DNA from: Prevotella sp. | Lineage (GTDB): Bacteria > Bacteroidota > Bacteroidia > Bacteroidales > Bacteroidaceae | Direction: 5' to 3' | Length of the DNA: 58,436 bases | Assembly: GCA_017651265.1 (NCBI GenBank) | Contig: JAGCDO010000041.1 | Location: forward strand, 1 to 58,436 | Shown: in pieces, positions 1-58,436 of the stretch | How positions within the stretch are numbered: the stretch's first letter is position 1 | Layout: each line of letters begins with the position of its first letter | Position numbers and translations under genes: made by a program | Notes under the pieces: model-generated | The model's database searches: none | What the model saw: only the letters and a program-made list of their open reading frames with translations | What the model was told of the DNA's origin: nothing

Positions 1-1723
1 GGCAATCTATTATAGCGATCATCCTGAGATCGGGTTCTACTTGAACCACCCCCTGATGGCTCGTATCGTTGAGCTGAAAGAAAAAGGTTTCGCTGATGCG
101 AAAGAATATGACTACGCTCCCGTTGACCTGGGCGATGCCATCGAGAACTACAAGCAGATTCTCGACATCACAGGCGATGTGGCTGCCAATATCATCGAGC
201 TGAACAGTGAGGCTGTCGACCTGGAAGGGCCGCACCTCGAGAACGGTCGTATGATCTACGCCTCTAAGACGTACGAGAACCTCGACGCCACCCGCAAGGC
301 TGGTCTGTGGGGAGTATCCATGCCCCGTCGTTACGGCGGTCTGAACCTGCCTAACGCTGTGTTCTCGATGCTCTCTGAGATGATTTCAGCTGCTGATGCC
401 GGTTTCCAGAACATCTGGAGCTTGCAGAGCTGTATCGACACACTCTATGAGTTCGGTTCTGAGGAGCAGCGCCAGAAGTATATCCCCCGCGTTTGCGCCG
501 GTGAGGGTATGAGTATGGACCTCACGGAGCCTGATGCCGGTTCCGACCTGCAGCGCGTGATGCTGAAGGCTACCTACGATGAGAAGGAAGACTGCTGGCG
601 ACTGAACGGTGTGAAGCGTTTCATCACCAATGGCGATAGCGACATCCACCTCGTACTGGCTCGTTCTGAGGAAGGTACCAAGGACGGCCGCGGACTGTCG
701 ATGTTTATCTACGACAAGCGTCAGGGTGGCGTGAACGTACGTCACATCGAGCATAAATTGGGTATCCATGGCTCTCCAACCTGTGAGCTGACCTACAAGA
801 ACGCTAAGGCAGAGCTCTGCGGAAGCACCCGTCTCGGTCTGATCAAGTATGTGATGGCGCTGATGAACGGTGCCCGCCTGGGTATCGCCGCACAGAGTGT
901 AGGTGTTGAGCAGGAGGCTTATAACGAAGGACTGGCTTACGCTAAGGAGCGTCAGCAGTTTGGTGATAAGATCATCAACTTCCCTGCTGTCTATGACATG
1001 CTTTCTCGCATGAAGGCAAAATTGGATGCGGGTCGTTCACTGCTCTACGAGACAGCTTGCTATGTGGATATCTATAAGTGTCTTGAAGATATCGAGCGCG
1101 ACCGTAAGCTCACTCCCGAGGAGAAGCAGGAGATGAAGAAGTACCAGCGCCTGGCTGATGCATTCACACCGCTGGCCAAGGGTATGAACTCTGAATACGC
1201 TAACCAGAACGCTTACGATGCCATCAGTATTCACGGTGGTTCAGGCTTCATCATGGAGTACAAGAGTCAGCGTTTGTTCCGCGATGCCCGTATCTTCTCC
1301 ATCTACGAGGGTACTACACAGCTGCAGGTGGTGGCCGCCATCCGCTACATCACCAACGGCACAATGCTGAACAACATCAAGGATATGCTCGCTGCCCTGC
1401 CTGCTGATGCCAATGCGGCGCTGAAGGCTCGCGTGGAGAAGCTCATCCCCATCTACGAGGATGCACTCAACTACGCCAAGAGCCTCGACTCTCAGGACGC
1501 CTTCGACTTCCTGGCCCGTCGTCTCTACGATATGACTGCCGAGCTGGTGATGTCTCTGCTCATCATCCGCGATGCTGCCAAGGCTCCAGAACTCTTCGAG
1601 AAGAGTGCCAATGTATATGTTCGCATGACCGAAGAAGACGTTTGCGGAAAGTCGGCCTATATCAAGAACTTCCAAGTGGAAGATCTTGAAGCATTCAAGG
1701 CTGCCGAGAGCGCCGAAGCTTAA
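1..1723 (+). CDS. Acyl-CoA dehydrogenase (5' end cut by the window)
   Basis: FAD-dependent acyl-CoA dehydrogenase that oxidises an acyl-CoA thioester and passes electrons to electron-transfer flavoprotein. The reading frame is open to the window edge. Base 1 is the third base of a codon and is followed by AIYYSDHPEIGF, so the start is probably an ATG missing only its first two bases; the later TTG is not the start. Visible family motifs are the flavin/substrate loop (DLTEPDAGSD, near residue 175) and a C-terminal YEGTTQLQ segment carrying the usual catalytic-base glutamate region. At about 570 residues it is the long ACAD form common in Bacteroidetes, with a C-terminal extension. Such genes usually follow etfBA, which would lie upstream of the window. 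It ends just before a strong terminator. Confidence 0.93.
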   Translation, partial: AIYYSDHPEIGFYLNHPLMARIVELKEKGFADAKEYDYAPVDLGDAIENYKQILDITGDVAANIIELNSEAVDLEGPHLENGRMIYASKTYENLDATRKAGLWGVSMPRRYGGLNLPNAVFSMLSEMISAADAGFQNIWSLQSCIDTLYEFGSEEQRQKYIPRVCAGEGMSMDLTEPDAGSDLQRVMLKATYDEKEDCWRLNGVKRFITNGDSDIHLVLARSEEGTKDGRGLSMFIYDKRQGGVNVRHIEHKLGIHGSPTCELTYKNAKAELCGSTRLGLIKYVMALMNGARLGIAAQSVGVEQEAYNEGLAYAKERQQFGDKIINFPAVYDMLSRMKAKLDAGRSLLYETACYVDIYKCLEDIERDRKLTPEEKQEMKKYQRLADAFTPLAKGMNSEYANQNAYDAISIHGGSGFIMEYKSQRLFRDARIFSIYEGTTQLQVVAAIRYITNGTMLNNIKDMLAALPADANAALKARVEKLIPIYEDALNYAKSLDSQDAFDFLARRLYDMTAELVMSLLIIRDAAKAPELFEKSANVYVRMTEEDVCGKSAYIKNFQVEDLEAFKAAESAEA

Positions 1724-1740
1724 AATCAACAGCATACAAA

Positions 1741-1776
1741 AATGGAATGCGCAGGTTTCTGCGCATTCCATTTTTT
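1741..1776 (+). terminator. Rho-independent terminator of the acyl-CoA dehydrogenase gene
   Basis: A perfect 12-bp stem (TGGAATGCGCAG paired with its complement) with a four-base GTTT loop is followed by six T residues. It starts about 20 bases after the stop codon. Confidence 0.93.
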
Positions 1777-1802
1777 CAAATCCACTGATCATCCTATCCA
1801 TT

Positions 1803-2213
1803 ATGAAAACTGTCTATCCCACAAAGGTATCCGTCACGCTCGTCTTGATTATCAGCATCATCGTGGGCTGTACCCTCATCCCACTTATAATCAACAGCAA
1901 GTGGATTCTATTCTTTATCGATCTGTTAGTTTACGCCATTTTGCTATATCTGATGCTCAGCATCAAGTACGAAATCAACGATTCGCAACTCATCATTCAC
2001 CAAGCAATGGGCAAGATGACAATCGACATCAACACCATCAAAAGCATCGAACCCACCCACACCATTCTCAGTGCGCCAGCCAGCTCTTTAGACCGTCTGC
2101 GCATCAGCTACAACAAATATGATGAAGTAGTCATTTCACCCCGACGGAAGGAAGAATTCATCCGCCAGCTGCAATCCATCAATCCACAAATTACGGTCAA
2201 GGGAGGGAAATAG
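1803..2213 (+). CDS. Small membrane protein with PH-like domain
   Basis: 136 residues. Two hydrophobic segments (about residues 8-28 and 31-50) are followed by a soluble part resembling bacterial PH-like domains (segments such as YEINDSQLIIH and a run ending in SPRRKEEFIRQLQ). I chose the ATG after the upstream terminator, because an earlier in-frame start would lie inside the acyl-CoA dehydrogenase gene. A second protein of the same length and organisation is encoded at 35501-35911. Function unknown; membrane-anchored PH-like proteins are usually annotated only by domain. Confidence 0.72.
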   Translation: MKTVYPTKVSVTLVLIISIIVGCTLIPLIINSKWILFFIDLLVYAILLYLMLSIKYEINDSQLIIHQAMGKMTIDINTIKSIEPTHTILSAPASSLDRLRISYNKYDEVVISPRRKEEFIRQLQSINPQITVKGGK

Positions 2214-2291
2214 ATTTCAGTCTCTCAATATGATTTCGCAGTTGTCCAGACTTTCCACCGTGGCCAAAGCCTGATAACTGATTCCCTGACT

Positions 2292-2348
2292 AAGTCAGTT
2301 CACATCAAGAACTTCAAGGCTGAAGACCTTGAGAGTTTTAAGAGTTGA
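2292..2348 (+). pseudogene. Remnant of the 3' end of a second acyl-CoA dehydrogenase gene
   Basis: Translation in one frame gives KSVHIKNFKAEDLESFKS and a stop, matching the C-terminus of the intact enzyme upstream (KSAYIKNFQVEDLEAFKA). The match extends to the DNA, with most differences at third positions. Upstream in the same frame I find no recognisable acyl-CoA dehydrogenase sequence. This is a decayed tail of a paralogue, separated from the intact gene by the small membrane-protein gene. Confidence 0.7.
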
Positions 2349-2371
2349 CAGTTGACAATTGATAGTTGACA
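2344..2371. repeat. Four-unit 7-bp repeat array
   Basis: Units GTTGACA, GTTGACA, ATTGATA, GTTGACA. The array starts on the stop codon of the acyl-CoA dehydrogenase remnant and runs into a stem-loop. The third unit is the divergent one. Confidence 0.85.
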
Positions 2372-2399
2372 GTTCTTCGCGTAGCGAAGAACTGTCAAC
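2365..2399. other. Perfect stem-loop across the nadB stop codon
   Basis: Arms GTTGACAGTTCTTCG and its exact complement surround a five-base core CGTAG, giving a 15-16 bp stem. The nadB stop codon lies in the right arm. There is no T-run, so it is not a classical intrinsic terminator, though it could stop or protect the nadB transcript. Confidence 0.75.
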
Positions 2400-3984
2400 T
2401 CTTATCGTACGCATGCACCGGATAGTCGAGGGTGTAATGCAATCCGCGGCATTCCTTCCGTTCTATGGCCATGCGGGTAATCAGGTAACCCACGTTGATC
2501 ATGTTTCGCAGCTCGCAGATATCCTTAGAGGCTTTCACGCGCTTGAACAGGTTCTCAGTCTCCTCGTACAGCATGTCCAGACGATCCCATGCACGTTTCA
2601 GACGGAGGTCGGAGCGTACGATACCTACGTAGTTCGACATGATCTGTCCTACCTCCTTCACGCTCTGCGTGATCAGCACCTGTTCCTCGTTGGTCATCGT
2701 TCCCTCATCATTCCATTCAGGAATCTTGTCGTTGAAGTCGTAGAGGTCCACATGCTCCACCGAGTGTTTGGCCGCCGTCTCTGCATACACCACTGCCTCG
2801 ATGAGCGAGTTACTGGCCAGACGGTTACCGCCATGCAAGCCCGTGCATGAGCATTCGCCTAGCGCATAGAGTCGTTCAATGCTCGTGCAGCCGTTCAGAT
2901 CCACCTTGATACCGCCGCACATATAGTGAGCAGCAGGACGGACGGGGATATAGTCGGTGGTGATGTCAATACCTATTGACAGACATTTCTGGTAGATATT
3001 CGGGAAGTGGTGACGTGTCTCTTCAGCATTCTTGTGCGTCACATCCAGACACACATGATCCAGTCCGTGAATCTTCATCTCCTTATCGATGGCCCTTGCC
3101 ACGATATCGCGGGGAGCCAACGACAGACGGTCATCGTATTTCTCCATGAACGTCTCGCCATTGGGCAGTTTCAGGATGGCTCCATAGCCGCGCATGGCCT
3201 CGGTGATGAGGTAAGCGGGATGTGTCTCTCCAACATGATGAAGCACCGTGGGATGGAACTGCACAAATTCCATGTCGGCTACTGTTCCCTTGGCACGATA
3301 CACCATGGCAATGCCGTCGCCTGTGGAGATGACGGGATTGGAGGTTGTCTCATAGACAGCGCCGCAGCCACCTGTACACATCACCGTGATCTTCGACAGA
3401 TAGGTATCCACCTTCTGGGTATCAGGGTTCAGCACATAGGCGCCATAGCAGTTGATATAGGGGGTGCGACGTGTCACCTTCGCACCAAGATGGTGCTGGG
3501 TGATGATCTCCACGGCAAAGTGGTTCTCCTTGATATCGATGTCAGGACAAGCGCGTACGGCTGCCATCAAGCCCCTTTGGATCTCCGCTCCGGTATCATC
3601 GGCATGGTGCAGGATACGGAACTCCGAATGCCCTCCCTCGCGGTGCAGGTCGAAGTCGCCCTGCTCGTTCTTATCGAAGTTCACCCCCCAGTTCACCAGT
3701 TCCTTGATCTGTGAAGGCGCCATTCGCACCACCTGTTCCACGGCAGCACGGTCGCTGATATAGTCGCCGGCGATCATCGTATCCTCAATATGCTTGTCGA
3801 AATTATCGACGGCGAGGTTGGTCACCGAGGCCACTCCACCCTGTGCGAAACTGGTATTAGCCTCGTCGAGACTTGTCTTACAGATCATGCAGATCTTACC
3901 CTTCTTCTCGCGTGCCACCTTCAAGGCGTAGCTCATACCGGCCACTCCTGAGCCGATAATGAGGAAGTCGTACTTATAGATCAT
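2395..3984 (-). CDS. nadB: L-aspartate oxidase
   Basis: Oxidises L-aspartate to iminoaspartate, the first step of de novo NAD synthesis (with NadA). 529 residues from the ATG that begins MIYKYDFLIIG; a TTG 18 bases upstream is possible but less likely. The N-terminus carries the FAD-binding GSGVAGMS motif. Further family signatures are SFAQGGVA (near 45), REGGHSEFRILHH, the HYMCGG segment and the C-terminal GECSCTGLHGGNRLASNSL signature. It belongs to the succinate dehydrogenase/fumarate reductase flavoprotein family, but the aspartate-oxidase spacing and lack of a His-FAD attachment context favour NadB. It lies just downstream of a DMT transporter gene on the same strand, probably cotranscribed. 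Confidence 0.93.
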   Translation of the reverse strand: MIYKYDFLIIGSGVAGMSYALKVAREKKGKICMICKTSLDEANTSFAQGGVASVTNLAVDNFDKHIEDTMIAGDYISDRAAVEQVVRMAPSQIKELVNWGVNFDKNEQGDFDLHREGGHSEFRILHHADDTGAEIQRGLMAAVRACPDIDIKENHFAVEIITQHHLGAKVTRRTPYINCYGAYVLNPDTQKVDTYLSKITVMCTGGCGAVYETTSNPVISTGDGIAMVYRAKGTVADMEFVQFHPTVLHHVGETHPAYLITEAMRGYGAILKLPNGETFMEKYDDRLSLAPRDIVARAIDKEMKIHGLDHVCLDVTHKNAEETRHHFPNIYQKCLSIGIDITTDYIPVRPAAHYMCGGIKVDLNGCTSIERLYALGECSCTGLHGGNRLASNSLIEAVVYAETAAKHSVEHVDLYDFNDKIPEWNDEGTMTNEEQVLITQSVKEVGQIMSNYVGIVRSDLRLKRAWDRLDMLYEETENLFKRVKASKDICELRNMINVGYLITRMAIERKECRGLHYTLDYPVHAYDKS

Positions 3985-3998
3985 ATCACTATCATTTT

Positions 3999-4012
3999 TC
4001 AACTGTCAACTA
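3999..4012. repeat. Two-unit 7-bp repeat at the DMT transporter stop codon
   Basis: Units TCAACTG and TCAACTA. The second contains the complement of the transporter stop codon. On the other strand this reads as GTTGA units, like the array near 2350. Confidence 0.55.
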
Positions 4013-4900
4013 TTGCTTCTCTCGCGTCACCAACCACGCACCGAACAACACCAGCACGGCAGCAATGGGCTTATCCCATGTCAGGATGTCCTGTCCGATG
4101 GCAATGGCCACCAATGAAGCCACCACGGGTTGGATGTTCGTATAGATGCTTACCACGGTAGCCTTCAGGTACTGCATGGCAAAAGGAATCATGAAGTAAC
4201 CCAGCACCGTGGCAAAGATCACGATGAAGGCCATGGCGGCTATACCCGTCCAGTTGGCCTGTCCACCGTATAAAGCCGTGGTGGGGAACTCTTTCCATGA
4301 GAAGGGCAGTACGGCAATGGTACTTACCAGGAAGATCCATTTCATCTGCGTTACCGCCGTGTATTTCTGCGACACCTTCCTTGTAATGAGCAGATAGACC
4401 ACCCATGTAAGCACGCTGAGGATAGCCAGGATGATGCCCAACAGATCGTTACTACCTGCACCAGCCTGCCAGCCTACGAACACCATCAGTGCGGCACCTA
4501 AGATGGCGATGATCACACCCAGGGTTTTAACACCCGTCACCTGTTCCTTCAGGAACATCGCTGCCATGAGCATTGTGGCCACAGGTGTCAACGTGGCAAT
4601 CAGTGAGAAATACACAGGAGTGGTGAAATCCAGCGCCCATGCTGTGAGTGTCTGTGAGATGACGAAGCCTAACAAACCGCCTGCCATGATCACCAGCAGA
4701 TCTTTCCGTTCCACCTTCTCCTTCGGCAGGAACCAACTAATCACCCAGAAGATCAGCGCAGCGCCAAGACAGCGCGTAGCCATGTACGTCATGGGGGTTA
4801 CCCACTCCTCGAGCAGATACTTGGTCACGGGAACACCCAGACCGAAAATAACATTCGCCGTGATGATCGCGGCATGTCCCTCAAATTGATGCTTATCCAT
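4010..4900 (-). CDS. EamA/DMT-family transporter
   Basis: 296-residue inner-membrane protein with about ten hydrophobic segments arranged as two EamA repeats. Visible family features are the N-terminal IITANVIFGLGVPVTKYLL segment and a PVATMLMAAMFLKEQV segment ending the first repeat. DMT proteins export or import small metabolites; substrate cannot be read from sequence. The ATG beginning MDKHQFEG is preferred over a TTG four codons earlier. Its stop lies 25 bases upstream of the nadB ATG, so the two probably share a transcript. Confidence 0.88.
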   Translation of the reverse strand: MDKHQFEGHAAIITANVIFGLGVPVTKYLLEEWVTPMTYMATRCLGAALIFWVISWFLPKEKVERKDLLVIMAGGLLGFVISQTLTAWALDFTTPVYFSLIATLTPVATMLMAAMFLKEQVTGVKTLGVIIAILGAALMVFVGWQAGAGSNDLLGIILAILSVLTWVVYLLITRKVSQKYTAVTQMKWIFLVSTIAVLPFSWKEFPTTALYGGQANWTGIAAMAFIVIFATVLGYFMIPFAMQYLKATVVSIYTNIQPVVASLVAIAIGQDILTWDKPIAAVLVLFGAWLVTREKQ

Positions 4901-4923
4901 GAATTGATGCAATTATGTGGGTA

Positions 4924-4931
4924 CAAAGGTA
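4924..4931 (-). promoter_or_regulatory. Promoter -7 element for the DMT transporter-nadB operon
   Basis: TACCTTTG on the minus strand matches the Bacteroidetes consensus TAnnTTTG, about 23 bases upstream of the transporter ATG. Confidence 0.7.
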
Positions 4932-5048
4932 CATATTAGTGAGAACAATACAAAATAAATACCTTTATTTTTGCATCTGGATTGTCCCAGCACCACGTCG
5001 AGCACCATCATCAGGACAATACTACTTGTCTTTTACAATGTCCGCCTG

Positions 5049-5615
5049 TCAGATACCTTTCACCCAGGCTTCTAATTCTTCTCTCGATGTACTGTTGAGC
5101 AGTTTTCCTTCTTTCCAATTGATGTTCGGATAGGCTGCTTTAAGATCATCGCATGCTTTCTTGATGCTGCTACCGCCCGAGGTGGCAAAAGGAATGACGG
5201 TCTTACCTGTGAAGTCGTAGGTTTCCATAAAAGTGTTGATAATGGTGGGACAAGTGTACCACCAAATGGGGAAACCTACATACACCACATCATAATCCTG
5301 CATGTTCTGGAGCTTGTCGGTAATGGCAGGACGTGAGGTCTTATCCTCCATCTCTACGCTACTCCGACTCTGCTTGTCACGCCAATCGAGGTCGGCTTCC
5401 GTATAAGGCTTTTCAGGTTTGATTTCGTGCAATGTACCACCTGTCACCTCGGTCAATTGTTGGGCCACCCCTTTGGTTACGCCCGTTGCTGAAAAATAGG
5501 CTACTAATGTTTTCATCTCTTTGTTCTCCTTTTGTTTGTTTCCTTGCGAACAGGCACTCAGACATATAGCCAGGAGTGCTGCCATCATCATCATTGTTTT
5601 CTTCATATGCTTCAT
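5049..5615 (-). CDS. Flavodoxin-family lipoprotein
   Basis: 188 residues. An N-terminal signal ends in a lipobox (LSAC), so the protein is probably a periplasmic lipoprotein. The rest is a flavodoxin fold: the beta strand [17 protein letters not shown] carries the phosphate-binding loop near residues 36-50, and the flavin-binding [10 protein letters not shown] segment lies near residue 120. Members of this group bind FMN and are thought to act in periplasmic electron transfer or reductive stress responses. It is last in a minus-strand series after an alpha/beta hydrolase gene (43-base gap) and a cyclophilin-like lipoprotein gene. Confidence 0.87.
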
Positions 5616-5658
5616 GTTATTGGTTTTTACTTGCTTATACCCATACAGGATCTTTTTC

Positions 5659-6786
5659 TTATTTTAGATACTGAGCGAAAAACTCAGCCAGTTTGTCCCA
5701 AGGAATCATATTTTTCGGCTCACCCTTACCCACTAACTCCGTATAACCGCCATCGTAGAGGTCGCAATGAGAGGCTCCGGGGATGATGAGCAGCTGCTTG
5801 TTGGCAGGATTAGGATTGGGCTTGCCAACCACGTTGTAACCCTCGGCCTTGCCTTCCACCATGTATTTGTAAGCAGCCTCACCGAAATAACGCGAGTGAG
5901 CATTCTCACCATGCATGACGAGGACGGCAGAGCGGATCTCGTTGATGTAATAGAGGAAACGGCTATTGGCATAGGCCTGCGTACCGATGGTACGCCAACC
6001 GTCGTTTGAGTTACCGCTACGCTTATGATAGCCGCGTTCGGTCTTATAGTAGTCAAAGTAATCTTTCACGAACTGAGGCGCATCATCGGGTAGAGGATCC
6101 ACAACCCCACCAGCCATTGCCATCGGATCGGTTAGGCGCTGCCTGGCAAGCGCCTCGCGGGCAGCATGGCGAGCCTCCTCCTTGTCATCACTATCGTAAT
6201 AGCCATTGCCACTAACGCGTGTCATGTCGTACATCGTACTTGCCACAGTGGCTTTGATACGTGGGTCGGCAGCGGCTGCATTCAAGGCAATTCCGCCCCA
6301 ACCACAGATACCGATAATACCTATCTTTTCAGCATCCACATTGTCCTGCTTGGAGAGGTAATCTACTGCCGCCATGAAGTCCTCTGTGTTGATGTCTGGC
6401 GAAGCCGTGCGACGAGGTTCACCGCTACTCTCACCAGTGTATGAAGGATCGAAAGCTAAGGTTACATACCCACGCTCTGCCATCCGCATGGCATAGAGAC
6501 CGCTCGACTGCTCCTTGATGGCTCCGAAAGGACCAGATACGGCAATTGCCGGCAACTTACCTTCCACATTTTTAGGAGTATAGAGGTCGGCTGCTAATGT
6601 CAGTCCGTACTGTGTCTTAAACGTCACCTTCTGATGGTTCACTTTCTCGCTCAGCGGGAACACCTTGTCCCACTCTTGCGTCAGATTCAATGTCGTCATA
6701 TTATCTTCTGTTTTAGTTTGTTCTTTGTTTGTGCAGCCTGCGAGCAATCCGCTAAACAGTACTGCAGCTATTATTACTTTTTTCAT
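5659..6786 (-). CDS. Alpha/beta hydrolase lipoprotein (YcjY-like)
   Basis: 375 residues with an N-terminal lipoprotein signal (lipobox LLAGC). The fold is recognisable from AADLYTPKN (strand), [14 protein letters not shown] (oxyanion loop), the nucleophile elbow GICGWGG near residue 160, and a C-terminal [10 protein letters not shown] carrying the catalytic histidine. The elbow has cysteine where most hydrolases have serine, as in dienelactone hydrolase-like enzymes and E. coli YcjY-type relatives. Substrate unknown. It lies between the cyclophilin-like and flavodoxin-like genes, all on the minus strand and divergent from an AraC regulator. Confidence 0.85.
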
Positions 6787-6852
6787 AATATCACCTTTGA
6801 ACTATGTTCGAGCTCGTTCTTGTTCGAAAATGTAATCGAGCTTCCATTTTAC

Positions 6853-7425
6853 TCATTTAATCACGACCTTACTACCGTTTTTGATGTATATTCCTTTTGA
6901 TGGGTTGCTTACCTGCTGACCGCTCAGCGAGTAGATATTCCCTTCGCCCTTTGGAGAGGGGGTAAGGGTGAGGCTTTTAATGGCTGTTGTACCCGATGAA
7001 AGCGACAATGTAACGCTGATGTTGCTTTCGCCAGCTTTCAGGAAAGTGCGCAGCTGACTCTCCGAGAGACCTTCAATCTTTCCCAGAGGAGTGTAGCTCC
7101 ATGAATTGGAACCATAGAACAGACAGATGTTGCTTCCGTTGTAGAGAACCACATCGCCTGGCTGGGCAGTAATCTGTTGATTGCTCGTGGGAAGCGAGAA
7201 ACCAAGCGAACCCCAAATCTCGAAACCACCGCTGCTATTGAGTGTTACGCTAACAGGCAACTTTTGGACAAGTGCTCGTGTGGCGTCATTGTCAGCAAGT
7301 ATAATGCTCTGCGTCTGATCGCCGATAGTGATATACATTTTATCCATATTCTGGGCCTTTATTACATTGTCTGAAGAACAACAGCTAAACAGCAATACAG
7401 TTAAGAATAAAAGAATCTGCTTCAT
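6853..7425 (-). CDS. Cyclophilin-like lipoprotein with C-terminal surface-type tail
   Basis: 190 residues. The N-terminus has a lipoprotein-type signal (LLFSC near residue 15). Residues about 28-142 match the bacterial cyclophilin-like fold family often next to flavodoxins (NSSGGFEIWGSLGFSLP, GDVVLYNGSNICLFYG, GKIEGLSE). The last 27 residues (IYSLSGQQV..KGIYIKNGSKVVIK) look like the short C-terminal tail of Prevotella surface proteins and resemble type A T9SS sorting domains. Between them, residues about 151-160 read LTPSPKGEGN and are encoded by a GC-rich palindromic repeat. First gene of the minus-strand group; function unproven. Confidence 0.78.
   Translation of the reverse strand: MKQILLFLTVLLFSCCSSDNVIKAQNMDKMYITIGDQTQSIILADNDATRALVQKLPVSVTLNSSGGFEIWGSLGFSLPTSNQQITAQPGDVVLYNGSNICLFYGSNSWSYTPLGKIEGLSESQLRTFLKAGESNISVTLSLSSGTTAIKSLTLTPSPKGEGNIYSLSGQQVSNPSKGIYIKNGSKVVIK
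6943..6973. repeat. GC-rich palindromic repeat inside the cyclophilin-like gene
   Basis: A CCCT..AGGG-type repeat read in frame as TPSPKGEG, at the joint between the cyclophilin-like domain and the C-terminal tail. It resembles but is not identical to the 21-bp elements in asnB, pyrG and gltB. Confidence 0.6.
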
Positions 7426-7447
7426 ATCTCTTATGATTATTCGATTG

Positions 7448-7455
7448 CAAAGTTA
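7448..7455 (-). promoter_or_regulatory. Promoter -7 element of the cyclophilin-hydrolase-flavodoxin group
   Basis: TAACTTTG on the minus strand, about 23 bases upstream of the first gene. Confidence 0.65.
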
Positions 7456-7483
7456 GGTATTATAAATAATATAGGTATTACAC

Positions 7484-7508
7484 AAATTGGCTGATAATAT
7501 ACCAATTT
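7484..7508. promoter_or_regulatory. Inverted repeat between the AraC regulator and its divergent neighbours
   Basis: AAATTGG, an 11-base spacer, then CCAATTT. It lies between the two divergent -7 elements and is a candidate binding site for the adjacent AraC protein or another regulator. Confidence 0.45.
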
Positions 7509-7572
7509 CGCAGATTGTGCTTAAATATTACAAATTTTCAACCATTTTTAGTCTATAATGAAGGTTTTTTCT

Positions 7573-7580
7573 TATCTTTG
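7573..7580 (+). promoter_or_regulatory. Promoter -7 element of the AraC regulator gene
   Basis: TATCTTTG ten bases before the chosen ATG. A transcript from here would have a leader of only about 5-8 bases. This placement is why the ATG 33 bases further upstream is rejected as the start. Confidence 0.7.
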
Positions 7581-7590
7581 CGCTGTTATT

Positions 7591-8484
7591 ATGAAGAAGA
7601 TTCTGAAAGTTGACAGTCCCAACGATTATGCCCGCTTTGTGAACGCCCCTGTGCTGCACCCGTTAGTGAGCATCATCCACTATGATGAACTGGCTCCCTT
7701 CCGGCACAGTTTGAACAACTACGGTGTGTACGGACTCTTCATCCAGCGCCAGTTTCCCCGCAACCTCTCGTATGGCATGAGGAAACTGCAGGTGAGCGAT
7801 GGCTCGATTATTGCCGTGGAGCCGGGACAGATTGGCGGCTTGGAGGATGATGACGAGCGCATCTCGCTGAGCGGATGGGTGCTACTGTGGTCGCCAGAGT
7901 TATTGCATGGGACCGAACTGGAACGCCAGATAGACCGTTATCAGTTCTTCTCGTATTTCTTCGATGGCTCGCTGCCGATGGAACCTGATGAATGGCTCTG
8001 CATTACGCAGTTGGTTGCCCAGATGCGGCAGGAGCTTGAAAACAACGAAGATTCACCGTCATTACGAAACATCCTGCTGGGTTATCTGCACTTGATACTG
8101 GAATACTGCAACCGTATCTATCATCGTCTGCTTTCCGAGGAAAACAAGGGTAGCGACGACTTGCTGAAACGTTTTCACGACCTGCTGCAAACGTATTTCC
8201 GCGAAAACCGCCAACTGTCGTACGGTCTGCCAACCGTTGCTTATTGTGCCTCTGAACTGGCCTATTCGCCCCGTTATTTCGGTGATATTGTCCACAAAGC
8301 CACAGGTGGCACAGCCATCGGCTACATCCACAACTATATAATCAATCAAGCGAAAAGTCTGCTGATGCAAGGTCATAACATCAGCGAGACTTCCCGCCTA
8401 TTGGGTTTCGATTTCCCTCACCATTTCACCCGCCTCTTTAAGCGTATCACCGGTCTTACACCCAGCGAGTTTCTGGGGAAATAG
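7591..8484 (+). CDS. AraC-family transcriptional regulator
   Basis: 297 residues. The C-terminal third is a double helix-turn-helix of the AraC/XylS type: YCASELAYSPRYFGDIV for the first motif and the conserved ISETSRLLGFDFPHHFTRLFKRITGLTPSEF for the second. The N-terminal half has no motif I can name but looks like the cupin-type sensing half of this family (..SDGSIIAVEPGQIGG..). It is divergent from the cyclophilin-hydrolase-flavodoxin group, which is its most likely target. This arrangement recurs in Bacteroidetes redox loci. It ends 12 bases before the converging fusion gene. Confidence 0.9.
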   Translation: MKKILKVDSPNDYARFVNAPVLHPLVSIIHYDELAPFRHSLNNYGVYGLFIQRQFPRNLSYGMRKLQVSDGSIIAVEPGQIGGLEDDDERISLSGWVLLWSPELLHGTELERQIDRYQFFSYFFDGSLPMEPDEWLCITQLVAQMRQELENNEDSPSLRNILLGYLHLILEYCNRIYHRLLSEENKGSDDLLKRFHDLLQTYFRENRQLSYGLPTVAYCASELAYSPRYFGDIVHKATGGTAIGYIHNYIINQAKSLLMQGHNISETSRLLGFDFPHHFTRLFKRITGLTPSEFLGK

Positions 8485-8496
8485 ATTCACGGTTTT

Positions 8497-9510
8497 TTAC
8501 TTGATAAACTTCACCTTCGAGGCATCACGGGGTTTCGCATCAGGCTGCTCGTCGGGGTAGCCGATGGCGAGGATGTAGTTCAGTCGGTAATCAGTGGGAA
8601 TGTCAAGACGGTCAAGGAAAAACTTACACTTTTCATTTGAAACGAGGAAACGCACCGGACCGCCAAGACAACAGGTGCCGAGACCCAATGACTGTGCGGC
8701 CAGCATCATGTTCTCACCCAGCAAGCCTGCATCCAGATCGCCACCGTTAGTTGGCGTGCAGACACAGATAAGGGCGGGTGCACCGTAGAAAAGACTTCTG
8801 TTCGCGGCCTCATTAACATCGGCAATCAGTTTCTGATCTTCTACCACACGTACAGCCCACGGCTGGGCATTCATGCCACTTGGCGCATTGATGCCACACT
8901 TTACTACCATCTCCAGTTTTTCGTGCTCCACGAGTTTGTCAAGATACTTACGGATGGAACGACGTTCCATGATGTTGCTGAGCACAGGATTAACCTCCAT
9001 CTGCATGTCGGCCTCGATGGTGGAAACCTGGTCGCGCGACTCATAGCGTTTGATCACTTTTCCGTCACGCCCTATCAGGAACTTGGTGAAATTCCACTTA
9101 ATATCACCGCCACCAGCTTGTTCCTTCAGCCAAGTATAGAGCGGATGCGCATTTTCACCATTTACCTCAATCTTATCAAACTGTGGAAAGTGAATGTCGA
9201 AATTGGCCGTACAGAACTGGTGTATCTCCTGAATCGTACCAGGTGCCTGCTGACCGAACTGGTTGCAGGGGAAGTCAAGAATCTCGAATCCCTGACCATG
9301 ATACTTCTGGTAGAGCGGTTCCAAATCTTTGTACTGTGGTGTGAAACCACATCTAGTAGCAGTGTTGACAATCAACAATACCTTGCCCTTATACTCGGCG
9401 AGTGATACGTCCTTGCCTGCATCGTCCTTCACGGTGAAATCATACACGGTTTGCGCTGAAAGGGTCAGTATCCCCATCATAGCTATGAGACATAGAATCA
9501 TTCTTTTCAT
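8497..9510 (-). CDS. Glutathione peroxidase-nitroreductase fusion protein
   Basis: 337 residues with two full domains behind a signal peptide (about residues 1-19, ending LSAQ). Residues about 22-170 are a glutathione peroxidase: peroxidatic cysteine in NTATRCGFT, glutamine in FPCNQFGQQ and tryptophan in KWNFTKF. Residues about 178-337 are an FMN nitroreductase: IMERRSIRKY at its start, then INAPSGMNAQPWAV and a GLGTCCLGG loop. The peroxidase residue is cysteine, not selenocysteine. If the signal peptide is real, the flavin domain would work outside the cytoplasm, which is unusual. The fusion suggests that the reductase domain feeds electrons to the peroxidase, but this is inference. Confidence 0.88.
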   Translation of the reverse strand: MKRMILCLIAMMGILTLSAQTVYDFTVKDDAGKDVSLAEYKGKVLLIVNTATRCGFTPQYKDLEPLYQKYHGQGFEILDFPCNQFGQQAPGTIQEIHQFCTANFDIHFPQFDKIEVNGENAHPLYTWLKEQAGGGDIKWNFTKFLIGRDGKVIKRYESRDQVSTIEADMQMEVNPVLSNIMERRSIRKYLDKLVEHEKLEMVVKCGINAPSGMNAQPWAVRVVEDQKLIADVNEAANRSLFYGAPALICVCTPTNGGDLDAGLLGENMMLAAQSLGLGTCCLGGPVRFLVSNEKCKFFLDRLDIPTDYRLNYILAIGYPDEQPDAKPRDASKVKFIK

Positions 9511-9532
9511 ACCTTATACATTTTATACGGTA

Positions 9533-9540
9533 CAAAGATA
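9533..9540 (-). promoter_or_regulatory. Promoter -7 element of the peroxidase-nitroreductase gene
   Basis: TATCTTTG on the minus strand, 22 bases upstream of the ATG. Confidence 0.7.
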
Positions 9541-9622
9541 TAAAAAAAATTCATATTACAATGCTTTGTGGCAAGTTTTAAGTGAATTTAAGTAATATGT
9601 CACTTTTCTTTACTTCTGGTAA

Positions 9623-11443
9623 TCAGTATGCCTGCTCGTGCACCCCTTTGACTGCCCTTCCGCTGGGCTCATTCATGTTCTTGAATGCAGCATCCCACTC
9701 CAAGGCAATGGCGGTGGAACATGCCACAGAAGCCTCGCTGGGAACGCTTCGGGCAGCGGAGTCGCTGGGGAAGTGCTCGGCAAAAATGCTGCGGTAATAG
9801 TATTCCTCCTTGTTCCTTGGCGGATTGATGGGGAAACGCTCGGCAGCATGCGCCATCTGCTCATCGCTCACAGCCTCAGCAGTGATCTGCTTCAAGGTAT
9901 CAATCCATGAATACCCTACCCCATCGCTGAACTGCTCCTTCTGTCGCCAAGCCACTTCTTCGGGCAGCATGTCGGCGAAGGCCTCGCGGACAATCTTCTT
10001 CTCGATTTCGAAACCCGGCTCACCCGATTGCTTCTTACCGCACATCTTGGCCTCGGGATTAGTGCGCATGGCCACATCCAGAAACTCCTTGTCGAGGAAG
10101 GGTACGCGTCCTTCAACGCCCCACGCACTCAAACTCTTGTTGGCACGAAGGCAGTCGTACAAGTAGAGCTTAGAGAGTTTGCGGACGGTCTCTTCATGGA
10201 AGGCCTGTGCATTAGGAGCCTTATGGAAATAGAGGTAGCCACCAAAGATCTCATCGGCTCCCTCACCGCTGAGCACCATCTTGATGCCCATCGACTTGAT
10301 GACGCGAGCCAGCAGGTACATAGGAGTAGAGGCCCGAACGGTAGTAACATCGTAGGTCTCGATGAAGTAGATCACATCGCGAATGGCATCGAGTCCTTCC
10401 TGTATGGTGTAGTTGATCTCGTGGTGGACAGTACCGATATGGTCGGCCACCATCTTGGCCTTGGCCAGATCGGGCGCACCTTTCAAGCCCACAGCGAAGG
10501 AATGCAGTCGGGGCCAGTAGGCACGTGATTGTGAGTTGTCCTCGATACGGTGCTCACTGAACTTCTCGGCGATGGCGGAGATGACTGATGAATCCAAACC
10601 ACCAGAGAGCAGTACACCGTATGGCACATCGCTCATCAGCTGTCGTTTGACGGCATCGGTAAGTGCATCATGGATAGCCTTCACACTGGCGGGGTTATCC
10701 TTCACTGCGCTGTAATCGAACCAGTCACGAACGTAATACCTTTTTATAGAGGTAAGAGGTGAGAAGCCTGAAGTGAGATCTCCACTCCAAAGGTAGTGCC
10801 CCGGAGGAAAGGGCTCGTAGTAGTCGCACTGTCCTTCAAGGGCTTTCAGTTCTGAAGCTACATAGATCTTTCCTTCGTGGTCATAACCTATATAAAGAGG
10901 AATGACACCAATAGGATCGCGGGCAATCAGGAAAGCATCCCGCTCCTCGTCGTAGAGGGCAAAGGCAAAGATGCCTGATAGCTGTTCCAGTAAGGAGCCT
11001 ACCTCTTGCCCCTCCCTGAGAGGGAGGGGAGTATTTAAGGGGAGTGCCTGCGCTGAATCGGTAGTTTGGAAGTTATCATTCCCCTCCCTCTCAGGGAGGG
11101 GCGAGGGGTGGGTCATCTCTCTATAGAGGGCAAGGATCACCTCACAGTCGCTACCAGTCTGGAAAGCGTATTTTCCCGCATATTTCCTGCGGATATCCTG
11201 ATGGTTATAGATTTCACCATTCACGGCCAGCACTTGCTTACGGTCGGGTGCATACAAGGGCTGCCCACCACTCTCAGGATCCACAATACTCAGTCGTTCG
11301 TGAGCTAAGATAGCACTACCGCCACAATAGATACCACTCCAATCGGGTCCGCGGTGACGGATTTTCTGACTCATACGTAATGCCTTCTGCCGCAATTCGG
11401 CAGAAGGCTCTTTGATTTGGAAAATTCCTACGATTCCACACAT
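9623..11443 (-). CDS. asnB: Asparagine synthase B (glutamine-hydrolysing), with repeat-derived insertions
   Basis: Makes asparagine from aspartate, ATP and glutamine. The start is the ATG giving MCGIVGIF, which leaves Cys2 as the glutaminase nucleophile; an earlier in-frame ATG would bury it. The N-terminal Ntn domain shows RHRGPDWSG, LAHERLSIVD and NGEIYNH. The synthetase domain shows the PP-loop LLSGGLDSSVISAI near residue 275 and LSGEGADEIFGGY. It has 606 residues against about 555 for usual family members. The excess lies in residues about 110-150, which hold two copies of a GC-rich palindrome (PLPEREG and PLPLREG), and about 223-233 (LTSGFSPLTSI), encoded by a 7-bp repeat array. Last gene after glnB-amt-porin on the same strand. 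Confidence 0.92.
   Translation of the reverse strand: MCGIVGIFQIKEPSAELRQKALRMSQKIRHRGPDWSGIYCGGSAILAHERLSIVDPESGGQPLYAPDRKQVLAVNGEIYNHQDIRRKYAGKYAFQTGSDCEVILALYREMTHPSPLPEREGNDNFQTTDSAQALPLNTPLPLREGQEVGSLLEQLSGIFAFALYDEERDAFLIARDPIGVIPLYIGYDHEGKIYVASELKALEGQCDYYEPFPPGHYLWSGDLTSGFSPLTSIKRYYVRDWFDYSAVKDNPASVKAIHDALTDAVKRQLMSDVPYGVLLSGGLDSSVISAIAEKFSEHRIEDNSQSRAYWPRLHSFAVGLKGAPDLAKAKMVADHIGTVHHEINYTIQEGLDAIRDVIYFIETYDVTTVRASTPMYLLARVIKSMGIKMVLSGEGADEIFGGYLYFHKAPNAQAFHEETVRKLSKLYLYDCLRANKSLSAWGVEGRVPFLDKEFLDVAMRTNPEAKMCGKKQSGEPGFEIEKKIVREAFADMLPEEVAWRQKEQFSDGVGYSWIDTLKQITAEAVSDEQMAHAAERFPINPPRNKEEYYYRSIFAEHFPSDSAARSVPSEASVACSTAIALEWDAAFKNMNEPSGRAVKGVHEQAY
10749..10776. repeat. Four-unit 7-bp repeat array inside asnB
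   Basis: Units GAGGTAA, GAGGTGA, GAAGCCT, GAAGTGA on the plus strand. It encodes the extra LTSGFSPLTS residues of AsnB. Confidence 0.75.
11009..11029. repeat. 21-bp palindromic element inside asnB (copy 1)
   Basis: Arms CCCCTCC and GGAGGGG around CTGAGAG (inner pairs extend the stem to 9 bp). Read on the asnB strand as PLPLREG. Confidence 0.85.
11081..11101. repeat. 21-bp palindromic element inside asnB (copy 2)
   Basis: Arms CCCCTCC and GGAGGGG around CTCTCAG. Flanking bases show it is inverted relative to copy 1. Read on the asnB strand as PLPEREG. Confidence 0.85.
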
Positions 11444-11483
11444 AATATATTTTGTATTTGGTTGTTGTTTGCTGTTGTTTTGC

Positions 11484-12179
11484 TTACGGCTGCAATGTGA
11501 GACCGAAGACCAAGTATGCCTTCTGTGTGCTCGGGTTGGCAGCAATCTGTGCGAAGACCGGGATACTGAACGTATCGGTTACCTTGATGTCTTTGGTGGC
11601 CTGCAACGAAACATTGGTAACAGCAAAGCCATTGGTACCATAACTGGTGGTGGCGAAGGGTACTGCACCTACGGCTGCACTCCAGTCAACCGATGCGAGT
11701 TTGAACGGTACGCTCAGTTCTGCATAACTTGAATAGGCACGATCACCATCTTTGTTCACCCCGTCGTTACCTGCGAAGTTGGTGTACCACTGAATGGCTA
11801 CCGGACCGAAGTCGTAACCGATGTTGGCCTCGAATACATGACTCGTCTTGTGAGCGTCGTACAAGAAATAGCGCTCCTCAGGACTGTTGAACCAGTAGTC
11901 GGTAATACCGAGGTTCAAGCCGCCGATGGTATAAGCAGCGGTCAGATCCAATTCCTTGGTATCGCTGGCGTCCACCAGTCCTACACTACCCCATGCTCCA
12001 ATACTGAATCCTTTGTAGTCCAAGCCAAGTGTGGGCTGCAACGATGCGCTACCACATTCCAAGCCACGCCATATATACTGACTGACCACATCAGCAGAAA
12101 CATTTACTTCTTGTGCCTTTACAGGAATTATACACATCATTATCAATGCACTAATTATAATCTTTGTTTTCATAACCAT
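11484..12179 (-). CDS. TorF-family putative porin
   Basis: 231 residues with a signal peptide ending PVKAQ. The mature part is rich in alternating beta-strand pattern and begins with the family signature VSADVVSQYIWRGLE, followed by QPTLGLDYKGFSIGAWGS and a terminal strand AYLVFGLTLQP. Such 8- to 12-stranded outer-membrane proteins are annotated as TorF or 'putative porin'. Its place between amt and asnB, on the same strand, suggests outer-membrane passage of ammonium or another small nitrogen compound. That role is inferred from context only. Confidence 0.83.
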   Translation of the reverse strand: MVMKTKIIISALIMMCIIPVKAQEVNVSADVVSQYIWRGLECGSASLQPTLGLDYKGFSIGAWGSVGLVDASDTKELDLTAAYTIGGLNLGITDYWFNSPEERYFLYDAHKTSHVFEANIGYDFGPVAIQWYTNFAGNDGVNKDGDRAYSSYAELSVPFKLASVDWSAAVGAVPFATTSYGTNGFAVTNVSLQATKDIKVTDTFSIPVFAQIAANPSTQKAYLVFGLTLQP

Positions 12180-12208
12180 TTTGTTTTTTTGTTATTATTC
12201 AAATTATT

Positions 12209-12229
12209 TCCCTCCCTGCGAGGGAGGGG
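12209..12229. repeat. 21-bp palindromic element between amt and the porin gene
   Basis: TCCCTCC, CTGCGAG, GGAGGGG. It is followed by two small palindromes (CTTCGCTAAGCGAAG and CGGCAAAGCCG), the first sharing TTCTTCG with the stem-loop at nadB. Confidence 0.8.
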
Positions 12230-12275
12230 TTCTTCGCTAAGCGAAGCGGCAAAGCCGAGCGAGGGGAGAATCTCT

Positions 12276-13529
12276 TTAGTTATAACACAACTCTCCATGT
12301 TCGTAAACGTCGAGACCTTCCTCCTCTATACGTTTATCAACGCGCAAACCGTGAATATATTTTATTCCATAGAATAATATGAATCCACAAGCAGCTGCCC
12401 AGAGGTCGATGACGAGGATACCGAACAGCTCTGCACCGAAGAATCCCCAGCCGAAACCGTAGAACGCACCGTTAGAGGTAGAAAGCAGACCTGTCATCAA
12501 GGTACCGAGGATACCGCAGACACCATGTACGCTGGAAGCACCAACGGGATCGTCGATATGCAGTTTATGATCAATGAACTCAATGGAATAGACCAACACG
12601 ATACCGCATACCAGACCGATGATGACTGCTCCCATGGGAGACACAAGGTCGCAACCTGCTGTGATTCCCACCAATCCTGCCAGTACACCGTTGAGCGTCA
12701 GAGAAAGTGAGGGTTTACCATACTTCAGCCAGGTGAGGAACATCGTAGCCGCACCACCTGCTGCAGCAGCTAAGTTCGTGGTGAGGAACACATGTGAGAT
12801 GGCGATGCGGTTCACCTCGCCAGAGGCTGCCAACTGAGAACCGGGATTGAATCCAAACCAACCCAGCCAGAGGATGAACACACCCAAAGATGCCATGGTC
12901 AGGTTATGACCGGGAATAGCGTTGCTCTTACCTTCCTTAGAATACTTACCGATACGGGGACCGAGTGCCATAGCACCAATCAGGGCCAACACACCACCCA
13001 CGCTATGTACGATAGCAGAGCCTGCAAAGTCGTGGAACACATCACCAAAGGTGGTCATCATAAAGCTGTCGGCAGCATCGTTACAGAGCCAGCCACCGCC
13101 CCATGTCCAGTGACCCTCAATGGGATAGATAAACAAAGAGATCACCGCACTGTAGATCAGATACATCGAGAACTTGGTACGCTCGGCCATGGCACCACTG
13201 ACGATGGTGGCAGAAGTAGCGCAGAACACGGTCTCGAAGATGAGGAAGCCCTCTACGGGTAAATCACCTTTATAGAAAGAGAGGTCGCCCCAGTTGGGCA
13301 TACCGATAAAGCCTGCTCCCTCGCTGCCAAACATAAAGCCGAAACCGAGGAAGAAGAACAAGAGTGAGCCGAACATAAAGTCGACAAAGTTCTTCATCAA
13401 AATGTTAGCCGTGTTCTTACTACGGGTGAATCCCGCTTCGCACAGAGCGAATCCCGGCTGCATCCAGAAAACCAACATGGCTGCCAATAGCATCCATACC
13501 GTATCGAGTGATAATCCAATTTCGTTCAT
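12276..13529 (-). CDS. amtB: Ammonium transporter
   Basis: 417-residue inner-membrane protein of the Amt/Rh family with about eleven hydrophobic segments. Conserved features are ARP-type N-terminal segment FALCEAGFTRSKN, the periplasmic gate region ETVFCATSATIVSGAMAER, the first pore histidine in HDFAGSAIVHSVGG and the second in SVHGVCGILGT. The cytoplasmic C-terminus (YIHGLRVDKRIEEEGLDVYEHGE) has the IEEEGLDxxEHG motif typical of P-II-regulated transporters. Encoded 71 bases after the P-II gene, which fits direct P-II control of the channel. Confidence 0.95.
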   Translation of the reverse strand: MNEIGLSLDTVWMLLAAMLVFWMQPGFALCEAGFTRSKNTANILMKNFVDFMFGSLLFFFLGFGFMFGSEGAGFIGMPNWGDLSFYKGDLPVEGFLIFETVFCATSATIVSGAMAERTKFSMYLIYSAVISLFIYPIEGHWTWGGGWLCNDAADSFMMTTFGDVFHDFAGSAIVHSVGGVLALIGAMALGPRIGKYSKEGKSNAIPGHNLTMASLGVFILWLGWFGFNPGSQLAASGEVNRIAISHVFLTTNLAAAAGGAATMFLTWLKYGKPSLSLTLNGVLAGLVGITAGCDLVSPMGAVIIGLVCGIVLVYSIEFIDHKLHIDDPVGASSVHGVCGILGTLMTGLLSTSNGAFYGFGWGFFGAELFGILVIDLWAAACGFILFYGIKYIHGLRVDKRIEEEGLDVYEHGELCYN

Positions 13530-13573
13530 AATCCTGAAAATTTTGTGTTTGTGTATTACTTATTACTTACTTT

Positions 13574-13594
13574 CCCTTCCCTATGTAGGGGTCG
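13574..13594. repeat. Degenerate 21-bp palindromic element between glnB and amt
   Basis: CCCTTCC, CTATGTA, GGGGTCG, following two ATTACTT units (13555-13568). It ends six bases before the P-II gene's stop codon complement. Confidence 0.5.
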
Positions 13595-13600
13595 GGGGTT

Positions 13601-13948
13601 CTACTTCTTATCTCTAAGTACCGTATCACCATTCTCTCCCGTGCGGATCGACCAGGTGTCGATTACGTCGCTCACGAAGATACGTCCGTCGCCTACCTCT
13701 CCTGTATGCGCCACCTGCAGGATCACCTTCACGGTGGGGTCGAGGAAGATGTCACGACACACGATCGTGATGGCCACACGCTCTATTACATCTGTACTAT
13801 ACTGTACACCACGGTAAATTCTCTCCTGTCGGCTCTGTCCAATGCCGTGCACGTCGTGGTACTCGAACCAGTCGATGTCGGATGAAAGCAAGGCAGCCTT
13901 CACTTCCTCGAACTTGGTTTTTCGGATAATTGCTTCAATCTTTTTCAT
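13601..13948 (-). CDS. glnB: P-II family nitrogen regulatory protein
   Basis: 115-residue trimeric signal protein sensing 2-oxoglutarate, ATP/ADP and nitrogen status. MKKIEAIIRKTKFEEVKAAL is the usual start; the T-loop (GIGQSRQERIYRGVQYSTDVIERV) has a tyrosine at residue 50, the position used for uridylylation in proteobacteria; TGEVGDGRIFVSDV forms the B-loop and SIRTGENGD the C-loop. It heads the amt-porin-asnB series, so it could equally be called glnK. Divergent from dapF across a 274-base region with shared regulatory sites. Confidence 0.95.
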   Translation of the reverse strand: MKKIEAIIRKTKFEEVKAALLSSDIDWFEYHDVHGIGQSRQERIYRGVQYSTDVIERVAITIVCRDIFLDPTVKVILQVAHTGEVGDGRIFVSDVIDTWSIRTGENGDTVLRDKK

Positions 13949-14002
13949 ACCTTTTCCTTTTAATAAAACAATCTTTATCTAACACTTTGTCATTTCCGAG
14001 TG

Positions 14003-14010
14003 CAAAGTTA
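14003..14010 (-). promoter_or_regulatory. Promoter -7 element of the glnB-amt-porin-asnB operon
   Basis: TAACTTTG on the minus strand, about 54 bases upstream of the glnB ATG. Confidence 0.7.
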
Positions 14011-14104
14011 AAGCATTTTGAAAGTAAAACAAGTAATTTGCTTTTCATTTTGTTTAATTATTTATCATTTTCTTATCTTTTATACTCATATTCTCTTTCT
14101 GCGC

Positions 14105-14149
14105 TTACAGTTTGTCGACAAAACAGGGATAAGAACTAACAAATTGTTA
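14105..14149 (+). promoter_or_regulatory. Paired 13-bp operator upstream of dapF (also between dapF and glnB)
   Basis: The near site TAACAAATTGTTA is a perfect odd-centred palindrome. The far site TTACAGTTTGTCG, centred exactly 32 bp upstream, matches the consensus TTWCAAWTTGTWA at 10 of 13 positions. The near centre is 68 bp from the dapF -7 element. The same geometry is found at gltB and glnN. Confidence 0.65.
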
Positions 14150-14210
14150 CTTTTGGTCAAAATGAAGATGATTTATTCAATTATTCCTTGTAAAATCTTA
14201 CAAATCGTCG

Positions 14211-14218
14211 TACCTTTG
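14211..14218 (+). promoter_or_regulatory. Promoter -7 element of dapF
   Basis: TACCTTTG ends four bases before the dapF ATG, so transcription should begin at or within a base or two of the start codon, giving a leaderless or nearly leaderless mRNA. Confidence 0.7.
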
Positions 14219-14222
14219 CAGC

Positions 14223-15050
14223 ATGAAAGGGAAAGTAGAATTCACCAAGATGCACGGGGCTGGGAACGACTACATCTACGTAAACACCCTCAGGTATAAC
14301 ATCCCCAATCCCGAGAAGACAGCCATCGCTTGGAGCGATCGCCATAAAGGTATCGGTAGCGACGGACTGGTACTGATTGGAAAGTCGCCTATTCCCGAGG
14401 CAGATTTCACCATGCGCATCTTCAACGCCGACGGCTCGGAAGCCATGATGTGCGGCAATGCATCGAGGTGCATCGGAAAATATCTCTACGAAAGGGCCCT
14501 GACAACACAAACACACATCCGTCTGCTCACGCTCTCCGGGGTCAAGAATCTGGAGCTTCATCTCGACAGCAGTCATACTACCGTGGAAAGCGTCACGGTT
14601 GACATGCTTGGTCCGGCCTTCGATGTTCCCGCTCAGTTTATCCCCATTTCTACAGAAGCTGATGAGGATCTGCCCGAAGGCACGTTCGTATCGATGGGAA
14701 ATCCGCATTACGTGATCTTCACAGACGACATCGACCTGGTGAGTGAGATAGGACCTATACTGGAACACCACCCTTCCTTCCCGCAGCGCTGTAACATAGA
14801 GTTTGCGCGCATGGAACCTGACGGCGGTATCAGGACAAGAGTATGGGAACGGGGCAGCGGCATCACCATGGCCTGTGGAACGGGCGCCTGTGCTACTGCC
14901 GTGGCTGCATGTAGAACAGGTAGAGCAGGACGCAAGAGCAGCATCATCATGGATGGCGGCACCCTCCATATCGAGTGGTGCGAGAAAGATGATCATGTTT
15001 ATATGACCGGTCCTGCCGCATTCGTCTTTGATGGCGAAGCAGAATTATGA
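14223..15050 (+). CDS. dapF: Diaminopimelate epimerase
   Basis: Interconverts LL- and meso-diaminopimelate for lysine and peptidoglycan synthesis. 275 residues. The two catalytic cysteines are visible in MMCGNASRC (near residue 78) and [10 protein letters not shown] (near residue 220). Other family segments are [14 protein letters not shown] at the N-terminus and [11 protein letters not shown] in the middle. It is followed after 19 bases by dapL, which makes its substrate, so the pair forms a lysine/cell-wall operon. Confidence 0.96.
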
Positions 15051-15063
15051 ATTATGAATTATT
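15043..15063. repeat. Three-unit 7-bp repeat across the dapF stop codon
   Basis: Units AATTATG, AATTATG, AATTATT. The dapF TGA lies in the junction of the first two units, and the array fills the space before dapL. Confidence 0.7.
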
Positions 15064-15069
15064 GAAAAT

Positions 15070-16299
15070 ATGGCTTTAGTAAACGACCACTTCCTGAAAT
15101 TACCGAACAACTACTTGTTCGCAGATATTGCCAAGAAGGTGAATGCCTTCAAGGCCACACACCCGAAGATTGATGTAATCAGTCTTGGCATTGGTGATGT
15201 TACCCAACCGCTGGCACCCGCCGTCATCGAAGCTATTCACAAGGCTGCCGACGAGATGGCCACCCGCCAGGGATTCCGAGGCTACGGTCCTGAGCAGGGT
15301 TACGATTTCCTTCGTGATGCCATTCTGAAGAACGACTTCCTGTCGCGAGGCATTCATCTCGACCGTGACGAGGTGTTCATCAACGACGGTGCCAAGAGTG
15401 ATACGGGAAACATTCAGGAACTGGTGCGCTGGGATAATTCCATTGGCGTTACCGATCCTATCTATCCCGTCTATATCGACTCGAATGTGATGATCGGGCG
15501 GGCAGGTGTTCAGGAGAACGGTCGATGGTCGAATGTGATCTACATGCCCTGTAATGCCGAGAACAACTTCGTTCCGCAGATTCCTGATCAGCGTGTGGAT
15601 GTGATCTACCTCTGCTATCCCAACAACCCGACGGGAACGGTGATTACCAAGGAAGAGCTGAGCAAGTGGGTGAACTACGCCCTGAAGAACGACACACTCA
15701 TCTTCTACGATGCTGCTTATCAAGCTTATATCCAGGATGAAAAGATTCCGCATAGCATCTACGAGATAAGAGGTGCTCGTAAGTGTGCCATCGAGTTCCA
15801 CTCGTATTCCAAGACCGCTGGTTTCACAGGTGTTCGCTGTGGCTATACCATCGTACCGAAGGATGTGACTGCTGCCACACTGACGGGTGAGCGTATCCCC
15901 CTCAATCCCTTGTGGAACCGCCGACAGTGTACGAAATTCAACGGCACCAGCTATATCTCGCAACGCGCCGCTGAAGCCATCTACACCCCTGAGGGAAAGG
16001 AACAGGTAAAGGCCACCATCGACTACTACATGCAGAATGCCAAGAAGATGCTCACTACGCTCCGTTCTTTAGGCTTCGAGTGCTACGGCGGTGAGAACGC
16101 CCCGTATATCTGGGCGAAGACACCAGAGAACAGTCCTTCATGGAAATTCTTCGAGGAGATGCTCTATGGTGCCCATGTGGTCTGCACCCCGGGAGTGGGC
16201 TTCGGTCCTGCAGGCGAAGGTTATGTGCGCTTCACCGCCTTCGGCAGTCATGAGCAGACCGACGAAGCCTTGCAGCGCATTGAGAAATGGCTAAAATAA
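15070..16299 (+). CDS. dapL: LL-diaminopimelate aminotransferase
   Basis: PLP-dependent class I/II aminotransferase converting tetrahydrodipicolinate directly to LL-diaminopimelate. 409 residues, the usual length. Family features are LPNNYLFADIAKKV at the N-terminus, ISLGIGDVTQPL, YPNNPTGTV, and the PLP-lysine segment HSYSKTAGFTGVRCGY near residue 245. Its last nine bases overlap the end of the converging purF. The dapF-dapL pairing supports DapL over other aminotransferases. Confidence 0.95.
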   Translation: MALVNDHFLKLPNNYLFADIAKKVNAFKATHPKIDVISLGIGDVTQPLAPAVIEAIHKAADEMATRQGFRGYGPEQGYDFLRDAILKNDFLSRGIHLDRDEVFINDGAKSDTGNIQELVRWDNSIGVTDPIYPVYIDSNVMIGRAGVQENGRWSNVIYMPCNAENNFVPQIPDQRVDVIYLCYPNNPTGTVITKEELSKWVNYALKNDTLIFYDAAYQAYIQDEKIPHSIYEIRGARKCAIEFHSYSKTAGFTGVRCGYTIVPKDVTAATLTGERIPLNPLWNRRQCTKFNGTSYISQRAAEAIYTPEGKEQVKATIDYYMQNAKKMLTTLRSLGFECYGGENAPYIWAKTPENSPSWKFFEEMLYGAHVVCTPGVGFGPAGEGYVRFTAFGSHEQTDEALQRIEKWLK

Positions 16300-18066
16300 G
16301 GTTATTTGTTTCTTGAATGTCGGACTTTCCACATAACTTACGAAAGCCTGATTCACCTTTCGGATGCCGCCAGGGGTGGGATAATGTCCTGTAAAATACC
16401 AATCACCGGGATGATTGGGGCAGGCTTCATGTAATCCCTCGATGCTTTGGAAGACGAGCTCCACAGGAGCATGCATATCATCGGGGCGCAGCATTTCCAC
16501 AATCTTCTTATTGATCTCCTCCACTGTAAAGGGAGCATAGATTGCACGTACAGGAGAATCATCCCCTTGTTCCTCGGGTGACAAGGCACGGATCTGCTCC
16601 TTGCATTTCCTATACGTTTCCGAGATAATCTCATGCATTCCCCGTTCATGAATCAAGGCGATGGCCGCCCGGAAAGCACACAACTCCTCCAGACGTGACA
16701 TGTCAATGCCGTAGTAGTCGGGATAGCGTATCTGTGGAGAACTGCTCACCATCACGATCTTCTTCGGATGGAGACGGTCGAGAATCTTGAAGATGCTCTC
16801 CCGAAGGGTAGTACCCCGAACAATGGAATCGTCGATGATGACCAGGTTATCCTTGAAAGGTCGCAGACTGCCGTAACTGATATCATAGACATGCGCAGCG
16901 AGGTCGTTACGTTCAGCATTATCAGCAATGAAGGTACGCAGTTTGATATCCTTCCACACCACCTTTTCGGTACGTACGTTATGCCCCTGCTGACGGAAGC
17001 CGTCGGTCATACCATAGAACGCCACCTCGGCAGTATTGGGGATATAAGAGAACACGGTATTCCCGATGTCACCATCAATGGCTTTCATGATGGGCTGCAT
17101 CAGTTGTTCTCCCAAACGCTTACGCTCCTGATAGATGTCACGATCCGAACCTCTGCTGAAATAGATGCGCTCAAACGAACACGCACTCAGTTTCTGAGCC
17201 GGTAGGATCTGTTCCAGCATACTCTCGCCATTCCTTCTCACAATCAATGATTTTCCTGGCTGTAATTCCTGCACATCTTCGGTGTGCAGGTTAAAGGTTG
17301 TTTGCAGCACAGGGCGCTCACTGGCCATGGCCACGATTTCCTCATCGATGTAGTAGAACAACGGACGGATGCCCCAGGGATCGCGTACGGCAAACATCTC
17401 ACCCGAACCCGTCAGTCCGCACATCACATAGCCACCATCATAATGACTCATCGTGGTGCGCAGCACATTGGCCATGCATACATGGTTATCGATGTAACTG
17501 GTAATATCGGTTCCTTCCAGTTGTTTACCCTTTGCTTCCTCGTACAATCGCTCCACTTCACGATCCAACCGGTGTCCCATCAGTTCCAGCGTGATGTACG
17601 AATCGCCGTAGATTCGAGGCGACTGTCCTTGTGAGGTCAGGAAACGGAACACCTCATCGATGTTCGTCATGTTGAAGTTACCGCACAGACAGAGGTTCTT
17701 TGCGCGCCAGTTGTTACGGCGCAGGAACGGATGGACAAACGTCAATCCGCTCTTCCCTGTTGTGGAGTAGCGAAGATGTCCCATGAACAGCTGCGCCTCG
17801 GGGAGCCCTCTTGAGAAGATCTCCGTGATGGCATCCTTACCCTCGGCCTTTTCGCGGAACATATATTCCGTACCGGCAGGAGCATCCAGGTTGACACAGG
17901 CAATGCCCGCTCCCTCCTGTCCTCGGTTGTGCTGCTTCTCCATCATCAGATAGAGCTTATTCAGCGCATACAACCGCGTACCATATTTCTGTTCGTAGTA
18001 TTCTAATGGTTTCAGCAGGCGAATCATCGCCACACCGCATTCATGCTTTATTTCTTCCATCTTCAA
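16291..18066 (-). CDS. purF: Amidophosphoribosyltransferase (long Bacteroidetes type)
   Basis: First committed step of purine synthesis: PRPP plus glutamine to phosphoribosylamine. The N-terminal Ntn glutaminase domain has its nucleophile in HECGVAMI after a short leader of seven to nine residues (start at Met1 or Met3) that must be removed. NRGQEGAGI and GHLRYSTTG follow. The phosphoribosyltransferase domain carries the PRPP loop VIIDDSIVRGTT near residue 415. It has 591 residues, longer than the roughly 505 of E. coli PurF, with extra C-terminal sequence. A paralogue with altered function cannot be excluded, because some Bacteroidetes carry two PurF-like genes. Confidence 0.85.
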   Translation of the reverse strand: MKMEEIKHECGVAMIRLLKPLEYYEQKYGTRLYALNKLYLMMEKQHNRGQEGAGIACVNLDAPAGTEYMFREKAEGKDAITEIFSRGLPEAQLFMGHLRYSTTGKSGLTFVHPFLRRNNWRAKNLCLCGNFNMTNIDEVFRFLTSQGQSPRIYGDSYITLELMGHRLDREVERLYEEAKGKQLEGTDITSYIDNHVCMANVLRTTMSHYDGGYVMCGLTGSGEMFAVRDPWGIRPLFYYIDEEIVAMASERPVLQTTFNLHTEDVQELQPGKSLIVRRNGESMLEQILPAQKLSACSFERIYFSRGSDRDIYQERKRLGEQLMQPIMKAIDGDIGNTVFSYIPNTAEVAFYGMTDGFRQQGHNVRTEKVVWKDIKLRTFIADNAERNDLAAHVYDISYGSLRPFKDNLVIIDDSIVRGTTLRESIFKILDRLHPKKIVMVSSSPQIRYPDYYGIDMSRLEELCAFRAAIALIHERGMHEIISETYRKCKEQIRALSPEEQGDDSPVRAIYAPFTVEEINKKIVEMLRPDDMHAPVELVFQSIEGLHEACPNHPGDWYFTGHYPTPGGIRKVNQAFVSYVESPTFKKQITLF

Positions 18067-18083
18067 CCCCTCACCTCTTAACT

Positions 18084-18132
18084 TCTCAATTTCTAATTCT
18101 CAATTTTCAATTATCAATTATCAATTATCAAT
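18084..18132. repeat. Seven-unit 7-bp repeat array between purF and pyrG
   Basis: Units TCTCAAT, TTCTAAT, TCTCAAT, TTTCAAT, then TATCAAT three times: 49 bp in all. The array runs into the complement of the pyrG stop codon. A less regular CTCACCT/CTTAACT stretch precedes it. Confidence 0.85.
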
Positions 18133-19778
18133 TATTTAACGCATGCTTTGATGAAACTCATGAACAACGGATGGGGATGGAGCACGGTGGAGGAATACTC
18201 CGGATGGAACTGCGTACCGATATACCATCTCTTTTCGGGTATTTCCACTATTTCCACAAGATCAGCAGCAGGGTTCACCCCTACCCCTTTCATGCCCGCC
18301 TTCTCAAACGCTTTGAGATAGCTGTTGTTGAACTCATAACGGTGACGGTGACGTTCCTTGATGAAAGCAGACCCACCTCCTTGCCCCTCCCTGTTATGGA
18401 GGGGAGTAGATCGTTCCGACTGCGTGTAGGCCATAAACGCCTTGCTGCCTGCCACCAACTGGCACTCGTAAGCACCTAATCGCATTGTACCGCCCATCTG
18501 CGTGATGTTCTTCTGCTCTTCCATGAGGTCGATCACATTGTGGGGTGTGTGCTCATCCATCTCACGACTGTTGGCATCCTTGTAACCCAACACGTTACGG
18601 GCAAACTCAATGACCATCATCTGCATGCCCAAGCAGATACCAAAGGTTGGGATATCGTGTGTTCGGGTGTATTCGGCTGCAATGATCTTACCTTCAATGC
18701 CTCGTGTGCCGAAGCCCGGGCAGATCACGATGCCGTTCATACCGCTGAGTTGTTCGGCTACATTCTCTTGGGTGATATGCTCACTGTTGATGAAGTGCGT
18801 CTTCACCTTTCTGTGATTATAGGTGCCGGCATGTGCCAGACTCTCAAGAATACTCTTATACGCATCTTGGAGGTCGTACTTACCGACAAGACCGATGTTG
18901 ATGATCTCAGTGGAATTCTTCCTGAGCTCCAGGAAGTTACGCCAAGGACCCAGTTCGGGAGTCTCGCCTACCTCCACGCCCATCTTTTTCAGGATGATGG
19001 CGTCGAGCCCCTGATGCTGCATATTGACAGGTACTTCATAGATGCTGGGCAGATCCTGACTCTGGATAACCGCAGCCACATCCACATTACAGAAATGGGC
19101 CACCTTCTCCCTGATTCCCTCATTCAACGCATGTTCCGTACGTAACACCAGCACCTCAGGTTGAATACCCAGTCCTTGTAACTGCTTCACACTGGTCTGC
19201 GTAGGTTTGGTCTTCAACTCTCCAGCCGCTGCCAGATAAGGCACGTAGGTAAGATGCACATTCAACGCCCTTGAAGGACCCAGTTCCCAACGTAGCTGTC
19301 GGATGGCCTCCAGGAACGGCTGACCCTCGATGTCACCAATAGTACCGCCGATTTCTGTAATCACGAAATCCAGATCACGTTTCGTAGCATTGAGAAGAAT
19401 ACGTCTTTTAATCTCGTCGGTGATGTGCGGCACCACCTGAATGGTCTTACCCAGATAGTCACCTCTCCGCTCCCGCTCAATCACGCTCAGGTAGATTTGT
19501 CCTGTGGTCACACTATTATTACGCGTCATCTCAATACCCGTAAACCGCTCGTAATGTCCAAGGTCCAAATCCGTCTCCATACCATCGGCGGTGACGTAAC
19601 ACTCCCCATGCTCATAGGGATTGAGTGTTCCTGGATCAATGTTGATGTAAGGGTCGAATTTCTGAATCGTTATCCTGTAACCTCGTGCCTGAAGCAGCTT
19701 TCCCAACGAAGCCGAGATGATGCCCTTGCCTAATGACGAGGCTACTCCTCCCGTGATAAAAATATATTTCGTCTCCAT
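18132..19778 (-). CDS. pyrG: CTP synthase with a repeat-derived insertion
   Basis: Makes CTP from UTP, ATP and glutamine. 548 residues. The synthase domain starts KYIFITGGVASSLGKGI with the ATP loop and has YEHGECYVTADGMETDLDLGHYERF. The class I glutaminase domain has the nucleophile in FGICLGMQ and the GFGTRG segment, and ends with HPEYSS. Between YTQSER and ERHRHRYEFNN, at residues about 455-470, lies extra sequence TPLHNREGQGGG, encoded by a palindromic element; normal enzymes have only a few residues here. Divergent from gltB. Confidence 0.95.
   Translation of the reverse strand: METKYIFITGGVASSLGKGIISASLGKLLQARGYRITIQKFDPYINIDPGTLNPYEHGECYVTADGMETDLDLGHYERFTGIEMTRNNSVTTGQIYLSVIERERRGDYLGKTIQVVPHITDEIKRRILLNATKRDLDFVITEIGGTIGDIEGQPFLEAIRQLRWELGPSRALNVHLTYVPYLAAAGELKTKPTQTSVKQLQGLGIQPEVLVLRTEHALNEGIREKVAHFCNVDVAAVIQSQDLPSIYEVPVNMQHQGLDAIILKKMGVEVGETPELGPWRNFLELRKNSTEIINIGLVGKYDLQDAYKSILESLAHAGTYNHRKVKTHFINSEHITQENVAEQLSGMNGIVICPGFGTRGIEGKIIAAEYTRTHDIPTFGICLGMQMMVIEFARNVLGYKDANSREMDEHTPHNVIDLMEEQKNITQMGGTMRLGAYECQLVAGSKAFMAYTQSERSTPLHNREGQGGGSAFIKERHRHRYEFNNSYLKAFEKAGMKGVGVNPAADLVEIVEIPEKRWYIGTQFHPEYSSTVLHPHPLFMSFIKACVK
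18384..18404. repeat. 21-bp palindromic element inside pyrG
   Basis: CCCCTCC, CTGTTAT, GGAGGGG. Its flanks (TTG before, AGTA after) match those of copy 1 in asnB. Read on the pyrG strand as PLHNREG. Confidence 0.85.
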
Positions 19779-19795
19779 GCTGTAAGAATTTGGTG

Positions 19796-19803
19796 CAAAG
19801 ATA
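19796..19803 (-). promoter_or_regulatory. Promoter -7 element of pyrG
   Basis: TATCTTTG on the minus strand, 17 bases upstream of the pyrG ATG. Confidence 0.72.
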
Positions 19804-19896
19804 CTACAATCTGTTAGTTTATGCGCGTAAGAAAGAGGTATTCAATAGATGAGTTTGAGGAGTGATGACTATCTGCACAACATAAGAAATATATTA

Positions 19897-19941
19897 TTTC
19901 AAATTGTAAGCAAAAGTAAACATAATTATTACAATTTGTTA
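19897..19941 (+). promoter_or_regulatory. Paired 13-bp operator upstream of gltB
   Basis: Far site TTTCAAATTGTAA and near site TTACAATTTGTTA have centres 32 bp apart. The near centre is 68 bp upstream of the gltB -7 element. The far site is identical in sequence to the far site at glnN, and CATAAT directly precedes the near site in both. Confidence 0.72.
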
Positions 19942-20002
19942 CTTATGAACAAAAAGTAGGTAAAAACGTCAGTAATATGAGCATTTTGATAGCAGAATGT
20001 CA

Positions 20003-20010
20003 TAATTTTG
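20003..20010 (+). promoter_or_regulatory. Promoter -7 element of gltB-gltD
   Basis: TAATTTTG, 29 bases upstream of the chosen gltB ATG. It lies inside the longer open frame, which is why the upstream ATG is not used. Confidence 0.65.
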
Positions 20011-20039
20011 CCACGAATTTAAGATTTAAGAAGGATAAT

Positions 20040-23000
20040 ATGACGAATAGCAAGCAAACCCAAAACCAAAAAGGACTCTACCAGAGCGACTATGAGCACG
20101 ACGCGTGTGGTGTGGGAATGATTGTGAACATCCACGGCAATAAGAGTCACGATCTGGTTGACAATGCACTGAAGGTGCTGGAGAACATGAGGCATCGCGG
20201 AGCGGAAGTCGGCAAAGACGGCGACGGAGCTGGTATCATGATCCAGATTCCGCATGAGTTCATCCTGCTGCAGGGTATTCCTGTACCAGAAAAGGGAAAG
20301 TATGGCACGGGCCTTGTTTTCCTGCCGAAGGACGAGAAGGCACAGAGCGAGATTCTCAGCGTGATGATCGAAGAGATAGAACGCGAGGGATTACAGCTGA
20401 TGCACCTGCGTACGGTACCCACAAACCCGGAGTGTCTGGGCGAATCGGCATTAAGTACAGAGCCTGACATCAAGCAGATTTTCATCACCGGCGTGTCGGA
20501 TGACAAGGTGGACACCTTCCCGCGCACGTTATATATAATAAGGAAGAAGATTGAAAAGCGCATCACGAACAACGACTTCTACATCTGTTCGTTAAGCAAC
20601 ACAAACATGGTTTACAAGGGAATGCTGTCGTCGATGCAGGTACGACAGTACTACCCTGATTTGACAAATCCCTATTTGACAAGCGGACTGGCACTGGTTC
20701 ACTCACGATTCAGCACAAACACATTCCCTACGTGGAGTTTGGCACAGCCTTTCCGTTTGTTGGCGCACAATGGAGAAATCAACACGATACGTGGAAATCG
20801 TGGATGGATGAAGGCGAGAGAGAGCGTATTGTCGAGCGAGGCGCTGGGCGATGCGAAAGCGATTTCACCCATTGTGCAGCCGGGGATGTCAGACTCGGCA
20901 TCTCTCGATAATGTATTGGAGTTCTTCGTGATGAGCGGACTTTCATTACCTCATGCCATGAGCGTGCTGGTACCTGAGTCGTTCAACGACAAGAACCCGA
21001 TCAGTGAGGACCTGAAAGCGTTCTATGAGTACCATTCCATCCTGATGGAGCCATGGGACGGTCCTGCTGCCCTCCTGTTCTCTGACGGTCGTTTTGCCGG
21101 TGGTATGCTCGACCGCAACGGTCTTCGTCCTGCTCGTTACACCATCACCAAAAACGATACGATGGTGGTGGCCTCTGAGGTAGGTGTGATGGACTTCGAC
21201 CCTACGGAGATTGCTGAGAAAGGACGTCTGCAGCCGGGTAAGATTTTGCTGATCGACACCCAGGAAGGTAAGATCTACTACGATGGTGAGATCAAGAAGC
21301 AGTTGGCCGATGAGCACCCCTACCGTCAGTGGTTGTCCACCAACCGCATCCAGCTGGAGAAGCTGAAGAGCGGTCGCCATGTGGAGAACGGAGTAAGCAA
21401 CCTGCTGCAGAAGGAAATGATGTTCGGCTATGGCGAAGAGGATGTAGATGGCACAATCGTTCCGATGGCCATCAACGGTCAGGAGCCTACAGCCTCCATG
21501 GGTAACGACACCCCGCTGGCCGTTCTCTCTGACAAGCCGCAGACATTCTTCAACTATTTCCGTCAACAGTTCGCACAGGTAACCAACCCTGCCATCGACT
21601 CCATCCGCGAGGAACTCGTGATGAGTCTTACGGAATATATCGGTCGTGTGGGTTCTGGCATCCTCAACCCCGACGAAACCAACTGTAAGATGGTGCGTCT
21701 GCCTCATCCCATACTGAACAACACCCAGCTCGATATCCTTTGTAATATCCGCTACAAGGGTTTCAATACCATTAAGCTACCGATGACATTCAGTCTCTCC
21801 CAGCCCCTCCCTATCAAGGAGGGAAGTGATTACACGCAAGCCGGGGAGGACTTGCGCAGAGCGCTTGACAAGTTATGTAAGGATGCTGAACATGCGGTAG
21901 ATGATGGTTATAACTATATTATTCTGACAGATAAGATTGATGATGCTGCCGGGTCTTTCTATATCCCTTCACTGCTGGCAGTGAGCGCCGTGCATCATTA
22001 TCTGATTTCCGTAGGTAAGCGTGTGCAGACAGCATTGATCGTGGAAAGCGGTGAGATTCGCGAAACCATGCATGCAGCCCTGCTGTTAGGCTATGGTGCT
22101 TCGGCACTATGTCCTTATATGACGTTTGCCATCTTGAACGACCTCGTGAAGCGTCACAAGATCCAAGAGGATTATGCCACCGCAGAAGCCAACTACATCA
22201 AGGCCGTTAAGAAAGGACTGTTCAAGATCATGGCCAAGATGGGAATCTCTACCATCCGCTCCTATCGCGGGGCAAAGATCTTTGAGAGTATCGGACTCAG
22301 CGAGAGTCTGCTGAAGACTTACTTCGGCACGGAAATAAGTACCATCGGCGGTATCGGTCTGGAGAAGATCGCCGCTGATGCCATCGCCATGCACCAAGCT
22401 GCCTATGCCCATAACAACACAGACACATCCTTTTTACCCAATCTCGGTCAGTTCCACTGGCGGAAAGATGGCATCAAGCATGCATGGAACCCGGAAACCA
22501 TTGCCACGCTGCAACTGGCTACCCGCACAGGTAACTACGAGAAATTCAAGCAGTTCTCGAAACTCGTCGATGAGAAGGAGGCGCCGATATTCATTCGCGA
22601 CTTCATCGGGTGGAAGAAGAATCCTATTAACATCGACGAGGTGGAACCTGTTGAGAACATCGTGAAGCACTTTGTGGCAGGCGCCATGTCGTTCGGAGCC
22701 CTCTCGAAAGAAGCCCACGAGGCCATCTGTCTGGCCATGAACAAACTGGGAGCCCGCTCAAACACAGGTGAGGGCGGTGAAGACGCTGAGCGTTTCCACG
22801 CCACCTTCGACGGTATCTCACTGTCGAGCAAGACCAAGCAGGTTGCCTCTGGTCGTTTCGGTGTAACAACGGAATATCTGGTCAATGCCGAAGAGATTCA
22901 GATCAAGGTGGCCCAGGGTGCAAAGCCCGGTGAGGGCGGACAGCTTCCTGGCTTCAAGGTCAACGAGGTGATTGCCAAGACGCGCCACTCCATCCCCGGC

Positions 23001-24563
23001 ATTTCATTGATCTCGCCGCCGCCTCATCACGATATCTATAGTATCGAGGACCTGGCCCAGCTGATCTTCGACCTGAAGAACGTGAACCCCACGGCAGCCA
23101 TCTCTGTGAAGCTGGTGGCCGAGAGCGGTGTGGGAACGATTGCCGCAGGTGTAGCCAAGGCCAAGGCCGACCTGATCATCATCTCTGGTGCAGAGGGCGG
23201 TACAGGTGCTTCTCCTGCCAGCTCCATGCGTTTCGCAGGTATTTCACCTGAGATCGGACTCTCTGAGACGCAACAGACACTTGTTCGTAACGGATTGCGC
23301 AGCAATGTCCGTCTGCAGGTAGATGGTCAGATCAAGACCGGTCGTGACATCGTATTGATGGCCTTACTGGGAGCCGAGGAGTTTGGATTCGGTACGGCAG
23401 CCCTCATCGTATTGGGTTGCGTCATGATGCGCAAGTGTAACCTGAATACTTGTCCGATGGGTGTGGCCACGCAGAACCCCGAGTTGCGCAAGCACTTCAT
23501 GGGACGTTATGAATATCTGGTGAACTACTTCACCTTCCTCGCCCAAGAGGTAAGGGAATACCTGGCAGAACTCGGTTTCAAGAGTCTGAACGATATCGTG
23601 GGTCGCACCGACCTAATTGAGACGCGCGAATCGGCTCTCGACTTCTCTCGTCTGCTCTACAAGGAAGAAGGCACGCTTCACTTCACGGGCGATGTCCACA
23701 AACCTTCTGTGCCGCTGGGTATGCAGGGAACCGTTCTCGACCAGCAGATGATTGAGGCTGCTTCAAAAGCTATCGATAAAGGTGAAGAGGTGAACCTCGA
23801 CTATGCCATCAAGAATACCGATCGCGCCGTGGGTACCATGCTCTCTGGCGTCATCGCAAAAAAATACGGACTGGCGGGTCTTCACGACAATACCATCAAC
23901 GTGAAGTTCAAGGGTTCCGCAGGACAGTCGTTCGGTGCCTTCCTGGAACATGGCATCAGCTTCAAGCTCGAAGGCGAAACCAACGACTACTTCGCCAAGG
24001 GACTCTCTGGCGGACGTATCGCCATTCTTCCTCCCACACGTGCTAACTTCGCTGCTGAGGACAATATCATCGCAGGTAATACGGGTCTTTACGGCGCCAC
24101 CAGCGGCGAACTCTATATCAATGGTAAGGTAGGCGAACGCTTCGGTGTCAGAAACTCAGGTGCCATTGCAGTGCTTGAAGGCGCAGGCGACCACTGCTGC
24201 GAGTATATGACGGGCGGTCGTGTGGTTGTGCTTGGTGAGACAGGACGAAACTTCGCTGCCGGTATGAGCGGTGGTGTGGCCTATGTCTGGGATAAGAACC
24301 ACAACTTCGACTACTTCTGTAATATGGACATGGTGGAGATCAATCTGGTGGAAGACAGTGTGTCACGCAAGGAGCTGCACGAACTCATTCGTCAGCACTA
24401 CCTCTACACGGGTTCTAAACTGGCCCGCACCATGCTTGACAACTGGAACCACTACATAGAGGACTTCATCCAGATTGTTCCTATCGAGTATAAGCGTGTG
24501 CTGCAGGAAGAGCAGATGAAGAAACTACGCGACAAGATTGCTGACATGCAACGAGAGTATTAA
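20040..24563 (+). CDS. gltB: Glutamate synthase large subunit
   Basis: Transfers the glutamine amide to 2-oxoglutarate, giving two glutamates. 1507 residues from the ATG after an AAGGA-like site. A 22-residue leader precedes the glutaminase nucleophile (HDACGVGM, Cys23). Other landmarks: FSTNTFPTW, the central domain, the FMN domain with GEGGED and GGQLPGFKV, the 3Fe-4S cysteines in MMRKCNLNTCPMGVATQ, and the C-terminal GXGXG beta-helix. Residues about 583-597 (SLSQPLPIKEGSDY) are extra and come from a palindromic element. Followed by gltD; expression is probably controlled by the paired operator upstream. Confidence 0.96.
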   Translation: MTNSKQTQNQKGLYQSDYEHDACGVGMIVNIHGNKSHDLVDNALKVLENMRHRGAEVGKDGDGAGIMIQIPHEFILLQGIPVPEKGKYGTGLVFLPKDEKAQSEILSVMIEEIEREGLQLMHLRTVPTNPECLGESALSTEPDIKQIFITGVSDDKVDTFPRTLYIIRKKIEKRITNNDFYICSLSNTNMVYKGMLSSMQVRQYYPDLTNPYLTSGLALVHSRFSTNTFPTWSLAQPFRLLAHNGEINTIRGNRGWMKARESVLSSEALGDAKAISPIVQPGMSDSASLDNVLEFFVMSGLSLPHAMSVLVPESFNDKNPISEDLKAFYEYHSILMEPWDGPAALLFSDGRFAGGMLDRNGLRPARYTITKNDTMVVASEVGVMDFDPTEIAEKGRLQPGKILLIDTQEGKIYYDGEIKKQLADEHPYRQWLSTNRIQLEKLKSGRHVENGVSNLLQKEMMFGYGEEDVDGTIVPMAINGQEPTASMGNDTPLAVLSDKPQTFFNYFRQQFAQVTNPAIDSIREELVMSLTEYIGRVGSGILNPDETNCKMVRLPHPILNNTQLDILCNIRYKGFNTIKLPMTFSLSQPLPIKEGSDYTQAGEDLRRALDKLCKDAEHAVDDGYNYIILTDKIDDAAGSFYIPSLLAVSAVHHYLISVGKRVQTALIVESGEIRETMHAALLLGYGASALCPYMTFAILNDLVKRHKIQEDYATAEANYIKAVKKGLFKIMAKMGISTIRSYRGAKIFESIGLSESLLKTYFGTEISTIGGIGLEKIAADAIAMHQAAYAHNNTDTSFLPNLGQFHWRKDGIKHAWNPETIATLQLATRTGNYEKFKQFSKLVDEKEAPIFIRDFIGWKKNPINIDEVEPVENIVKHFVAGAMSFGALSKEAHEAICLAMNKLGARSNTGEGGEDAERFHATFDGISLSSKTKQVASGRFGVTTEYLVNAEEIQIKVAQGAKPGEGGQLPGFKVNEVIAKTRHSIPGISLISPPPHHDIYSIEDLAQLIFDLKNVNPTAAISVKLVAESGVGTIAAGVAKAKADLIIISGAEGGTGASPASSMRFAGISPEIGLSETQQTLVRNGLRSNVRLQVDGQIKTGRDIVLMALLGAEEFGFGTAALIVLGCVMMRKCNLNTCPMGVATQNPELRKHFMGRYEYLVNYFTFLAQEVREYLAELGFKSLNDIVGRTDLIETRESALDFSRLLYKEEGTLHFTGDVHKPSVPLGMQGTVLDQQMIEAASKAIDKGEEVNLDYAIKNTDRAVGTMLSGVIAKKYGLAGLHDNTINVKFKGSAGQSFGAFLEHGISFKLEGETNDYFAKGLSGGRIAILPPTRANFAAEDNIIAGNTGLYGATSGELYINGKVGERFGVRNSGAIAVLEGAGDHCCEYMTGGRVVVLGETGRNFAAGMSGGVAYVWDKNHNFDYFCNMDMVEINLVEDSVSRKELHELIRQHYLYTGSKLARTMLDNWNHYIEDFIQIVPIEYKRVLQEEQMKKLRDKIADMQREY
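21804..21824. repeat. 21-bp palindromic element inside gltB
   Basis: CCCCTCC, CTATCAA, GGAGGGA. Read in the gltB frame as PLPIKEG, the same frame as in asnB and pyrG although gltB is on the opposite strand. Confidence 0.82.
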
Positions 24564-24591
24564 TTTTCAATTCTCAATTTTCAATTTTCAA
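24564..24591. repeat. Four-unit 7-bp repeat array directly after the gltB stop codon
   Basis: Units TTTTCAA, TTCTCAA, TTTTCAA, TTTTCAA begin on the base after TAA and fill most of the gap to gltD. Confidence 0.85.
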
Positions 24592-24599
24592 TTGTTATC

Positions 24600-25955
24600 A
24601 TGGGAAATCCGAAAGCATTTCTGGAGATACACCGCCAAGAGGCAGGCTATCGTCCGATACAAGATAGAATACACGACTTCAGTGAAGTTGAGCAGACCCT
24701 CAACACACGCGAGAGAAAACTCCAGGCCAGTCGTTGCATGGACTGCGGCGTACCCTTTTGTCATTGGGCCTGTCCACTGGGCAACAAACCGCCAGAGTGG
24801 AACGATGCCCTGTATAAAGGCGACTGGGAACAGGCTTATCGTTTACTCAATGCCACGAATCCCTTCCCTGAGTTCACCGGTCGTATCTGCCCTGCCCTCT
24901 GCGAGAAGGCCTGTGTGCTGAACCTCATCGAGCATGAGCCTACTACCAACCGCGAGGATGAGTGTGCCATTACCGAAGCTGCCTTCCGCGAAGGCTATAT
25001 CACCGTTCATCACCCAGAGCGAAACGGGAAGAAAGTAGCAGTGATCGGTGCGGGCCCTGCAGGATTGGCTGCTGCCAATGACCTGAACCTGATGGGCTAT
25101 CAGGTAACGGTATTCGAGAAGAACGAGGCGGCTGGCGGACTGCTCCGCTATGGTATTCCTAACTTCAAACTCAACAAGGCAATCATCAACCGCCGCATCA
25201 GTCTGCTCGAAGCCGAAGGCATTGAATTCAAGTATGGACAAGACATTTCTCTCACCTCTCACCTCACACCTCTCACCTCTGATTACGACGCCGTCGTAAT
25301 CGCATCAGGCACTCCTACTGCCCGCGATCTCAAAGCACCTGGTCGTGAATTGAAGGGCGTACACTTCGCCCTCGAACTGCTGGCACAGCAGAACCGCGTG
25401 CTTGCAGGAATGGAGTTCTCGAAAGATGAACGCATCACCGCCAAAGGAAAGGATGTACTCGTCATCGGTGGTGGCGATACAGGTTCCGACTGTATCGGTA
25501 CGGCTCATCGTCAGGGTTGCAAGAGTGTCACACAGATTGAGATCATGCCCAAGCCTGTTGAAGGTCATGTGGATCCCCAAAATCCCTGGCCGAACTTCCC
25601 CCGCACCCTCAAGACCACCTCTTCGCACGAGGAGGGATGTACCAGAAGATGGAACATCAACACACTTGAGTTCCTTGGTAAGGACGGGAAGCTGACAGGT
25701 GTGAAAGTGCAGGAAATCGACTGGGAACCCAATCCCAACGGTGGTCGTCCCATCATGGTTGAAAAAGGCAAGCCCGAGATCATCAAGGCTGAGCTCTGTC
25801 TGTTGGCCATGGGTTTCCTCAAGCCCGAACACCCCAAATATCCCGAGAACGTGTTCGTATGCGGTGACTCTGCCAATGGAGCCAGTCTGGTTGTAAGAGC
25901 CATGGCCAGTGGTAAGCAGACCGCCCAAAAAGTGCACGCTTTCCTGTCGAAATAA
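24600..25955 (+). CDS. gltD: Glutamate synthase small subunit
   Basis: Takes electrons from NAD(P)H and passes them to GltB. 451 residues. The N-terminal Fe-S region shows CMDCGVPFCHWACPLGN and RICPALCEKAC. Then come the FAD-binding VIGAGPAGLAAANDLN near residue 145 and the NAD(P)H-binding VIGGGDTGSDC near residue 287; the C-terminal FAD segment is VFVCGDSANGASLVVRAM. Residues about 218-227 (LTSHLTPLTS), joining two strands before DYDAVVIA, are encoded by a 7-bp repeat array. Cotranscribed with gltB. Confidence 0.95.
   Translation: MGNPKAFLEIHRQEAGYRPIQDRIHDFSEVEQTLNTRERKLQASRCMDCGVPFCHWACPLGNKPPEWNDALYKGDWEQAYRLLNATNPFPEFTGRICPALCEKACVLNLIEHEPTTNREDECAITEAAFREGYITVHHPERNGKKVAVIGAGPAGLAAANDLNLMGYQVTVFEKNEAAGGLLRYGIPNFKLNKAIINRRISLLEAEGIEFKYGQDISLTSHLTPLTSDYDAVVIASGTPTARDLKAPGRELKGVHFALELLAQQNRVLAGMEFSKDERITAKGKDVLVIGGGDTGSDCIGTAHRQGCKSVTQIEIMPKPVEGHVDPQNPWPNFPRTLKTTSSHEEGCTRRWNINTLEFLGKDGKLTGVKVQEIDWEPNPNGGRPIMVEKGKPEIIKAELCLLAMGFLKPEHPKYPENVFVCGDSANGASLVVRAMASGKQTAQKVHAFLSK
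25251..25278. repeat. Four-unit 7-bp repeat array inside gltD
   Basis: Units CTCACCT, CTCACCT, CACACCT, CTCACCT read in frame as LTSHLTPLT. The third unit is the divergent one, as at nadB. Confidence 0.82.
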
Positions 25956-25962
25956 AAATAGA

Positions 25963-25998
25963 AGAAAGGGGATGTGCTTTGAAGCGCATCCCCTTTCT
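25963..25998. terminator. Bidirectional terminator between gltD and the converging small genes
   Basis: AGAAAGGGGATG..GCTT pairs with AAGC..CATCCCCTTTCT around a two-base loop, with one mismatch. The A/T flanks would serve transcripts from both sides. Confidence 0.85.
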
Positions 25999-25999
25999 C

Positions 26000-26266
26000 T
26001 TACTCCAAATAGGACTTAACCAACGTCCATACCGCAGCAATCGCCAACAGGCAGAGGGCAATGATCAGCTTGATCTTTTTCGTTTTCTTGTCTTGGTATT
26101 CATCATTGGTATAATCACCCAACAGAAGCGCAGCAATGATAGCCGACATGATAGGCACAACCCACCATCCCGCTACTTGAATGAAAGCACCAGCCAGGAT
26201 AAAACAAACGATTGCCCTCCCAATCTTGGTATTAAATATCAGCCATAAAATCGGTAAATCCTTCAT
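26000..26266 (-). CDS. Small membrane protein of unknown function
   Basis: 88 residues from the ATG giving MKDLPILWLIF; a longer open frame upstream overlaps the preceding gene and is not used. It has two or three hydrophobic segments (AIVCFILAGAFIQVAGWWVVPIMSAIIAALLLG and IKLIIALCLLAIAAVWTLV) separated by a charged DKKTKK loop. Seven bases separate it from the upstream coiled-coil gene, so the two are an operon. I do not recognise a family. Confidence 0.65.
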   Translation of the reverse strand: MKDLPILWLIFNTKIGRAIVCFILAGAFIQVAGWWVVPIMSAIIAALLLGDYTNDEYQDKKTKKIKLIIALCLLAIAAVWTLVKSYLE

Positions 26267-26273
26267 GTGGTAA

Positions 26274-26507
26274 TCACTCCATTTCATCGATGATGTCCTG
26301 CAACTCATCGATTTCGTCCTCCAGTTCATCGATCCTATCTTCGTAGTCTTCCTGCATCTCTAAGAGGGCATCCCTTTCCTCTTCAAGTCTGAGCCGCTCC
26401 ATCTCAGCCAGCTGCATACGTCGTTGCTGCTCAACCTGGCTTTTCTCTATCGTCTTGATGACACTCCGTGCCCCAAGCAATACAAGGAATTTATCGAAAA
26501 GTCCCAT
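26274..26507 (-). CDS. Small acidic coiled-coil protein
   Basis: 77 residues from the ATG giving MGLFDKFLVLLGARSVI, preceded by a good GGAGAGA ribosome site; an earlier in-frame ATG would lie in front of that site. After a short hydrophobic start, the rest is a continuous heptad-like coiled coil that becomes very acidic (repeats of DELEDEIDELQDIIDEME). The family is not recognised. Together with the next gene it may form a small membrane-associated assembly, which is inference. Confidence 0.65.
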   Translation of the reverse strand: MGLFDKFLVLLGARSVIKTIEKSQVEQQRRMQLAEMERLRLEEERDALLEMQEDYEDRIDELEDEIDELQDIIDEME

Positions 26508-26528
26508 ACATCTCTCCTTTCTTTTTTG

Positions 26529-26536
26529 CAAAAATA
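26529..26536 (-). promoter_or_regulatory. Promoter -7 element of the coiled-coil/membrane gene pair
   Basis: TATTTTTG on the minus strand, about 21 bases upstream of the coiled-coil ATG. Confidence 0.55.
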
Positions 26537-26741
26537 CAAATAATATCAACATAAACAAAACTTATGGAGTATTACTTGATAAAAGAAATTGATTTAGCGG
26601 CACATCTCCTTCAAACCTTGCACTACTCTTTAAGCAATGAAGCCAAATGAGCGGTGCTTAACATTGTTTATCATTTGTAGATGCAGTATTTCGCAATCTT
26701 TGCGTTTATATAAAAAAGGAGTTCAACTAAATATGTAGGCA

Positions 26742-27263
26742 ATGATGAAAAAGTACATGTTTTTATGGGGTGTTTTCGCCTTACTCGGTTTGGTGGCATG
26801 CAGTGATGAAACACCCGAGGAACAACCTGAAAGAATGTTCGCGTTGACGAACCTCAACTATTCTGGGTGCAAGTCATACGTGGAGTCACGATCCATCGGA
26901 GATAATGAGTATTTCGAACTGAAAGGAACTCAGGCAGGAAACCTTTTGGTGAAGCATGCTAATGCTGTCTTCAACTGCGCATCCGATAAGTTTGAAGCCA
27001 AGGCCAGCATAGAAGGTAAGACAATTACGGTGACGGAATTAGATGTGATTAAAGATGGTGTCATGGTGAAATGCATTTGTCCCTACGACCTTGACTATGA
27101 GATTGGTCCATTGAAAGAAGGTGAGACCTATTCCATGACAGTCGTTTCAACATACGACTTGGGAATAGATGATCCAAATCTCACGCCTAACGGTTATGAA
27201 ACAACATTCAGTTTCGTCTATTCATCAACGTTGTCAAAGACCATACCCTATCAAAAAGAGTGA
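26742..27263 (+). CDS. Hypothetical lipoprotein
   Basis: 173 residues. The signal peptide ends in a lipobox (LGLVAC, near residue 20) followed by SDETPEEQPE, typical of an exported lipoprotein with an acidic linker. The rest has beta-sandwich-like alternation but no motif I know. ATG codons at 26742 and 26745 are equally possible. It stands alone. The stop codon lies in the left arm of a stem-loop (GTGACAGG..CCTGTCAC). Confidence 0.7.
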   Translation: MMKKYMFLWGVFALLGLVACSDETPEEQPERMFALTNLNYSGCKSYVESRSIGDNEYFELKGTQAGNLLVKHANAVFNCASDKFEAKASIEGKTITVTELDVIKDGVMVKCICPYDLDYEIGPLKEGETYSMTVVSTYDLGIDDPNLTPNGYETTFSFVYSSTLSKTIPYQKE

Positions 27264-27284
27264 CAGGAACCTGGTACCTGTCAC
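27260..27284 (+). other. Stem-loop across the stop codon of the hypothetical lipoprotein gene
   Basis: GTGACAGG and CCTGTCAC, 8 bp each, around nine bases. No T-run follows, so terminator function is uncertain. Confidence 0.45.
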
Positions 27285-27326
27285 ATACAGTCCGTCGAGC
27301 TTGATCTTGTTGCCCTCTGGGGCACC

Positions 27327-27644
27327 TTACGGCTCAGCAGCTACTATAGGCTCGAATTCATGGGCGGGATAAACTTGAGAATGACATATCTGTATAATAG
27401 GAGAATCAAGAGCCTTCTCGATGGAAACGAGCGTATCAATCGTAAAATTGTGCGTTCCACGCATCCATTTACTGATTTCAGCTTCACTTTTGCCCAGCCT
27501 AAGAGCAAGATCTTTCTGCTTCAGACCTTTTTCTACTAGAATATCATGTATTCTGTCAACGATACGGAAAGACAATGCAACAGAATCACGTACTTCAGGA
27601 TTCACCTGCTTACGCCTCTCCTCCAAAACTTTACTCCTTCTCAT
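27327..27644 (-). CDS. XRE-family antitoxin/regulator
   Basis: 105 residues with a helix-turn-helix of the XRE type in the middle (KGLKQKDLALRLGKSEAEISKWMRGTHNFTIDTLVSIEKAL, about residues 39-80). It overlaps the end of the preceding gene by 14 bases. This toxin-first order and overlap are typical of type II toxin-antitoxin pairs of the HigBA/RelBE type. It probably represses its own operon through the AACTTAA inverted repeats upstream. Confidence 0.82.
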   Translation of the reverse strand: MRRSKVLEERRKQVNPEVRDSVALSFRIVDRIHDILVEKGLKQKDLALRLGKSEAEISKWMRGTHNFTIDTLVSIEKALDSPIIQICHSQVYPAHEFEPIVAAEP

Positions 27645-28119
27645 ATCTTGTAAAATTTAAGTTTCCAACAATTTCCTTATCCACAAGCACCAATGTGCCG
27701 TCTTTAATTCTTGAAGAGATAAAACGGCTTGTATCTATCAGTAGTCTGACGTATGGGGCCAAACTTTCACTTTCTTGCCAAGACTTCGAATCCTTCACGC
27801 CACCATTGCCAAATACAAGAATCTTATCCGATAGTCGTAAACAATACAATCTGAGTTTATTCCCCACATCAATGGGAATCACCCCAACACCATCACCATA
27901 TTTACCTTCTGGCCGAAAGTAACGCTCTAAAGCTCCGCGTTCAGCAATTTGATCTAACCATGAAATAATCACATCTATCTCGTCATCATAATCGCATCCT
28001 ATTGGGAATTTCTCAAAGAAGGCTTCCATTTCAGTCAATTCTTCTCCAACCATTTTGATGCTGTAGAAATTAACCTTCTCGTGTTCTTCCAGTAATTCAA
28101 TACTGTATTCTTGTTTCAT
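27631..28119 (-). CDS. Putative toxin of a type II toxin-antitoxin pair
   Basis: 162 residues. The segment NKLRLYCLRLSDKILVFGNGGVKDSK resembles the core strands of RelE/HigB-type toxins (basic strand, then a hydrophobic strand ending in GNGG). No transmembrane segment. It is followed by, and overlaps, an XRE-type gene, which supports the toxin assignment more than sequence alone does. The N-terminal 60 residues have no recognised motif. Confidence 0.62.
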   Translation of the reverse strand: MKQEYSIELLEEHEKVNFYSIKMVGEELTEMEAFFEKFPIGCDYDDEIDVIISWLDQIAERGALERYFRPEGKYGDGVGVIPIDVGNKLRLYCLRLSDKILVFGNGGVKDSKSWQESESLAPYVRLLIDTSRFISSRIKDGTLVLVDKEIVGNLNFTRYEKE

Positions 28120-28128
28120 GCAAATTCT

Positions 28129-28142
28129 TAACTTTTAAGTTA
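28129..28142. promoter_or_regulatory. Operator-like inverted repeat 1 of the toxin-antitoxin operon
   Basis: TAACTT, TT, AAGTTA, just upstream of the toxin ATG and downstream of the -7 element. Confidence 0.5.
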
Positions 28143-28149
28143 TCTGCTG

Positions 28150-28157
28150 CAAAGATA
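28150..28157 (-). promoter_or_regulatory. Promoter -7 element of the toxin-antitoxin operon
   Basis: TATCTTTG on the minus strand, lying between the two inverted repeats. Confidence 0.65.
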
Positions 28158-28186
28158 CATTCTTTTTTCGGAACAACCAAATAATT

Positions 28187-28203
28187 AACTTAAAAATTAA
28201 GTT
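28187..28203. promoter_or_regulatory. Operator-like inverted repeat 2 of the toxin-antitoxin operon
   Basis: AACTTAA, AAA, TTAAGTT, covering the -33 region. It shares the AACTT half-site with repeat 1. The 276-base gap here otherwise holds only the promoter of the radical SAM operon. Confidence 0.5.
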
Positions 28204-28354
28204 CGAAAATAAGCCGTTATATATGACTGTAAAGCATCAAGAGTGATATAAATCACACCAACCGAGCTTACGTTATGCCACGGTGGTTAGATCCATTCAT
28301 ACAAATTGATGAGTAAAACCTTTTTTATTCTGATGGTAATAGGTATTTTTTTAC

Positions 28355-28362
28355 TATCTTTG
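28355..28362 (+). promoter_or_regulatory. Promoter -7 element of the radical SAM/DNA-repair operon
   Basis: TATCTTTG, 33 bases upstream of the first ATG. The leader contains GGAGAAGGAG, an unusually clear ribosome site for this group. Confidence 0.7.
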
Positions 28363-28395
28363 TACCCAAGAATGATAACGGAGAAGGAGTAGAAG

Positions 28396-29694
28396 ATGCT
28401 GACGGAGAAAACCATGGAGAAGCTGCGGATACTCGCAGAATCGGCGAAGTACGATGTATCGTGCTCGTCGAGCGGTACTGTGCGCTCTGGTAAGAAGGGC
28501 ATGGTGGGCTCCACGGTGGGCGGCGTGGGCATCTGCCACTCGTTTGCCGACGACGGCCGTTGCATCTCGTTGCTGAAGGTGATGCTGACGAACTACTGCA
28601 TGTACGACTGCGCCTATTGCATCAACCGTCGCACGAACGATATTCCCCGTGCCACACTGTCCGTCTCGGAACTCGAGGAGATCACCATGGAGTTCTACCG
28701 CCGTAACTACATCGAAGGATTGTTCCTGTCGAGTGGCGTGGTGAGGAATCCTGATTACACCATGGAACGGTTAACGGCCATTGTGCGCGACCTACGAACG
28801 GTGCACCGCTTCAACGGTTACATCCACCTGAAGACCATCCCGGGGGCCAGTCGGGAGTTGTTGCAAGAGGCGGGACGCTATGCCGACCGTATGAGCATCA
28901 ACATCGAGATTCCCAAGGAGGAGACGTTGAAGGCGTTGGCACCCGAGAAGGATCACAAGAGCATCTTCCTCCCTATGTCGCAGATTCAGCAGGGTGTATT
29001 GGAGAACAAGGAGGACCGTCGTAAGTTCCGCCATGCTCCCCGCTTTGTGCCGGCAGGACAATCCACGCAGATGATTGTGGGGGCCACGAAGGAAACCGAC
29101 CGTGACATCCTGATGATGTCGAACGCCATGTATCAGCAGCCCACGATGCGACGGGTGTATTACTCGGGTTATGTCAGCGTGAACACCTACGACCCGCGTC
29201 TGCCTGTGTTGAAACAGCCGCCTTTGGTACGCGAAAACCGCCTTTATCAAGCCGACTGGCTGATGCGCTTCTATCATTTCAATGTCGATGAGATTGTGGA
29301 TGATGCCCATACCCATCTCGACCTTGATGTTGATCCTAAGTTAGGCTGGGCATTACGCCATCCTGAAGCTTTTCCTGTGGATATCAACAAAGACGACTAC
29401 GAGCGTATTCTCCGAGTGCCGGGCATTGGCGTGAAATCGGCTTTCCTTATTGTTAATAGTCGTCGCTTCAACCGTCTTACCTCCTATCATCTGAAGAAGA
29501 TGGGCGTGGTGATGAAGAAGGCCAAGTACTTTATTACTTGTGGTGAGCTCACCTCTGCCTTCTCGCAGCCGATCATCGGCATCAACGAACTGCACCCGGA
29601 ACGCCTGCGCCCCTTGCTGCTGTCGAAGGCCCAGCAGAAACGGGCCGCAGCAGAGCAGCAGCTCGCACTCGACTTTGGGGAAGAGAATCCGTAA
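28396..29694 (+). CDS. Putative DNA modification/repair radical SAM protein
   Basis: 432 residues. The radical SAM cluster motif is NYCMYDCAYC near residue 67-76, after SKxxx-type LLKVMLTNY. Later parts include LSSGVVRNPDYTMERL, HLKTIPGAS, SINIEIPKE, and near the C-terminus a helix-hairpin-helix (RVPGIGVKSAFLIV) typical of non-specific DNA binding. This matches the family annotated as 'putative DNA modification/repair radical SAM protein' (TIGR03916). Its usual partner, with a DUF4130 domain, is the next gene. The reaction is unknown; genomic partners include uracil-DNA glycosylases. Confidence 0.88.
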   Translation: MLTEKTMEKLRILAESAKYDVSCSSSGTVRSGKKGMVGSTVGGVGICHSFADDGRCISLLKVMLTNYCMYDCAYCINRRTNDIPRATLSVSELEEITMEFYRRNYIEGLFLSSGVVRNPDYTMERLTAIVRDLRTVHRFNGYIHLKTIPGASRELLQEAGRYADRMSINIEIPKEETLKALAPEKDHKSIFLPMSQIQQGVLENKEDRRKFRHAPRFVPAGQSTQMIVGATKETDRDILMMSNAMYQQPTMRRVYYSGYVSVNTYDPRLPVLKQPPLVRENRLYQADWLMRFYHFNVDEIVDDAHTHLDLDVDPKLGWALRHPEAFPVDINKDDYERILRVPGIGVKSAFLIVNSRRFNRLTSYHLKKMGVVMKKAKYFITCGELTSAFSQPIIGINELHPERLRPLLLSKAQQKRAAAEQQLALDFGEENP

Positions 29695-29709
29695 AAGCTG
29701 TTGGAACAG

Positions 29710-30528
29710 ATGCAAGTATATGTGTTCGATAATACGCTCGACGGACTGTTGACGGCTGTGTTCGACAGTTTCTTCCTGCACCAGCAACCGGAGATGTTAC
29801 TGGGAGAGGGGGAACAGCTGCCGCTGTTTGCCGATGAGCCCCATGTGGTGGTTACGGATAGTGGGAAAGCCGCCCGTGTATGGAAAGGACTTGAAAAGCA
29901 TCTCTCGCTGGAAGGTCTGCGGATGATTACCGTAAGCTGGCTCTCCGAGGAACGGACACTGAATCAGCCGCTGTTCAATTTCATCTGTAAGGTGTTCCGG
30001 CAGAAGGGCTCATCAGTAACAGATCAATTAAGTCTGGAACGCAATGCCAGTGATGCCGACGTGCTGGGTGTACGCAATTCCTGTCGCCGCGTGCTCCACG
30101 AGCAGCTGCGCATGAAACAGTTCATCCGTTTTCAAAAGGCCAAGGACGGCACCTATCTCGCCGTGGTATCTCCCGACCATAACGTGCTGCCACTCATCAT
30201 TGACCACTTCCAGGATCGGTTCAACGATCAGCCCTGGCTCATCTACGATGCGAAACGGCACTATGGCTACTATTATGACGGAACAGCGGCACCTATCCAC
30301 ATTACCTTCGAGGATGAAAGTGCGGTTCCCTTCGACCTTACCAACGGTAAGCTCGATGAGGATGTGCTCAGCGAGAATGACAAAATATTCCAGGATCTGT
30401 GGCGCACTTATTTCAAGGCCATCTGCATCAAGGAACGTATGAATCCCAAGAAACAACTCAGCGACATGCCCCGCAGGTATTGGAAGTACATGACAGAAAA
30501 GAATGATTCCCCAAATAAACATATATAA
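29710..30528 (+). CDS. DUF4130-type DNA metabolism protein
   Basis: 272 residues from the ATG giving MQVYVFDNTLDGLLTAVFDSF, the usual start of the TIGR03915 family; a TTG nine bases earlier is also possible. The second half is the DUF4130 region (RRVLHEQLRMKQFIRFQKAKDGTYLAVVSPDHNVLPLIIDHFQDRF..PWLIYDAKRHYGYYYDG). It is found next to, or fused with, uracil-DNA-glycosylase-like domains in other genomes and always with the radical SAM protein encoded just upstream (15-base gap). No catalytic residues are established. Confidence 0.85.
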   Translation: MQVYVFDNTLDGLLTAVFDSFFLHQQPEMLLGEGEQLPLFADEPHVVVTDSGKAARVWKGLEKHLSLEGLRMITVSWLSEERTLNQPLFNFICKVFRQKGSSVTDQLSLERNASDADVLGVRNSCRRVLHEQLRMKQFIRFQKAKDGTYLAVVSPDHNVLPLIIDHFQDRFNDQPWLIYDAKRHYGYYYDGTAAPIHITFEDESAVPFDLTNGKLDEDVLSENDKIFQDLWRTYFKAICIKERMNPKKQLSDMPRRYWKYMTEKNDSPNKHI

Positions 30529-30543
30529 TAATAAGAAGAGGAA

Positions 30544-30924
30544 ATGAAAGACTACCCTGACAAGATGACCGCAGAGCAGGCACGGACTTTTCGCGATGAT
30601 GTGCTGAATATCGTCAGTCAGATACCTTGTGGCAAGGTAACGACCTACGGTCATATTGCCGCATTGGCCGGCTGGGCAAGTCATTCAAGAATGGTGGGAC
30701 GTACCCTGCGTTACACCCCTGAAGCCAGGTCTCTTCCTTGTCACCGGGTAGTGAATATAGCAGGAAGAACCGCCCCGGGCTGGAGCCGCCAACGCTTTCT
30801 CTTGGAGGAAGAAGGTGTCAGCTTCAAGTCCAACGGTCATGTGGACATGCAGAAGCATCTCTGGGAACCCCTCATGACACTAACAAAGGATGAAAAAACA
30901 GAAACAAACGATGGAACAAATTGA
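30544..30924 (+). CDS. MGMT-family (Ada C-domain-like) protein
   Basis: 126 residues comprising only the DNA-binding/methyl-acceptor domain of O6-alkylguanine-DNA alkyltransferases. GKVTTYGHIA, SHSRMVGRTL (arginine finger) and SLPCHRVV are present. The acceptor cysteine (Cys66) is retained, unlike alkyltransferase-like proteins that have tryptophan there, so methyl transfer is possible. The N-terminal domain of full-length enzymes is absent. It follows the DUF4130 gene after 15 bases, making a compact repair operon. Confidence 0.85.
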   Translation: MKDYPDKMTAEQARTFRDDVLNIVSQIPCGKVTTYGHIAALAGWASHSRMVGRTLRYTPEARSLPCHRVVNIAGRTAPGWSRQRFLLEEEGVSFKSNGHVDMQKHLWEPLMTLTKDEKTETNDGTN

Positions 30925-31213
30925 AAGAATCAAGACGATGGAGCAACATCTCGACCGTGCTTCGCAGGCTGTGATGAAATTATCGGCAGCCCTCGATGAC
31001 TATGCCGAGGTGCAGGCTTCTATCCGTGAGCTGGAGAAGTACTATGGTAGTGATGACTGGAAGCAGGATTTTGCCGACGATGAGCAAGGACTGCTGCCTC
31101 AGGATCTGAAACGAGGGGTGCTCAGCGAGGATGGGATCTGGAATGTGTTGACAGACAATCAAGATCTCCACGCTCGCATGAAAACGATTGTTTCAAAGAG
31201 GAAACGTAAGTAA
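30911..31213 (+). CDS. DUF4298 protein
   Basis: 100 residues from the ATG giving MEQIERIKTMEQHLD. An ATG 21 bases upstream is also in frame, and both overlap the MGMT-like gene. The sequence is helical and charged, with the family segment LEKYYGSDDWKQDFADDEQGLLPQDLKRGVLSEDGIWNVL. No known function. Last gene of the repair-like operon; it ends 12 bases before the converging reductase gene. Confidence 0.8.
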   Translation: MEQIERIKTMEQHLDRASQAVMKLSAALDDYAEVQASIRELEKYYGSDDWKQDFADDEQGLLPQDLKRGVLSEDGIWNVLTDNQDLHARMKTIVSKRKRK

Positions 31214-31225
31214 TACGTTGGGGCG

Positions 31226-32689
31226 TCACGGTTTCTTTCCCGTCTTACCGACACGCTTGGTGGCGCCAATGGCACCGGTGGGGCAAACCAGCAGACAGAG
31301 ATGACAGCCCACGCAACGCTTTCCTTGAATATGCGGCTGACGGTCTTCATCGAAGGTGATGGCCTGGTGACCACCGTCCATGCATGATGTATAGCAGCGG
31401 CCGCAACCGATGCACCGTTCACGGTCTATCTTGGGGAACACGATGGTTTCACGGTCCAGGTCGGTGGGAGTGATGAAACGGGGCAGTTCCTCGCCCACGA
31501 GGTCGGCCAGCTGACTGACACCTCGTTCCTGCATGTAGTTCTGAAGTCCTGAAACAAGATCGTCGATGATGCGGTAGCCATATTGCATCACGGCAGTGCA
31601 TACCTGCACATTGCGGCAACCCAACTGGATGAACTCCAAGGCGTCGCGCCATGTCTCAATACCACCGATACCGCTGAACTGGATGTTTTTCATGATGGGA
31701 TTCTTTGCCATCTCCAGGATATGCCGCAGGGCAATGGGTTTCACAGCCCGTCCGGAATAGCCGGAAATGGTTTTGTGCGCTGATACGGCAGCACGTTCGC
31801 CCATCGTGACCGACTTAATGGTATTGATGGCCGAGATGGCATTGGCGCCTGCGAAGTAGGCTCCCATGGCCGGCTGATTGATTTGCGTGATGTTGGGTGT
31901 CATCTTCGGGATGACGGGGATGCTTACGCTACGCTTCACATAAGCCGTATAGAATGTGACAAGCTCGGCATTCTGTCCTACATCGCTGCCCATTCCCGCC
32001 AGTCGCATCTGCGGACACGAGAAGTTCAGCTCCACCGCATCCACGCCCGCTGCTTCGGCCATCTTTGCCAGTTCAATCCACTGCTCCTCGGTCTGACCCA
32101 TGATACTGGCCACCACAATCTTGGTGGGATAGTTCTCTTTCAGTCGGTGCAGGATGTCGAAGTCAACATCCACAGGATTCTCCGAGAGCTGCTCCATGTT
32201 GCGGAAACCGAAGAAATCAGATGTTCCCCCTTCACTCACAGCATCAAAGCGTGGAGACACCTCACGGATATCCTCCATACAGATGGTCTTGTAAAAGACT
32301 CCCGCCCACCCTGCTTCAAAGGCTCTTGCCACCATCTCGTAGTTGGTACAAATGGCAGAAGAGGCAAGGAAGAACGGGTTCTCACAGGTGATGCCGCAGA
32401 ATTCGATTTCCAAAGAAGGGAGCGACTTGGCGCCATCGGCCACCGGAACCCCCTTGAGCATTTCCCTGATACGGATGGGACGGTCATAATGGATACAAGC
32501 CTCCTCGGCACTGAGCAGGTCGTCTTCGCTACAGGCCGCCACCCATTGCCCAGCCATTCGCTCATTGTCAAAGCGGATGGCACGGATGGCCCTGGCGGGA
32601 TCTCCTTTCTTGCACGCCTTACTACATGGCGCATCGGCACAAAGCAGGCATCGGCGGGCCTCGTCGTATATGTTCATGGCTCTCTTCAT
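31226..32689 (-). CDS. PreA-type dihydropyrimidine dehydrogenase with extra N-terminal Fe-S region
   Basis: 487 residues. Residues about 12-75 (CLLCADAPCSKACKKGDPARAIR) resemble the N-terminal Fe-S region of GltD, PreT and mammalian dihydropyrimidine dehydrogenase. The central part is the FMN barrel of PreA, starting LEIEFCGITCENPFFLASS, with the catalytic-loop cysteine in NFSCPQM near residue 225. The C-terminus has two 4Fe-4S motifs (CIGCGRCYTSC and CVGCHLCLLVCPTGAI). E. coli PreA is about 411 residues and lacks the N-terminal region. Pyrimidine reduction is likely, and the divergent position opposite glnN fits a nitrogen-scavenging role. No separate PreT-like FAD/NADPH subunit is seen nearby. 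Confidence 0.82.
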   Translation of the reverse strand: MKRAMNIYDEARRCLLCADAPCSKACKKGDPARAIRAIRFDNERMAGQWVAACSEDDLLSAEEACIHYDRPIRIREMLKGVPVADGAKSLPSLEIEFCGITCENPFFLASSAICTNYEMVARAFEAGWAGVFYKTICMEDIREVSPRFDAVSEGGTSDFFGFRNMEQLSENPVDVDFDILHRLKENYPTKIVVASIMGQTEEQWIELAKMAEAAGVDAVELNFSCPQMRLAGMGSDVGQNAELVTFYTAYVKRSVSIPVIPKMTPNITQINQPAMGAYFAGANAISAINTIKSVTMGERAAVSAHKTISGYSGRAVKPIALRHILEMAKNPIMKNIQFSGIGGIETWRDALEFIQLGCRNVQVCTAVMQYGYRIIDDLVSGLQNYMQERGVSQLADLVGEELPRFITPTDLDRETIVFPKIDRERCIGCGRCYTSCMDGGHQAITFDEDRQPHIQGKRCVGCHLCLLVCPTGAIGATKRVGKTGKKP

Positions 32690-32735
32690 AGGTTTGGTTT
32701 TTTAATGTCTAGATGTGATAGCATTTGTAACTCCA

Positions 32736-32743
32736 CAAAAATA
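32736..32743 (-). promoter_or_regulatory. Promoter -7 element of the PreA-type gene
   Basis: TATTTTTG on the minus strand, 46 bases upstream of the ATG. The two glnN operator sites are centred 132 and 164 bp upstream of it. Confidence 0.5.
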
Positions 32744-32868
32744 CGGAGAATAATCCAAACTACCAAAAATTTACACTATTTTTTCTTGACACGAAGGAAC
32801 GGTAACTGGCTACACCGCATCCGTAGCATACAACAATACAACTTATCTTTTGATGAAGGGTATTGGAC

Positions 32869-32913
32869 TTTCAAATTGTAAGTAAACAAGCACATAATAC
32901 TTTCAATTTGTAA
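32869..32913 (+). promoter_or_regulatory. Paired 13-bp operator upstream of glnN
   Basis: TTTCAAATTGTAA and TTTCAATTTGTAA, centres 32 bp apart, with the near centre 69 bp upstream of the glnN -7 element. CATAAT lies just before the near site, as at gltB. This is the main content of the 352-base divergent gap. Confidence 0.72.
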
Positions 32914-32975
32914 TAATATATCAAAAAGAAGAAAATTTATGTCTTTCTATTTACTGATTTACTTGCATAATGTCG

Positions 32976-32983
32976 TATCTTTG
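32976..32983 (+). promoter_or_regulatory. Promoter -7 element of glnN
   Basis: TATCTTTG with a TTG-containing -33 region (ACTTGC) upstream. The leader is about 52 bases. Confidence 0.75.
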
Positions 32984-33041
32984 CCCTCGAAATAAGACAA
33001 AGTGTAAGTATTCACATAAAACCACAAACACCAAAAAGATT

Positions 33042-35258
33042 ATGGAAGCATTAAGATTTCAGGTTGTCGGTGAGGCCTTCAAGAAGAAGCCACTCGACGT
33101 AAAAGCACCCGCAGAGAGACCTTATGAGTATTTCGGTAAGAAGGTCTTTAACCGCGAAAAGATGTATAAGTACCTACCCAAGGACGTGTATGAGAAGATG
33201 GTCGATGTAATTGACAATGGTGCACGACTTGATCGCGAGGTAGCCGATGCAGTGGCAGCAGGCATGAAGCAGTGGGCCACCGAGAACGGCGTGACGCACT
33301 ATACGCACTGGTTCCAGCCTCTGACGGAAGGAACGGCAGAAAAACACGACTCGTTTATTGAACACGACGGTAAGGGCGGTATGGTAGAGGAGTTCACGGG
33401 TAAGCTGCTGGTACAGCAGGAGCCTGACGCTTCTTCATTCCCCAGCGGCGGTATCCGCTCTACTTTCGAGGCCCGTGGCTACTCAGCCTGGGACCCCACA
33501 TCGCCTGTCTTCATCATTGAAGATACACTCTGCATCCCCACCGTATTTATATCTTATAGCGGTGAGTCGCTCGACTATAAAGCACCGTTGAAGCGTGCAC
33601 TCCATGCAGTGAACGTAGCAGCAACGGATGTTTGTCATTACTTCGACCCCAGCGTGAAGAAGGTGACTTCCAACCTTGGCTGGGAACAGGAGTATTTCCT
33701 GGTGGATGAAGGACTCTATGCTGCTCGTCCTGACTTGCTGTTGACCGGACGCACACTGATGGGACATGATTCTGCCAAGAACCAGCAGATGGACGACCAC
33801 TACTTCGGATCCATTCCTGAGCGTGTGGCAGCCTTTATGCGCGATTTGGAGATTCAGGCACTGGAGCTGGGCGTTCCCTGCAAGACCCGTCATAACGAGG
33901 TGGCACCGAACCAGTTTGAGCTGGCTCCTATCTTCGAGGAGACCAACCTCGCCGTGGATCATAACATGATGCTGATGTCGCTGATGAAGAAGGTGGCCCG
34001 CAAGCACGGTTTCCGTGTGCTGCTGCATGAGAAGCCCTTTGCCGGCATCAATGGTAGTGGTAAGCATAACAACTGGTCACTTTCAACCGATAACGGTATT
34101 CTGCTGCACGCACCTGGTAAGACACCCGAACAGAACCTGCGTTTCGCTACCTTCATCGTAGAAACACTGATGGGTGTATATCGTCATAACGGACTGCTCA
34201 AGGCCAGCATCATGTCGGCTACCAATGCCCACCGTCTGGGTGCCAACGAAGCACCGCCTGCCATCGTATCCAGCTTCCTTGGTAAGCAGGTAAGCGAACT
34301 GCTCGACCACATCGAGATGGCCGATAAGGAGGACATCCTCGCTATGGCTGGTAAGCAGGGCATGAAGATGGATATCCCTGAGATTCCCGAGCTGTTCATC
34401 GACAATACCGACCGAAACCGTACCTCACCCTTCGCCTTCACAGGTAACCGTTTTGAGTTCCGTGCCGTAGGTTCTGAGGCGAACTGTGCCAGTGCCATGA
34501 TTGCCCTGAACAGTGCTGTGGCAGAGGCTTTGGCTGACTTCAAGAAACGTGTTGACGCTCGCATTCCTGAGCTGGAGAAGAAACTCGCAGGAACTGGTCA
34601 TAGCGCTACCTACCACGCTATCATCGACGTACTGCGCGAAGATATCAAGACCTGTAAGCCCATCCGCTTCGACGGTAACGGCTACAGCGACGAATGGGTG
34701 ATTGAAGCTGAGAAGCGAGGACTCGACGTGGAGAAGTCGTGCCCGAAGATCTTTGAGCGTTATCTCGACAAGGAAAGTATTGAGATGTTCGAGAGTCTGG
34801 GCGTGATGACCAAGAAGGAGCTGGAGGCTCGTAACGAGGTGAAATGGGAGACCTACACGAAGAAGATCCAGATTGAGGCTCGTGTGCTGGGCGATCTCTC
34901 CATGAACCACATCATCCCCGTGGCTACTCACTACCAGAGCGCCCTGCTGAACAATGTGGAGAACATGACAGATATCTTCTCCAAGGATAAAGCCGAGAAA
35001 CTGAATGCTCGTAACATTAAGCTTATTGAGGAGATTGCCGAGCGCACCGCAGCCATCGAGAAAGGGGTGGATGAGCTGGTTGCAGCCCGCAAGCTCGCTA
35101 ACAAGATTGAGGATGAACACGACAAGGCCATTGCCTACCATGATGATGTAGAGCCGAAGCTCGACGAGATACGCTACCAGATCGACAAGCTGGAGCTGAT
35201 CGTGGACGATGCGCTCTGGCCACTGCCGAAATATCGGGAGTTGTTGTTTATCCGATAG
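33042..35258 (+). CDS. glnN: Glutamine synthetase type III
   Basis: ATP-dependent amidation of glutamate with ammonia. 738 residues, the length of the type III (GSIII) family known from Bacteroides and Prevotella, versus about 470 for type I. Start at MEALRFQVVGEAF, the normal N-terminus; an upstream in-frame ATG lies inside the promoter. Landmarks: VEEFTGKLLVQQEPDASSFPSGGIRSTFEARGY (GSIII-specific), NLGWEQEYFLVDE (metal-binding glutamates), NEVAPNQFELAP, and the ATP-site NGSGKHNNWSLST. A helical C-terminal region follows. It makes the glutamine used by AsnB, PurF, PyrG and GltB in this window and shares their putative operator with gltB and dapF. Confidence 0.97.
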   Translation: MEALRFQVVGEAFKKKPLDVKAPAERPYEYFGKKVFNREKMYKYLPKDVYEKMVDVIDNGARLDREVADAVAAGMKQWATENGVTHYTHWFQPLTEGTAEKHDSFIEHDGKGGMVEEFTGKLLVQQEPDASSFPSGGIRSTFEARGYSAWDPTSPVFIIEDTLCIPTVFISYSGESLDYKAPLKRALHAVNVAATDVCHYFDPSVKKVTSNLGWEQEYFLVDEGLYAARPDLLLTGRTLMGHDSAKNQQMDDHYFGSIPERVAAFMRDLEIQALELGVPCKTRHNEVAPNQFELAPIFEETNLAVDHNMMLMSLMKKVARKHGFRVLLHEKPFAGINGSGKHNNWSLSTDNGILLHAPGKTPEQNLRFATFIVETLMGVYRHNGLLKASIMSATNAHRLGANEAPPAIVSSFLGKQVSELLDHIEMADKEDILAMAGKQGMKMDIPEIPELFIDNTDRNRTSPFAFTGNRFEFRAVGSEANCASAMIALNSAVAEALADFKKRVDARIPELEKKLAGTGHSATYHAIIDVLREDIKTCKPIRFDGNGYSDEWVIEAEKRGLDVEKSCPKIFERYLDKESIEMFESLGVMTKKELEARNEVKWETYTKKIQIEARVLGDLSMNHIIPVATHYQSALLNNVENMTDIFSKDKAEKLNARNIKLIEEIAERTAAIEKGVDELVAARKLANKIEDEHDKAIAYHDDVEPKLDEIRYQIDKLELIVDDALWPLPKYRELLFIR

Positions 35259-35393
35259 CATCAAACAATTCTTCGACGACTATGTTTCTTCGTCGATTTC
35301 TTTTTTGGTTGTTTGAAAATCGCGATGAAGCGAAGGCCATACGGGTTTAACTTGTGAATGGCCGAGTGGTAGCGATTTACTAAAGTTTGCGCG

Positions 35394-35427
35394 GGACCTG
35401 ATGCTGAGACAGTATCAGGTCCTTTTT
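35394..35427 (+). terminator. Rho-independent terminator downstream of glnN
   Basis: GGACCTGAT and CTG pair with CAG and ATCAGGTCC across one mismatch around an AGA loop, then TTTTTG. A weaker structure (TCGACGA..TCGTCGA) lies nearer the glnN stop. Confidence 0.85.
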
Positions 35428-35484
35428 GTGCTCGGGAAAACAAACAAAACTATGTTTTTGTTTGGTTTTTCGCTCGGTTTGCAC

Positions 35485-35492
35485 TACCTTTG
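35485..35492 (+). promoter_or_regulatory. Promoter -7 element of the PH-like/dacB/mscS operon
   Basis: TACCTTTG eight bases before the ATG, implying a very short leader. Confidence 0.68.
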
Positions 35493-35500
35493 TCCCAAAT

Positions 35501-35911
35501 ATGTCAACAAACCGTACTTTCCAACACCGTGTAACCATCGTCGGCGTGACTGTACCTATCATCATGGCAGTCATGGCGCTCTATTTCCTGTTGCACCGCA
35601 CCGCCATACACCTCATCATCGGCTTCGGTCTGGTGGTGGTCATCATCATGATGCTGGAAAGACTACTGCACACGAACTATCAGTTTGAAGGCGACCTGTT
35701 GACAATCAGCAGAGGACGGTTCATGAAAAAGGAGGAGGTACCGGTAAAGGATATTACCCGTATCTCACCCATCAGGCGCCAATGGCTCTTGATTGACTAT
35801 CTGCTGATTGAATATGGAGCTGGACATGAAACAGAAGTGCAACCCATGAACGAAGAGGCGTTCCTTCAAGAAATCAAGAAAAGACAAGACGACCATGAAG
35901 AGAGACAATAA
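35501..35911 (+). CDS. Small membrane protein with PH-like domain (second copy)
   Basis: 136 residues, the same length as the protein at 1803-2213 and the same plan: two hydrophobic segments (TIVGVTVPIIMAVMALYFLL and AIHLIIGFGLVVVIIMML) then a soluble PH-like part (NYQFEGDLLTISRGRF..DITRISPIRR..EEAFLQEIKKRQ). I chose the ATG just after the -7 element; an in-frame start upstream would overlap the promoter. It overlaps dacB by 17 bases, so translation is probably coupled. Function unknown. Confidence 0.75.
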   Translation: MSTNRTFQHRVTIVGVTVPIIMAVMALYFLLHRTAIHLIIGFGLVVVIIMMLERLLHTNYQFEGDLLTISRGRFMKKEEVPVKDITRISPIRRQWLLIDYLLIEYGAGHETEVQPMNEEAFLQEIKKRQDDHEERQ

Positions 35912-37184
35912 CATGTGGAGAATGCTTTGGGCTATCCTGCTGCTGATGCCCTTGACGACCATGGCACAGGTGGTTACCGACGAGGATACGACAACCGTTG
36001 ACTCCTTGCAGGAAGAGACGGTAGAGATGACTGCCGACACACTCCTGACAGATACGCTGGCGATTGATTCCTCACTGGTGTGGCCCAACAACGTGTGTGC
36101 CCGATTGGACAACCTGCTCAAAAGCAGTATGTTCAAGACCTCCACGGTGGGAATCCAGGTGTATGACCTCACCGCCGACTCCATCCTGTACCAATATAAT
36201 GAGAAGCAGTGTATGCGCCCGGCCTCAACGATGAAGATGCTCAATGCCGTTACCTCGCTCGACAAACTGGGCGGCTCATATCTCTTCAAGACGGAGATGC
36301 GTTATACAGGACAGATAGACAGCTGTACGCTCCGTGGAAATATCTACTGCAAGGGCGGTATGGACCCCCTGTTCAACATCGACGACATGCGTGCTTTCGT
36401 AGATGCGCTGCTGAAGAAAGGTGTTGACACGATACGAGGAAGGATCTATGCTGACGTGTCCATGAAAGACCGTGACTTGTTGGGTGAAGGCTGGTGCTGG
36501 GATGATGATAACCCGGTGCTCAGTCCGCTGCTGATTGGTAAGAAGAACAATTTCCTAAGACGACTGTGCCAGGTGATGAAGGAAGAAGGACTGGTTCTCG
36601 TGGGTGACACCCTCTACGGTATGACACCTTCCAATGCCTATCACCTCTGTACCCGCACCCATACCATGGACCAGGTGTTGATGCGGATGATGAAGAACAG
36701 CGACAACCTCTTTGCCGAGAGTATGTTCTACCAACTGGCTGCCAGCACGGGTGGCAAAGGAGTAACGGCAAAGAACGGTAGGGAGATGGTAAACCGACTG
36801 ATCACCAAACTGGGATTCCGCCCCAGCGACTACTACGTTGCCGACGGTAGCGGACTCTCCTTATACAACTACGTATCGCCGGAACTGGAAGTGGCGTTCC
36901 TTCGCTACGCCTATGCCAACGACCATATCTATCCGCACCTGATTACCGCCATGCCGATTGCCGGTGTGGATGGTACCTTGGAGAAACGCATGCGCAGCGG
37001 ATTTGCCCACACGAACGTAAAGGCCAAGACGGGTACGGTGACAGGCGTAAGTGCCTTGACGGGTTATTGTACGTCGGCCAACGGACATCTGCTATGCTTC
37101 TCGATCATCAACATGGGTATTCGCAAGGCCGACATCGGCAGGAACTTCCAGGATCATGTCTGCGAAGCGCTTTGTAAGCCATAA
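35895..37184 (+). CDS. dacB: D-alanyl-D-alanine carboxypeptidase/endopeptidase (PBP4 family)
   Basis: Periplasmic serine peptidase trimming peptidoglycan peptides. 429 residues with a signal peptide (MLWAILLLMPLTTMAQ). The three active-site motifs are RPASTMKML (SxxK, near residue 112), MKNSDNLFAE (SxN, near 272) and VKAKTGTVTG (KTG, near 380). The spacing matches class C low-molecular-weight PBPs. Upstream it overlaps the PH-like gene, and 12 bases downstream the MscS gene starts, forming a cell-envelope operon. Confidence 0.92.
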   Translation: MKRDNNMWRMLWAILLLMPLTTMAQVVTDEDTTTVDSLQEETVEMTADTLLTDTLAIDSSLVWPNNVCARLDNLLKSSMFKTSTVGIQVYDLTADSILYQYNEKQCMRPASTMKMLNAVTSLDKLGGSYLFKTEMRYTGQIDSCTLRGNIYCKGGMDPLFNIDDMRAFVDALLKKGVDTIRGRIYADVSMKDRDLLGEGWCWDDDNPVLSPLLIGKKNNFLRRLCQVMKEEGLVLVGDTLYGMTPSNAYHLCTRTHTMDQVLMRMMKNSDNLFAESMFYQLAASTGGKGVTAKNGREMVNRLITKLGFRPSDYYVADGSGLSLYNYVSPELEVAFLRYAYANDHIYPHLITAMPIAGVDGTLEKRMRSGFAHTNVKAKTGTVTGVSALTGYCTSANGHLLCFSIINMGIRKADIGRNFQDHVCEALCKP

Positions 37185-37196
37185 AACAACTATCGT

Positions 37197-38363
37197 ATGG
37201 AAAATATCAAGATATGGGTGGAGAACCTCATTAGTATGATGGGTGTGACGGGTAGCATGGTTCCTGTTACCCGACATATCCTGTTGGTATTGGTGGCTAT
37301 CCTGCTGGCCGCTATTGCCGGACTGCTTTGTAGGAAGATCATTGTGCCATTGGTATTGAAACTGACAGCCAAGACGGAGGTCAAATGGGACGATGTGCTC
37401 TTCAATGAGAAAGTGCTGGTTTCTGCCTGTCATATCGTACCGGCCATCGTCATCTGGCAGCTGCTGCCCCTGGTGTTCTTCCAGTTTCCCGTTGTCAAGG
37501 AACTGCTCACCCGCATCACCGCCATCTATATCGTGGTGATGTCGGTGAAGACGGTCCTCGTATTCATTTCCGCCATCAAGGATCTGGAAGGTGAGCAGCG
37601 CAGCAACAAACAGCAGTACCTCTATTCGTTCATCGGTGTACTGCGCCTGTTGATGATCTTCGTGGCTGCCATCATTGTTGTGTCTATCATCATCGATAAA
37701 GACCCGATGAAGCTGTTTGCAGGACTGGGTGCTACTTCTGCCATCCTGATGCTTGTGTTCCAGGACACCATCAAAGGACTGGTTGCGGGTATCCGCCTCA
37801 CCAGTAATGATATGCTGCATAAAGGCGATTGGATTACCGTACCGAAGGCTGGTGCCGACGGTATCGTGGAAGAGATGACACTCACCACGGTGAAGATACG
37901 CAATTTCGATAATACCATCATCACCGTGACCCCTCAGACCTTGGTAGATGACTCGTTCCAGAACTGGAAAGGGATGCAGAAAGGAAAGGGACGAAGGGTG
38001 AAGCGTACCGTGTATTTTGATTTCCGCAGCATCCATGTCGTAGATGAATCGCTTCGTCAACAGCTCATCGACAAGAAGCTGGTGAAAGCGGAAGATATTC
38101 AGGAGGATTCCGTAAACCTCACCCTCTTCAGGTACTACATGGAAGAGTATCTGAAGAAACGCTCGGGTGTGAACCCCTCGATGACACTGATGGTGCGCCA
38201 ACTGGAATCCACACAATGGGGATTGCCCATAGAGTTCTACTTCTTTGTAAAGAACAAGGAATGGGTTCCCTATGAGCACATCCTCGCAGATATCATGGAA
38301 TATGTCTATGCCGCTGCACCACAGTTTGGATTGAGAATCTACCAGCGGCCGGCAGGACAATAA
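37197..38363 (+). CDS. MscS-family mechanosensitive channel (YbdG-like)
   Basis: 388 residues with about five hydrophobic segments and a C-terminal MscS beta/alpha domain. The pore-lining helix and following sequence are recognisable: LFAGLGATSAILMLVFQDTIKGLVAGIRL, then GDWITVPKAGADGIVEEMTLTTVKIRNFDNTIITVTPQTLV. The long C-terminal part and the overall plan are closer to E. coli YbdG than to MscS. Probably osmotic-shock protection. It ends the envelope operon before a converging terminator. Confidence 0.9.
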   Translation: MENIKIWVENLISMMGVTGSMVPVTRHILLVLVAILLAAIAGLLCRKIIVPLVLKLTAKTEVKWDDVLFNEKVLVSACHIVPAIVIWQLLPLVFFQFPVVKELLTRITAIYIVVMSVKTVLVFISAIKDLEGEQRSNKQQYLYSFIGVLRLLMIFVAAIIVVSIIIDKDPMKLFAGLGATSAILMLVFQDTIKGLVAGIRLTSNDMLHKGDWITVPKAGADGIVEEMTLTTVKIRNFDNTIITVTPQTLVDDSFQNWKGMQKGKGRRVKRTVYFDFRSIHVVDESLRQQLIDKKLVKAEDIQEDSVNLTLFRYYMEEYLKKRSGVNPSMTLMVRQLESTQWGLPIEFYFFVKNKEWVPYEHILADIMEYVYAAAPQFGLRIYQRPAGQ

Positions 38364-38368
38364 AAAAA

Positions 38369-38417
38369 GTGCGTTGTTATGGGGTCAACACCGAACTAAC
38401 AACGCACGTTTTTTTTA
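38369..38417. terminator. Bidirectional terminator between the MscS gene and the phosphatase gene
   Basis: GTGCGTTGTTA and its perfect complement TAACAACGCAC, preceded by a run of A and followed by a run of eight T, so it can serve both converging transcripts. Confidence 0.9.
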
Positions 38418-38420
38418 TTC

Positions 38421-39929
38421 TTATTTTGTGACCTGAGTCACAGCCTTTCCAATACAGCCGTTCGGCATCTGCACATGAATGAGTGCGCACACCGTTGGGG
38501 CGATGTCGGTGATATGGCATTCCGCCTGCGTACTGCCGTGAGGAACGCCCCACCCCATCAGCAGGAAGGGTATATGACAGTCGTACGGATTCCAGCAACC
38601 ATGGGTGGTACCTTCATCAATCTCATCACCCACTCCATAATAGCCTGGCTTCAGGATAATCTGGATATCACCGCTACGCTGCGCGTTGTATCCATTCACA
38701 GCCTTCTCACGAATGAGAGCAGGAACACTGGCGTCATTAATTTTCTCCAGGTCAAAGCAATAGGCCACTTCCTTCCTCAGTTTGTAATATGCAATAATCG
38801 CCTCCTTAACCTTGTTGATGTCGGCACCAGCTTGGGCGATTTTCTCACGATCGAGCACCACCTTGTAATCCATGATGCGACGAACCAATCGTGCAGCGCC
38901 AAACGTCTCTTCCAACATGGTGTTCAGATCTCTTATCTCCTGGTTCCCATAGAAGGGTCCTGACGGAATCTTATGCTGTTGGTTCTGCAGGATGCCATTG
39001 GCTGCACCATGGTCGGCTGAGAGGAATACCAGGTAGTTGCCTTTTCCTATCTCGCTGTCAAGGAAGCTGAAGAAATCAGCCAACTGCTTGTCGAGCTCCA
39101 CATACTGCGCATGGGTCTTCTCATGGTGCGTGCCGTATTTATGACCAGTGATGTCCGGACACGAGAAGCTCAGCGTGAGCATATCGGTCTGCTTACCCAT
39201 TCCTAACCGTTCGTTCCTGATGGCCGCCTTGGCCAATCCCACGGTGATCTCGTTACCATAGGGCTCATACTGGATGAGGTCAATCAGACTGGCATCTTTG
39301 TTTTTCTTCTCCAGCTGTTTGATCTCCCTACCAATACGGTCGTTATAGGTCTTCACCCATTTGGGCAGTTCCTGCATGTAATAGGTGCTGGAGATGAAGC
39401 AGAAGGCTTTCTTGTCGAACCAATAGGCTGCATCAGCACTATGTCCTGCTGGTAAGATAGCGGCGCGGTCCTTGAAGCTCACGCCAATCACCTTCGATTC
39501 CCAGTTCGTGGCTGTCTTCAGCTCATCGCCAATGGTTGTTGCCAATAAGTTCCTGGGAGACATCAGTCCGGCTTTCGTGTCACTTCCCACCGTCTGCACG
39601 GTAGCATCATCGCAGCAGTAAATCATCTTTCCATCAAGAAGGAAGTTATTTCCTGCAATGCCATGGATACTCGGTACGCTACCCGTGAAGATACTGGAAT
39701 GACCGATGGCAGTCACAGAAGGGATATAGTTAATCTGGCAGTTCTCACAGTTGAATCCTTCGTTCATCAACCGCTTGAACCCACCGTTACCATACTCATC
39801 GTAGAAACGATAGAGATAGTCCCATCGCATCTGGTCAACAGCAATACCCACCACCAGTTTGGGGCGATCCTGCGAAAATGCCGCAATGCTTACTAACAGC
39901 ATCACAATAGTCAACAGTTGTTTTTTCAT
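38421..39929 (-). CDS. pafA: PafA-type alkaline phosphatase
   Basis: 502 residues with a signal peptide ending AFSQ. It belongs to the alkaline phosphatase superfamily with a threonine nucleophile: VVGIAVDQMRWDYLYR gives the first metal aspartate, YIPSVTAIGHSSIFTG the nucleophile, and CPDITGHKYGTHHEK and SADHGAAN the other metal ligands. The length and the Thr nucleophile match PafA, a phosphate-irrepressible periplasmic monoesterase of Bacteroidetes. A phosphodiesterase role in the same superfamily is the alternative. It lies downstream of sprA with a 53-base gap. Confidence 0.87.
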   Translation of the reverse strand: MKKQLLTIVMLLVSIAAFSQDRPKLVVGIAVDQMRWDYLYRFYDEYGNGGFKRLMNEGFNCENCQINYIPSVTAIGHSSIFTGSVPSIHGIAGNNFLLDGKMIYCCDDATVQTVGSDTKAGLMSPRNLLATTIGDELKTATNWESKVIGVSFKDRAAILPAGHSADAAYWFDKKAFCFISSTYYMQELPKWVKTYNDRIGREIKQLEKKNKDASLIDLIQYEPYGNEITVGLAKAAIRNERLGMGKQTDMLTLSFSCPDITGHKYGTHHEKTHAQYVELDKQLADFFSFLDSEIGKGNYLVFLSADHGAANGILQNQQHKIPSGPFYGNQEIRDLNTMLEETFGAARLVRRIMDYKVVLDREKIAQAGADINKVKEAIIAYYKLRKEVAYCFDLEKINDASVPALIREKAVNGYNAQRSGDIQIILKPGYYGVGDEIDEGTTHGCWNPYDCHIPFLLMGWGVPHGSTQAECHITDIAPTVCALIHVQMPNGCIGKAVTQVTK

Positions 39930-39957
39930 ATCTATTAAGTTATCTCTGTTAAATTTT

Positions 39958-39985
39958 AAAGTTCAAAGTTCAAAGATTAAAGTTA
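39958..39985. repeat. Four-unit 7-bp repeat array across the sprA stop codon
   Basis: Units AAAGTTC, AAAGTTC, AAAGATT, AAAGTTA. The last unit holds the complement of the sprA stop codon, and the third unit is divergent. Confidence 0.82.
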
Positions 39986-42900
39986 TCTTGTCAACGAGAA
40001 TTTCATGCTCAATCCGAAGTCCTGCGTGGTGGTCGGATACGAGTTGCTCGACAGCAGCGGTGTATTCACCTGACGGTCGTAATAGAAGCTCATGGTGAGC
40101 AGGCGCGACAAGGTATAGTCGGCATTGAACGCCAGTTTGAAGGCCTTGTTTCCACTGCTGGCAGAGCTGGTCATCGAAGCAATATCTCGCACGATGGCAG
40201 CCTGACTGCGATAGCTCACATCCAGACGAAGGTTCAGGTCGTGGTTGATGCCCTTCTTTCTTGAAGATGACTGTGACGACTGCGTTCTTTGTGAGTCGGA
40301 AGAATCATTCCCCTTACCTTTGTTTGTCTTCACCTTACGAGCTCCACCCAGTCCGAAGAAGTTGAAGTCGTTGATCTTGTAGCCCATGCCCACTACCCAG
40401 TCACGACTGATGGCCTCATTGATCTGCACACTGGTCATCGACAGGGTCATGTTCCTCGTGGTACGGTATTCCACCTTGGCAGTCATGTTGTTCAGGAACG
40501 TCATATCCACACCGAGCAGCGGTGAGAACGACTCGTTGATGCTGACCGTAGATACGTTATACATCGAGCTGGGTATAGGATTACCAGAGGTAGCGTCGAC
40601 CACAAAGCCCGTACCGTTCATGTACTCCATGAACGTGCTGTACGAACTATATCCACCCACGGCATAAATGCTCTTGTACGAGTGGTTGATGTTCACACTC
40701 TTGAAATGATCCTGGAACCAAGGCAGCTGACCCAATCCGCTGTACCTGATGGTCCAGTTAGGCAGGAGTTGTGTCAAGGCAGGGAAAATCTTCAAGCCGC
40801 TGCCGCTCATGGAGGTATAGGTGTTGAGGAAGGCCGGTACCATCACATCAGCACTGTAGGGATTCACGGTACCATTCTCCGGGTTGAAGGTCTGACCAGC
40901 CAATGATGAGCCCCTTGGATAGACAGCATCCTTGTATTGTCCTTCCACCCGTTGACGGAAGCCTTCCAGAGAATGACAGAAGTCCTCGAACGACTTCGAC
41001 CGATAGCCGTTGTTTGCATTACCCATTCCTTCGAGGGCGCTGCGCAGACTAATGGTTGTCATGGTCAGCGAGCCTCCCAGGTTGGCAGGCATTCCCACGT
41101 ACATATAGTGAATATTCTTCGTCTTGGATTCTGTCCTGCTGGCATTCAGGTCGATCTTGAAGTTACGCACAGGCTCCAGCGTCATTCTGACCTGCACATC
41201 CTCCGTGAGATTGGTGGCTGCAGGATTAGATATATTATCGTCCATGAGCAACCAGTTGTTGGCTGCCGCCTTGTCGAGATAGCTATCGCCGATGAAGCCG
41301 AAGGCAAAGTCCAGTCCTGGCGCCATCAAACCATCGCGTCGCTGTCCCAGCATATTGCCTATCGAAGGAAGGAATCCCGGCAGCGCCATGCTATACGTAT
41401 TACGATAAGAGAAGCTGACGTTCCTCACCATCATCAGTCCGCGGGCCACCACCTGAGCGGTCTTGTACCAAGCCTCATCGTCGTGCGGTTCCTTAGGTGT
41501 TACCGTCAGTTTCAGTTTCATCGAAGAATCCACCTTTGTCGTAATGCGGATATTATTCTGATCCACCACCTTATATTTGATGGGGAAGGTCCTGCCCTGC
41601 TCGTTCTTGGCAGATACAATCAGTTTCTTGCTGTTCTTACCATGACTCACGGTAATGGTGGTATCAGGAAGCAGCGTGATCTCCTTCTCGAATCCTTTCT
41701 TGTTCTTGGGCAGAGCCGCCTGTTCCTTATCGTTCTGCTTACCCTGATCCTTGGTATTCTTGGAATCATTCTGGGCGTTGGTGTTCCTGTTGTTTCTTGA
41801 AGAATTGTTCCGTTGAGGATTCTTATTGAACCGTTCGTTGGTCTTCTTCAGGAACGGGATATGGTTATACAGTTTCTCCAGACTAAATGTTCCGTTCAGG
41901 TTGAACTGACGGTTATTGGAAATATTGTTACCCAGTGATGTTCCGTCTTCCAGATCCGTTCCGCGCTGCCAGTTATAGGTAGAGCTGTAGCTGGCATCCG
42001 TATTGATCCAGTCGAAAATTGGTATCAGGTTCAGCGGCAGCTGGTAGGAAGCACTGAAGTTCTGACTGTAATCCATCGGTGCTCCCAGATGTTTGATACT
42101 GGTCCACACAGAGTCTTTCCATGCCTCATACTCCGTAGGATAGAGGTTCTTGTTGATGGGCGTATAAGGCTCTTCCACCTGTGCGTGGGTGGTAGAGGAG
42201 AAATTCATGTGGAGGTTACGGGTAAGGTCCCAGCGCAGGGAGAAGTTACGGTTCCACAGGAACTGCTCATTGAAGGTGAGCGGCAGCTGCGAGTTCTCCA
42301 GACTCTCCATATCGCGCTCCTGCAGCTCATAGTAGGTCCTCACGATATCCGAATTGAAGGTAACGCTCTGCGGCAGATAGTTCAGACCGAAGCGCTTGAA
42401 GATTTCCAGCCATTTGCTCTTACTCTTGGCAAACACCTTCTTGAACGGTTCAAAGGTCTTATACACCGGAGAATACGAGTAGTTCAGCGATCCTCGCCAG
42501 TTATCCTCATTCTCATATACGGTGGTCTCGCCGCTGGAATGACGGTGGGAATGACTGTACGAGAACGAGAAGTTACCCGGGTCGTAAGGCATGGGATGCC
42601 GTTTGGTCTTGATGCCCACCCGCACGTTCGACAACGAGAAGTTGGTATTGGTGGTCTTGGTCACGGCGATGCTCTCAATGGAGTCACGCTCAAACTTACT
42701 GCCTGCCGCATCCAAGGCATCCTTCAGTTCCATATCCGTATCGAGCGGATTGTACTTAGGACTCGATTTCTCCTTGGTGATGGAATAGTACAACGGGGCG
42801 GATACCTTGGCCTTGTCCGGGAAGAACTTACCTAACTCTACGCTGGCCGTGGCACTATATGAGCCGAAGTTATCCGTACTCCGCTCGTTCACGCCCTGCT

Positions 42901-45900
42901 CCAGTCCGCCAAACCCTTCAGAGGTATAGCGACCCGTCATATTCACATTACCCACATCCGACAGTTGCATGTTCAGAGCACCCTGGGCAGCCCAGCCACC
43001 TTCGTTGTTGTATTCCTTCAGGCGGAGCTCGTTCACCCATACCTCACCCGATTTCAGGTCGGCCGACAGGTTACGCACACCGATAATCATGGTCTTCACG
43101 TCGCCCAATGTCGGATTACCAACGATACTGATCTTGTTGTTCGGTTTATCATCGGTATAGATACTATACACACGGTTATACGAAGCCCTACCTTCGGCCT
43201 TGGCCTTGTTGCGCTCTTTCTTCAGGTTGGTGAACACCGTGAGGGGCACATCCAGCATATTCTCCTCGGGCCATACGGCTCGCTGGTCGGAAACAGAATA
43301 GCGGTTGTAGGCAGGATCGCGATGCGGTGTGAGCTTCAATGGAATCTCATACTCGTAGTAATTACTCTTGTAGTCGGAACCCAGTCGTACAAACACGGCC
43401 AGCTGGTTGTCCTGCAGGTTCGTGGTGTTCTCCTGCAAGGCATTGGCATGAACAAACATCTGGATGCGTTTATACTGTCGCAGATCCACGCTGGTATTCT
43501 TATACACGGCCTTCGACTCGCCGTTAGAGAGGTTGGTCACCTCGATGTCAAGGGCCTGCTCATTACTCTCCACCAGCTGCGGCTGTGTAGGATCCTGCTC
43601 ACGACGGATGCCTGGAGGCAATACGTAGTTCACCGGTTCCTTGTCGATATTCTCCTCAATGTTCACGGCACTCACCGCCATCTTTCCGCTCTCGGCAGCG
43701 CCCGGGTTCAGCGACTGCTCATACACACGCCATTCGCCGCGCACCAGGTCCAGACTACCGAAACGCATAATAATCGGTCGTTTGAAGTTCGTACAGAACA
43801 TTCGCATGAAACGCACCGAGGTGAAGTCGTTGATCGATCCGAACTTCTCTTCATAGTCATCCAACGGAATACGGAACTGATACCACGCCACGGTCTCTCT
43901 GGCTCCGTTACGCAGGGCCACCTCCCCTTCACGCTTGTCAACGATGAAGTTCGTACCGATCTTCATGTCCTCGGGACGGATGCTGACATGGTACTGGAAA
44001 TACTTCTCGTACTCGTTCAAGGTGTAGTCCTGGCTGATATCCTCCACATCGGGGGTTGACTTATACGCCGTGCTGTAGCTCTCCGGACTGTTCTCATTGT
44101 CGGGAGAGTTTCCTTGCGGGTTGTTGATACGCTTGTAGCGACGCAGCACAGGAGCCTCGATACGATCGTAGTCAGACCCGCGGAAATAATGATAGTCGTC
44201 GTTGGCGGGGTCAGCCTGGATCGAGTCATAGACCGCCGCACTCACCCTTCCGTTGATGGCAGCAAGGTAGTCACGATAAACACCGAAGCTGCGCTCCTCA
44301 TCGTTGTTCAAACCGTTATAGCCCACATCCTGCAGATTACGTGATCCGGAGGTGGTGGCAAAGGCGTAGGTCACTGTTGACTGCGTGGGAATCTTTCCCC
44401 ACTGGGTGGTGGTGAAACTCTGCGAACCGTCCACGGGCATACCGCTCTCGTAGAATTTCTTTCCGTCGCGCAGCACATCCTCGCTCATCTCACCTAAGTT
44501 GATGTAGAAGTCACCACCATATTGCGAAGCATCGTCCTGCTCACGCGAATAGATGAACGGATCCATCAGCCAGAACTCGATATATTCCACGTTGGCCGTC
44601 TCGAAGTCGTTCGTGTCGAGCCTGCGCATCATACCGCCCCAACGCTTCTCGGGAATCGGCAGCGTACCGTCGGTATTCAGGTCGGTATCCAGGTTATACG
44701 GACCGCGTTCCGTGGGATAGAAAGCAAGGTTCAGGATGGGCAATGTGGCCGTAGCACCGTTATAGCTACTCTGGTCACGTGCCGGATAGAGCTCCTTGAC
44801 ATAGATCTCGCGTACATAATGGTTCGACAGCTGGTTCAGATCGCTCTTGATATGACTCGGTGTGAGTGATGAGCTACGACGGGTAAACAGCGGATCAATA
44901 TGGTACCACGACAGCAGGGCGCGGTTGTAGCCACTGCTCACACTGGTCTTGTCAGCACTCTCCGGGAACATCGAAGGAACGCTGGAGAGCACCCATGAGG
45001 TAGGTGTTGACACATCGATGGTGTTCTTCGTGTTCTCAAAGTCGTCCAAGTACGAGGCATTATCCTGAATACCATGGGAGTTTCCTGCAATGAGCTGGGC
45101 AAACTCACCGGTGAACGAGATCTGCGAAGGCGCTGTACAATGCAGACCCGGCAGCAGGTCGAGCATATTGGTGAGCCACTGACTCTCCTTCTTCCAGTTG
45201 ATGTTCAAGCCCCAGATGGTATTGTTCAGCGGTTCACTACCCATACTCACCTTCGTGGTGAGCGCCTGCTCCGACAGATGCTGGAACGTACCGCTCAGCT
45301 GGAAGTTCTTACTGAAGTCGTACTCCCAGTTCACGCCATACATCGTCTTTCGCTGCTGTCCGTAGTCGGTATTGCTCTCTGAACTCACATTCACAGGTGT
45401 ACCCGCATCGATGATGCTCTGATTGAGGATGGTCACCTCTCCCGCGTTGTAGTCAACACTGTAGTCAGACCCCTCTGTCAGGGTCACACCACCAGCCGTC
45501 ACCACCACACTACCTTGCGGCACATAGCTGGCTCCCAAGGAGATGACGTTGGCAGAGGTTCCGCGATACTGTCCCACCAGCTGGTACTTATCCTTCTCAG
45601 CAATCTGTTTGGCAATGGTCTTGGTGGAGTCGTATAGTTCATGGAAGCAGTATTTCTCGGCAATAACAGGATCCACGCCCTTTTCCGTCAGTGTCTTATA
45701 CAAATAGTCGCCAAACGGTTCAGCCTCCGGGAGGAATACACGACCGTTGCTCACGGTATAGCCCTGCACATAGTCGAAATAACCGTTTGAATGTACCCTA
45801 TTATTATTGTCCAGACGGTCGGCACCCAACAGCTTGATCAAGGTTTGTTCCTTTACCTGCGTCTCGGGGATATACGACAGATAGACACCTGCTGTGTCAC

Positions 45901-47647
45901 TCTGGTATTTCACATCCAGTCGGAACTTATCCTTTTCCACCGACGAGGCGAGGTAGTACACGTTCTTCATCATCAAGTCCCAGTTACCCTGTTTGGGGTG
46001 GTTACTGGTGTTCTTCAACGACTTGACGAAGAGTGCCTGACTCACATCGGTGATGTCGCTGGCAAACTCACCCACCTGATAGGTTGTACCGCCATAAGTA
46101 TATTCATACGCCACCGCCAGCACCTGATCGGTCTGCAGCGAGGTGTTCAGCGACACATAGCCCAACGACCTGTTCAGCGTATATTCTGAGGAGTTGAGCA
46201 ATCGTGCACTCTCCAGTTTCTCATAGTCGGTTCCCCCCACGAATCCCGGTATACCATCCAGTTCGGTGGATGTCTGGTCGATGTCGCGGGCTGCAGCATG
46301 TTGCTGTACCAATGTGGCATACTCGGTATTGGCAGCATTACAAGGAACAGCCTGATTGGTTAGGCTCCAGTTGGGGTTCGACACCTTGGTGTTCTCACCC
46401 AGATCGGTCAGCGCCACGATATTTCGGGTATTCGTTGTTGTACCCGTTTTGTTCGTCATCCAGATCTCAATACGGTTGATGGTTACACCCGTGGTGAGGT
46501 TCGGCAACGTCTTCATGGCTCCGTCGTAACGGTCGCGGAAATACAACGAGAGGAAGAAGTGCCTGTTCTCTTCATAGTTGGCGGCATTGAGCTCAAAGGC
46601 TGTTGTCTGCACACCGCCCTTACTGGAAACGCTTCGTGAATTGGATTTCTTCTGCGACACCACCGTCTGCAGTTTCAGTCGTCCGAACTGCCAGTCGCTA
46701 CGGATACCGAAGAGTGATGAGGCACCCCGCACCAGCGATGAGTTTCCAGGGAACGATACGTTTCCTGCCTCCACCAGTTTGATGGTCTCATCCTCCTTAC
46801 CGTCGTATTTCAGCTTCAGGTTCTGCGAGTCGAAGTCGAACGTCGCATCCGTGTTGTAGTTCAGGTTCATGTTCACCTTATCGCCCACCTTACCGTTCAC
46901 GCTCAGGTTGATCTTCTCGTCGAAGTTCATGTTGGTGGTCTTACGGTTACGGATAGGTAACGACGGGTTATCGATGTTCTTCATCGTGGCACCGAACTTC
47001 AGTTCCGCCGTACCCTGTGTCTTGATGCGCACACCGCCAGGACCGAAGATTTTCTCTGCCGGACCTAAATCGAAGTGCATATCGCTGAACGAGAATTTCT
47101 CCTTTCCGTTCGATTCGAATACCTCCTCGTTTTTCGAACGGAAATAGCTGTTGCGCATCTGTCGTTCACTCCATTTACCATATTCCTCAGCGGTCATCAT
47201 GATGGGCGTACCTAAATAGCTACTTCCCATCTTTGAGCCGATGATATAACGGTCCAGCGTGTCGTTATACTCCACTTTCTGCTCGATATTGTCGGGCATG
47301 CTGAAATCGGCGCTACCCCTTTGCAGATCCTCTTCTGTGATGGGCTGCGTGCGTTGGATTTTCCAGCGGGGATGCAACAGGGAGTCGGGAATCTCCTCAT
47401 CGTCGGCAAAGATGGGCTGAGCAGTTATCGTGGCAGTATCCCTGCGCGACCTGTTCTGCTGGTTGTTCTGATGGTTGTTCTGCCTATTGTTCTGTTGGTT
47501 GTTCTGCTGGTTGTTTTGTGTGCGGTTATTCTGTGCGTTTTGGCGTCTTACCGGGTTTTGAGGCTCCTGAAGCTGGGGCGCAACAGCCCAGGCGAGCACA
47601 CTCATGCCCACCAATACCATAATCAGTATCTGCTTCAGTTTCTTCAC
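39983..47647 (-). CDS. sprA: SprA/Sov outer-membrane translocon protein of the type IX secretion system
   Basis: 2554 residues. SprA forms the giant outer-membrane beta barrel of the T9SS. A signal peptide ends near residue 22, followed by an extremely Asn/Gln-rich linker (about residues 35-66). The rest is long and beta-rich with family segments such as GPGGVRIKTQGTAELKFGATMKN, FDEKINLSVNGKVGDKV, ELYPARDQ, and a terminal strand DFGLSMKFSLTR. A second low-complexity, Asn/Lys/Gln-rich stretch lies in the middle (near residue 1950), and a Ser/Gln-rich one near the C-terminus. Start is GTG, eleven bases or so after the 9-bp repeat at the ruvA stop. The ruvA-sprA order is common in Bacteroidetes. 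Confidence 0.95.
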   Translation of the reverse strand: MKKLKQILIMVLVGMSVLAWAVAPQLQEPQNPVRRQNAQNNRTQNNQQNNQQNNRQNNHQNNQQNRSRRDTATITAQPIFADDEEIPDSLLHPRWKIQRTQPITEEDLQRGSADFSMPDNIEQKVEYNDTLDRYIIGSKMGSSYLGTPIMMTAEEYGKWSERQMRNSYFRSKNEEVFESNGKEKFSFSDMHFDLGPAEKIFGPGGVRIKTQGTAELKFGATMKNIDNPSLPIRNRKTTNMNFDEKINLSVNGKVGDKVNMNLNYNTDATFDFDSQNLKLKYDGKEDETIKLVEAGNVSFPGNSSLVRGASSLFGIRSDWQFGRLKLQTVVSQKKSNSRSVSSKGGVQTTAFELNAANYEENRHFFLSLYFRDRYDGAMKTLPNLTTGVTINRIEIWMTNKTGTTTNTRNIVALTDLGENTKVSNPNWSLTNQAVPCNAANTEYATLVQQHAAARDIDQTSTELDGIPGFVGGTDYEKLESARLLNSSEYTLNRSLGYVSLNTSLQTDQVLAVAYEYTYGGTTYQVGEFASDITDVSQALFVKSLKNTSNHPKQGNWDLMMKNVYYLASSVEKDKFRLDVKYQSDTAGVYLSYIPETQVKEQTLIKLLGADRLDNNNRVHSNGYFDYVQGYTVSNGRVFLPEAEPFGDYLYKTLTEKGVDPVIAEKYCFHELYDSTKTIAKQIAEKDKYQLVGQYRGTSANVISLGASYVPQGSVVVTAGGVTLTEGSDYSVDYNAGEVTILNQSIIDAGTPVNVSSESNTDYGQQRKTMYGVNWEYDFSKNFQLSGTFQHLSEQALTTKVSMGSEPLNNTIWGLNINWKKESQWLTNMLDLLPGLHCTAPSQISFTGEFAQLIAGNSHGIQDNASYLDDFENTKNTIDVSTPTSWVLSSVPSMFPESADKTSVSSGYNRALLSWYHIDPLFTRRSSSLTPSHIKSDLNQLSNHYVREIYVKELYPARDQSSYNGATATLPILNLAFYPTERGPYNLDTDLNTDGTLPIPEKRWGGMMRRLDTNDFETANVEYIEFWLMDPFIYSREQDDASQYGGDFYINLGEMSEDVLRDGKKFYESGMPVDGSQSFTTTQWGKIPTQSTVTYAFATTSGSRNLQDVGYNGLNNDEERSFGVYRDYLAAINGRVSAAVYDSIQADPANDDYHYFRGSDYDRIEAPVLRRYKRINNPQGNSPDNENSPESYSTAYKSTPDVEDISQDYTLNEYEKYFQYHVSIRPEDMKIGTNFIVDKREGEVALRNGARETVAWYQFRIPLDDYEEKFGSINDFTSVRFMRMFCTNFKRPIIMRFGSLDLVRGEWRVYEQSLNPGAAESGKMAVSAVNIEENIDKEPVNYVLPPGIRREQDPTQPQLVESNEQALDIEVTNLSNGESKAVYKNTSVDLRQYKRIQMFVHANALQENTTNLQDNQLAVFVRLGSDYKSNYYEYEIPLKLTPHRDPAYNRYSVSDQRAVWPEENMLDVPLTVFTNLKKERNKAKAEGRASYNRVYSIYTDDKPNNKISIVGNPTLGDVKTMIIGVRNLSADLKSGEVWVNELRLKEYNNEGGWAAQGALNMQLSDVGNVNMTGRYTSEGFGGLEQGVNERSTDNFGSYSATASVELGKFFPDKAKVSAPLYYSITKEKSSPKYNPLDTDMELKDALDAAGSKFERDSIESIAVTKTTNTNFSLSNVRVGIKTKRHPMPYDPGNFSFSYSHSHRHSSGETTVYENEDNWRGSLNYSYSPVYKTFEPFKKVFAKSKSKWLEIFKRFGLNYLPQSVTFNSDIVRTYYELQERDMESLENSQLPLTFNEQFLWNRNFSLRWDLTRNLHMNFSSTTHAQVEEPYTPINKNLYPTEYEAWKDSVWTSIKHLGAPMDYSQNFSASYQLPLNLIPIFDWINTDASYSSTYNWQRGTDLEDGTSLGNNISNNRQFNLNGTFSLEKLYNHIPFLKKTNERFNKNPQRNNSSRNNRNTNAQNDSKNTKDQGKQNDKEQAALPKNKKGFEKEITLLPDTTITVSHGKNSKKLIVSAKNEQGRTFPIKYKVVDQNNIRITTKVDSSMKLKLTVTPKEPHDDEAWYKTAQVVARGLMMVRNVSFSYRNTYSMALPGFLPSIGNMLGQRRDGLMAPGLDFAFGFIGDSYLDKAAANNWLLMDDNISNPAATNLTEDVQVRMTLEPVRNFKIDLNASRTESKTKNIHYMYVGMPANLGGSLTMTTISLRSALEGMGNANNGYRSKSFEDFCHSLEGFRQRVEGQYKDAVYPRGSSLAGQTFNPENGTVNPYSADVMVPAFLNTYTSMSGSGLKIFPALTQLLPNWTIRYSGLGQLPWFQDHFKSVNINHSYKSIYAVGGYSSYSTFMEYMNGTGFVVDATSGNPIPSSMYNVSTVSINESFSPLLGVDMTFLNNMTAKVEYRTTRNMTLSMTSVQINEAISRDWVVGMGYKINDFNFFGLGGARKVKTNKGKGNDSSDSQRTQSSQSSSRKKGINHDLNLRLDVSYRSQAAIVRDIASMTSSASSGNKAFKLAFNADYTLSRLLTMSFYYDRQVNTPLLSSNSYPTTTQDFGLSMKFSLTR

Positions 47648-47657
47648 TTTTTTCTCT

Positions 47658-47684
47658 ACGAATTAGACTAATTAGACGAATTAT
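47658..47684. repeat. Three-unit 9-bp repeat across the ruvA stop codon
   Basis: Units ACGAATTAG, ACTAATTAG, ACGAATTAT. Similar in position to the 7-bp arrays but with a 9-bp period. Confidence 0.65.
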
Positions 47685-48286
47685 TTGATCTGTTTCAAGG
47701 CCAGTTTCACCACCTGCTCTACAGGCAGATCGGGCTGTTCTTTCAGAATGGCTATGACCACCTTGGCTGAAGGTGCAGGCGAGAAGCCGAGCATGGTCAG
47801 AGCACCCACGGCCTCATCCTTCACACTGCTGTTGATCAAGGCAGCCTCGCTACCCGCATTCGAAGGCAGTTCCTGAGCAATACCGCTGCTGATGATCTTG
47901 TCCTTCAAATCCACAATGATACGCTGGGCGGTGCGTAATCCGATACCCTTCACGCTCTTCAGCACCCGCTCGTTCCCTGTGGAAATCACGTTACAGATCT
48001 CTGCTACCGTCATCTCCGAGAGAATCATTCGTGCCGTATTCGCACCCACACCGCTCACTGTGATGAGCAGCAGGAACATGTCCCGTTCCTGTTTGGTGGC
48101 AAAGCCGAACAGCACATACGCATCCTCACGAATGGCCTCATATACCCACAGTCGCGCCTCTTTCTTACCTTGTATGGCAGAAAAGGTGTTCAGCGAGATA
48201 TTCATTCCGTAACCCACTCCATGGGTCTCGACCACAGCATAAGCAGGGGTGACGTCTATCAGTTCACCCTTTACATATTCAATCAT
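47681..48286 (-). CDS. ruvA: Holliday junction branch migration protein RuvA
   Basis: 201 residues, the normal length. RuvA tetramers bind Holliday junctions and load RuvB. The N-terminal OB fold starts [28 protein letters not shown]. Two helix-hairpin-helix motifs follow: [13 protein letters not shown] and [17 protein letters not shown]. The C-terminal RuvB-binding helices end [15 protein letters not shown]. ruvB is not in the window. Upstream of sprA by 33 bases. Confidence 0.96.
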
Positions 48287-48382
48287 AAGTCGTTTATTTG
48301 TATATATACATCCAATAAAACGCAGACTCCCGCTTTTTATTGTATTTTCCCTATAAATCTCTTTTTCTCTCTATGGTTTTAG

Positions 48383-48431
48383 GAAGCAAGAGGCAGGTTA
48401 TAGGAAGCAAGAGGCAAGAAGCAAGAAGCAA
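48383..48431. repeat. Seven-unit 7-bp repeat array, left arm of a 49-bp inverted repeat
   Basis: Units GAAGCAA, GAGGCAG, GTTATAG, GAAGCAA, GAGGCAA, GAAGCAA, GAAGCAA. It pairs unit by unit with the array 58 bases downstream. Confidence 0.85.
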
Positions 48432-48489
48432 GAGATGTGCAATAAGTCCAAGTGACTATATCCAATGCCTATATAATAGTGCTATTCTC

Positions 48490-48538
48490 TTGCCTCTTGC
48501 TTCTTGCCTCTTGCTTCCTATAACTTCCTTCTTGCCTC
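48490..48538. repeat. Seven-unit 7-bp repeat array, right arm of a 49-bp inverted repeat
   Basis: Units TTGCCTC, TTGCTTC, TTGCCTC, TTGCTTC, CTATAAC, TTCCTTC, TTGCCTC. It ends three bases before the stop codon of the hydrolase gene. The two arms could form a long stem with a 58-base loop. Confidence 0.85.
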
Positions 48539-48541
48539 TTC

Positions 48542-49471
48542 TTACTGAACCTTGGCGTTCTTCTCCAATGTCCAGTCGGGGCGTTGCAGGATAGCCGGAC
48601 TACTACCTACGAACATCTTCGAGGCGTCCTTGTTACCCTTGAGCTGCCAGTCGAGCCAAGCACGGGCAACGATAGCGAACTCACCACCGTGAGGCTGGTT
48701 ATAGGTACCGCCATGACCTACGGGCAGGTTCACGGCAATGGCCGGTACATGCTCAATACGCTTGAAGTCGTCCATACCATTGGCATAGGCGATATCGGTC
48801 TCACCACCCAGGATGTAGATAATCGGACAGTGAATCTCCGCCAGCTTCTTCTTGGGTACGCTGGGCATACCGGGCATACGACGGGCATTGGGGCCTCCTT
48901 CGTCGCCCTCAGGCTGCTCAAACAATCCGCTGTTGCAGATCATGATCGAGGTAACGCGCTCGTCAAAGCAGTTGAAGAGTGCCTGCAGACCGCCGCACGA
49001 CATTCCCGAGATGCAGATGTTCTTGGTGTCGATCTTCTGGTAGAAAGGACTCTTCTTGTCGGCATTCTGCTGGAAAGCCCAGTCCATCGACTCCACCTGC
49101 TGCTCCGAGCGTGACTGACCGCCTCGGCCCATTCCCATGGGGCGCTGAGCGTCCTGCTTAGGCATTACACCTGTGGCGAGCACGAGGTAGCCATAGGAGG
49201 CAATATCGTTCAGGAACTTCTCATGACCGCGTGGCGAGTTAGCACAACCGCCGTTACCCCACACCAGCACTGGCAATGGTTTCTTTGCGTTGAATACTGA
49301 CAGGTCTTTGGGGGCGAAGATGGTATGCTCCGCAAATCCCTCTACTTCATAAACCACCGCTTTGTACGGTCCTGTTCCACCCTCTTCGAGTACAGTCTCA
49401 GCTGCTTGTGCATAAGCGCCTACGCTCATGGCGAAAGCGAACATCAAAGTCATCAAAATCTTTTTTCTCAT
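48542..49471 (-). CDS. Secreted alpha/beta hydrolase
   Basis: 309 residues from the ATG giving MRKKILMTLMFAFAMSVGAYAQ, a clear signal peptide; an in-frame ATG further upstream would spoil it and overlap the promoter. Hydrolase features: PVLVWGNGGCANSPRGHEKF (oxyanion loop), CISGMSCGGLQALFNC (nucleophile elbow GMSCGG, near residue 148) and, near the C-terminus, LPVGHGGTYNQPHGGEF (catalytic histidine). Similar proteins are annotated as dienelactone hydrolase- or chlorophyllase-like. Substrate unknown. Confidence 0.82.
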   Translation of the reverse strand: MRKKILMTLMFAFAMSVGAYAQAAETVLEEGGTGPYKAVVYEVEGFAEHTIFAPKDLSVFNAKKPLPVLVWGNGGCANSPRGHEKFLNDIASYGYLVLATGVMPKQDAQRPMGMGRGGQSRSEQQVESMDWAFQQNADKKSPFYQKIDTKNICISGMSCGGLQALFNCFDERVTSIMICNSGLFEQPEGDEGGPNARRMPGMPSVPKKKLAEIHCPIIYILGGETDIAYANGMDDFKRIEHVPAIAVNLPVGHGGTYNQPHGGEFAIVARAWLDWQLKGNKDASKMFVGSSPAILQRPDWTLEKNAKVQ

Positions 49472-49548
49472 AAGGATAATAATTTGATAATTATGAATAA
49501 ATGATAATAAAAAACAAAGTTCATGGGGCTTGGTTCCCATACCCCGTG

Positions 49549-49556
49549 CAAAGATA
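49549..49556 (-). promoter_or_regulatory. Promoter -7 element of the secreted hydrolase gene
   Basis: TATCTTTG on the minus strand, about 77 bases upstream of the ATG. Confidence 0.6.
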
Positions 49557-49591
49557 ATCAGTATTCTTGAGTTTTACAATTATTTTCGTAA

Positions 49592-49629
49592 AAAAACCGC
49601 ACAAACTATTCCAAATCTATGCGGTTTTT
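49592..49629 (-). terminator. Rho-independent terminator of the frameshifted membrane gene
   Basis: AAAAACCGCA and TGCGGTTTTT pair around an 18-base loop. On the minus strand the stem ends in a T-run, 20 bases after the gene's stop. Confidence 0.75.
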
Positions 49630-49649
49630 CTTGGCTTCTCATTGCAGTT

Positions 49650-50094
49650 TCATGTCTCACATTCTTTCATTCTCACCTTCTCAATTTCAAGATTTAGCTC
49701 CCTCACTGTATTAAAGAAACCACTCATGGTAACCGCAAGATAACCCTTCAGGTCTGGAATCTGGGGTACGAAGATGAAATGCTTTCTGACATGGACAGCT
49801 ATTTCGTCCGTTTCAGTGTTCGTTGTATAGAAGATCGTGCAGTTTGAATATGAATTGATGTTGTTCACCACCCTTCGCACTCTGGCAAACTCATCGATGT
49901 CAAATCTCGAGAAACTGTAGCACCAGACTCCTGGTTGCCGGGGATGCCTCTTGAGTTTTCGTTTCCTCCATGTTCTTGTTCTCTTTGAGTAGTTGTTCCC
50001 TCCTCTTCTTTTCCTTTTCTCTTTCACGAAACATGGTGAACAGGGTAATGGCACATGTGATTGCGGCTATTGTTATTGCTAATTTCCAATCCAT
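49650..50094 (-). pseudogene. Membrane-anchored protein gene interrupted by a +1 frameshift
   Basis: The first frame starts at an ATG with a good GGAGAATATA ribosome site. It encodes a transmembrane helix (LAITIAAITCAITLF), then a highly charged EREKEKKRREQ stretch, and stops at 49900. The next frame continues without a start of its own as DIDEFARVRRVVNNINSYSNCTIFYTT...VRMKECET. The junction reads ATT TGA C, so a +1 shift would give ..QFLEI-DIDEF... Together they make one protein of about 147 residues. This may be a real mutation, a sequencing error, or programmed frameshifting like that of prfB (CTT TGA C). The family is not recognised. Confidence 0.55.
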
Positions 50095-50204
50095 TATATT
50101 CTCCTTTCTTTATAGAAGTGTTTCTAATTGATGGCAAAGATACACATTTCCCCTCTCTTTCGCAAATCTTTTTTACCCACAGGCCTTGCGGAGTGGTCAT
50201 TCTT

Positions 50205-50834
50205 TCAAGAAGGTATTTCAGCAGGTTTAATGATGATCATGGGCTCGTCGGGATTCTTGCTCTTCAGCTCATAATTCAGGACATACTGCAACAAGGGGTC
50301 AACGGCCCATGTCAGTTCCTTGGGGAACTCCACCCGTAGATACATCCATGTACGTTCTTTTACTTTGATGTCTTTCTCGAAGAACGACTTATAATCACCC
50401 ACTCCTCCTGCCATGAGGAAAGACCTGTTGCCCATCGATTTCGTAACGGCCGACGAATTGATGGCATCATATTTCTCACGTACAGAAACATCCTGTTCAT
50501 CATCATAGACATCCGCAACCATGGTAATACCATTATACTCCACGTGAAAACTGCGTTCCCCATCATGTTTCTTTTTCATGAAGTCAGGATAGTCCACGGA
50601 AATACTGTCTTTATGATCCGTCCATGTTTTCTTTTTCGCATTCTCAAAGGCATTCCGCAGCCACTTACCATCATAAAACACCGTGTCCGTTACGTACTTC
50701 ACCACCACGAAGCTGTCAATATACACCGTATCATGAACAACTACCCTGCGCACATGGGAACCCATATTCATGTTCTCCCTCTCTTCGCATGCGCACATCA
50801 TTACAACCATCAGGCCAACAATCAATTTCTTCAT
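50205..50834 (-). CDS. Hypothetical lipoprotein
   Basis: 209 residues from the ATG giving MKKLIVGLMVVMMCAC, a lipoprotein signal with acceptor cysteine near residue 14 or 16. The mature part begins EERENMNMGSHVRRVVVHDTVYIDSF and has no motif I recognise. It lies 35 bases after the DnaB-like gene and may share its transcript, an odd pairing of a lipoprotein with a replication-type ATPase. The accessory stretch of the window begins about here. Confidence 0.65.
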   Translation of the reverse strand: MKKLIVGLMVVMMCACEERENMNMGSHVRRVVVHDTVYIDSFVVVKYVTDTVFYDGKWLRNAFENAKKKTWTDHKDSISVDYPDFMKKKHDGERSFHVEYNGITMVADVYDDEQDVSVREKYDAINSSAVTKSMGNRSFLMAGGVGDYKSFFEKDIKVKERTWMYLRVEFPKELTWAVDPLLQYVLNYELKSKNPDEPMIIIKPAEIPS

Positions 50835-50869
50835 CTTTCCGCAACTGTTAGGTTTATTCATCATGTTGA

Positions 50870-51889
50870 TTAATATGGTAATACTTCTTCAAGATCTAAA
50901 GTTGTGATTAACTTTTCCAGCGCTTCATTATTTGAACTCAAATCTTTCAGTCGGGCAGAGTACGACGTGCTTTTTCTTGTATTCTCCCTTAGGTATACAA
51001 CACCCGTTTTCTCATGAAAGCCCAGAAAAATGCTGTTCAATGGCTTTAGGGCATTCTTTTTCACAATGATTTCTATCTTTCTATGCAAATCACGCCCAAT
51101 ATCATCTTGATAGATATGATAATACTCGGGACGATGCACCATCATGATAACATCAGCAAGCCCCTCGATAAAACTGGAGTTCATTAAATCCATCAACTGA
51201 GGGCGTTTGCCTTCAGGCCCATCTCGGTATTCTACACCTCTACTCAACATAGATCCTACTATAATAGGTACATTGGTTAGACGAGCCAATTGTTTTAACG
51301 AAAGCATCACCTTTGCTACTCTATCAGAAGGATTACCGTCTTCTTTGACGAAATCTATCATCTGCAGACAATCTATGAAGATGATACGTACATATCTTTC
51401 TCTGATGCAATTCCGTGCAGTATCGACCAATTCGTTAAGCGGCAAGTCCAAACTATCATGCATATACAGCGGTGCATCTGCCAATTCACCTATTCGTTTA
51501 TCTAGTCTTTTCCACTCTTGGATTTCCATATTGCCTTGAAACAAGTGCATAACAGGTATGTCACAGTACATGGCCAAAAGTCTTTGTACATAGTCAGACT
51601 TCAGGTGATTCGTCGAGAACAACAACACGGGCAATTTGGTTTTCATAATGATGTTTTTTATCATTGACAGCATGAACTCTTCTTTTCCCATGCAAGGTCT
51701 TCCACCAATCACATACACTTTTCCTTTCTCGAAGCCACCTATCAAATTGTCCAAAGGCTTAAAACCCGTGGGGATACCTGGCACACCTGTTTTTGCTGTC
51801 CTTTCCTGTAAATTAGATATGCAATCCTTCAACATCTCCCGCATATCGATATAGCTGTTATCGCTCATCATCTCATTCAAGCTTGTCAT
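50870..51889 (-). CDS. DnaB-like RecA-fold ATPase with altered Walker A
   Basis: 339 residues, comprising only the C-terminal ATPase domain of replicative helicase DnaB; there is no primase-binding N-terminal domain. IPTGFKPLDNLIGGFEKGKVYVIGGRPCMGKEEF matches the start of the domain, but the Walker A Ser/Thr after GK is glutamate (residue 70). The next conserved FSLEMS segment is FSTNHLKS, without its glutamate. Walker B is RIIFIDCLQMI. Both changes should weaken ATP hydrolysis. Stand-alone proteins of this kind are common in Prevotella, with no known role. Its promoter carries a CACAAG-G-CTTGTG site shared with the gene at 54226. Confidence 0.75.
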   Translation of the reverse strand: MTSLNEMMSDNSYIDMREMLKDCISNLQERTAKTGVPGIPTGFKPLDNLIGGFEKGKVYVIGGRPCMGKEEFMLSMIKNIIMKTKLPVLLFSTNHLKSDYVQRLLAMYCDIPVMHLFQGNMEIQEWKRLDKRIGELADAPLYMHDSLDLPLNELVDTARNCIRERYVRIIFIDCLQMIDFVKEDGNPSDRVAKVMLSLKQLARLTNVPIIVGSMLSRGVEYRDGPEGKRPQLMDLMNSSFIEGLADVIMMVHRPEYYHIYQDDIGRDLHRKIEIIVKKNALKPLNSIFLGFHEKTGVVYLRENTRKSTSYSARLKDLSSNNEALEKLITTLDLEEVLPY

Positions 51890-51939
51890 AATTCAGTTAC
51901 TTCAATTCTTTTCATTTTGATACACAAAGAGTTTGATTG

Positions 51940-51947
51940 CAAAGATA
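51940..51947 (-). promoter_or_regulatory. Promoter -7 element of the DnaB-like gene
   Basis: TATCTTTG on the minus strand, 50 bases upstream of the ATG. Confidence 0.7.
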
Positions 51948-51981
51948 GGCTTTTACCTCTTTGCAACCAAGGGTTTTTGCA

Positions 51982-51996
51982 TCACAAGGCTTGTGA
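51982..51996. promoter_or_regulatory. Palindromic operator upstream of the DnaB-like gene
   Basis: TCACAAG-G-CTTGTGA. Its centre is 42 bp upstream of the -7 element of the DnaB-like gene and 76 bp upstream of that of higB. Confidence 0.65.
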
Positions 51997-52032
51997 AAAA
52001 AGTGATTTTTAGTATCAAACATCAAAAAAACG

Positions 52033-52048
52033 TTCACAAATTTGTGAA
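52033..52048. promoter_or_regulatory. Palindromic operator of higBA
   Basis: TTCACAAATTTGTGAA, a perfect 16-bp palindrome over the -33 region of the higB promoter; a likely autorepression site. Confidence 0.6.
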
Positions 52049-52064
52049 TACAAAGAATATATTG

Positions 52065-52072
52065 TATCTTTG
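52065..52072 (+). promoter_or_regulatory. Promoter -7 element of higBA
   Basis: TATCTTTG, 19 bases upstream of the higB ATG. Confidence 0.7.
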
Positions 52073-52091
52073 CCCCAAAATCGTAAAATGT

Positions 52092-52409
52092 ATGATCGTC
52101 ACCTTTGAAAAGGAATACCTTAGAGAACTCTATGAGAAAGGGCAATCAAGCGATAAAAGCCATCGCTTTCAACCCCAGATAGTCAAGAAGTACACGCGTG
52201 TCATTGACTTGATGATGGAACAAACGAATGTACAAGAGTTGACTCGATACGGTGGTCTGTACTACGAACATCTGCATGGTGATAAAGAGGGTATATCCTC
52301 CGTTAAGGTTAATGACCAGTATCGCATAGAGTTTCGTGAGATCATTCAAGGCGAAAAGGTCTTCGCAGAGGTAGTAAGTATAACAGAATTGTCTAACCAC
52401 TATAAATAA
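52092..52409 (+). CDS. higB: HigB-type toxin
   Basis: 105 residues from the ATG giving MIVTFEKEYLRELYEKG; the longer frame upstream runs through the promoter. The HigB/RelE fold is shown by QIVKKYTRVIDLM, LHGDKEGISSVKVNDQYRIEFRE and AEVVSITELSNHYK, which match ribosome-dependent mRNA interferases that end in this ELSNHY segment. Three bases separate it from the antitoxin gene. Confidence 0.87.
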   Translation: MIVTFEKEYLRELYEKGQSSDKSHRFQPQIVKKYTRVIDLMMEQTNVQELTRYGGLYYEHLHGDKEGISSVKVNDQYRIEFREIIQGEKVFAEVVSITELSNHYK

Positions 52410-52412
52410 TGT

Positions 52413-52763
52413 ATGGATATGGAGCATTTGGAAGGTTTCAACGACAACATGATTGCTAATAACTTGGAGCCGTATTTTCTGACGCATCCAGGTGAGGTAA
52501 TCAAAGACGAATTGGAATTTCGTGGTATTAGCCAGCGACGTTTGGCTAAAGAGATTGGTGTTCCTGCCAGTCAGCTTAACGAATTGCTGAATGGCAAGCG
52601 TGCTCTAAGTGCTGAAATGGCATTACTTATAGGTCATGCCCTTGACATTGAAGCAGAACCCTTACTCGCACTCCAGATGAAATACAACCTTCTTTCCGCC
52701 AAGCGTAACAAGTCATTCCTTGAACGCCTGAAGGAGATACCAAAGATCGCCGCCATTTTATGA
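52413..52763 (+). CDS. higA: HigA-type antitoxin
   Basis: 116 residues. The helix-turn-helix is typical of HigA antitoxins: LTHPGEVIKDELEFRGISQRRLAKEIGVPASQLNELLNGKRALSAEMALLIGHAL. It should bind HigB and repress the operon, probably at the 16-bp palindrome upstream. Confidence 0.9.
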   Translation: MDMEHLEGFNDNMIANNLEPYFLTHPGEVIKDELEFRGISQRRLAKEIGVPASQLNELLNGKRALSAEMALLIGHALDIEAEPLLALQMKYNLLSAKRNKSFLERLKEIPKIAAIL

Positions 52764-52823
52764 TAATGCTCTTAACAAAGGTTTCCCTCCTGCCGAACTA
52801 TCAAAAATTATTTGAGAGTTCGA

Positions 52824-54050
52824 TTATTCCCAGATGACCAAGTCGCGAGGGAGGGTGATCTTCTTTGCCTCACCGCGTTCTCCCGTGATAAAATAGTTCT
52901 TTGCTAGATGCTCGTCGAATTTATTGATGAAAGCAGCACGAATTCGCGCACATTTCTCGTTGATAGAATTGAGTAGAGGATTTGTAACATCTTCTATGCT
53001 TTGTATAGTACGCTTGTTTATTCCCATTGGCTTCAGAGTCTTGTATATATCTAGCAACTCTTTCCTATAATCAAAAAGTTCTTTGAAGGTGATACCCTCA
53101 GGATGCTTCAAGAATAGGAAGTATACCGCTTTTATCAGAGGCTCCATCTTTACCTCAATATCATTATAATCTGGCAAAATTATCCGATAGTCTTTTTTAA
53201 TAACAAGATGACTTAACAGAGCTTTTGACTTAAACAATCCTCTAAACGTCCATTCGTTCATGCCCTTAGCTCTCAACTTCTGAACACGAACGTCCATATC
53301 TTCCAACAACGTGAGACTCACAAACCTTTGGTCTTCATCAAGAGCCAAGATGCAGGGTATATGATCATTCTCACGACAACCAGCTAGGAGAGAGTAGTAT
53401 TCTGTATGCATGACAAACCGGCTTTTTCCTTCCCAACTATGTATCTCTATTAAGATATCATAGGACAACCCATCACATGTAAAAGACAACTGGCAATGCG
53501 AATTCTTCAACTCGTATGGTGTAGCCCATGTGATAGTTTTGTTGCCTAGCTCCGTTTTGATATATTGTTCTATAGCAGCGACTGCCGCTGCTTGTTCATA
53601 TAAAGTGGTTTGATTAAAGACTCCAAATGGAGATGAGCCCCATATTTTCTTATTATCCTGCTCCCATGACGATGTAATCCAAATCTCCTTAATTAATCCA
53701 TCTTCAATTATGATACGATGGGTCAGATCCTCATACTCACCATCAACTGTAATACGAGCATAATATTCATTCATCATTACAACATCCGCCCGATAACTCT
53801 TCTTTGAGTATTGAAGAGAATCAAAAACTTGGGTCATCAACTTCAGGTAATTCTCTTTCCCATTGATAACTTTATACGGCACACCTCCACTCCATTTAAC
53901 GTTCTCGTCCAGATAGGGCTCAATGAAACTCATATCAAGATTATTCCAGCACTTACACATCAATTCCGCAGCCTCCCTGTATGAGGACAGCCTACCTGGA
54001 TTCTCTTTCTGTGCTGTATTCTTATCGAAGATATAATCAAAATAGTTCAT
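52824..54050 (-). CDS. SnoaL/NTF2-like domain protein with a Bacteroidetes-type C-terminal module
   Basis: 408 residues. Residues about 24-130 resemble an NTF2/SnoaL-like cone fold (YREAAELMCKCWNNLDMSFIEPYLDENVKWSG..INGKENYLKLMTQVF). The last 110 residues (VYFLFLKHPEGITFKELFDYRKELLDIYKTL..INEKCARIRAAFINKFDEHLAKNYFITGERGEAKKITLPRDLVIWE) form a module I have seen on varied Bacteroidetes proteins but cannot assign. The middle part is unrecognised. It has a strong AGGAGG ribosome site. It is divergent from the 54226 gene, with a shared operator between them. Confidence 0.6.
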   Translation of the reverse strand: MNYFDYIFDKNTAQKENPGRLSSYREAAELMCKCWNNLDMSFIEPYLDENVKWSGGVPYKVINGKENYLKLMTQVFDSLQYSKKSYRADVVMMNEYYARITVDGEYEDLTHRIIIEDGLIKEIWITSSWEQDNKKIWGSSPFGVFNQTTLYEQAAAVAAIEQYIKTELGNKTITWATPYELKNSHCQLSFTCDGLSYDILIEIHSWEGKSRFVMHTEYYSLLAGCRENDHIPCILALDEDQRFVSLTLLEDMDVRVQKLRAKGMNEWTFRGLFKSKALLSHLVIKKDYRIILPDYNDIEVKMEPLIKAVYFLFLKHPEGITFKELFDYRKELLDIYKTLKPMGINKRTIQSIEDVTNPLLNSINEKCARIRAAFINKFDEHLAKNYFITGERGEAKKITLPRDLVIWE

Positions 54051-54088
54051 TTATAAATCCTCCTCTAGAATCTCTATTTTTTTGCCTA

Positions 54089-54096
54089 CAAAATTA
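54089..54096 (-). promoter_or_regulatory. Promoter -7 element of the SnoaL-like gene
   Basis: TAATTTTG on the minus strand, 38 bases upstream of the ATG. Confidence 0.5.
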
Positions 54097-54142
54097 ATAA
54101 AAAACAAGAAAATCCGATGACAATATCATCGAAATAATATTT

Positions 54143-54155
54143 CACAAGCCTTGTG
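54143..54155. promoter_or_regulatory. Palindromic operator between the SnoaL-like gene and the 54226 gene
   Basis: CACAAG-C-CTTGTG, centred 42 bp upstream of the -7 element of the 54226 gene, the same distance as at the DnaB-like gene. Confidence 0.65.
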
Positions 54156-54190
54156 TTTTAATTTTTTACGTACTATTGAAATATATTGCT

Positions 54191-54198
54191 TATCTTTG
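54191..54198 (+). promoter_or_regulatory. Promoter -7 element of the 54226 gene
   Basis: TATCTTTG with an adjacent AT-rich 27-base leader before the ATG. Confidence 0.72.
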
Positions 54199-54225
54199 TA
54201 CTCAAAACATAAAAATATAAAGATT

Positions 54226-54627
54226 ATGGCTACAGAAGCACAGATTAAAGCATTGAAAATTAATGAGAACGTCTTTGAATTAACTGAGGATACAGAATTA
54301 GAATACTTGGTTCATTTTGCCGCTCCATTCACTGGGTCGGACAAGTGTCTGGTTCCTAAAGGAACTACCTTTGCTCCCCATAGGCCAATGAGAGGCGATG
54401 CTCTGTATATGCACTTAATAGAAGACAATGAAGAATTGTTCAAAAAGATGGAACAACAGGTGAAAGTCAACTATGAACAGCTATATACTAGACTACAAGG
54501 TTTCTCATTTTTCATTACGGAAGAGCAACTGCAAACATTTCCCCTCAAGTTCAGTAGTGGCAGTGTTGAGCGCGTGTTAGACATCATGCGGAAGTTGCGT
54601 TCTCCCGTCTATCCTATTTTTACATAA
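54226..54627 (+). CDS. Hypothetical protein
   Basis: 133 residues from the ATG giving MATEAQIKALKINENVF; the longer open frame upstream overlaps the promoter and operator. Soluble and mixed alpha/beta, with a segment APFTGSDKCLVPKGTTFAPHRPMRGDALYMHL that suggests a small beta-barrel or binding domain, and a C-terminal helix. No signal peptide. I do not recognise a family. It shares its promoter layout with the DnaB-like gene. Confidence 0.65.
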   Translation: MATEAQIKALKINENVFELTEDTELEYLVHFAAPFTGSDKCLVPKGTTFAPHRPMRGDALYMHLIEDNEELFKKMEQQVKVNYEQLYTRLQGFSFFITEEQLQTFPLKFSSGSVERVLDIMRKLRSPVYPIFT

Positions 54628-54699
54628 GAATAAAGGTATCTGGTCTTTAAATGAGCCTTTTACCCTCATGCCCAGAAAGTTCTCTTTATAGAAGGATTA

Positions 54700-57105
54700 T
54701 TAGAATGGCAAATCTTCATTCGTAGGATTATATACAATTGGGTCAATTAACAATTCCGCCCCACTATCTCTTCCTATTTCTATTATCTTTTGTGAGAATT
54801 CGTTTGAGGGGTTCCCTAATTTAATGTAAAGAGTATCTATTGGCCTAGTGATTGCCATATATACCCAATGTAAGGCAAATTCACTTTTCATGTCCTCCTC
54901 ATTAGAGAAAAAATTTTGATTAGTTCTGGCATATAATTCTGCATCTTTACTAGAACGCATACTATAATAGAATAAGTCTAAATCAACACAGAACACGTTC
55001 CATGCCTCTAATCCTCTACAAGACTCATAATATAGAAATCTAGTTTGATCAGATGCAGGTATGCCTAAATCTCCTTTCCTTTCAACTATTCCATTCCAAA
55101 TCTTTAAGTTATGGTTTGAGATATCTAATTTTCTTTTTGTAGTTATATCAATAATATCTACATTGTCAAGTTCATCAATCATTATAGTTTTATTCTTTGA
55201 TTTCGAGGAATATCCTTTTGTTGGTAACAAGACCATACAATTTTCGTAGTCGGAGCATCCCATTACTTTTCCAGCATTTCTCAACTCTTCCAATATCTCA
55301 TTCGAGAAGCCTCGAATACTATTCCTAACATCAATGATTACTCGTCCTAAGCCTTTAGATTCATTCGCAGATTGAATTGGCGATGCAAACTTGTACGAAT
55401 CAGCTAATGCATTCACAAATTTCACCACAGTTGCTTTCTGTCTGTAGCTTCTACCACCTAAAGAAATCTCGATATTAGGCACAGGTTTACCTAATGCTAC
55501 TTTCCAATCAGTTTCCATTGAGCTTCTTATTAATTGGTCTTTGCCACCAGATGTTATAATAAGATTTTCAGCTCCATATATTTTCATCAATATAAGTTTC
55601 TCGTAATTATTACAGTCTTGTGCTTCGTCTATCAAGATTGACTTGGACCACTTTGCACGCATCACAGCATTCTTTAAGTCTTTGGAGAATTCAACATACT
55701 CATATTCCTTTTTTTGATCTTCATCAGACATCTTATCAGTTTTGGACATAAGATTCAAAAACTCGCGTCTATTTTTGACATCATGCTTCTCATAAAACTC
55801 GAAGGGCTTGTCAAGCATATGGAAAAGAGTTTCTAAGATCTTATTGTAATCTGCAAGAAATATTTCATGACCCAATTCGTCCCCCAATACTTTTTTCCTC
55901 TGCAGCAAATATGACTCCTTCAAAGTTGGAATAGATTCTTTACTATAAATATTTGCGTTTATATATTTGAGGTATTTTGTAATCTCCACCTTGTCGCCAG
56001 TATCAATAAAATGTTCATATTCCTTCCAAAAAGCGCTATTATCAGGAACGATGCCAGTTGCTTCTTTATACAAGTATATATATTTGTCAGCTATATCCAA
56101 TCTCTGTTTGCAAACATCCATCAGTTCATTTAATCGTTTTTCCGTAAACAAAGACTGTATTCCCATCTTTTTTGACAAATGATAGAAAAAATAGTGTAGT
56201 GTATGGATAGATGCATTAGTGTTTCGATAAATGGGCATATGTCGACCACATTGCTTGAGGTCAAAAGCTAATAGATTATTATACGTTAGCAAACGGCAAT
56301 GATGACCAGAGGCCACAATTGCATAAAAGATTCTAGTCAACATCAGCGTTTTCCCACATCCTGCCTTACCTTGTAAGATACTGAGCACCTTTCCACTATT
56401 TTCTAGAACATTCTGTGGCGTCTTTATTCTTTTGTCTGTAATCTTATCAATTCGTTGTTTAGTAAGAATGCCAACTCCAGTTCGTTTATTTGCCTCATCA
56501 ATATAGTGTTTAATAATTGTCCCCAAATCATCCATTGTCCCTAAACAATTAATTCCTTGTTTATACAAATTCCGATGACAGGCCGAACTCAAAAGTCTTG
56601 GCATATCAAGTCTTGTATTAAAAAAGATGTAATCATTTGAGAAAGCCTTTTTAGAACCTTTGGTGACAATCCAATAAAAGAAAGCACATGACCTTATTGG
56701 CTTATTACAACTTAAAGTGAATTTCTTAAAGTTGAAACCTTCATTTTCCAATTCTTCTTTATAGTCAAGACATCCATCAGTTGAGAAAAGTATATCATTA
56801 TCAACATCTGTGATACTATCATCATACAACATCTTAATCCCTATTACTAGACTGTTCAAATAATACTTCTTATTCCCTTCATAATGATAATAGAAATTTC
56901 CTGGAGTGTTTGGTAAATTAATAAAAATAAGAAGTTCTGTTTCTCCAAATCCATCGGTTGCTGCAGGGAAATGATTAACTATATAGATATCCCCTTCTTT
57001 TGCATGTGAGCGAGCAAAAACAACTTGTAAACTACTTTTAATGTAGTCTACTATCTGACGATATTCACTTGAAACATTTAATTCACATATATTCATATAC
57101 GACAA
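54700..57105 (-). CDS. Superfamily 1 helicase/ATPase
   Basis: 801 residues. Walker A is GKAGCGKT at residues 246-253, Walker B/motif II is LIDEAQD near 491-497, a GGRSYRQ segment near 555 fits the UvrD motif IV, and AITRPIDTLYI near 763 fits motif VI (arginine of the TRP/TRA type). The first 240 residues are unassigned. They contain a DxxxGETELLIF..NSLVIGIK pattern that could be a degenerate PD-(D/E)xK or NERD-like nuclease, but the key residues are not convincing. Visibly AT-rich. DUF2075-like proteins are an alternative label. A neighbouring HNH gene makes a defence role thinkable. Confidence 0.75.
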   Translation of the reverse strand: MSYMNICELNVSSEYRQIVDYIKSSLQVVFARSHAKEGDIYIVNHFPAATDGFGETELLIFINLPNTPGNFYYHYEGNKKYYLNSLVIGIKMLYDDSITDVDNDILFSTDGCLDYKEELENEGFNFKKFTLSCNKPIRSCAFFYWIVTKGSKKAFSNDYIFFNTRLDMPRLLSSACHRNLYKQGINCLGTMDDLGTIIKHYIDEANKRTGVGILTKQRIDKITDKRIKTPQNVLENSGKVLSILQGKAGCGKTLMLTRIFYAIVASGHHCRLLTYNNLLAFDLKQCGRHMPIYRNTNASIHTLHYFFYHLSKKMGIQSLFTEKRLNELMDVCKQRLDIADKYIYLYKEATGIVPDNSAFWKEYEHFIDTGDKVEITKYLKYINANIYSKESIPTLKESYLLQRKKVLGDELGHEIFLADYNKILETLFHMLDKPFEFYEKHDVKNRREFLNLMSKTDKMSDEDQKKEYEYVEFSKDLKNAVMRAKWSKSILIDEAQDCNNYEKLILMKIYGAENLIITSGGKDQLIRSSMETDWKVALGKPVPNIEISLGGRSYRQKATVVKFVNALADSYKFASPIQSANESKGLGRVIIDVRNSIRGFSNEILEELRNAGKVMGCSDYENCMVLLPTKGYSSKSKNKTIMIDELDNVDIIDITTKRKLDISNHNLKIWNGIVERKGDLGIPASDQTRFLYYESCRGLEAWNVFCVDLDLFYYSMRSSKDAELYARTNQNFFSNEEDMKSEFALHWVYMAITRPIDTLYIKLGNPSNEFSQKIIEIGRDSGAELLIDPIVYNPTNEDLPF

Positions 57106-57498
57106 TTATCATATCACATTAAATAGGAATTTCAACATATTTCCTCATAATCTATCTGTATGCTAAGATGAGGATTATAACCAATTATATGATTTTCCGA
57201 ATAGAGTTAACAAAGCGGAGTAAATAGCATGTTTGCCATCTCTGCACTAGACATCGTTATTATACTATCATTTTTATGTAGCATCCCCTTTTTCGTTTAC
57301 ATAGGTTATTAAATGCCAGGGCAAATTTAGTAATTATTTCAATAACTCCCAAGTATTTAGCAGAAAAACATGATTTCACAAGGCTTGCGAAATGCTTCTT
57401 TAGTAAAGATCATCTTTATCCTGTATTTGTTTCACAGAAATATTAATAATCTAAACATTACGCGCCATTATTCTTATTGGATATATTATTTACTATTG
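57106..57498. other. 393-base AT-rich gap without a gene
   Basis: I see no open frame of note on either strand. It contains one palindrome like the CACAAGnCTTGTG operators and a TAAATTTG-like -7 element on the minus strand 54 bp from it, but that lies 220 bases from the helicase start. Confidence 0.5.
57376..57390. promoter_or_regulatory. Third, imperfect copy of the CACAAGnCTTGTG operator
   Basis: TCACAAG-G-CTTGCGA, flanked by TT and AA. One mismatch between the arms. Confidence 0.45.
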
Positions 57499-58284
57499 TT
57501 ATCTCATACGAAAACCTAACGTGTTTTCAATAAAATCATTTATAATGAAATCTGCGGCTATTTTTGCTTCTTCTCTCGTATGCTCAGAAAAAAGAGGGCT
57601 CTCTGCTGTAAAATAGCTTATGTGTACGACAGTATGATCTATTATATTATGATAATCAAACCATTGTTTACCTTCATTCTTTGCCTGAATAAACTCTGCT
57701 AAATCTTGTCCACTTATTTCATATTCACATCTTTTCTCTTTAACTAAAGCCAATGGTTTAAATGTTCCCAAATCAGTATGATCTAGCATTGGATGATAAG
57801 GTTTCGGACTTGTTTTCCCAATCAGTAATGCTTGTCCATTTGCACCTTCCTCTACTATAGGAATACCCGGGTCATTTAATGAGTGAACATAATGATGGCA
57901 GTTCTCACATAGAGTTACTAAGCAATCGTCCTGATAATCCCACAAATCTCGATTCTTATAGTATATTTTATGATGCACATTTAATCGTGGCATTGCTAAA
58001 TAAAAGCCAGGAATGAAATCAAAAGTGATAGTCAGAGTAAAGCCTTGGACAAATATCTCATATTTGTATCTATCACCTGCCCTGTGATAATGATGAAACG
58101 TATTATATACTCCATGTTTAATGAAGATTAAGTCTCCTTGCATCGGATTAAACGCATGGCAAAGTTGACAAGTATAATTATCACGTGCCTTAATAGAATT
58201 ACTCTTTTCAACCCATCTTGGATCTTCATATCCCGTTTGTATCTCGTCAACAGCACATATTGATTCTCGATCCATGTCAGGCAT
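57499..58284 (-). CDS. HNH endonuclease
   Basis: 261 residues from the ATG giving MPDMDRESICAVDE; a TTG 45 bases upstream in the same frame is the alternative start. A split HNH/zinc motif is visible: YTCQLCHAFNP near residue 38, then about 70 residues of inserted sequence, then LNVHHKIYYKNRDLWDYQDDCLVTLCENCHHYVH, giving two CxxC zinc pairs and the HH..N..H catalytic core. No methyltransferase or recombinase is nearby. Proteins of this plan are found in phage-defence and mobile contexts, and the neighbouring SF1 helicase fits that, but no partner system is identified. Confidence 0.8.
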   Translation of the reverse strand: MPDMDRESICAVDEIQTGYEDPRWVEKSNSIKARDNYTCQLCHAFNPMQGDLIFIKHGVYNTFHHYHRAGDRYKYEIFVQGFTLTITFDFIPGFYLAMPRLNVHHKIYYKNRDLWDYQDDCLVTLCENCHHYVHSLNDPGIPIVEEGANGQALLIGKTSPKPYHPMLDHTDLGTFKPLALVKEKRCEYEISGQDLAEFIQAKNEGKQWFDYHNIIDHTVVHISYFTAESPLFSEHTREEAKIAADFIINDFIENTLGFRMR

Positions 58285-58377
58285 TGTAACATGCTCAATG
58301 CTGAAAACGGAGGATATCCACCCACCCAAAACGGGGATATCCGTTCACTTTTCTGACTCTTTAGCCTAATGGCGATG

Positions 58378-58385
58378 CAAAATTA
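58378..58385 (-). promoter_or_regulatory. Promoter -7 element of the HNH gene
   Basis: TAATTTTG on the minus strand, 49 bases upstream of the TTG and 94 upstream of the preferred ATG. Between it and the gene lie two copies of a GGATATCC-containing sequence. Confidence 0.5.
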
Positions 58386-58436
58386 GTTATTTTTCTCTGT
58401 TTCTGTACATTTTAGATTACTTTTTTGACGTAGAGA

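Follow-up and report, generated by a model that had tools for sequence, protein, structure and literature searches.

A three-turn ladder of palindromes over the ammonia-use promoters of Prevotella, probably read by an AsnC-type protein

Introduction

In E. coli, Lrp activates gltBD, while AsnC is an autoregulator and an activator of asnA. Lrp binds imperfect inverted repeats of 13–17 bp, which are clustered two or three helical turns apart (excerpts of PMC2995911), and AsnC represses its own gene and acts in amide-amino-acid metabolism (excerpts of PMC8707732). Archaeal proteins of the Lrp type wrap DNA as octamers and combine autorepression with activation of a divergent gene (excerpts of PMC10201364), and for one of them, Sa-Lrp, the cofactor is glutamine (excerpts of PMC3584215).

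Here we analyse a stretch of 58,436 nucleotides of Prevotella sp. DNA, referred to as the window, in which the genes of ammonia use carry phased palindromes. Prevotella is a dominant genus of the rumen and the gut. In Prevotella ruminicola 23 the GS-GOGAT genes respond strongly to ammonium, and amtB, glnK, asnB, glnN-2, gltBD, dapF and pyrG are among the responsive genes (PMC5552732). The main text of that paper contains no match for promoter, motif, transcription factor, NtrC or sigma, and shows no regulator or motif. In keeping with the initial annotation, which regarded the operator as undescribed, no title or abstract opening among the open-access papers listed described such a regulator or motif.

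Results

The initial annotation placed a pair of palindromic 13-mers at each of three promoters, those of gltB, glnN and dapF. All six 13-mers were confirmed by sequence and by scan, as was the centre-to-centre distance of 32 bp at all three promoters. Since the TAnnTTTG elements begin at 20003 (gltB), 32976 (glnN) and 14211 (dapF), the near centres lie 68, 69 and 68 bp away, again as described. These pairs are, however, a fragment of a larger ladder over the core promoters of Prevotella ammonia-use genes. The operator consists of odd-centred palindromes of consensus nTnWCAWWWTGWnAn, repeated at 31–32 bp steps (about 31.4 bp, three helical turns), and the list of promoters was incomplete, as glnK and pyrG also use it. 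A single register is common to glnK, dapF, pyrG, gltB and glnN, with sites at about −7, −69 and −101 counted from where TAnnTTTG (the −7 element) begins, and 13 of the 15 positions of this register are occupied. In a blind scan of the window, ladders were found nowhere except at these five promoters. Computation shows the motif, step and register, their conservation in the genus, how specific they are within the scanned DNA, and that lrp2 promoters of relatives carry the motif.

Two of the operators each face two promoters, since glnK-amtB and dapF are transcribed divergently, as are pyrG and gltB. At the first, amtB (12276..13529, minus strand, Pfam PF00909) and glnK, encoding P-II (13601..13948, minus strand, PF00543), are transcribed away from dapF (14223..15050, plus strand, PF01678). 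Behind dapF lies a class I/II aminotransferase gene (15070..16299, plus strand, PF00155) for which we use the inferred name dapL; in many relatives the gene order places dapL between dapF and glnN. The −7 elements of glnK (TAACTTTG, 14003..14010, minus strand) and dapF (TACCTTTG, 14211..14218, plus strand) are 201 bp apart. The far dapF site, TTACAGTTTGTCG (14105..14117, centre 14111, 10.3 bits), is at −101 from glnK and −100 from dapF, and the near site, TAACAAATTGTTA (14137..14149, centre 14143, 14.5 bits), at −68 from dapF. Missing from the initial inventory were three sites from the PWM scan, centred at 13986 (13980..13992, 12.3 bits; at +24 relative to the −7 element of glnK and −225 relative to that of dapF), 14017 (14011..14023, 10.2 bits; −7 from glnK) and 14049 (14043..14055, 8.5 bits), and one over the dapF core promoter, centred at 14204 (14198..14210, 10.1 bits; −7 from dapF).

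The second divergent pair is formed by pyrG, encoding CTP synthase (18132..19778, minus strand, PF06418/PF00117), and gltB (20040..24563, plus strand, PF00310, N-terminal part scanned), which is followed by gltD (24600..25955, plus strand, identified by Pfam). Here the −7 elements, TATCTTTG for pyrG (19796..19803, minus strand) and TAATTTTG for gltB (20003..20010, plus strand), are 200 bp apart. The far gltB site, TTTCAAATTGTAA (19897..19909, centre 19903, 15.0 bits), is at −100 from both elements and the near site, TTACAATTTGTTA (19929..19941, centre 19935, 13.9 bits), at −68 from gltB. To these are added sites centred at 19810 (19804..19816, 10.6 bits; −7 from pyrG) and, over the gltB core promoter, at 19996 (19990..20002, 9.4 bits; −7 from gltB), together with a weak position centred at 19872 (19866..19878, 3.4 bits; −69 from pyrG). 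The gltB ladder is the weakest in the window (score 22.3), which we count against the explanation preferred below. Upstream of glnN, which encodes a type III glutamine synthetase (33042..35258, plus strand, PF12437/PF00120), the far site TTTCAAATTGTAA (32869..32881, centre 32875, 16.2 bits) is at −101 and the near site TTTCAATTTGTAA (32901..32913, centre 32907, 15.0 bits) at −69 from the −7 element TATCTTTG (32976..32983, plus strand). The additional sites lie over the core promoter (32963..32975, centre 32969, 9.8 bits; −7) and in the leader (32995..33007, centre 33001, 10.8 bits; +25).

Using the consensus of the initial annotation with at most one mismatch, a cut that the dapF pair fails, two pairs 31–33 bp apart were found in the window compared with none in 60 dinucleotide shuffles. 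A matrix trained on relatives gave seven window pairs at 31/32 bp with both sites of at least 8 bits, while 200 shuffles averaged 0.02 such pairs and never gave more than one. Of the genome-wide scan that had been suggested, we made a search for exact pairs in the whole genome (3.16 Mb) and a ladder scan of 40 sampled stretches, which together with the window amount to about 23% of the genome. Exact CAAWTTG pairs with gaps of 10–40 bp occur at five places in the genome, three of them, at gltB, glnN and one other place, C29, with a gap of 25 bp. In the 685,447 sampled bases there was no ladder scoring at least 15. The 32-bp pair at C29 (L002) stands before an ORF judged by eye to be NfnAB/GltD-like; it was not counted, one of its sites directly adjoining the −7 element some 2 bp off register. 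Variable-gap CAAWTTG pairs across 120 genomes of the genus were, among the matches listed, too noisy to use, with repeats in some genomes.

To follow the operator in relatives we took, for each gene, the 30 loci that best matched the protein of the window, which is not a random draw. Loci within operons, without a promoter of their own, were left out (13 of 30 for glnN, 17 of 30 for dapF), as were, by eye, two of 30 gltB loci with no intergenic region of their own (L080, L081). Separate EM runs on the glnN (17), gltB (28) and dapF (13) promoters arrived at one palindrome, approximately TWWCAWWWTGWWA. In these runs each sequence had its own background, the inputs were trimmed and the number of sites per promoter was capped; without those settings gltB and lrp2 drifted into G+C composition. 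Pairs of sites 31–33 bp apart numbered 116, in 49 of the 58 promoters, against 12.4 by random placement (at most 24 in 500). Harmonics of this spacing appear at 62/63, 94 and 125/126 bp. Relative to the −7 element, sites in 15 glnN promoters are at −101 in 13, −69 in 14, −7 in 12 and +25 in eight. The dapF promoters are similar, and those of gltB have sites at −100 and −69/−68 plus a second class at −16/+15. The random-placement controls treat promoters as independent, while relatives share kinship, and for this reason we place weight on step controls and on the identity check given below.

A blind ladder scan of the loci around gltB in 80 relatives (1,415,723 bases) found 98 ladders, in 65 of the 80 loci, and all 98 lie within −60 to 450 bp of the start of gltB, glnK, amtB, dapF, glnN, asnB, pyrG, dapL or o1977. 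Neither a step control of 33–40 bp nor shuffled DNA gave any ladder. However, 15 of the 80 loci had none scoring at least 22, and all five rungs reach at least 4 bits in only 16 of the 79 ladders scoring at least 30, both points against the preferred explanation. The claim of a shared, conserved and phased operator of nitrogen genes is supported by the promoters of relatives and by the scans, and the sites upstream of glnN and gltB proved to be conserved within the genus. Outside it, the nitrogen ladder was found in three of the 20 stretches taken.

The distance between divergent −7 elements, located without the motif, is 199–202 bp in 28 of 49 pairs, 209–212 bp in seven and 170 bp in two. The count is restricted to those of the 67 divergent pairs, 49 in number, in which both sides show a −7 element; the one closest to the start codon was used. 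The 28 fixed-spacing pairs represent four gene pairs and fall into 20 clusters at 60%, with a median ungapped identity of 0.39. The operator step and the promoter-to-promoter distance are conserved, in contrast to the bulk of the intervening sequence. Two further observations count against the preferred explanation: a period of 10.3 bp fits the −7 distances better (resultant 0.83) than one of 31.4 bp (0.61), and when the matrix is averaged over the 28 regions, positive values occur at only two distances from one −7 element, 7 and 69 bp. A MAFFT alignment (320 columns) lost the ladder register.

The initial annotation noted that P-II was the sole regulator of nitrogen metabolism in the window; the likely regulator lies outside it, in the same genome. 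Lrp2 (C12:7795-8253, 153 aa) is an AsnC-like paralogue with an N-terminal AsnC-type HTH (PF13404) and a C-terminal RAM domain (AsnC_trans_reg, PF01037), which places it in the Lrp/AsnC family, and among proteins of solved structure its best match is E. coli AsnC (2cg4, E 4e-28, residues 4-148). The 20 lrp2 relatives were hand-picked, not drawn at random, and loci with no intergenic region of their own were left out by eye (four of 22 for lrp2: L170, L172, L173, L176; three of 32 for lrp1: L126, L129, L131). In the 18 usable lrp2 promoters of the genus the matrix from the nitrogen genes found 30 sites against 8.9 by shuffling, and every promoter has a site of at least 6 bits. At 8 bits or more there were 19 sites, in 16 of the 18 (shuffle mean 3.4, maximum 9). 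The same matrix is depleted at lrp1, with two sites in 29 promoters against a shuffle mean of 4.6. By EM the lrp1 promoters carry YAGAAWWWWWTTCTR, which resembles the E. coli Lrp consensus; the lrp1 matrix found 100 sites in lrp1 promoters, none in those of lrp2, and no more than chance at nitrogen promoters.

Run on the lrp2 promoters alone, EM gave A/T tracts and no motif de novo, so the case for lrp2 rests on transfer of the matrix from the nitrogen promoters. Two sites of moderate strength, 7.8 and 9.6 bits with 31 bp between them, are all that lrp2 shows in the genome of the window, and it has no five-step ladder there. Twelve extra loci from relatives comprised seven Lrp1-like and five Lrp2, with no Lrp3; two of these five lrp2 loci have a site of at least 7 bits (9.0 and 15.0), and the three without one apparently have another gene directly upstream. 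Within the genus, the candidate regulator gene carries the operator of its proposed targets. Outside the genus a site of at least 10 bits was present at five of 20 lrp2 promoters, a raw count with no shuffle comparison, and 12 of 20 genomes encode a protein at least 61% identical to Lrp2 yet have no ladder in the stretch taken.

Discussion

The operator has the features of Lrp/AsnC sites, being an imperfect inverted repeat with an A/T centre, as found by EM, clustered at a 31/32-bp step that the step control supports. A ladder of fixed spacing is the layout of these feast/famine proteins, which leads us to this family. We consider it likely that the sites are what can be seen of a larger, multi-site operator for such a protein, most likely Lrp2, and the ladder is probably read by one AsnC-type, amino-acid-sensing protein. 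In our preferred interpretation, ammonia assimilation in Prevotella is under the control of Lrp2; the binder, the ligand and the sign of control we infer. An octamer of Lrp2, or a larger DNA-wrapping oligomer, with an amino-acid effector, is predicted from homology and spacing.

In the proposed mechanism one Lrp2 dimer would bind each odd palindrome of 13–15 bp, with dimers about 31.4 bp (three turns) apart on one face of the DNA, so that an octamer or longer assembly could wrap it. Loading would begin at the strong upstream sites (−69, −101), and through those at −38, −7 and +25 the wrap would come to include the core promoter. The output would be ligand-dependent control of glnK-amtB, dapF-dapL, gltBD, glnN and pyrG, the ligand probably being one of the amide amino acids, for example glutamine or asparagine. 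Filling of the whole ladder would repress, while occupation of the upstream sites alone may activate, and lrp2 would repress itself through a site centred at +15 from the first base of its own −7 element. We are evenly divided on the broader idea that the whole ammonia-assimilation programme runs through one AsnC-type protein wrapping divergent promoter pairs, where a distance of about 201 bp between the starts, equal to an integral number of ladder steps, would let one nucleosome-like particle control both in the same register.

The main rival keeps an Lrp/AsnC-type operator and has it bound by Lrp3, a second AsnC-like paralogue (C7:66041), or by a mixture of Lrp2 and Lrp3. The two proteins are 49% identical and their recognition helices are very similar (SGAAIHQRIQKL in Lrp3, SRAAIHQRVQRL in Lrp2), but the Lrp3 promoter in this genome has no site of at least 7 bits, and relative G035 (94% complete), where lrp2 encodes the single PF01037 protein detected, has kept its ladders (39.1 at glnN, 34.0 at gltB); we regard Lrp3, alone or mixed with Lrp2, as a rather unlikely binder. 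A dimeric activator of another family, e.g. of the MarR or LysR type, acting on two sites was the proposal of the initial annotation. The −69/−101 pair does provide the two strongest sites at gltB and glnN in the window. Against this, a ladder of the same step runs through the promoter (−7, +25) and across the divergent intergenic regions, which fits an oligomeric Lrp/AsnC-type protein and makes repression at least as good a fit as activation. In addition, the motif is found again at lrp2, a gene of the AsnC family, but not at its Lrp1 paralogue. A two-site activator is accordingly improbable.

More improbable still is an NtrC-like enhancer, with sites paired at one enhancer spacing upstream of a sigma-54 promoter, even though the genome has a sigma-54 gene (PF04552 at C48) and the NtrC sites of E. 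coli glnAp2 are likewise 32 bp apart. The promoters have primary-type TAnnTTTG elements in register and not −24/−12 elements. Matches to TGGCAC-N5-TTGCA with up to three mismatches are at chance in the window (153 against 163 expected), and the only ones near the five promoters have three mismatches and lie on the minus strand over the −7 regions of pyrG and gltB. NtrC is also not known to use a ladder of more than two sites, one of them over the core promoter. One might suspect palindromes arising by chance in A+T-rich spacers, or signals general to promoters, as short A/T-rich words are common and single sites are unexceptional (27 of at least 8 bits in the window, 20.5 by shuffling), but spacing, register, gene specificity and the lrp1 promoters, which lack the motif, speak against this, and given the step control and shuffles it is very unlikely, the least probable of these accounts.

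If the broader idea of one protein for the whole programme is true, no earlier nitrogen regulator would have been identified in Bacteroidota, as far as limited searches of open-access papers show, and the system would be a register-locked form of Lrp/AsnC control. The analysis supplies a candidate protein together with the grammar of the operator and a list of genes, so that nitrogen control in Prevotella becomes testable. The ammonium response of P. ruminicola 23 involves the same genes as the ladder set, and both directions of response appear in the text of that paper (PMC5552732).

Compared with known systems, Lrp2 resembles E. coli AsnC, its closest solved protein, in autoregulation and in a link to amide-amino-acid metabolism (excerpts of PMC8707732), both of them predicted for Lrp2. 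AsnC is however a local regulator with two-turn spacers of 15–17 bp (excerpts of PMC10201364), whereas the ladder has steps of 31–32 bp, about 31.4 bp, and the regulon predicted here is that of ammonia assimilation. With E. coli Lrp the ladder shares the three-turn spacing of odd-centred palindromes (excerpts of PMC10201364) and, as we propose for Prevotella, octamer wrapping, but E. coli Lrp and Prevotella Lrp1 differ in motif, that at the lrp1 promoters being YAGAAWWWWWTTCTR. The archaeal Grp, Sa-Lrp and BarR proteins, which respond to glutamine or beta-alanine, also use several phased semipalindromes common to divergent genes (excerpts of PMC10201364), though with archaeal transcription machinery and other targets. 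Their spacing is two turns in Sa- and St-BarR and mixed in Ah-BarR (excerpts of PMC10201364), whereas in the Prevotella ladder it is three turns.

Results

Phased palindromes at the nitrogen promoters of the window

The initial annotation had placed two 13-bp palindromes upstream of each of gltB, glnN and dapF; all six 13-mers, their 32-bp spacing and their distances to the first base of TAnnTTTG, the -7 element (68, 69 and 68 bp, respectively), are exact on re-reading the sequence. With its consensus, allowing at most one mismatch, 2 pairs 31–33 bp apart are found in the window vs 0 in 60 shuffles; a matrix derived from relatives finds 7 such pairs at 31/32 bp, where 200 shuffles average 0.02. 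The whole genome has exact CAAWTTG pairs with 10–40 bp between them at five places, three of which (gltB, glnN and contig C29) have a 25-bp gap. On C29 (locus L002, 1501–1539; G000:C29:1703–1741) CAATTTG and CAAATTG stand 32 bp apart on both sides of the -7 element of an ORF that by eye is NfnAB/GltD-like, close to a -7/+25 register though about 2 bp off.

Pfam matches place the operator assigned to dapF in the divergent glnK-amtB/dapF intergenic region and that assigned to gltB in the divergent pyrG/gltB region. The -7 elements of glnK (14010) and pyrG (19803) are on the minus strand, those of dapF (14211), gltB (20003) and glnN (32976) on the plus strand. Each has a site centred about 7 bp upstream (14017, 19810, 14204, 19996 and 32969, respectively; 9.4–10.6 bits) and another at -100/-101, which is common to glnK and dapF (14111), common to pyrG and gltB (19903), and at 32875 for glnN. 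At -68 to -70 three of the five promoters have a strong site (14143, 19935, 32907) and pyrG a weak one (19872, 3.4 bits), and the matrix scan gives no site at this position of glnK (14080). A blind five-step search over the 58 kb for ladders, i.e. odd-centred palindromes (nTnWCAWWWTGWnAn) at 31–32 bp steps, ranked glnN (50.2), glnK/dapF (39.6) and gltB (22.3) highest, the next scoring 10.2; in the glnK–dapF region 6 of 8 rungs, or ladder positions, are occupied at 8 bits or more.

Elsewhere in the window, sites at 28274 (9.1 bits) and 28305 (9.3 bits), 31 bp apart, precede a radical-SAM gene (28396, plus strand). Relative to the -7 element of that gene (28355) they are at -81/-50, outside the common register, and are possibly a further target or chance. 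Between gltD and this gene (27327–28119, minus strand) are a short Cro/C1-type HTH gene and a small ORF with no Pfam match, resembling a toxin–antitoxin pair.

Conservation of motif and register

Among 120 genomes of the genus, matches were found to glnN in 113, gltB in 88 and dapF in 94, and the best 30 loci per gene, including the window's own, were used. EM run separately on the usable promoters (17 glnN, 28 gltB, 13 dapF) returned an identical odd-centred palindrome from all three sets, which bears out the expected conservation upstream of glnN and gltB orthologues. Over the 58 promoters sites are spaced by 31/32, 62/63, 94 and 125/126 bp, and a minor second series is shifted by about 11 bp (11, 42, 74, 105); 116 pairs at 31–33 bp fall in 49 promoters (random 12.4, maximum 24). 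TAnnTTTG is present in 15 of the 17 glnN promoters, where, counting the better-filled positions only, as for all three genes, sites lie at -101 in 13, -69 in 14, -38 in 6, -7 in 12 and +25 in 8, and further upstream at -112 in 6, -133 in 4 and -143 in 7. The dapF promoters (n = 13) repeat this register as far as -225, each position being filled in 3 to 7 promoters. For gltB (n = 27) sites are at -100 in 10, -69/-68 in 13 and -7 in 7, with a second class at -16 in 13 and +15 in 16.

The divergent -7 elements of the window are 201 bp (glnK–dapF) and 200 bp (pyrG–gltB) apart, corresponding to six 31.4-bp steps plus twice 7. Measured without the motif, this spacing is 199–202 bp in 28 of 49 divergent pairs (glnK|gltB 13, glnK|dapF 6, pyrG|gltB 5, dapF|gltB 4), 170 bp in 2, 209–212 bp in 7 and 304–532 bp in the remaining 12, which include all 8 amtB|gltB pairs. 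The 28 fixed-spacing regions have a median ungapped identity of 0.39 and form 20 clusters at 60%; the matrix averaged over them is positive at two distances only from one -7 element, 7 and 69 bp. Over all -7 distances the best period is 10.3 bp (resultant 0.83), and a 31.4-bp period gives a resultant of 0.61 with phase 13.7 vs a predicted 14.

Specificity and range of the ladder

Specificity inside nitrogen neighbourhoods and their flanks was examined in 80 named gltB-centred loci (best 80 of 550; 1,415,723 bases), titled mostly Prevotella, Segatella, Palleniella, uncultured Prevotellaceae or Bacteroidales. These hold 98 ladders scoring at least 22, with at least one in 65 loci, and all 98 adjoin starts of gltB, glnK, amtB, dapF, glnN, asnB, pyrG, dapL or o1977. 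Under overlapping rules, the 98 ladders at steps of 31/32 compare with 47 at 30/31 and 11 at 32/33; steps of 33 to 40 gave none, 20, 41 and 46 gave 7, 10 and 8, and the remainder 0 to 3. Locally shuffled DNA gave none, and forty stretches of the window's own genome (685,447 bases) held no ladder of 15 or more (best 10.2). All five rungs reach 4 bits in 16 of the 79 ladders scoring at least 30, so rungs are often skipped.

Of 30 loci for each gene, 13 have glnN directly after another gene of the nitrogen set, judged by eye to be mostly the aminotransferase downstream of dapF, and 17 have dapF behind an upstream gene, by eye mostly gltD. Many relatives thus have dapF in a common expression unit with either gltBD or glnN, and this accounts for the nitrogen operator being shared by a lysine/cell-wall gene. 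Where pyrG stands away from gltB (L208, L213, L229, L258), upstream ladders score 39.7–47.4, which supports the view that CTP synthase belongs to the regulon independently of gltB.

gltB was found in 45 of 149 genomes of the order, the window's own included. Upstream regions from 20 of the other 44, several being stretches that lack the operon's own promoter, held a ladder of at least 22 in three. Among lrp2 promoters (see below) from 20 genomes beyond the genus, five carry a site of at least 10 bits; the system as described is therefore that of the Prevotella clade, with scattered outliers. Upstream of gltB in one locus of another family (L288; best Lrp2 match 28%), repeated TTACGTAAAA-like words lie between gltB and dapF with no ladder, possibly another nitrogen operator of that family.

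Discussion

Lrp/AsnC targets are described, in passages of PMC2995911, PMC10201364 and PMC8707732, as clustered, phased, imperfect palindromes of 13–17 bp, two or three turns apart. The window's genome has three genes of this family, lrp1 (C35), lrp2 (C12) and lrp3 (C7). The lrp1 promoters (29; L126–L156) carry a different, conserved motif, YAGAAWWWWWTTCTR, phased at 30, 31 and 41 bp, and have 8 nitrogen-motif sites of 6 bits or more vs 14.3 by shuffling. YAGAAWWWWWTTCTR resembles the E. coli Lrp consensus, and Lrp1 is a second feast/famine system in Prevotella, apparently an autoregulated one; by eye, lrp1 genes are also at L349, L350 and L356.

For Lrp2, the likeliest regulator of the nitrogen set, the best solved match is E. 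coli AsnC. All 18 lrp2 promoters have at least one nitrogen-motif site of 6 bits or more, 30 in total vs 8.9 by shuffling (maximum 16), and in 10 a site is centred at +15 from the -7 element, placed as would suit an autorepressor. Outside the genus, a protein at least 61% identical to Lrp2 occurs in 15 of the 20 genomes with gltB upstream regions, including all three with a ladder. Counting against Lrp2, its promoter in the window's own genome shows no more than two sites, both moderate and separated by 31 bp, de novo EM on the lrp2 promoters alone did not give the nitrogen motif, and a site of at least 7 bits is present in 2 of 5 further lrp2 loci of the genus. The main alternative is that Lrp3 and not Lrp2 is the ladder's regulator; a relative in which lrp2 is the single detected AsnC-family gene does have ladders.

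We infer that dimers would bind first at the strong -101/-69 sites and that, once occupancy rises or ligand is present, the complex would spread over -38, -7 and +25 and hide the core promoter. The natural guess is control of the feast/famine type, in which either glutamine or asparagine would be the ligand. According to sections 7 and 13 of PMC5552732, the same nitrogen genes of P. ruminicola 23 change strongly with ammonium, though a results sentence there has induction 'under limiting conditions', whereas the figure legend and discussion have higher expression in non-limiting ammonium, the opposite direction for the same genes.

Control by Lrp/AsnC proteins through phased sites is already known. 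Among the listed titles and abstract openings of open-access papers we found no description of such control acting, as it appears to here, as the master switch by which Bacteroidota assimilate ammonia, with a ladder held in fixed register to each promoter and to the spacing of divergent ones.
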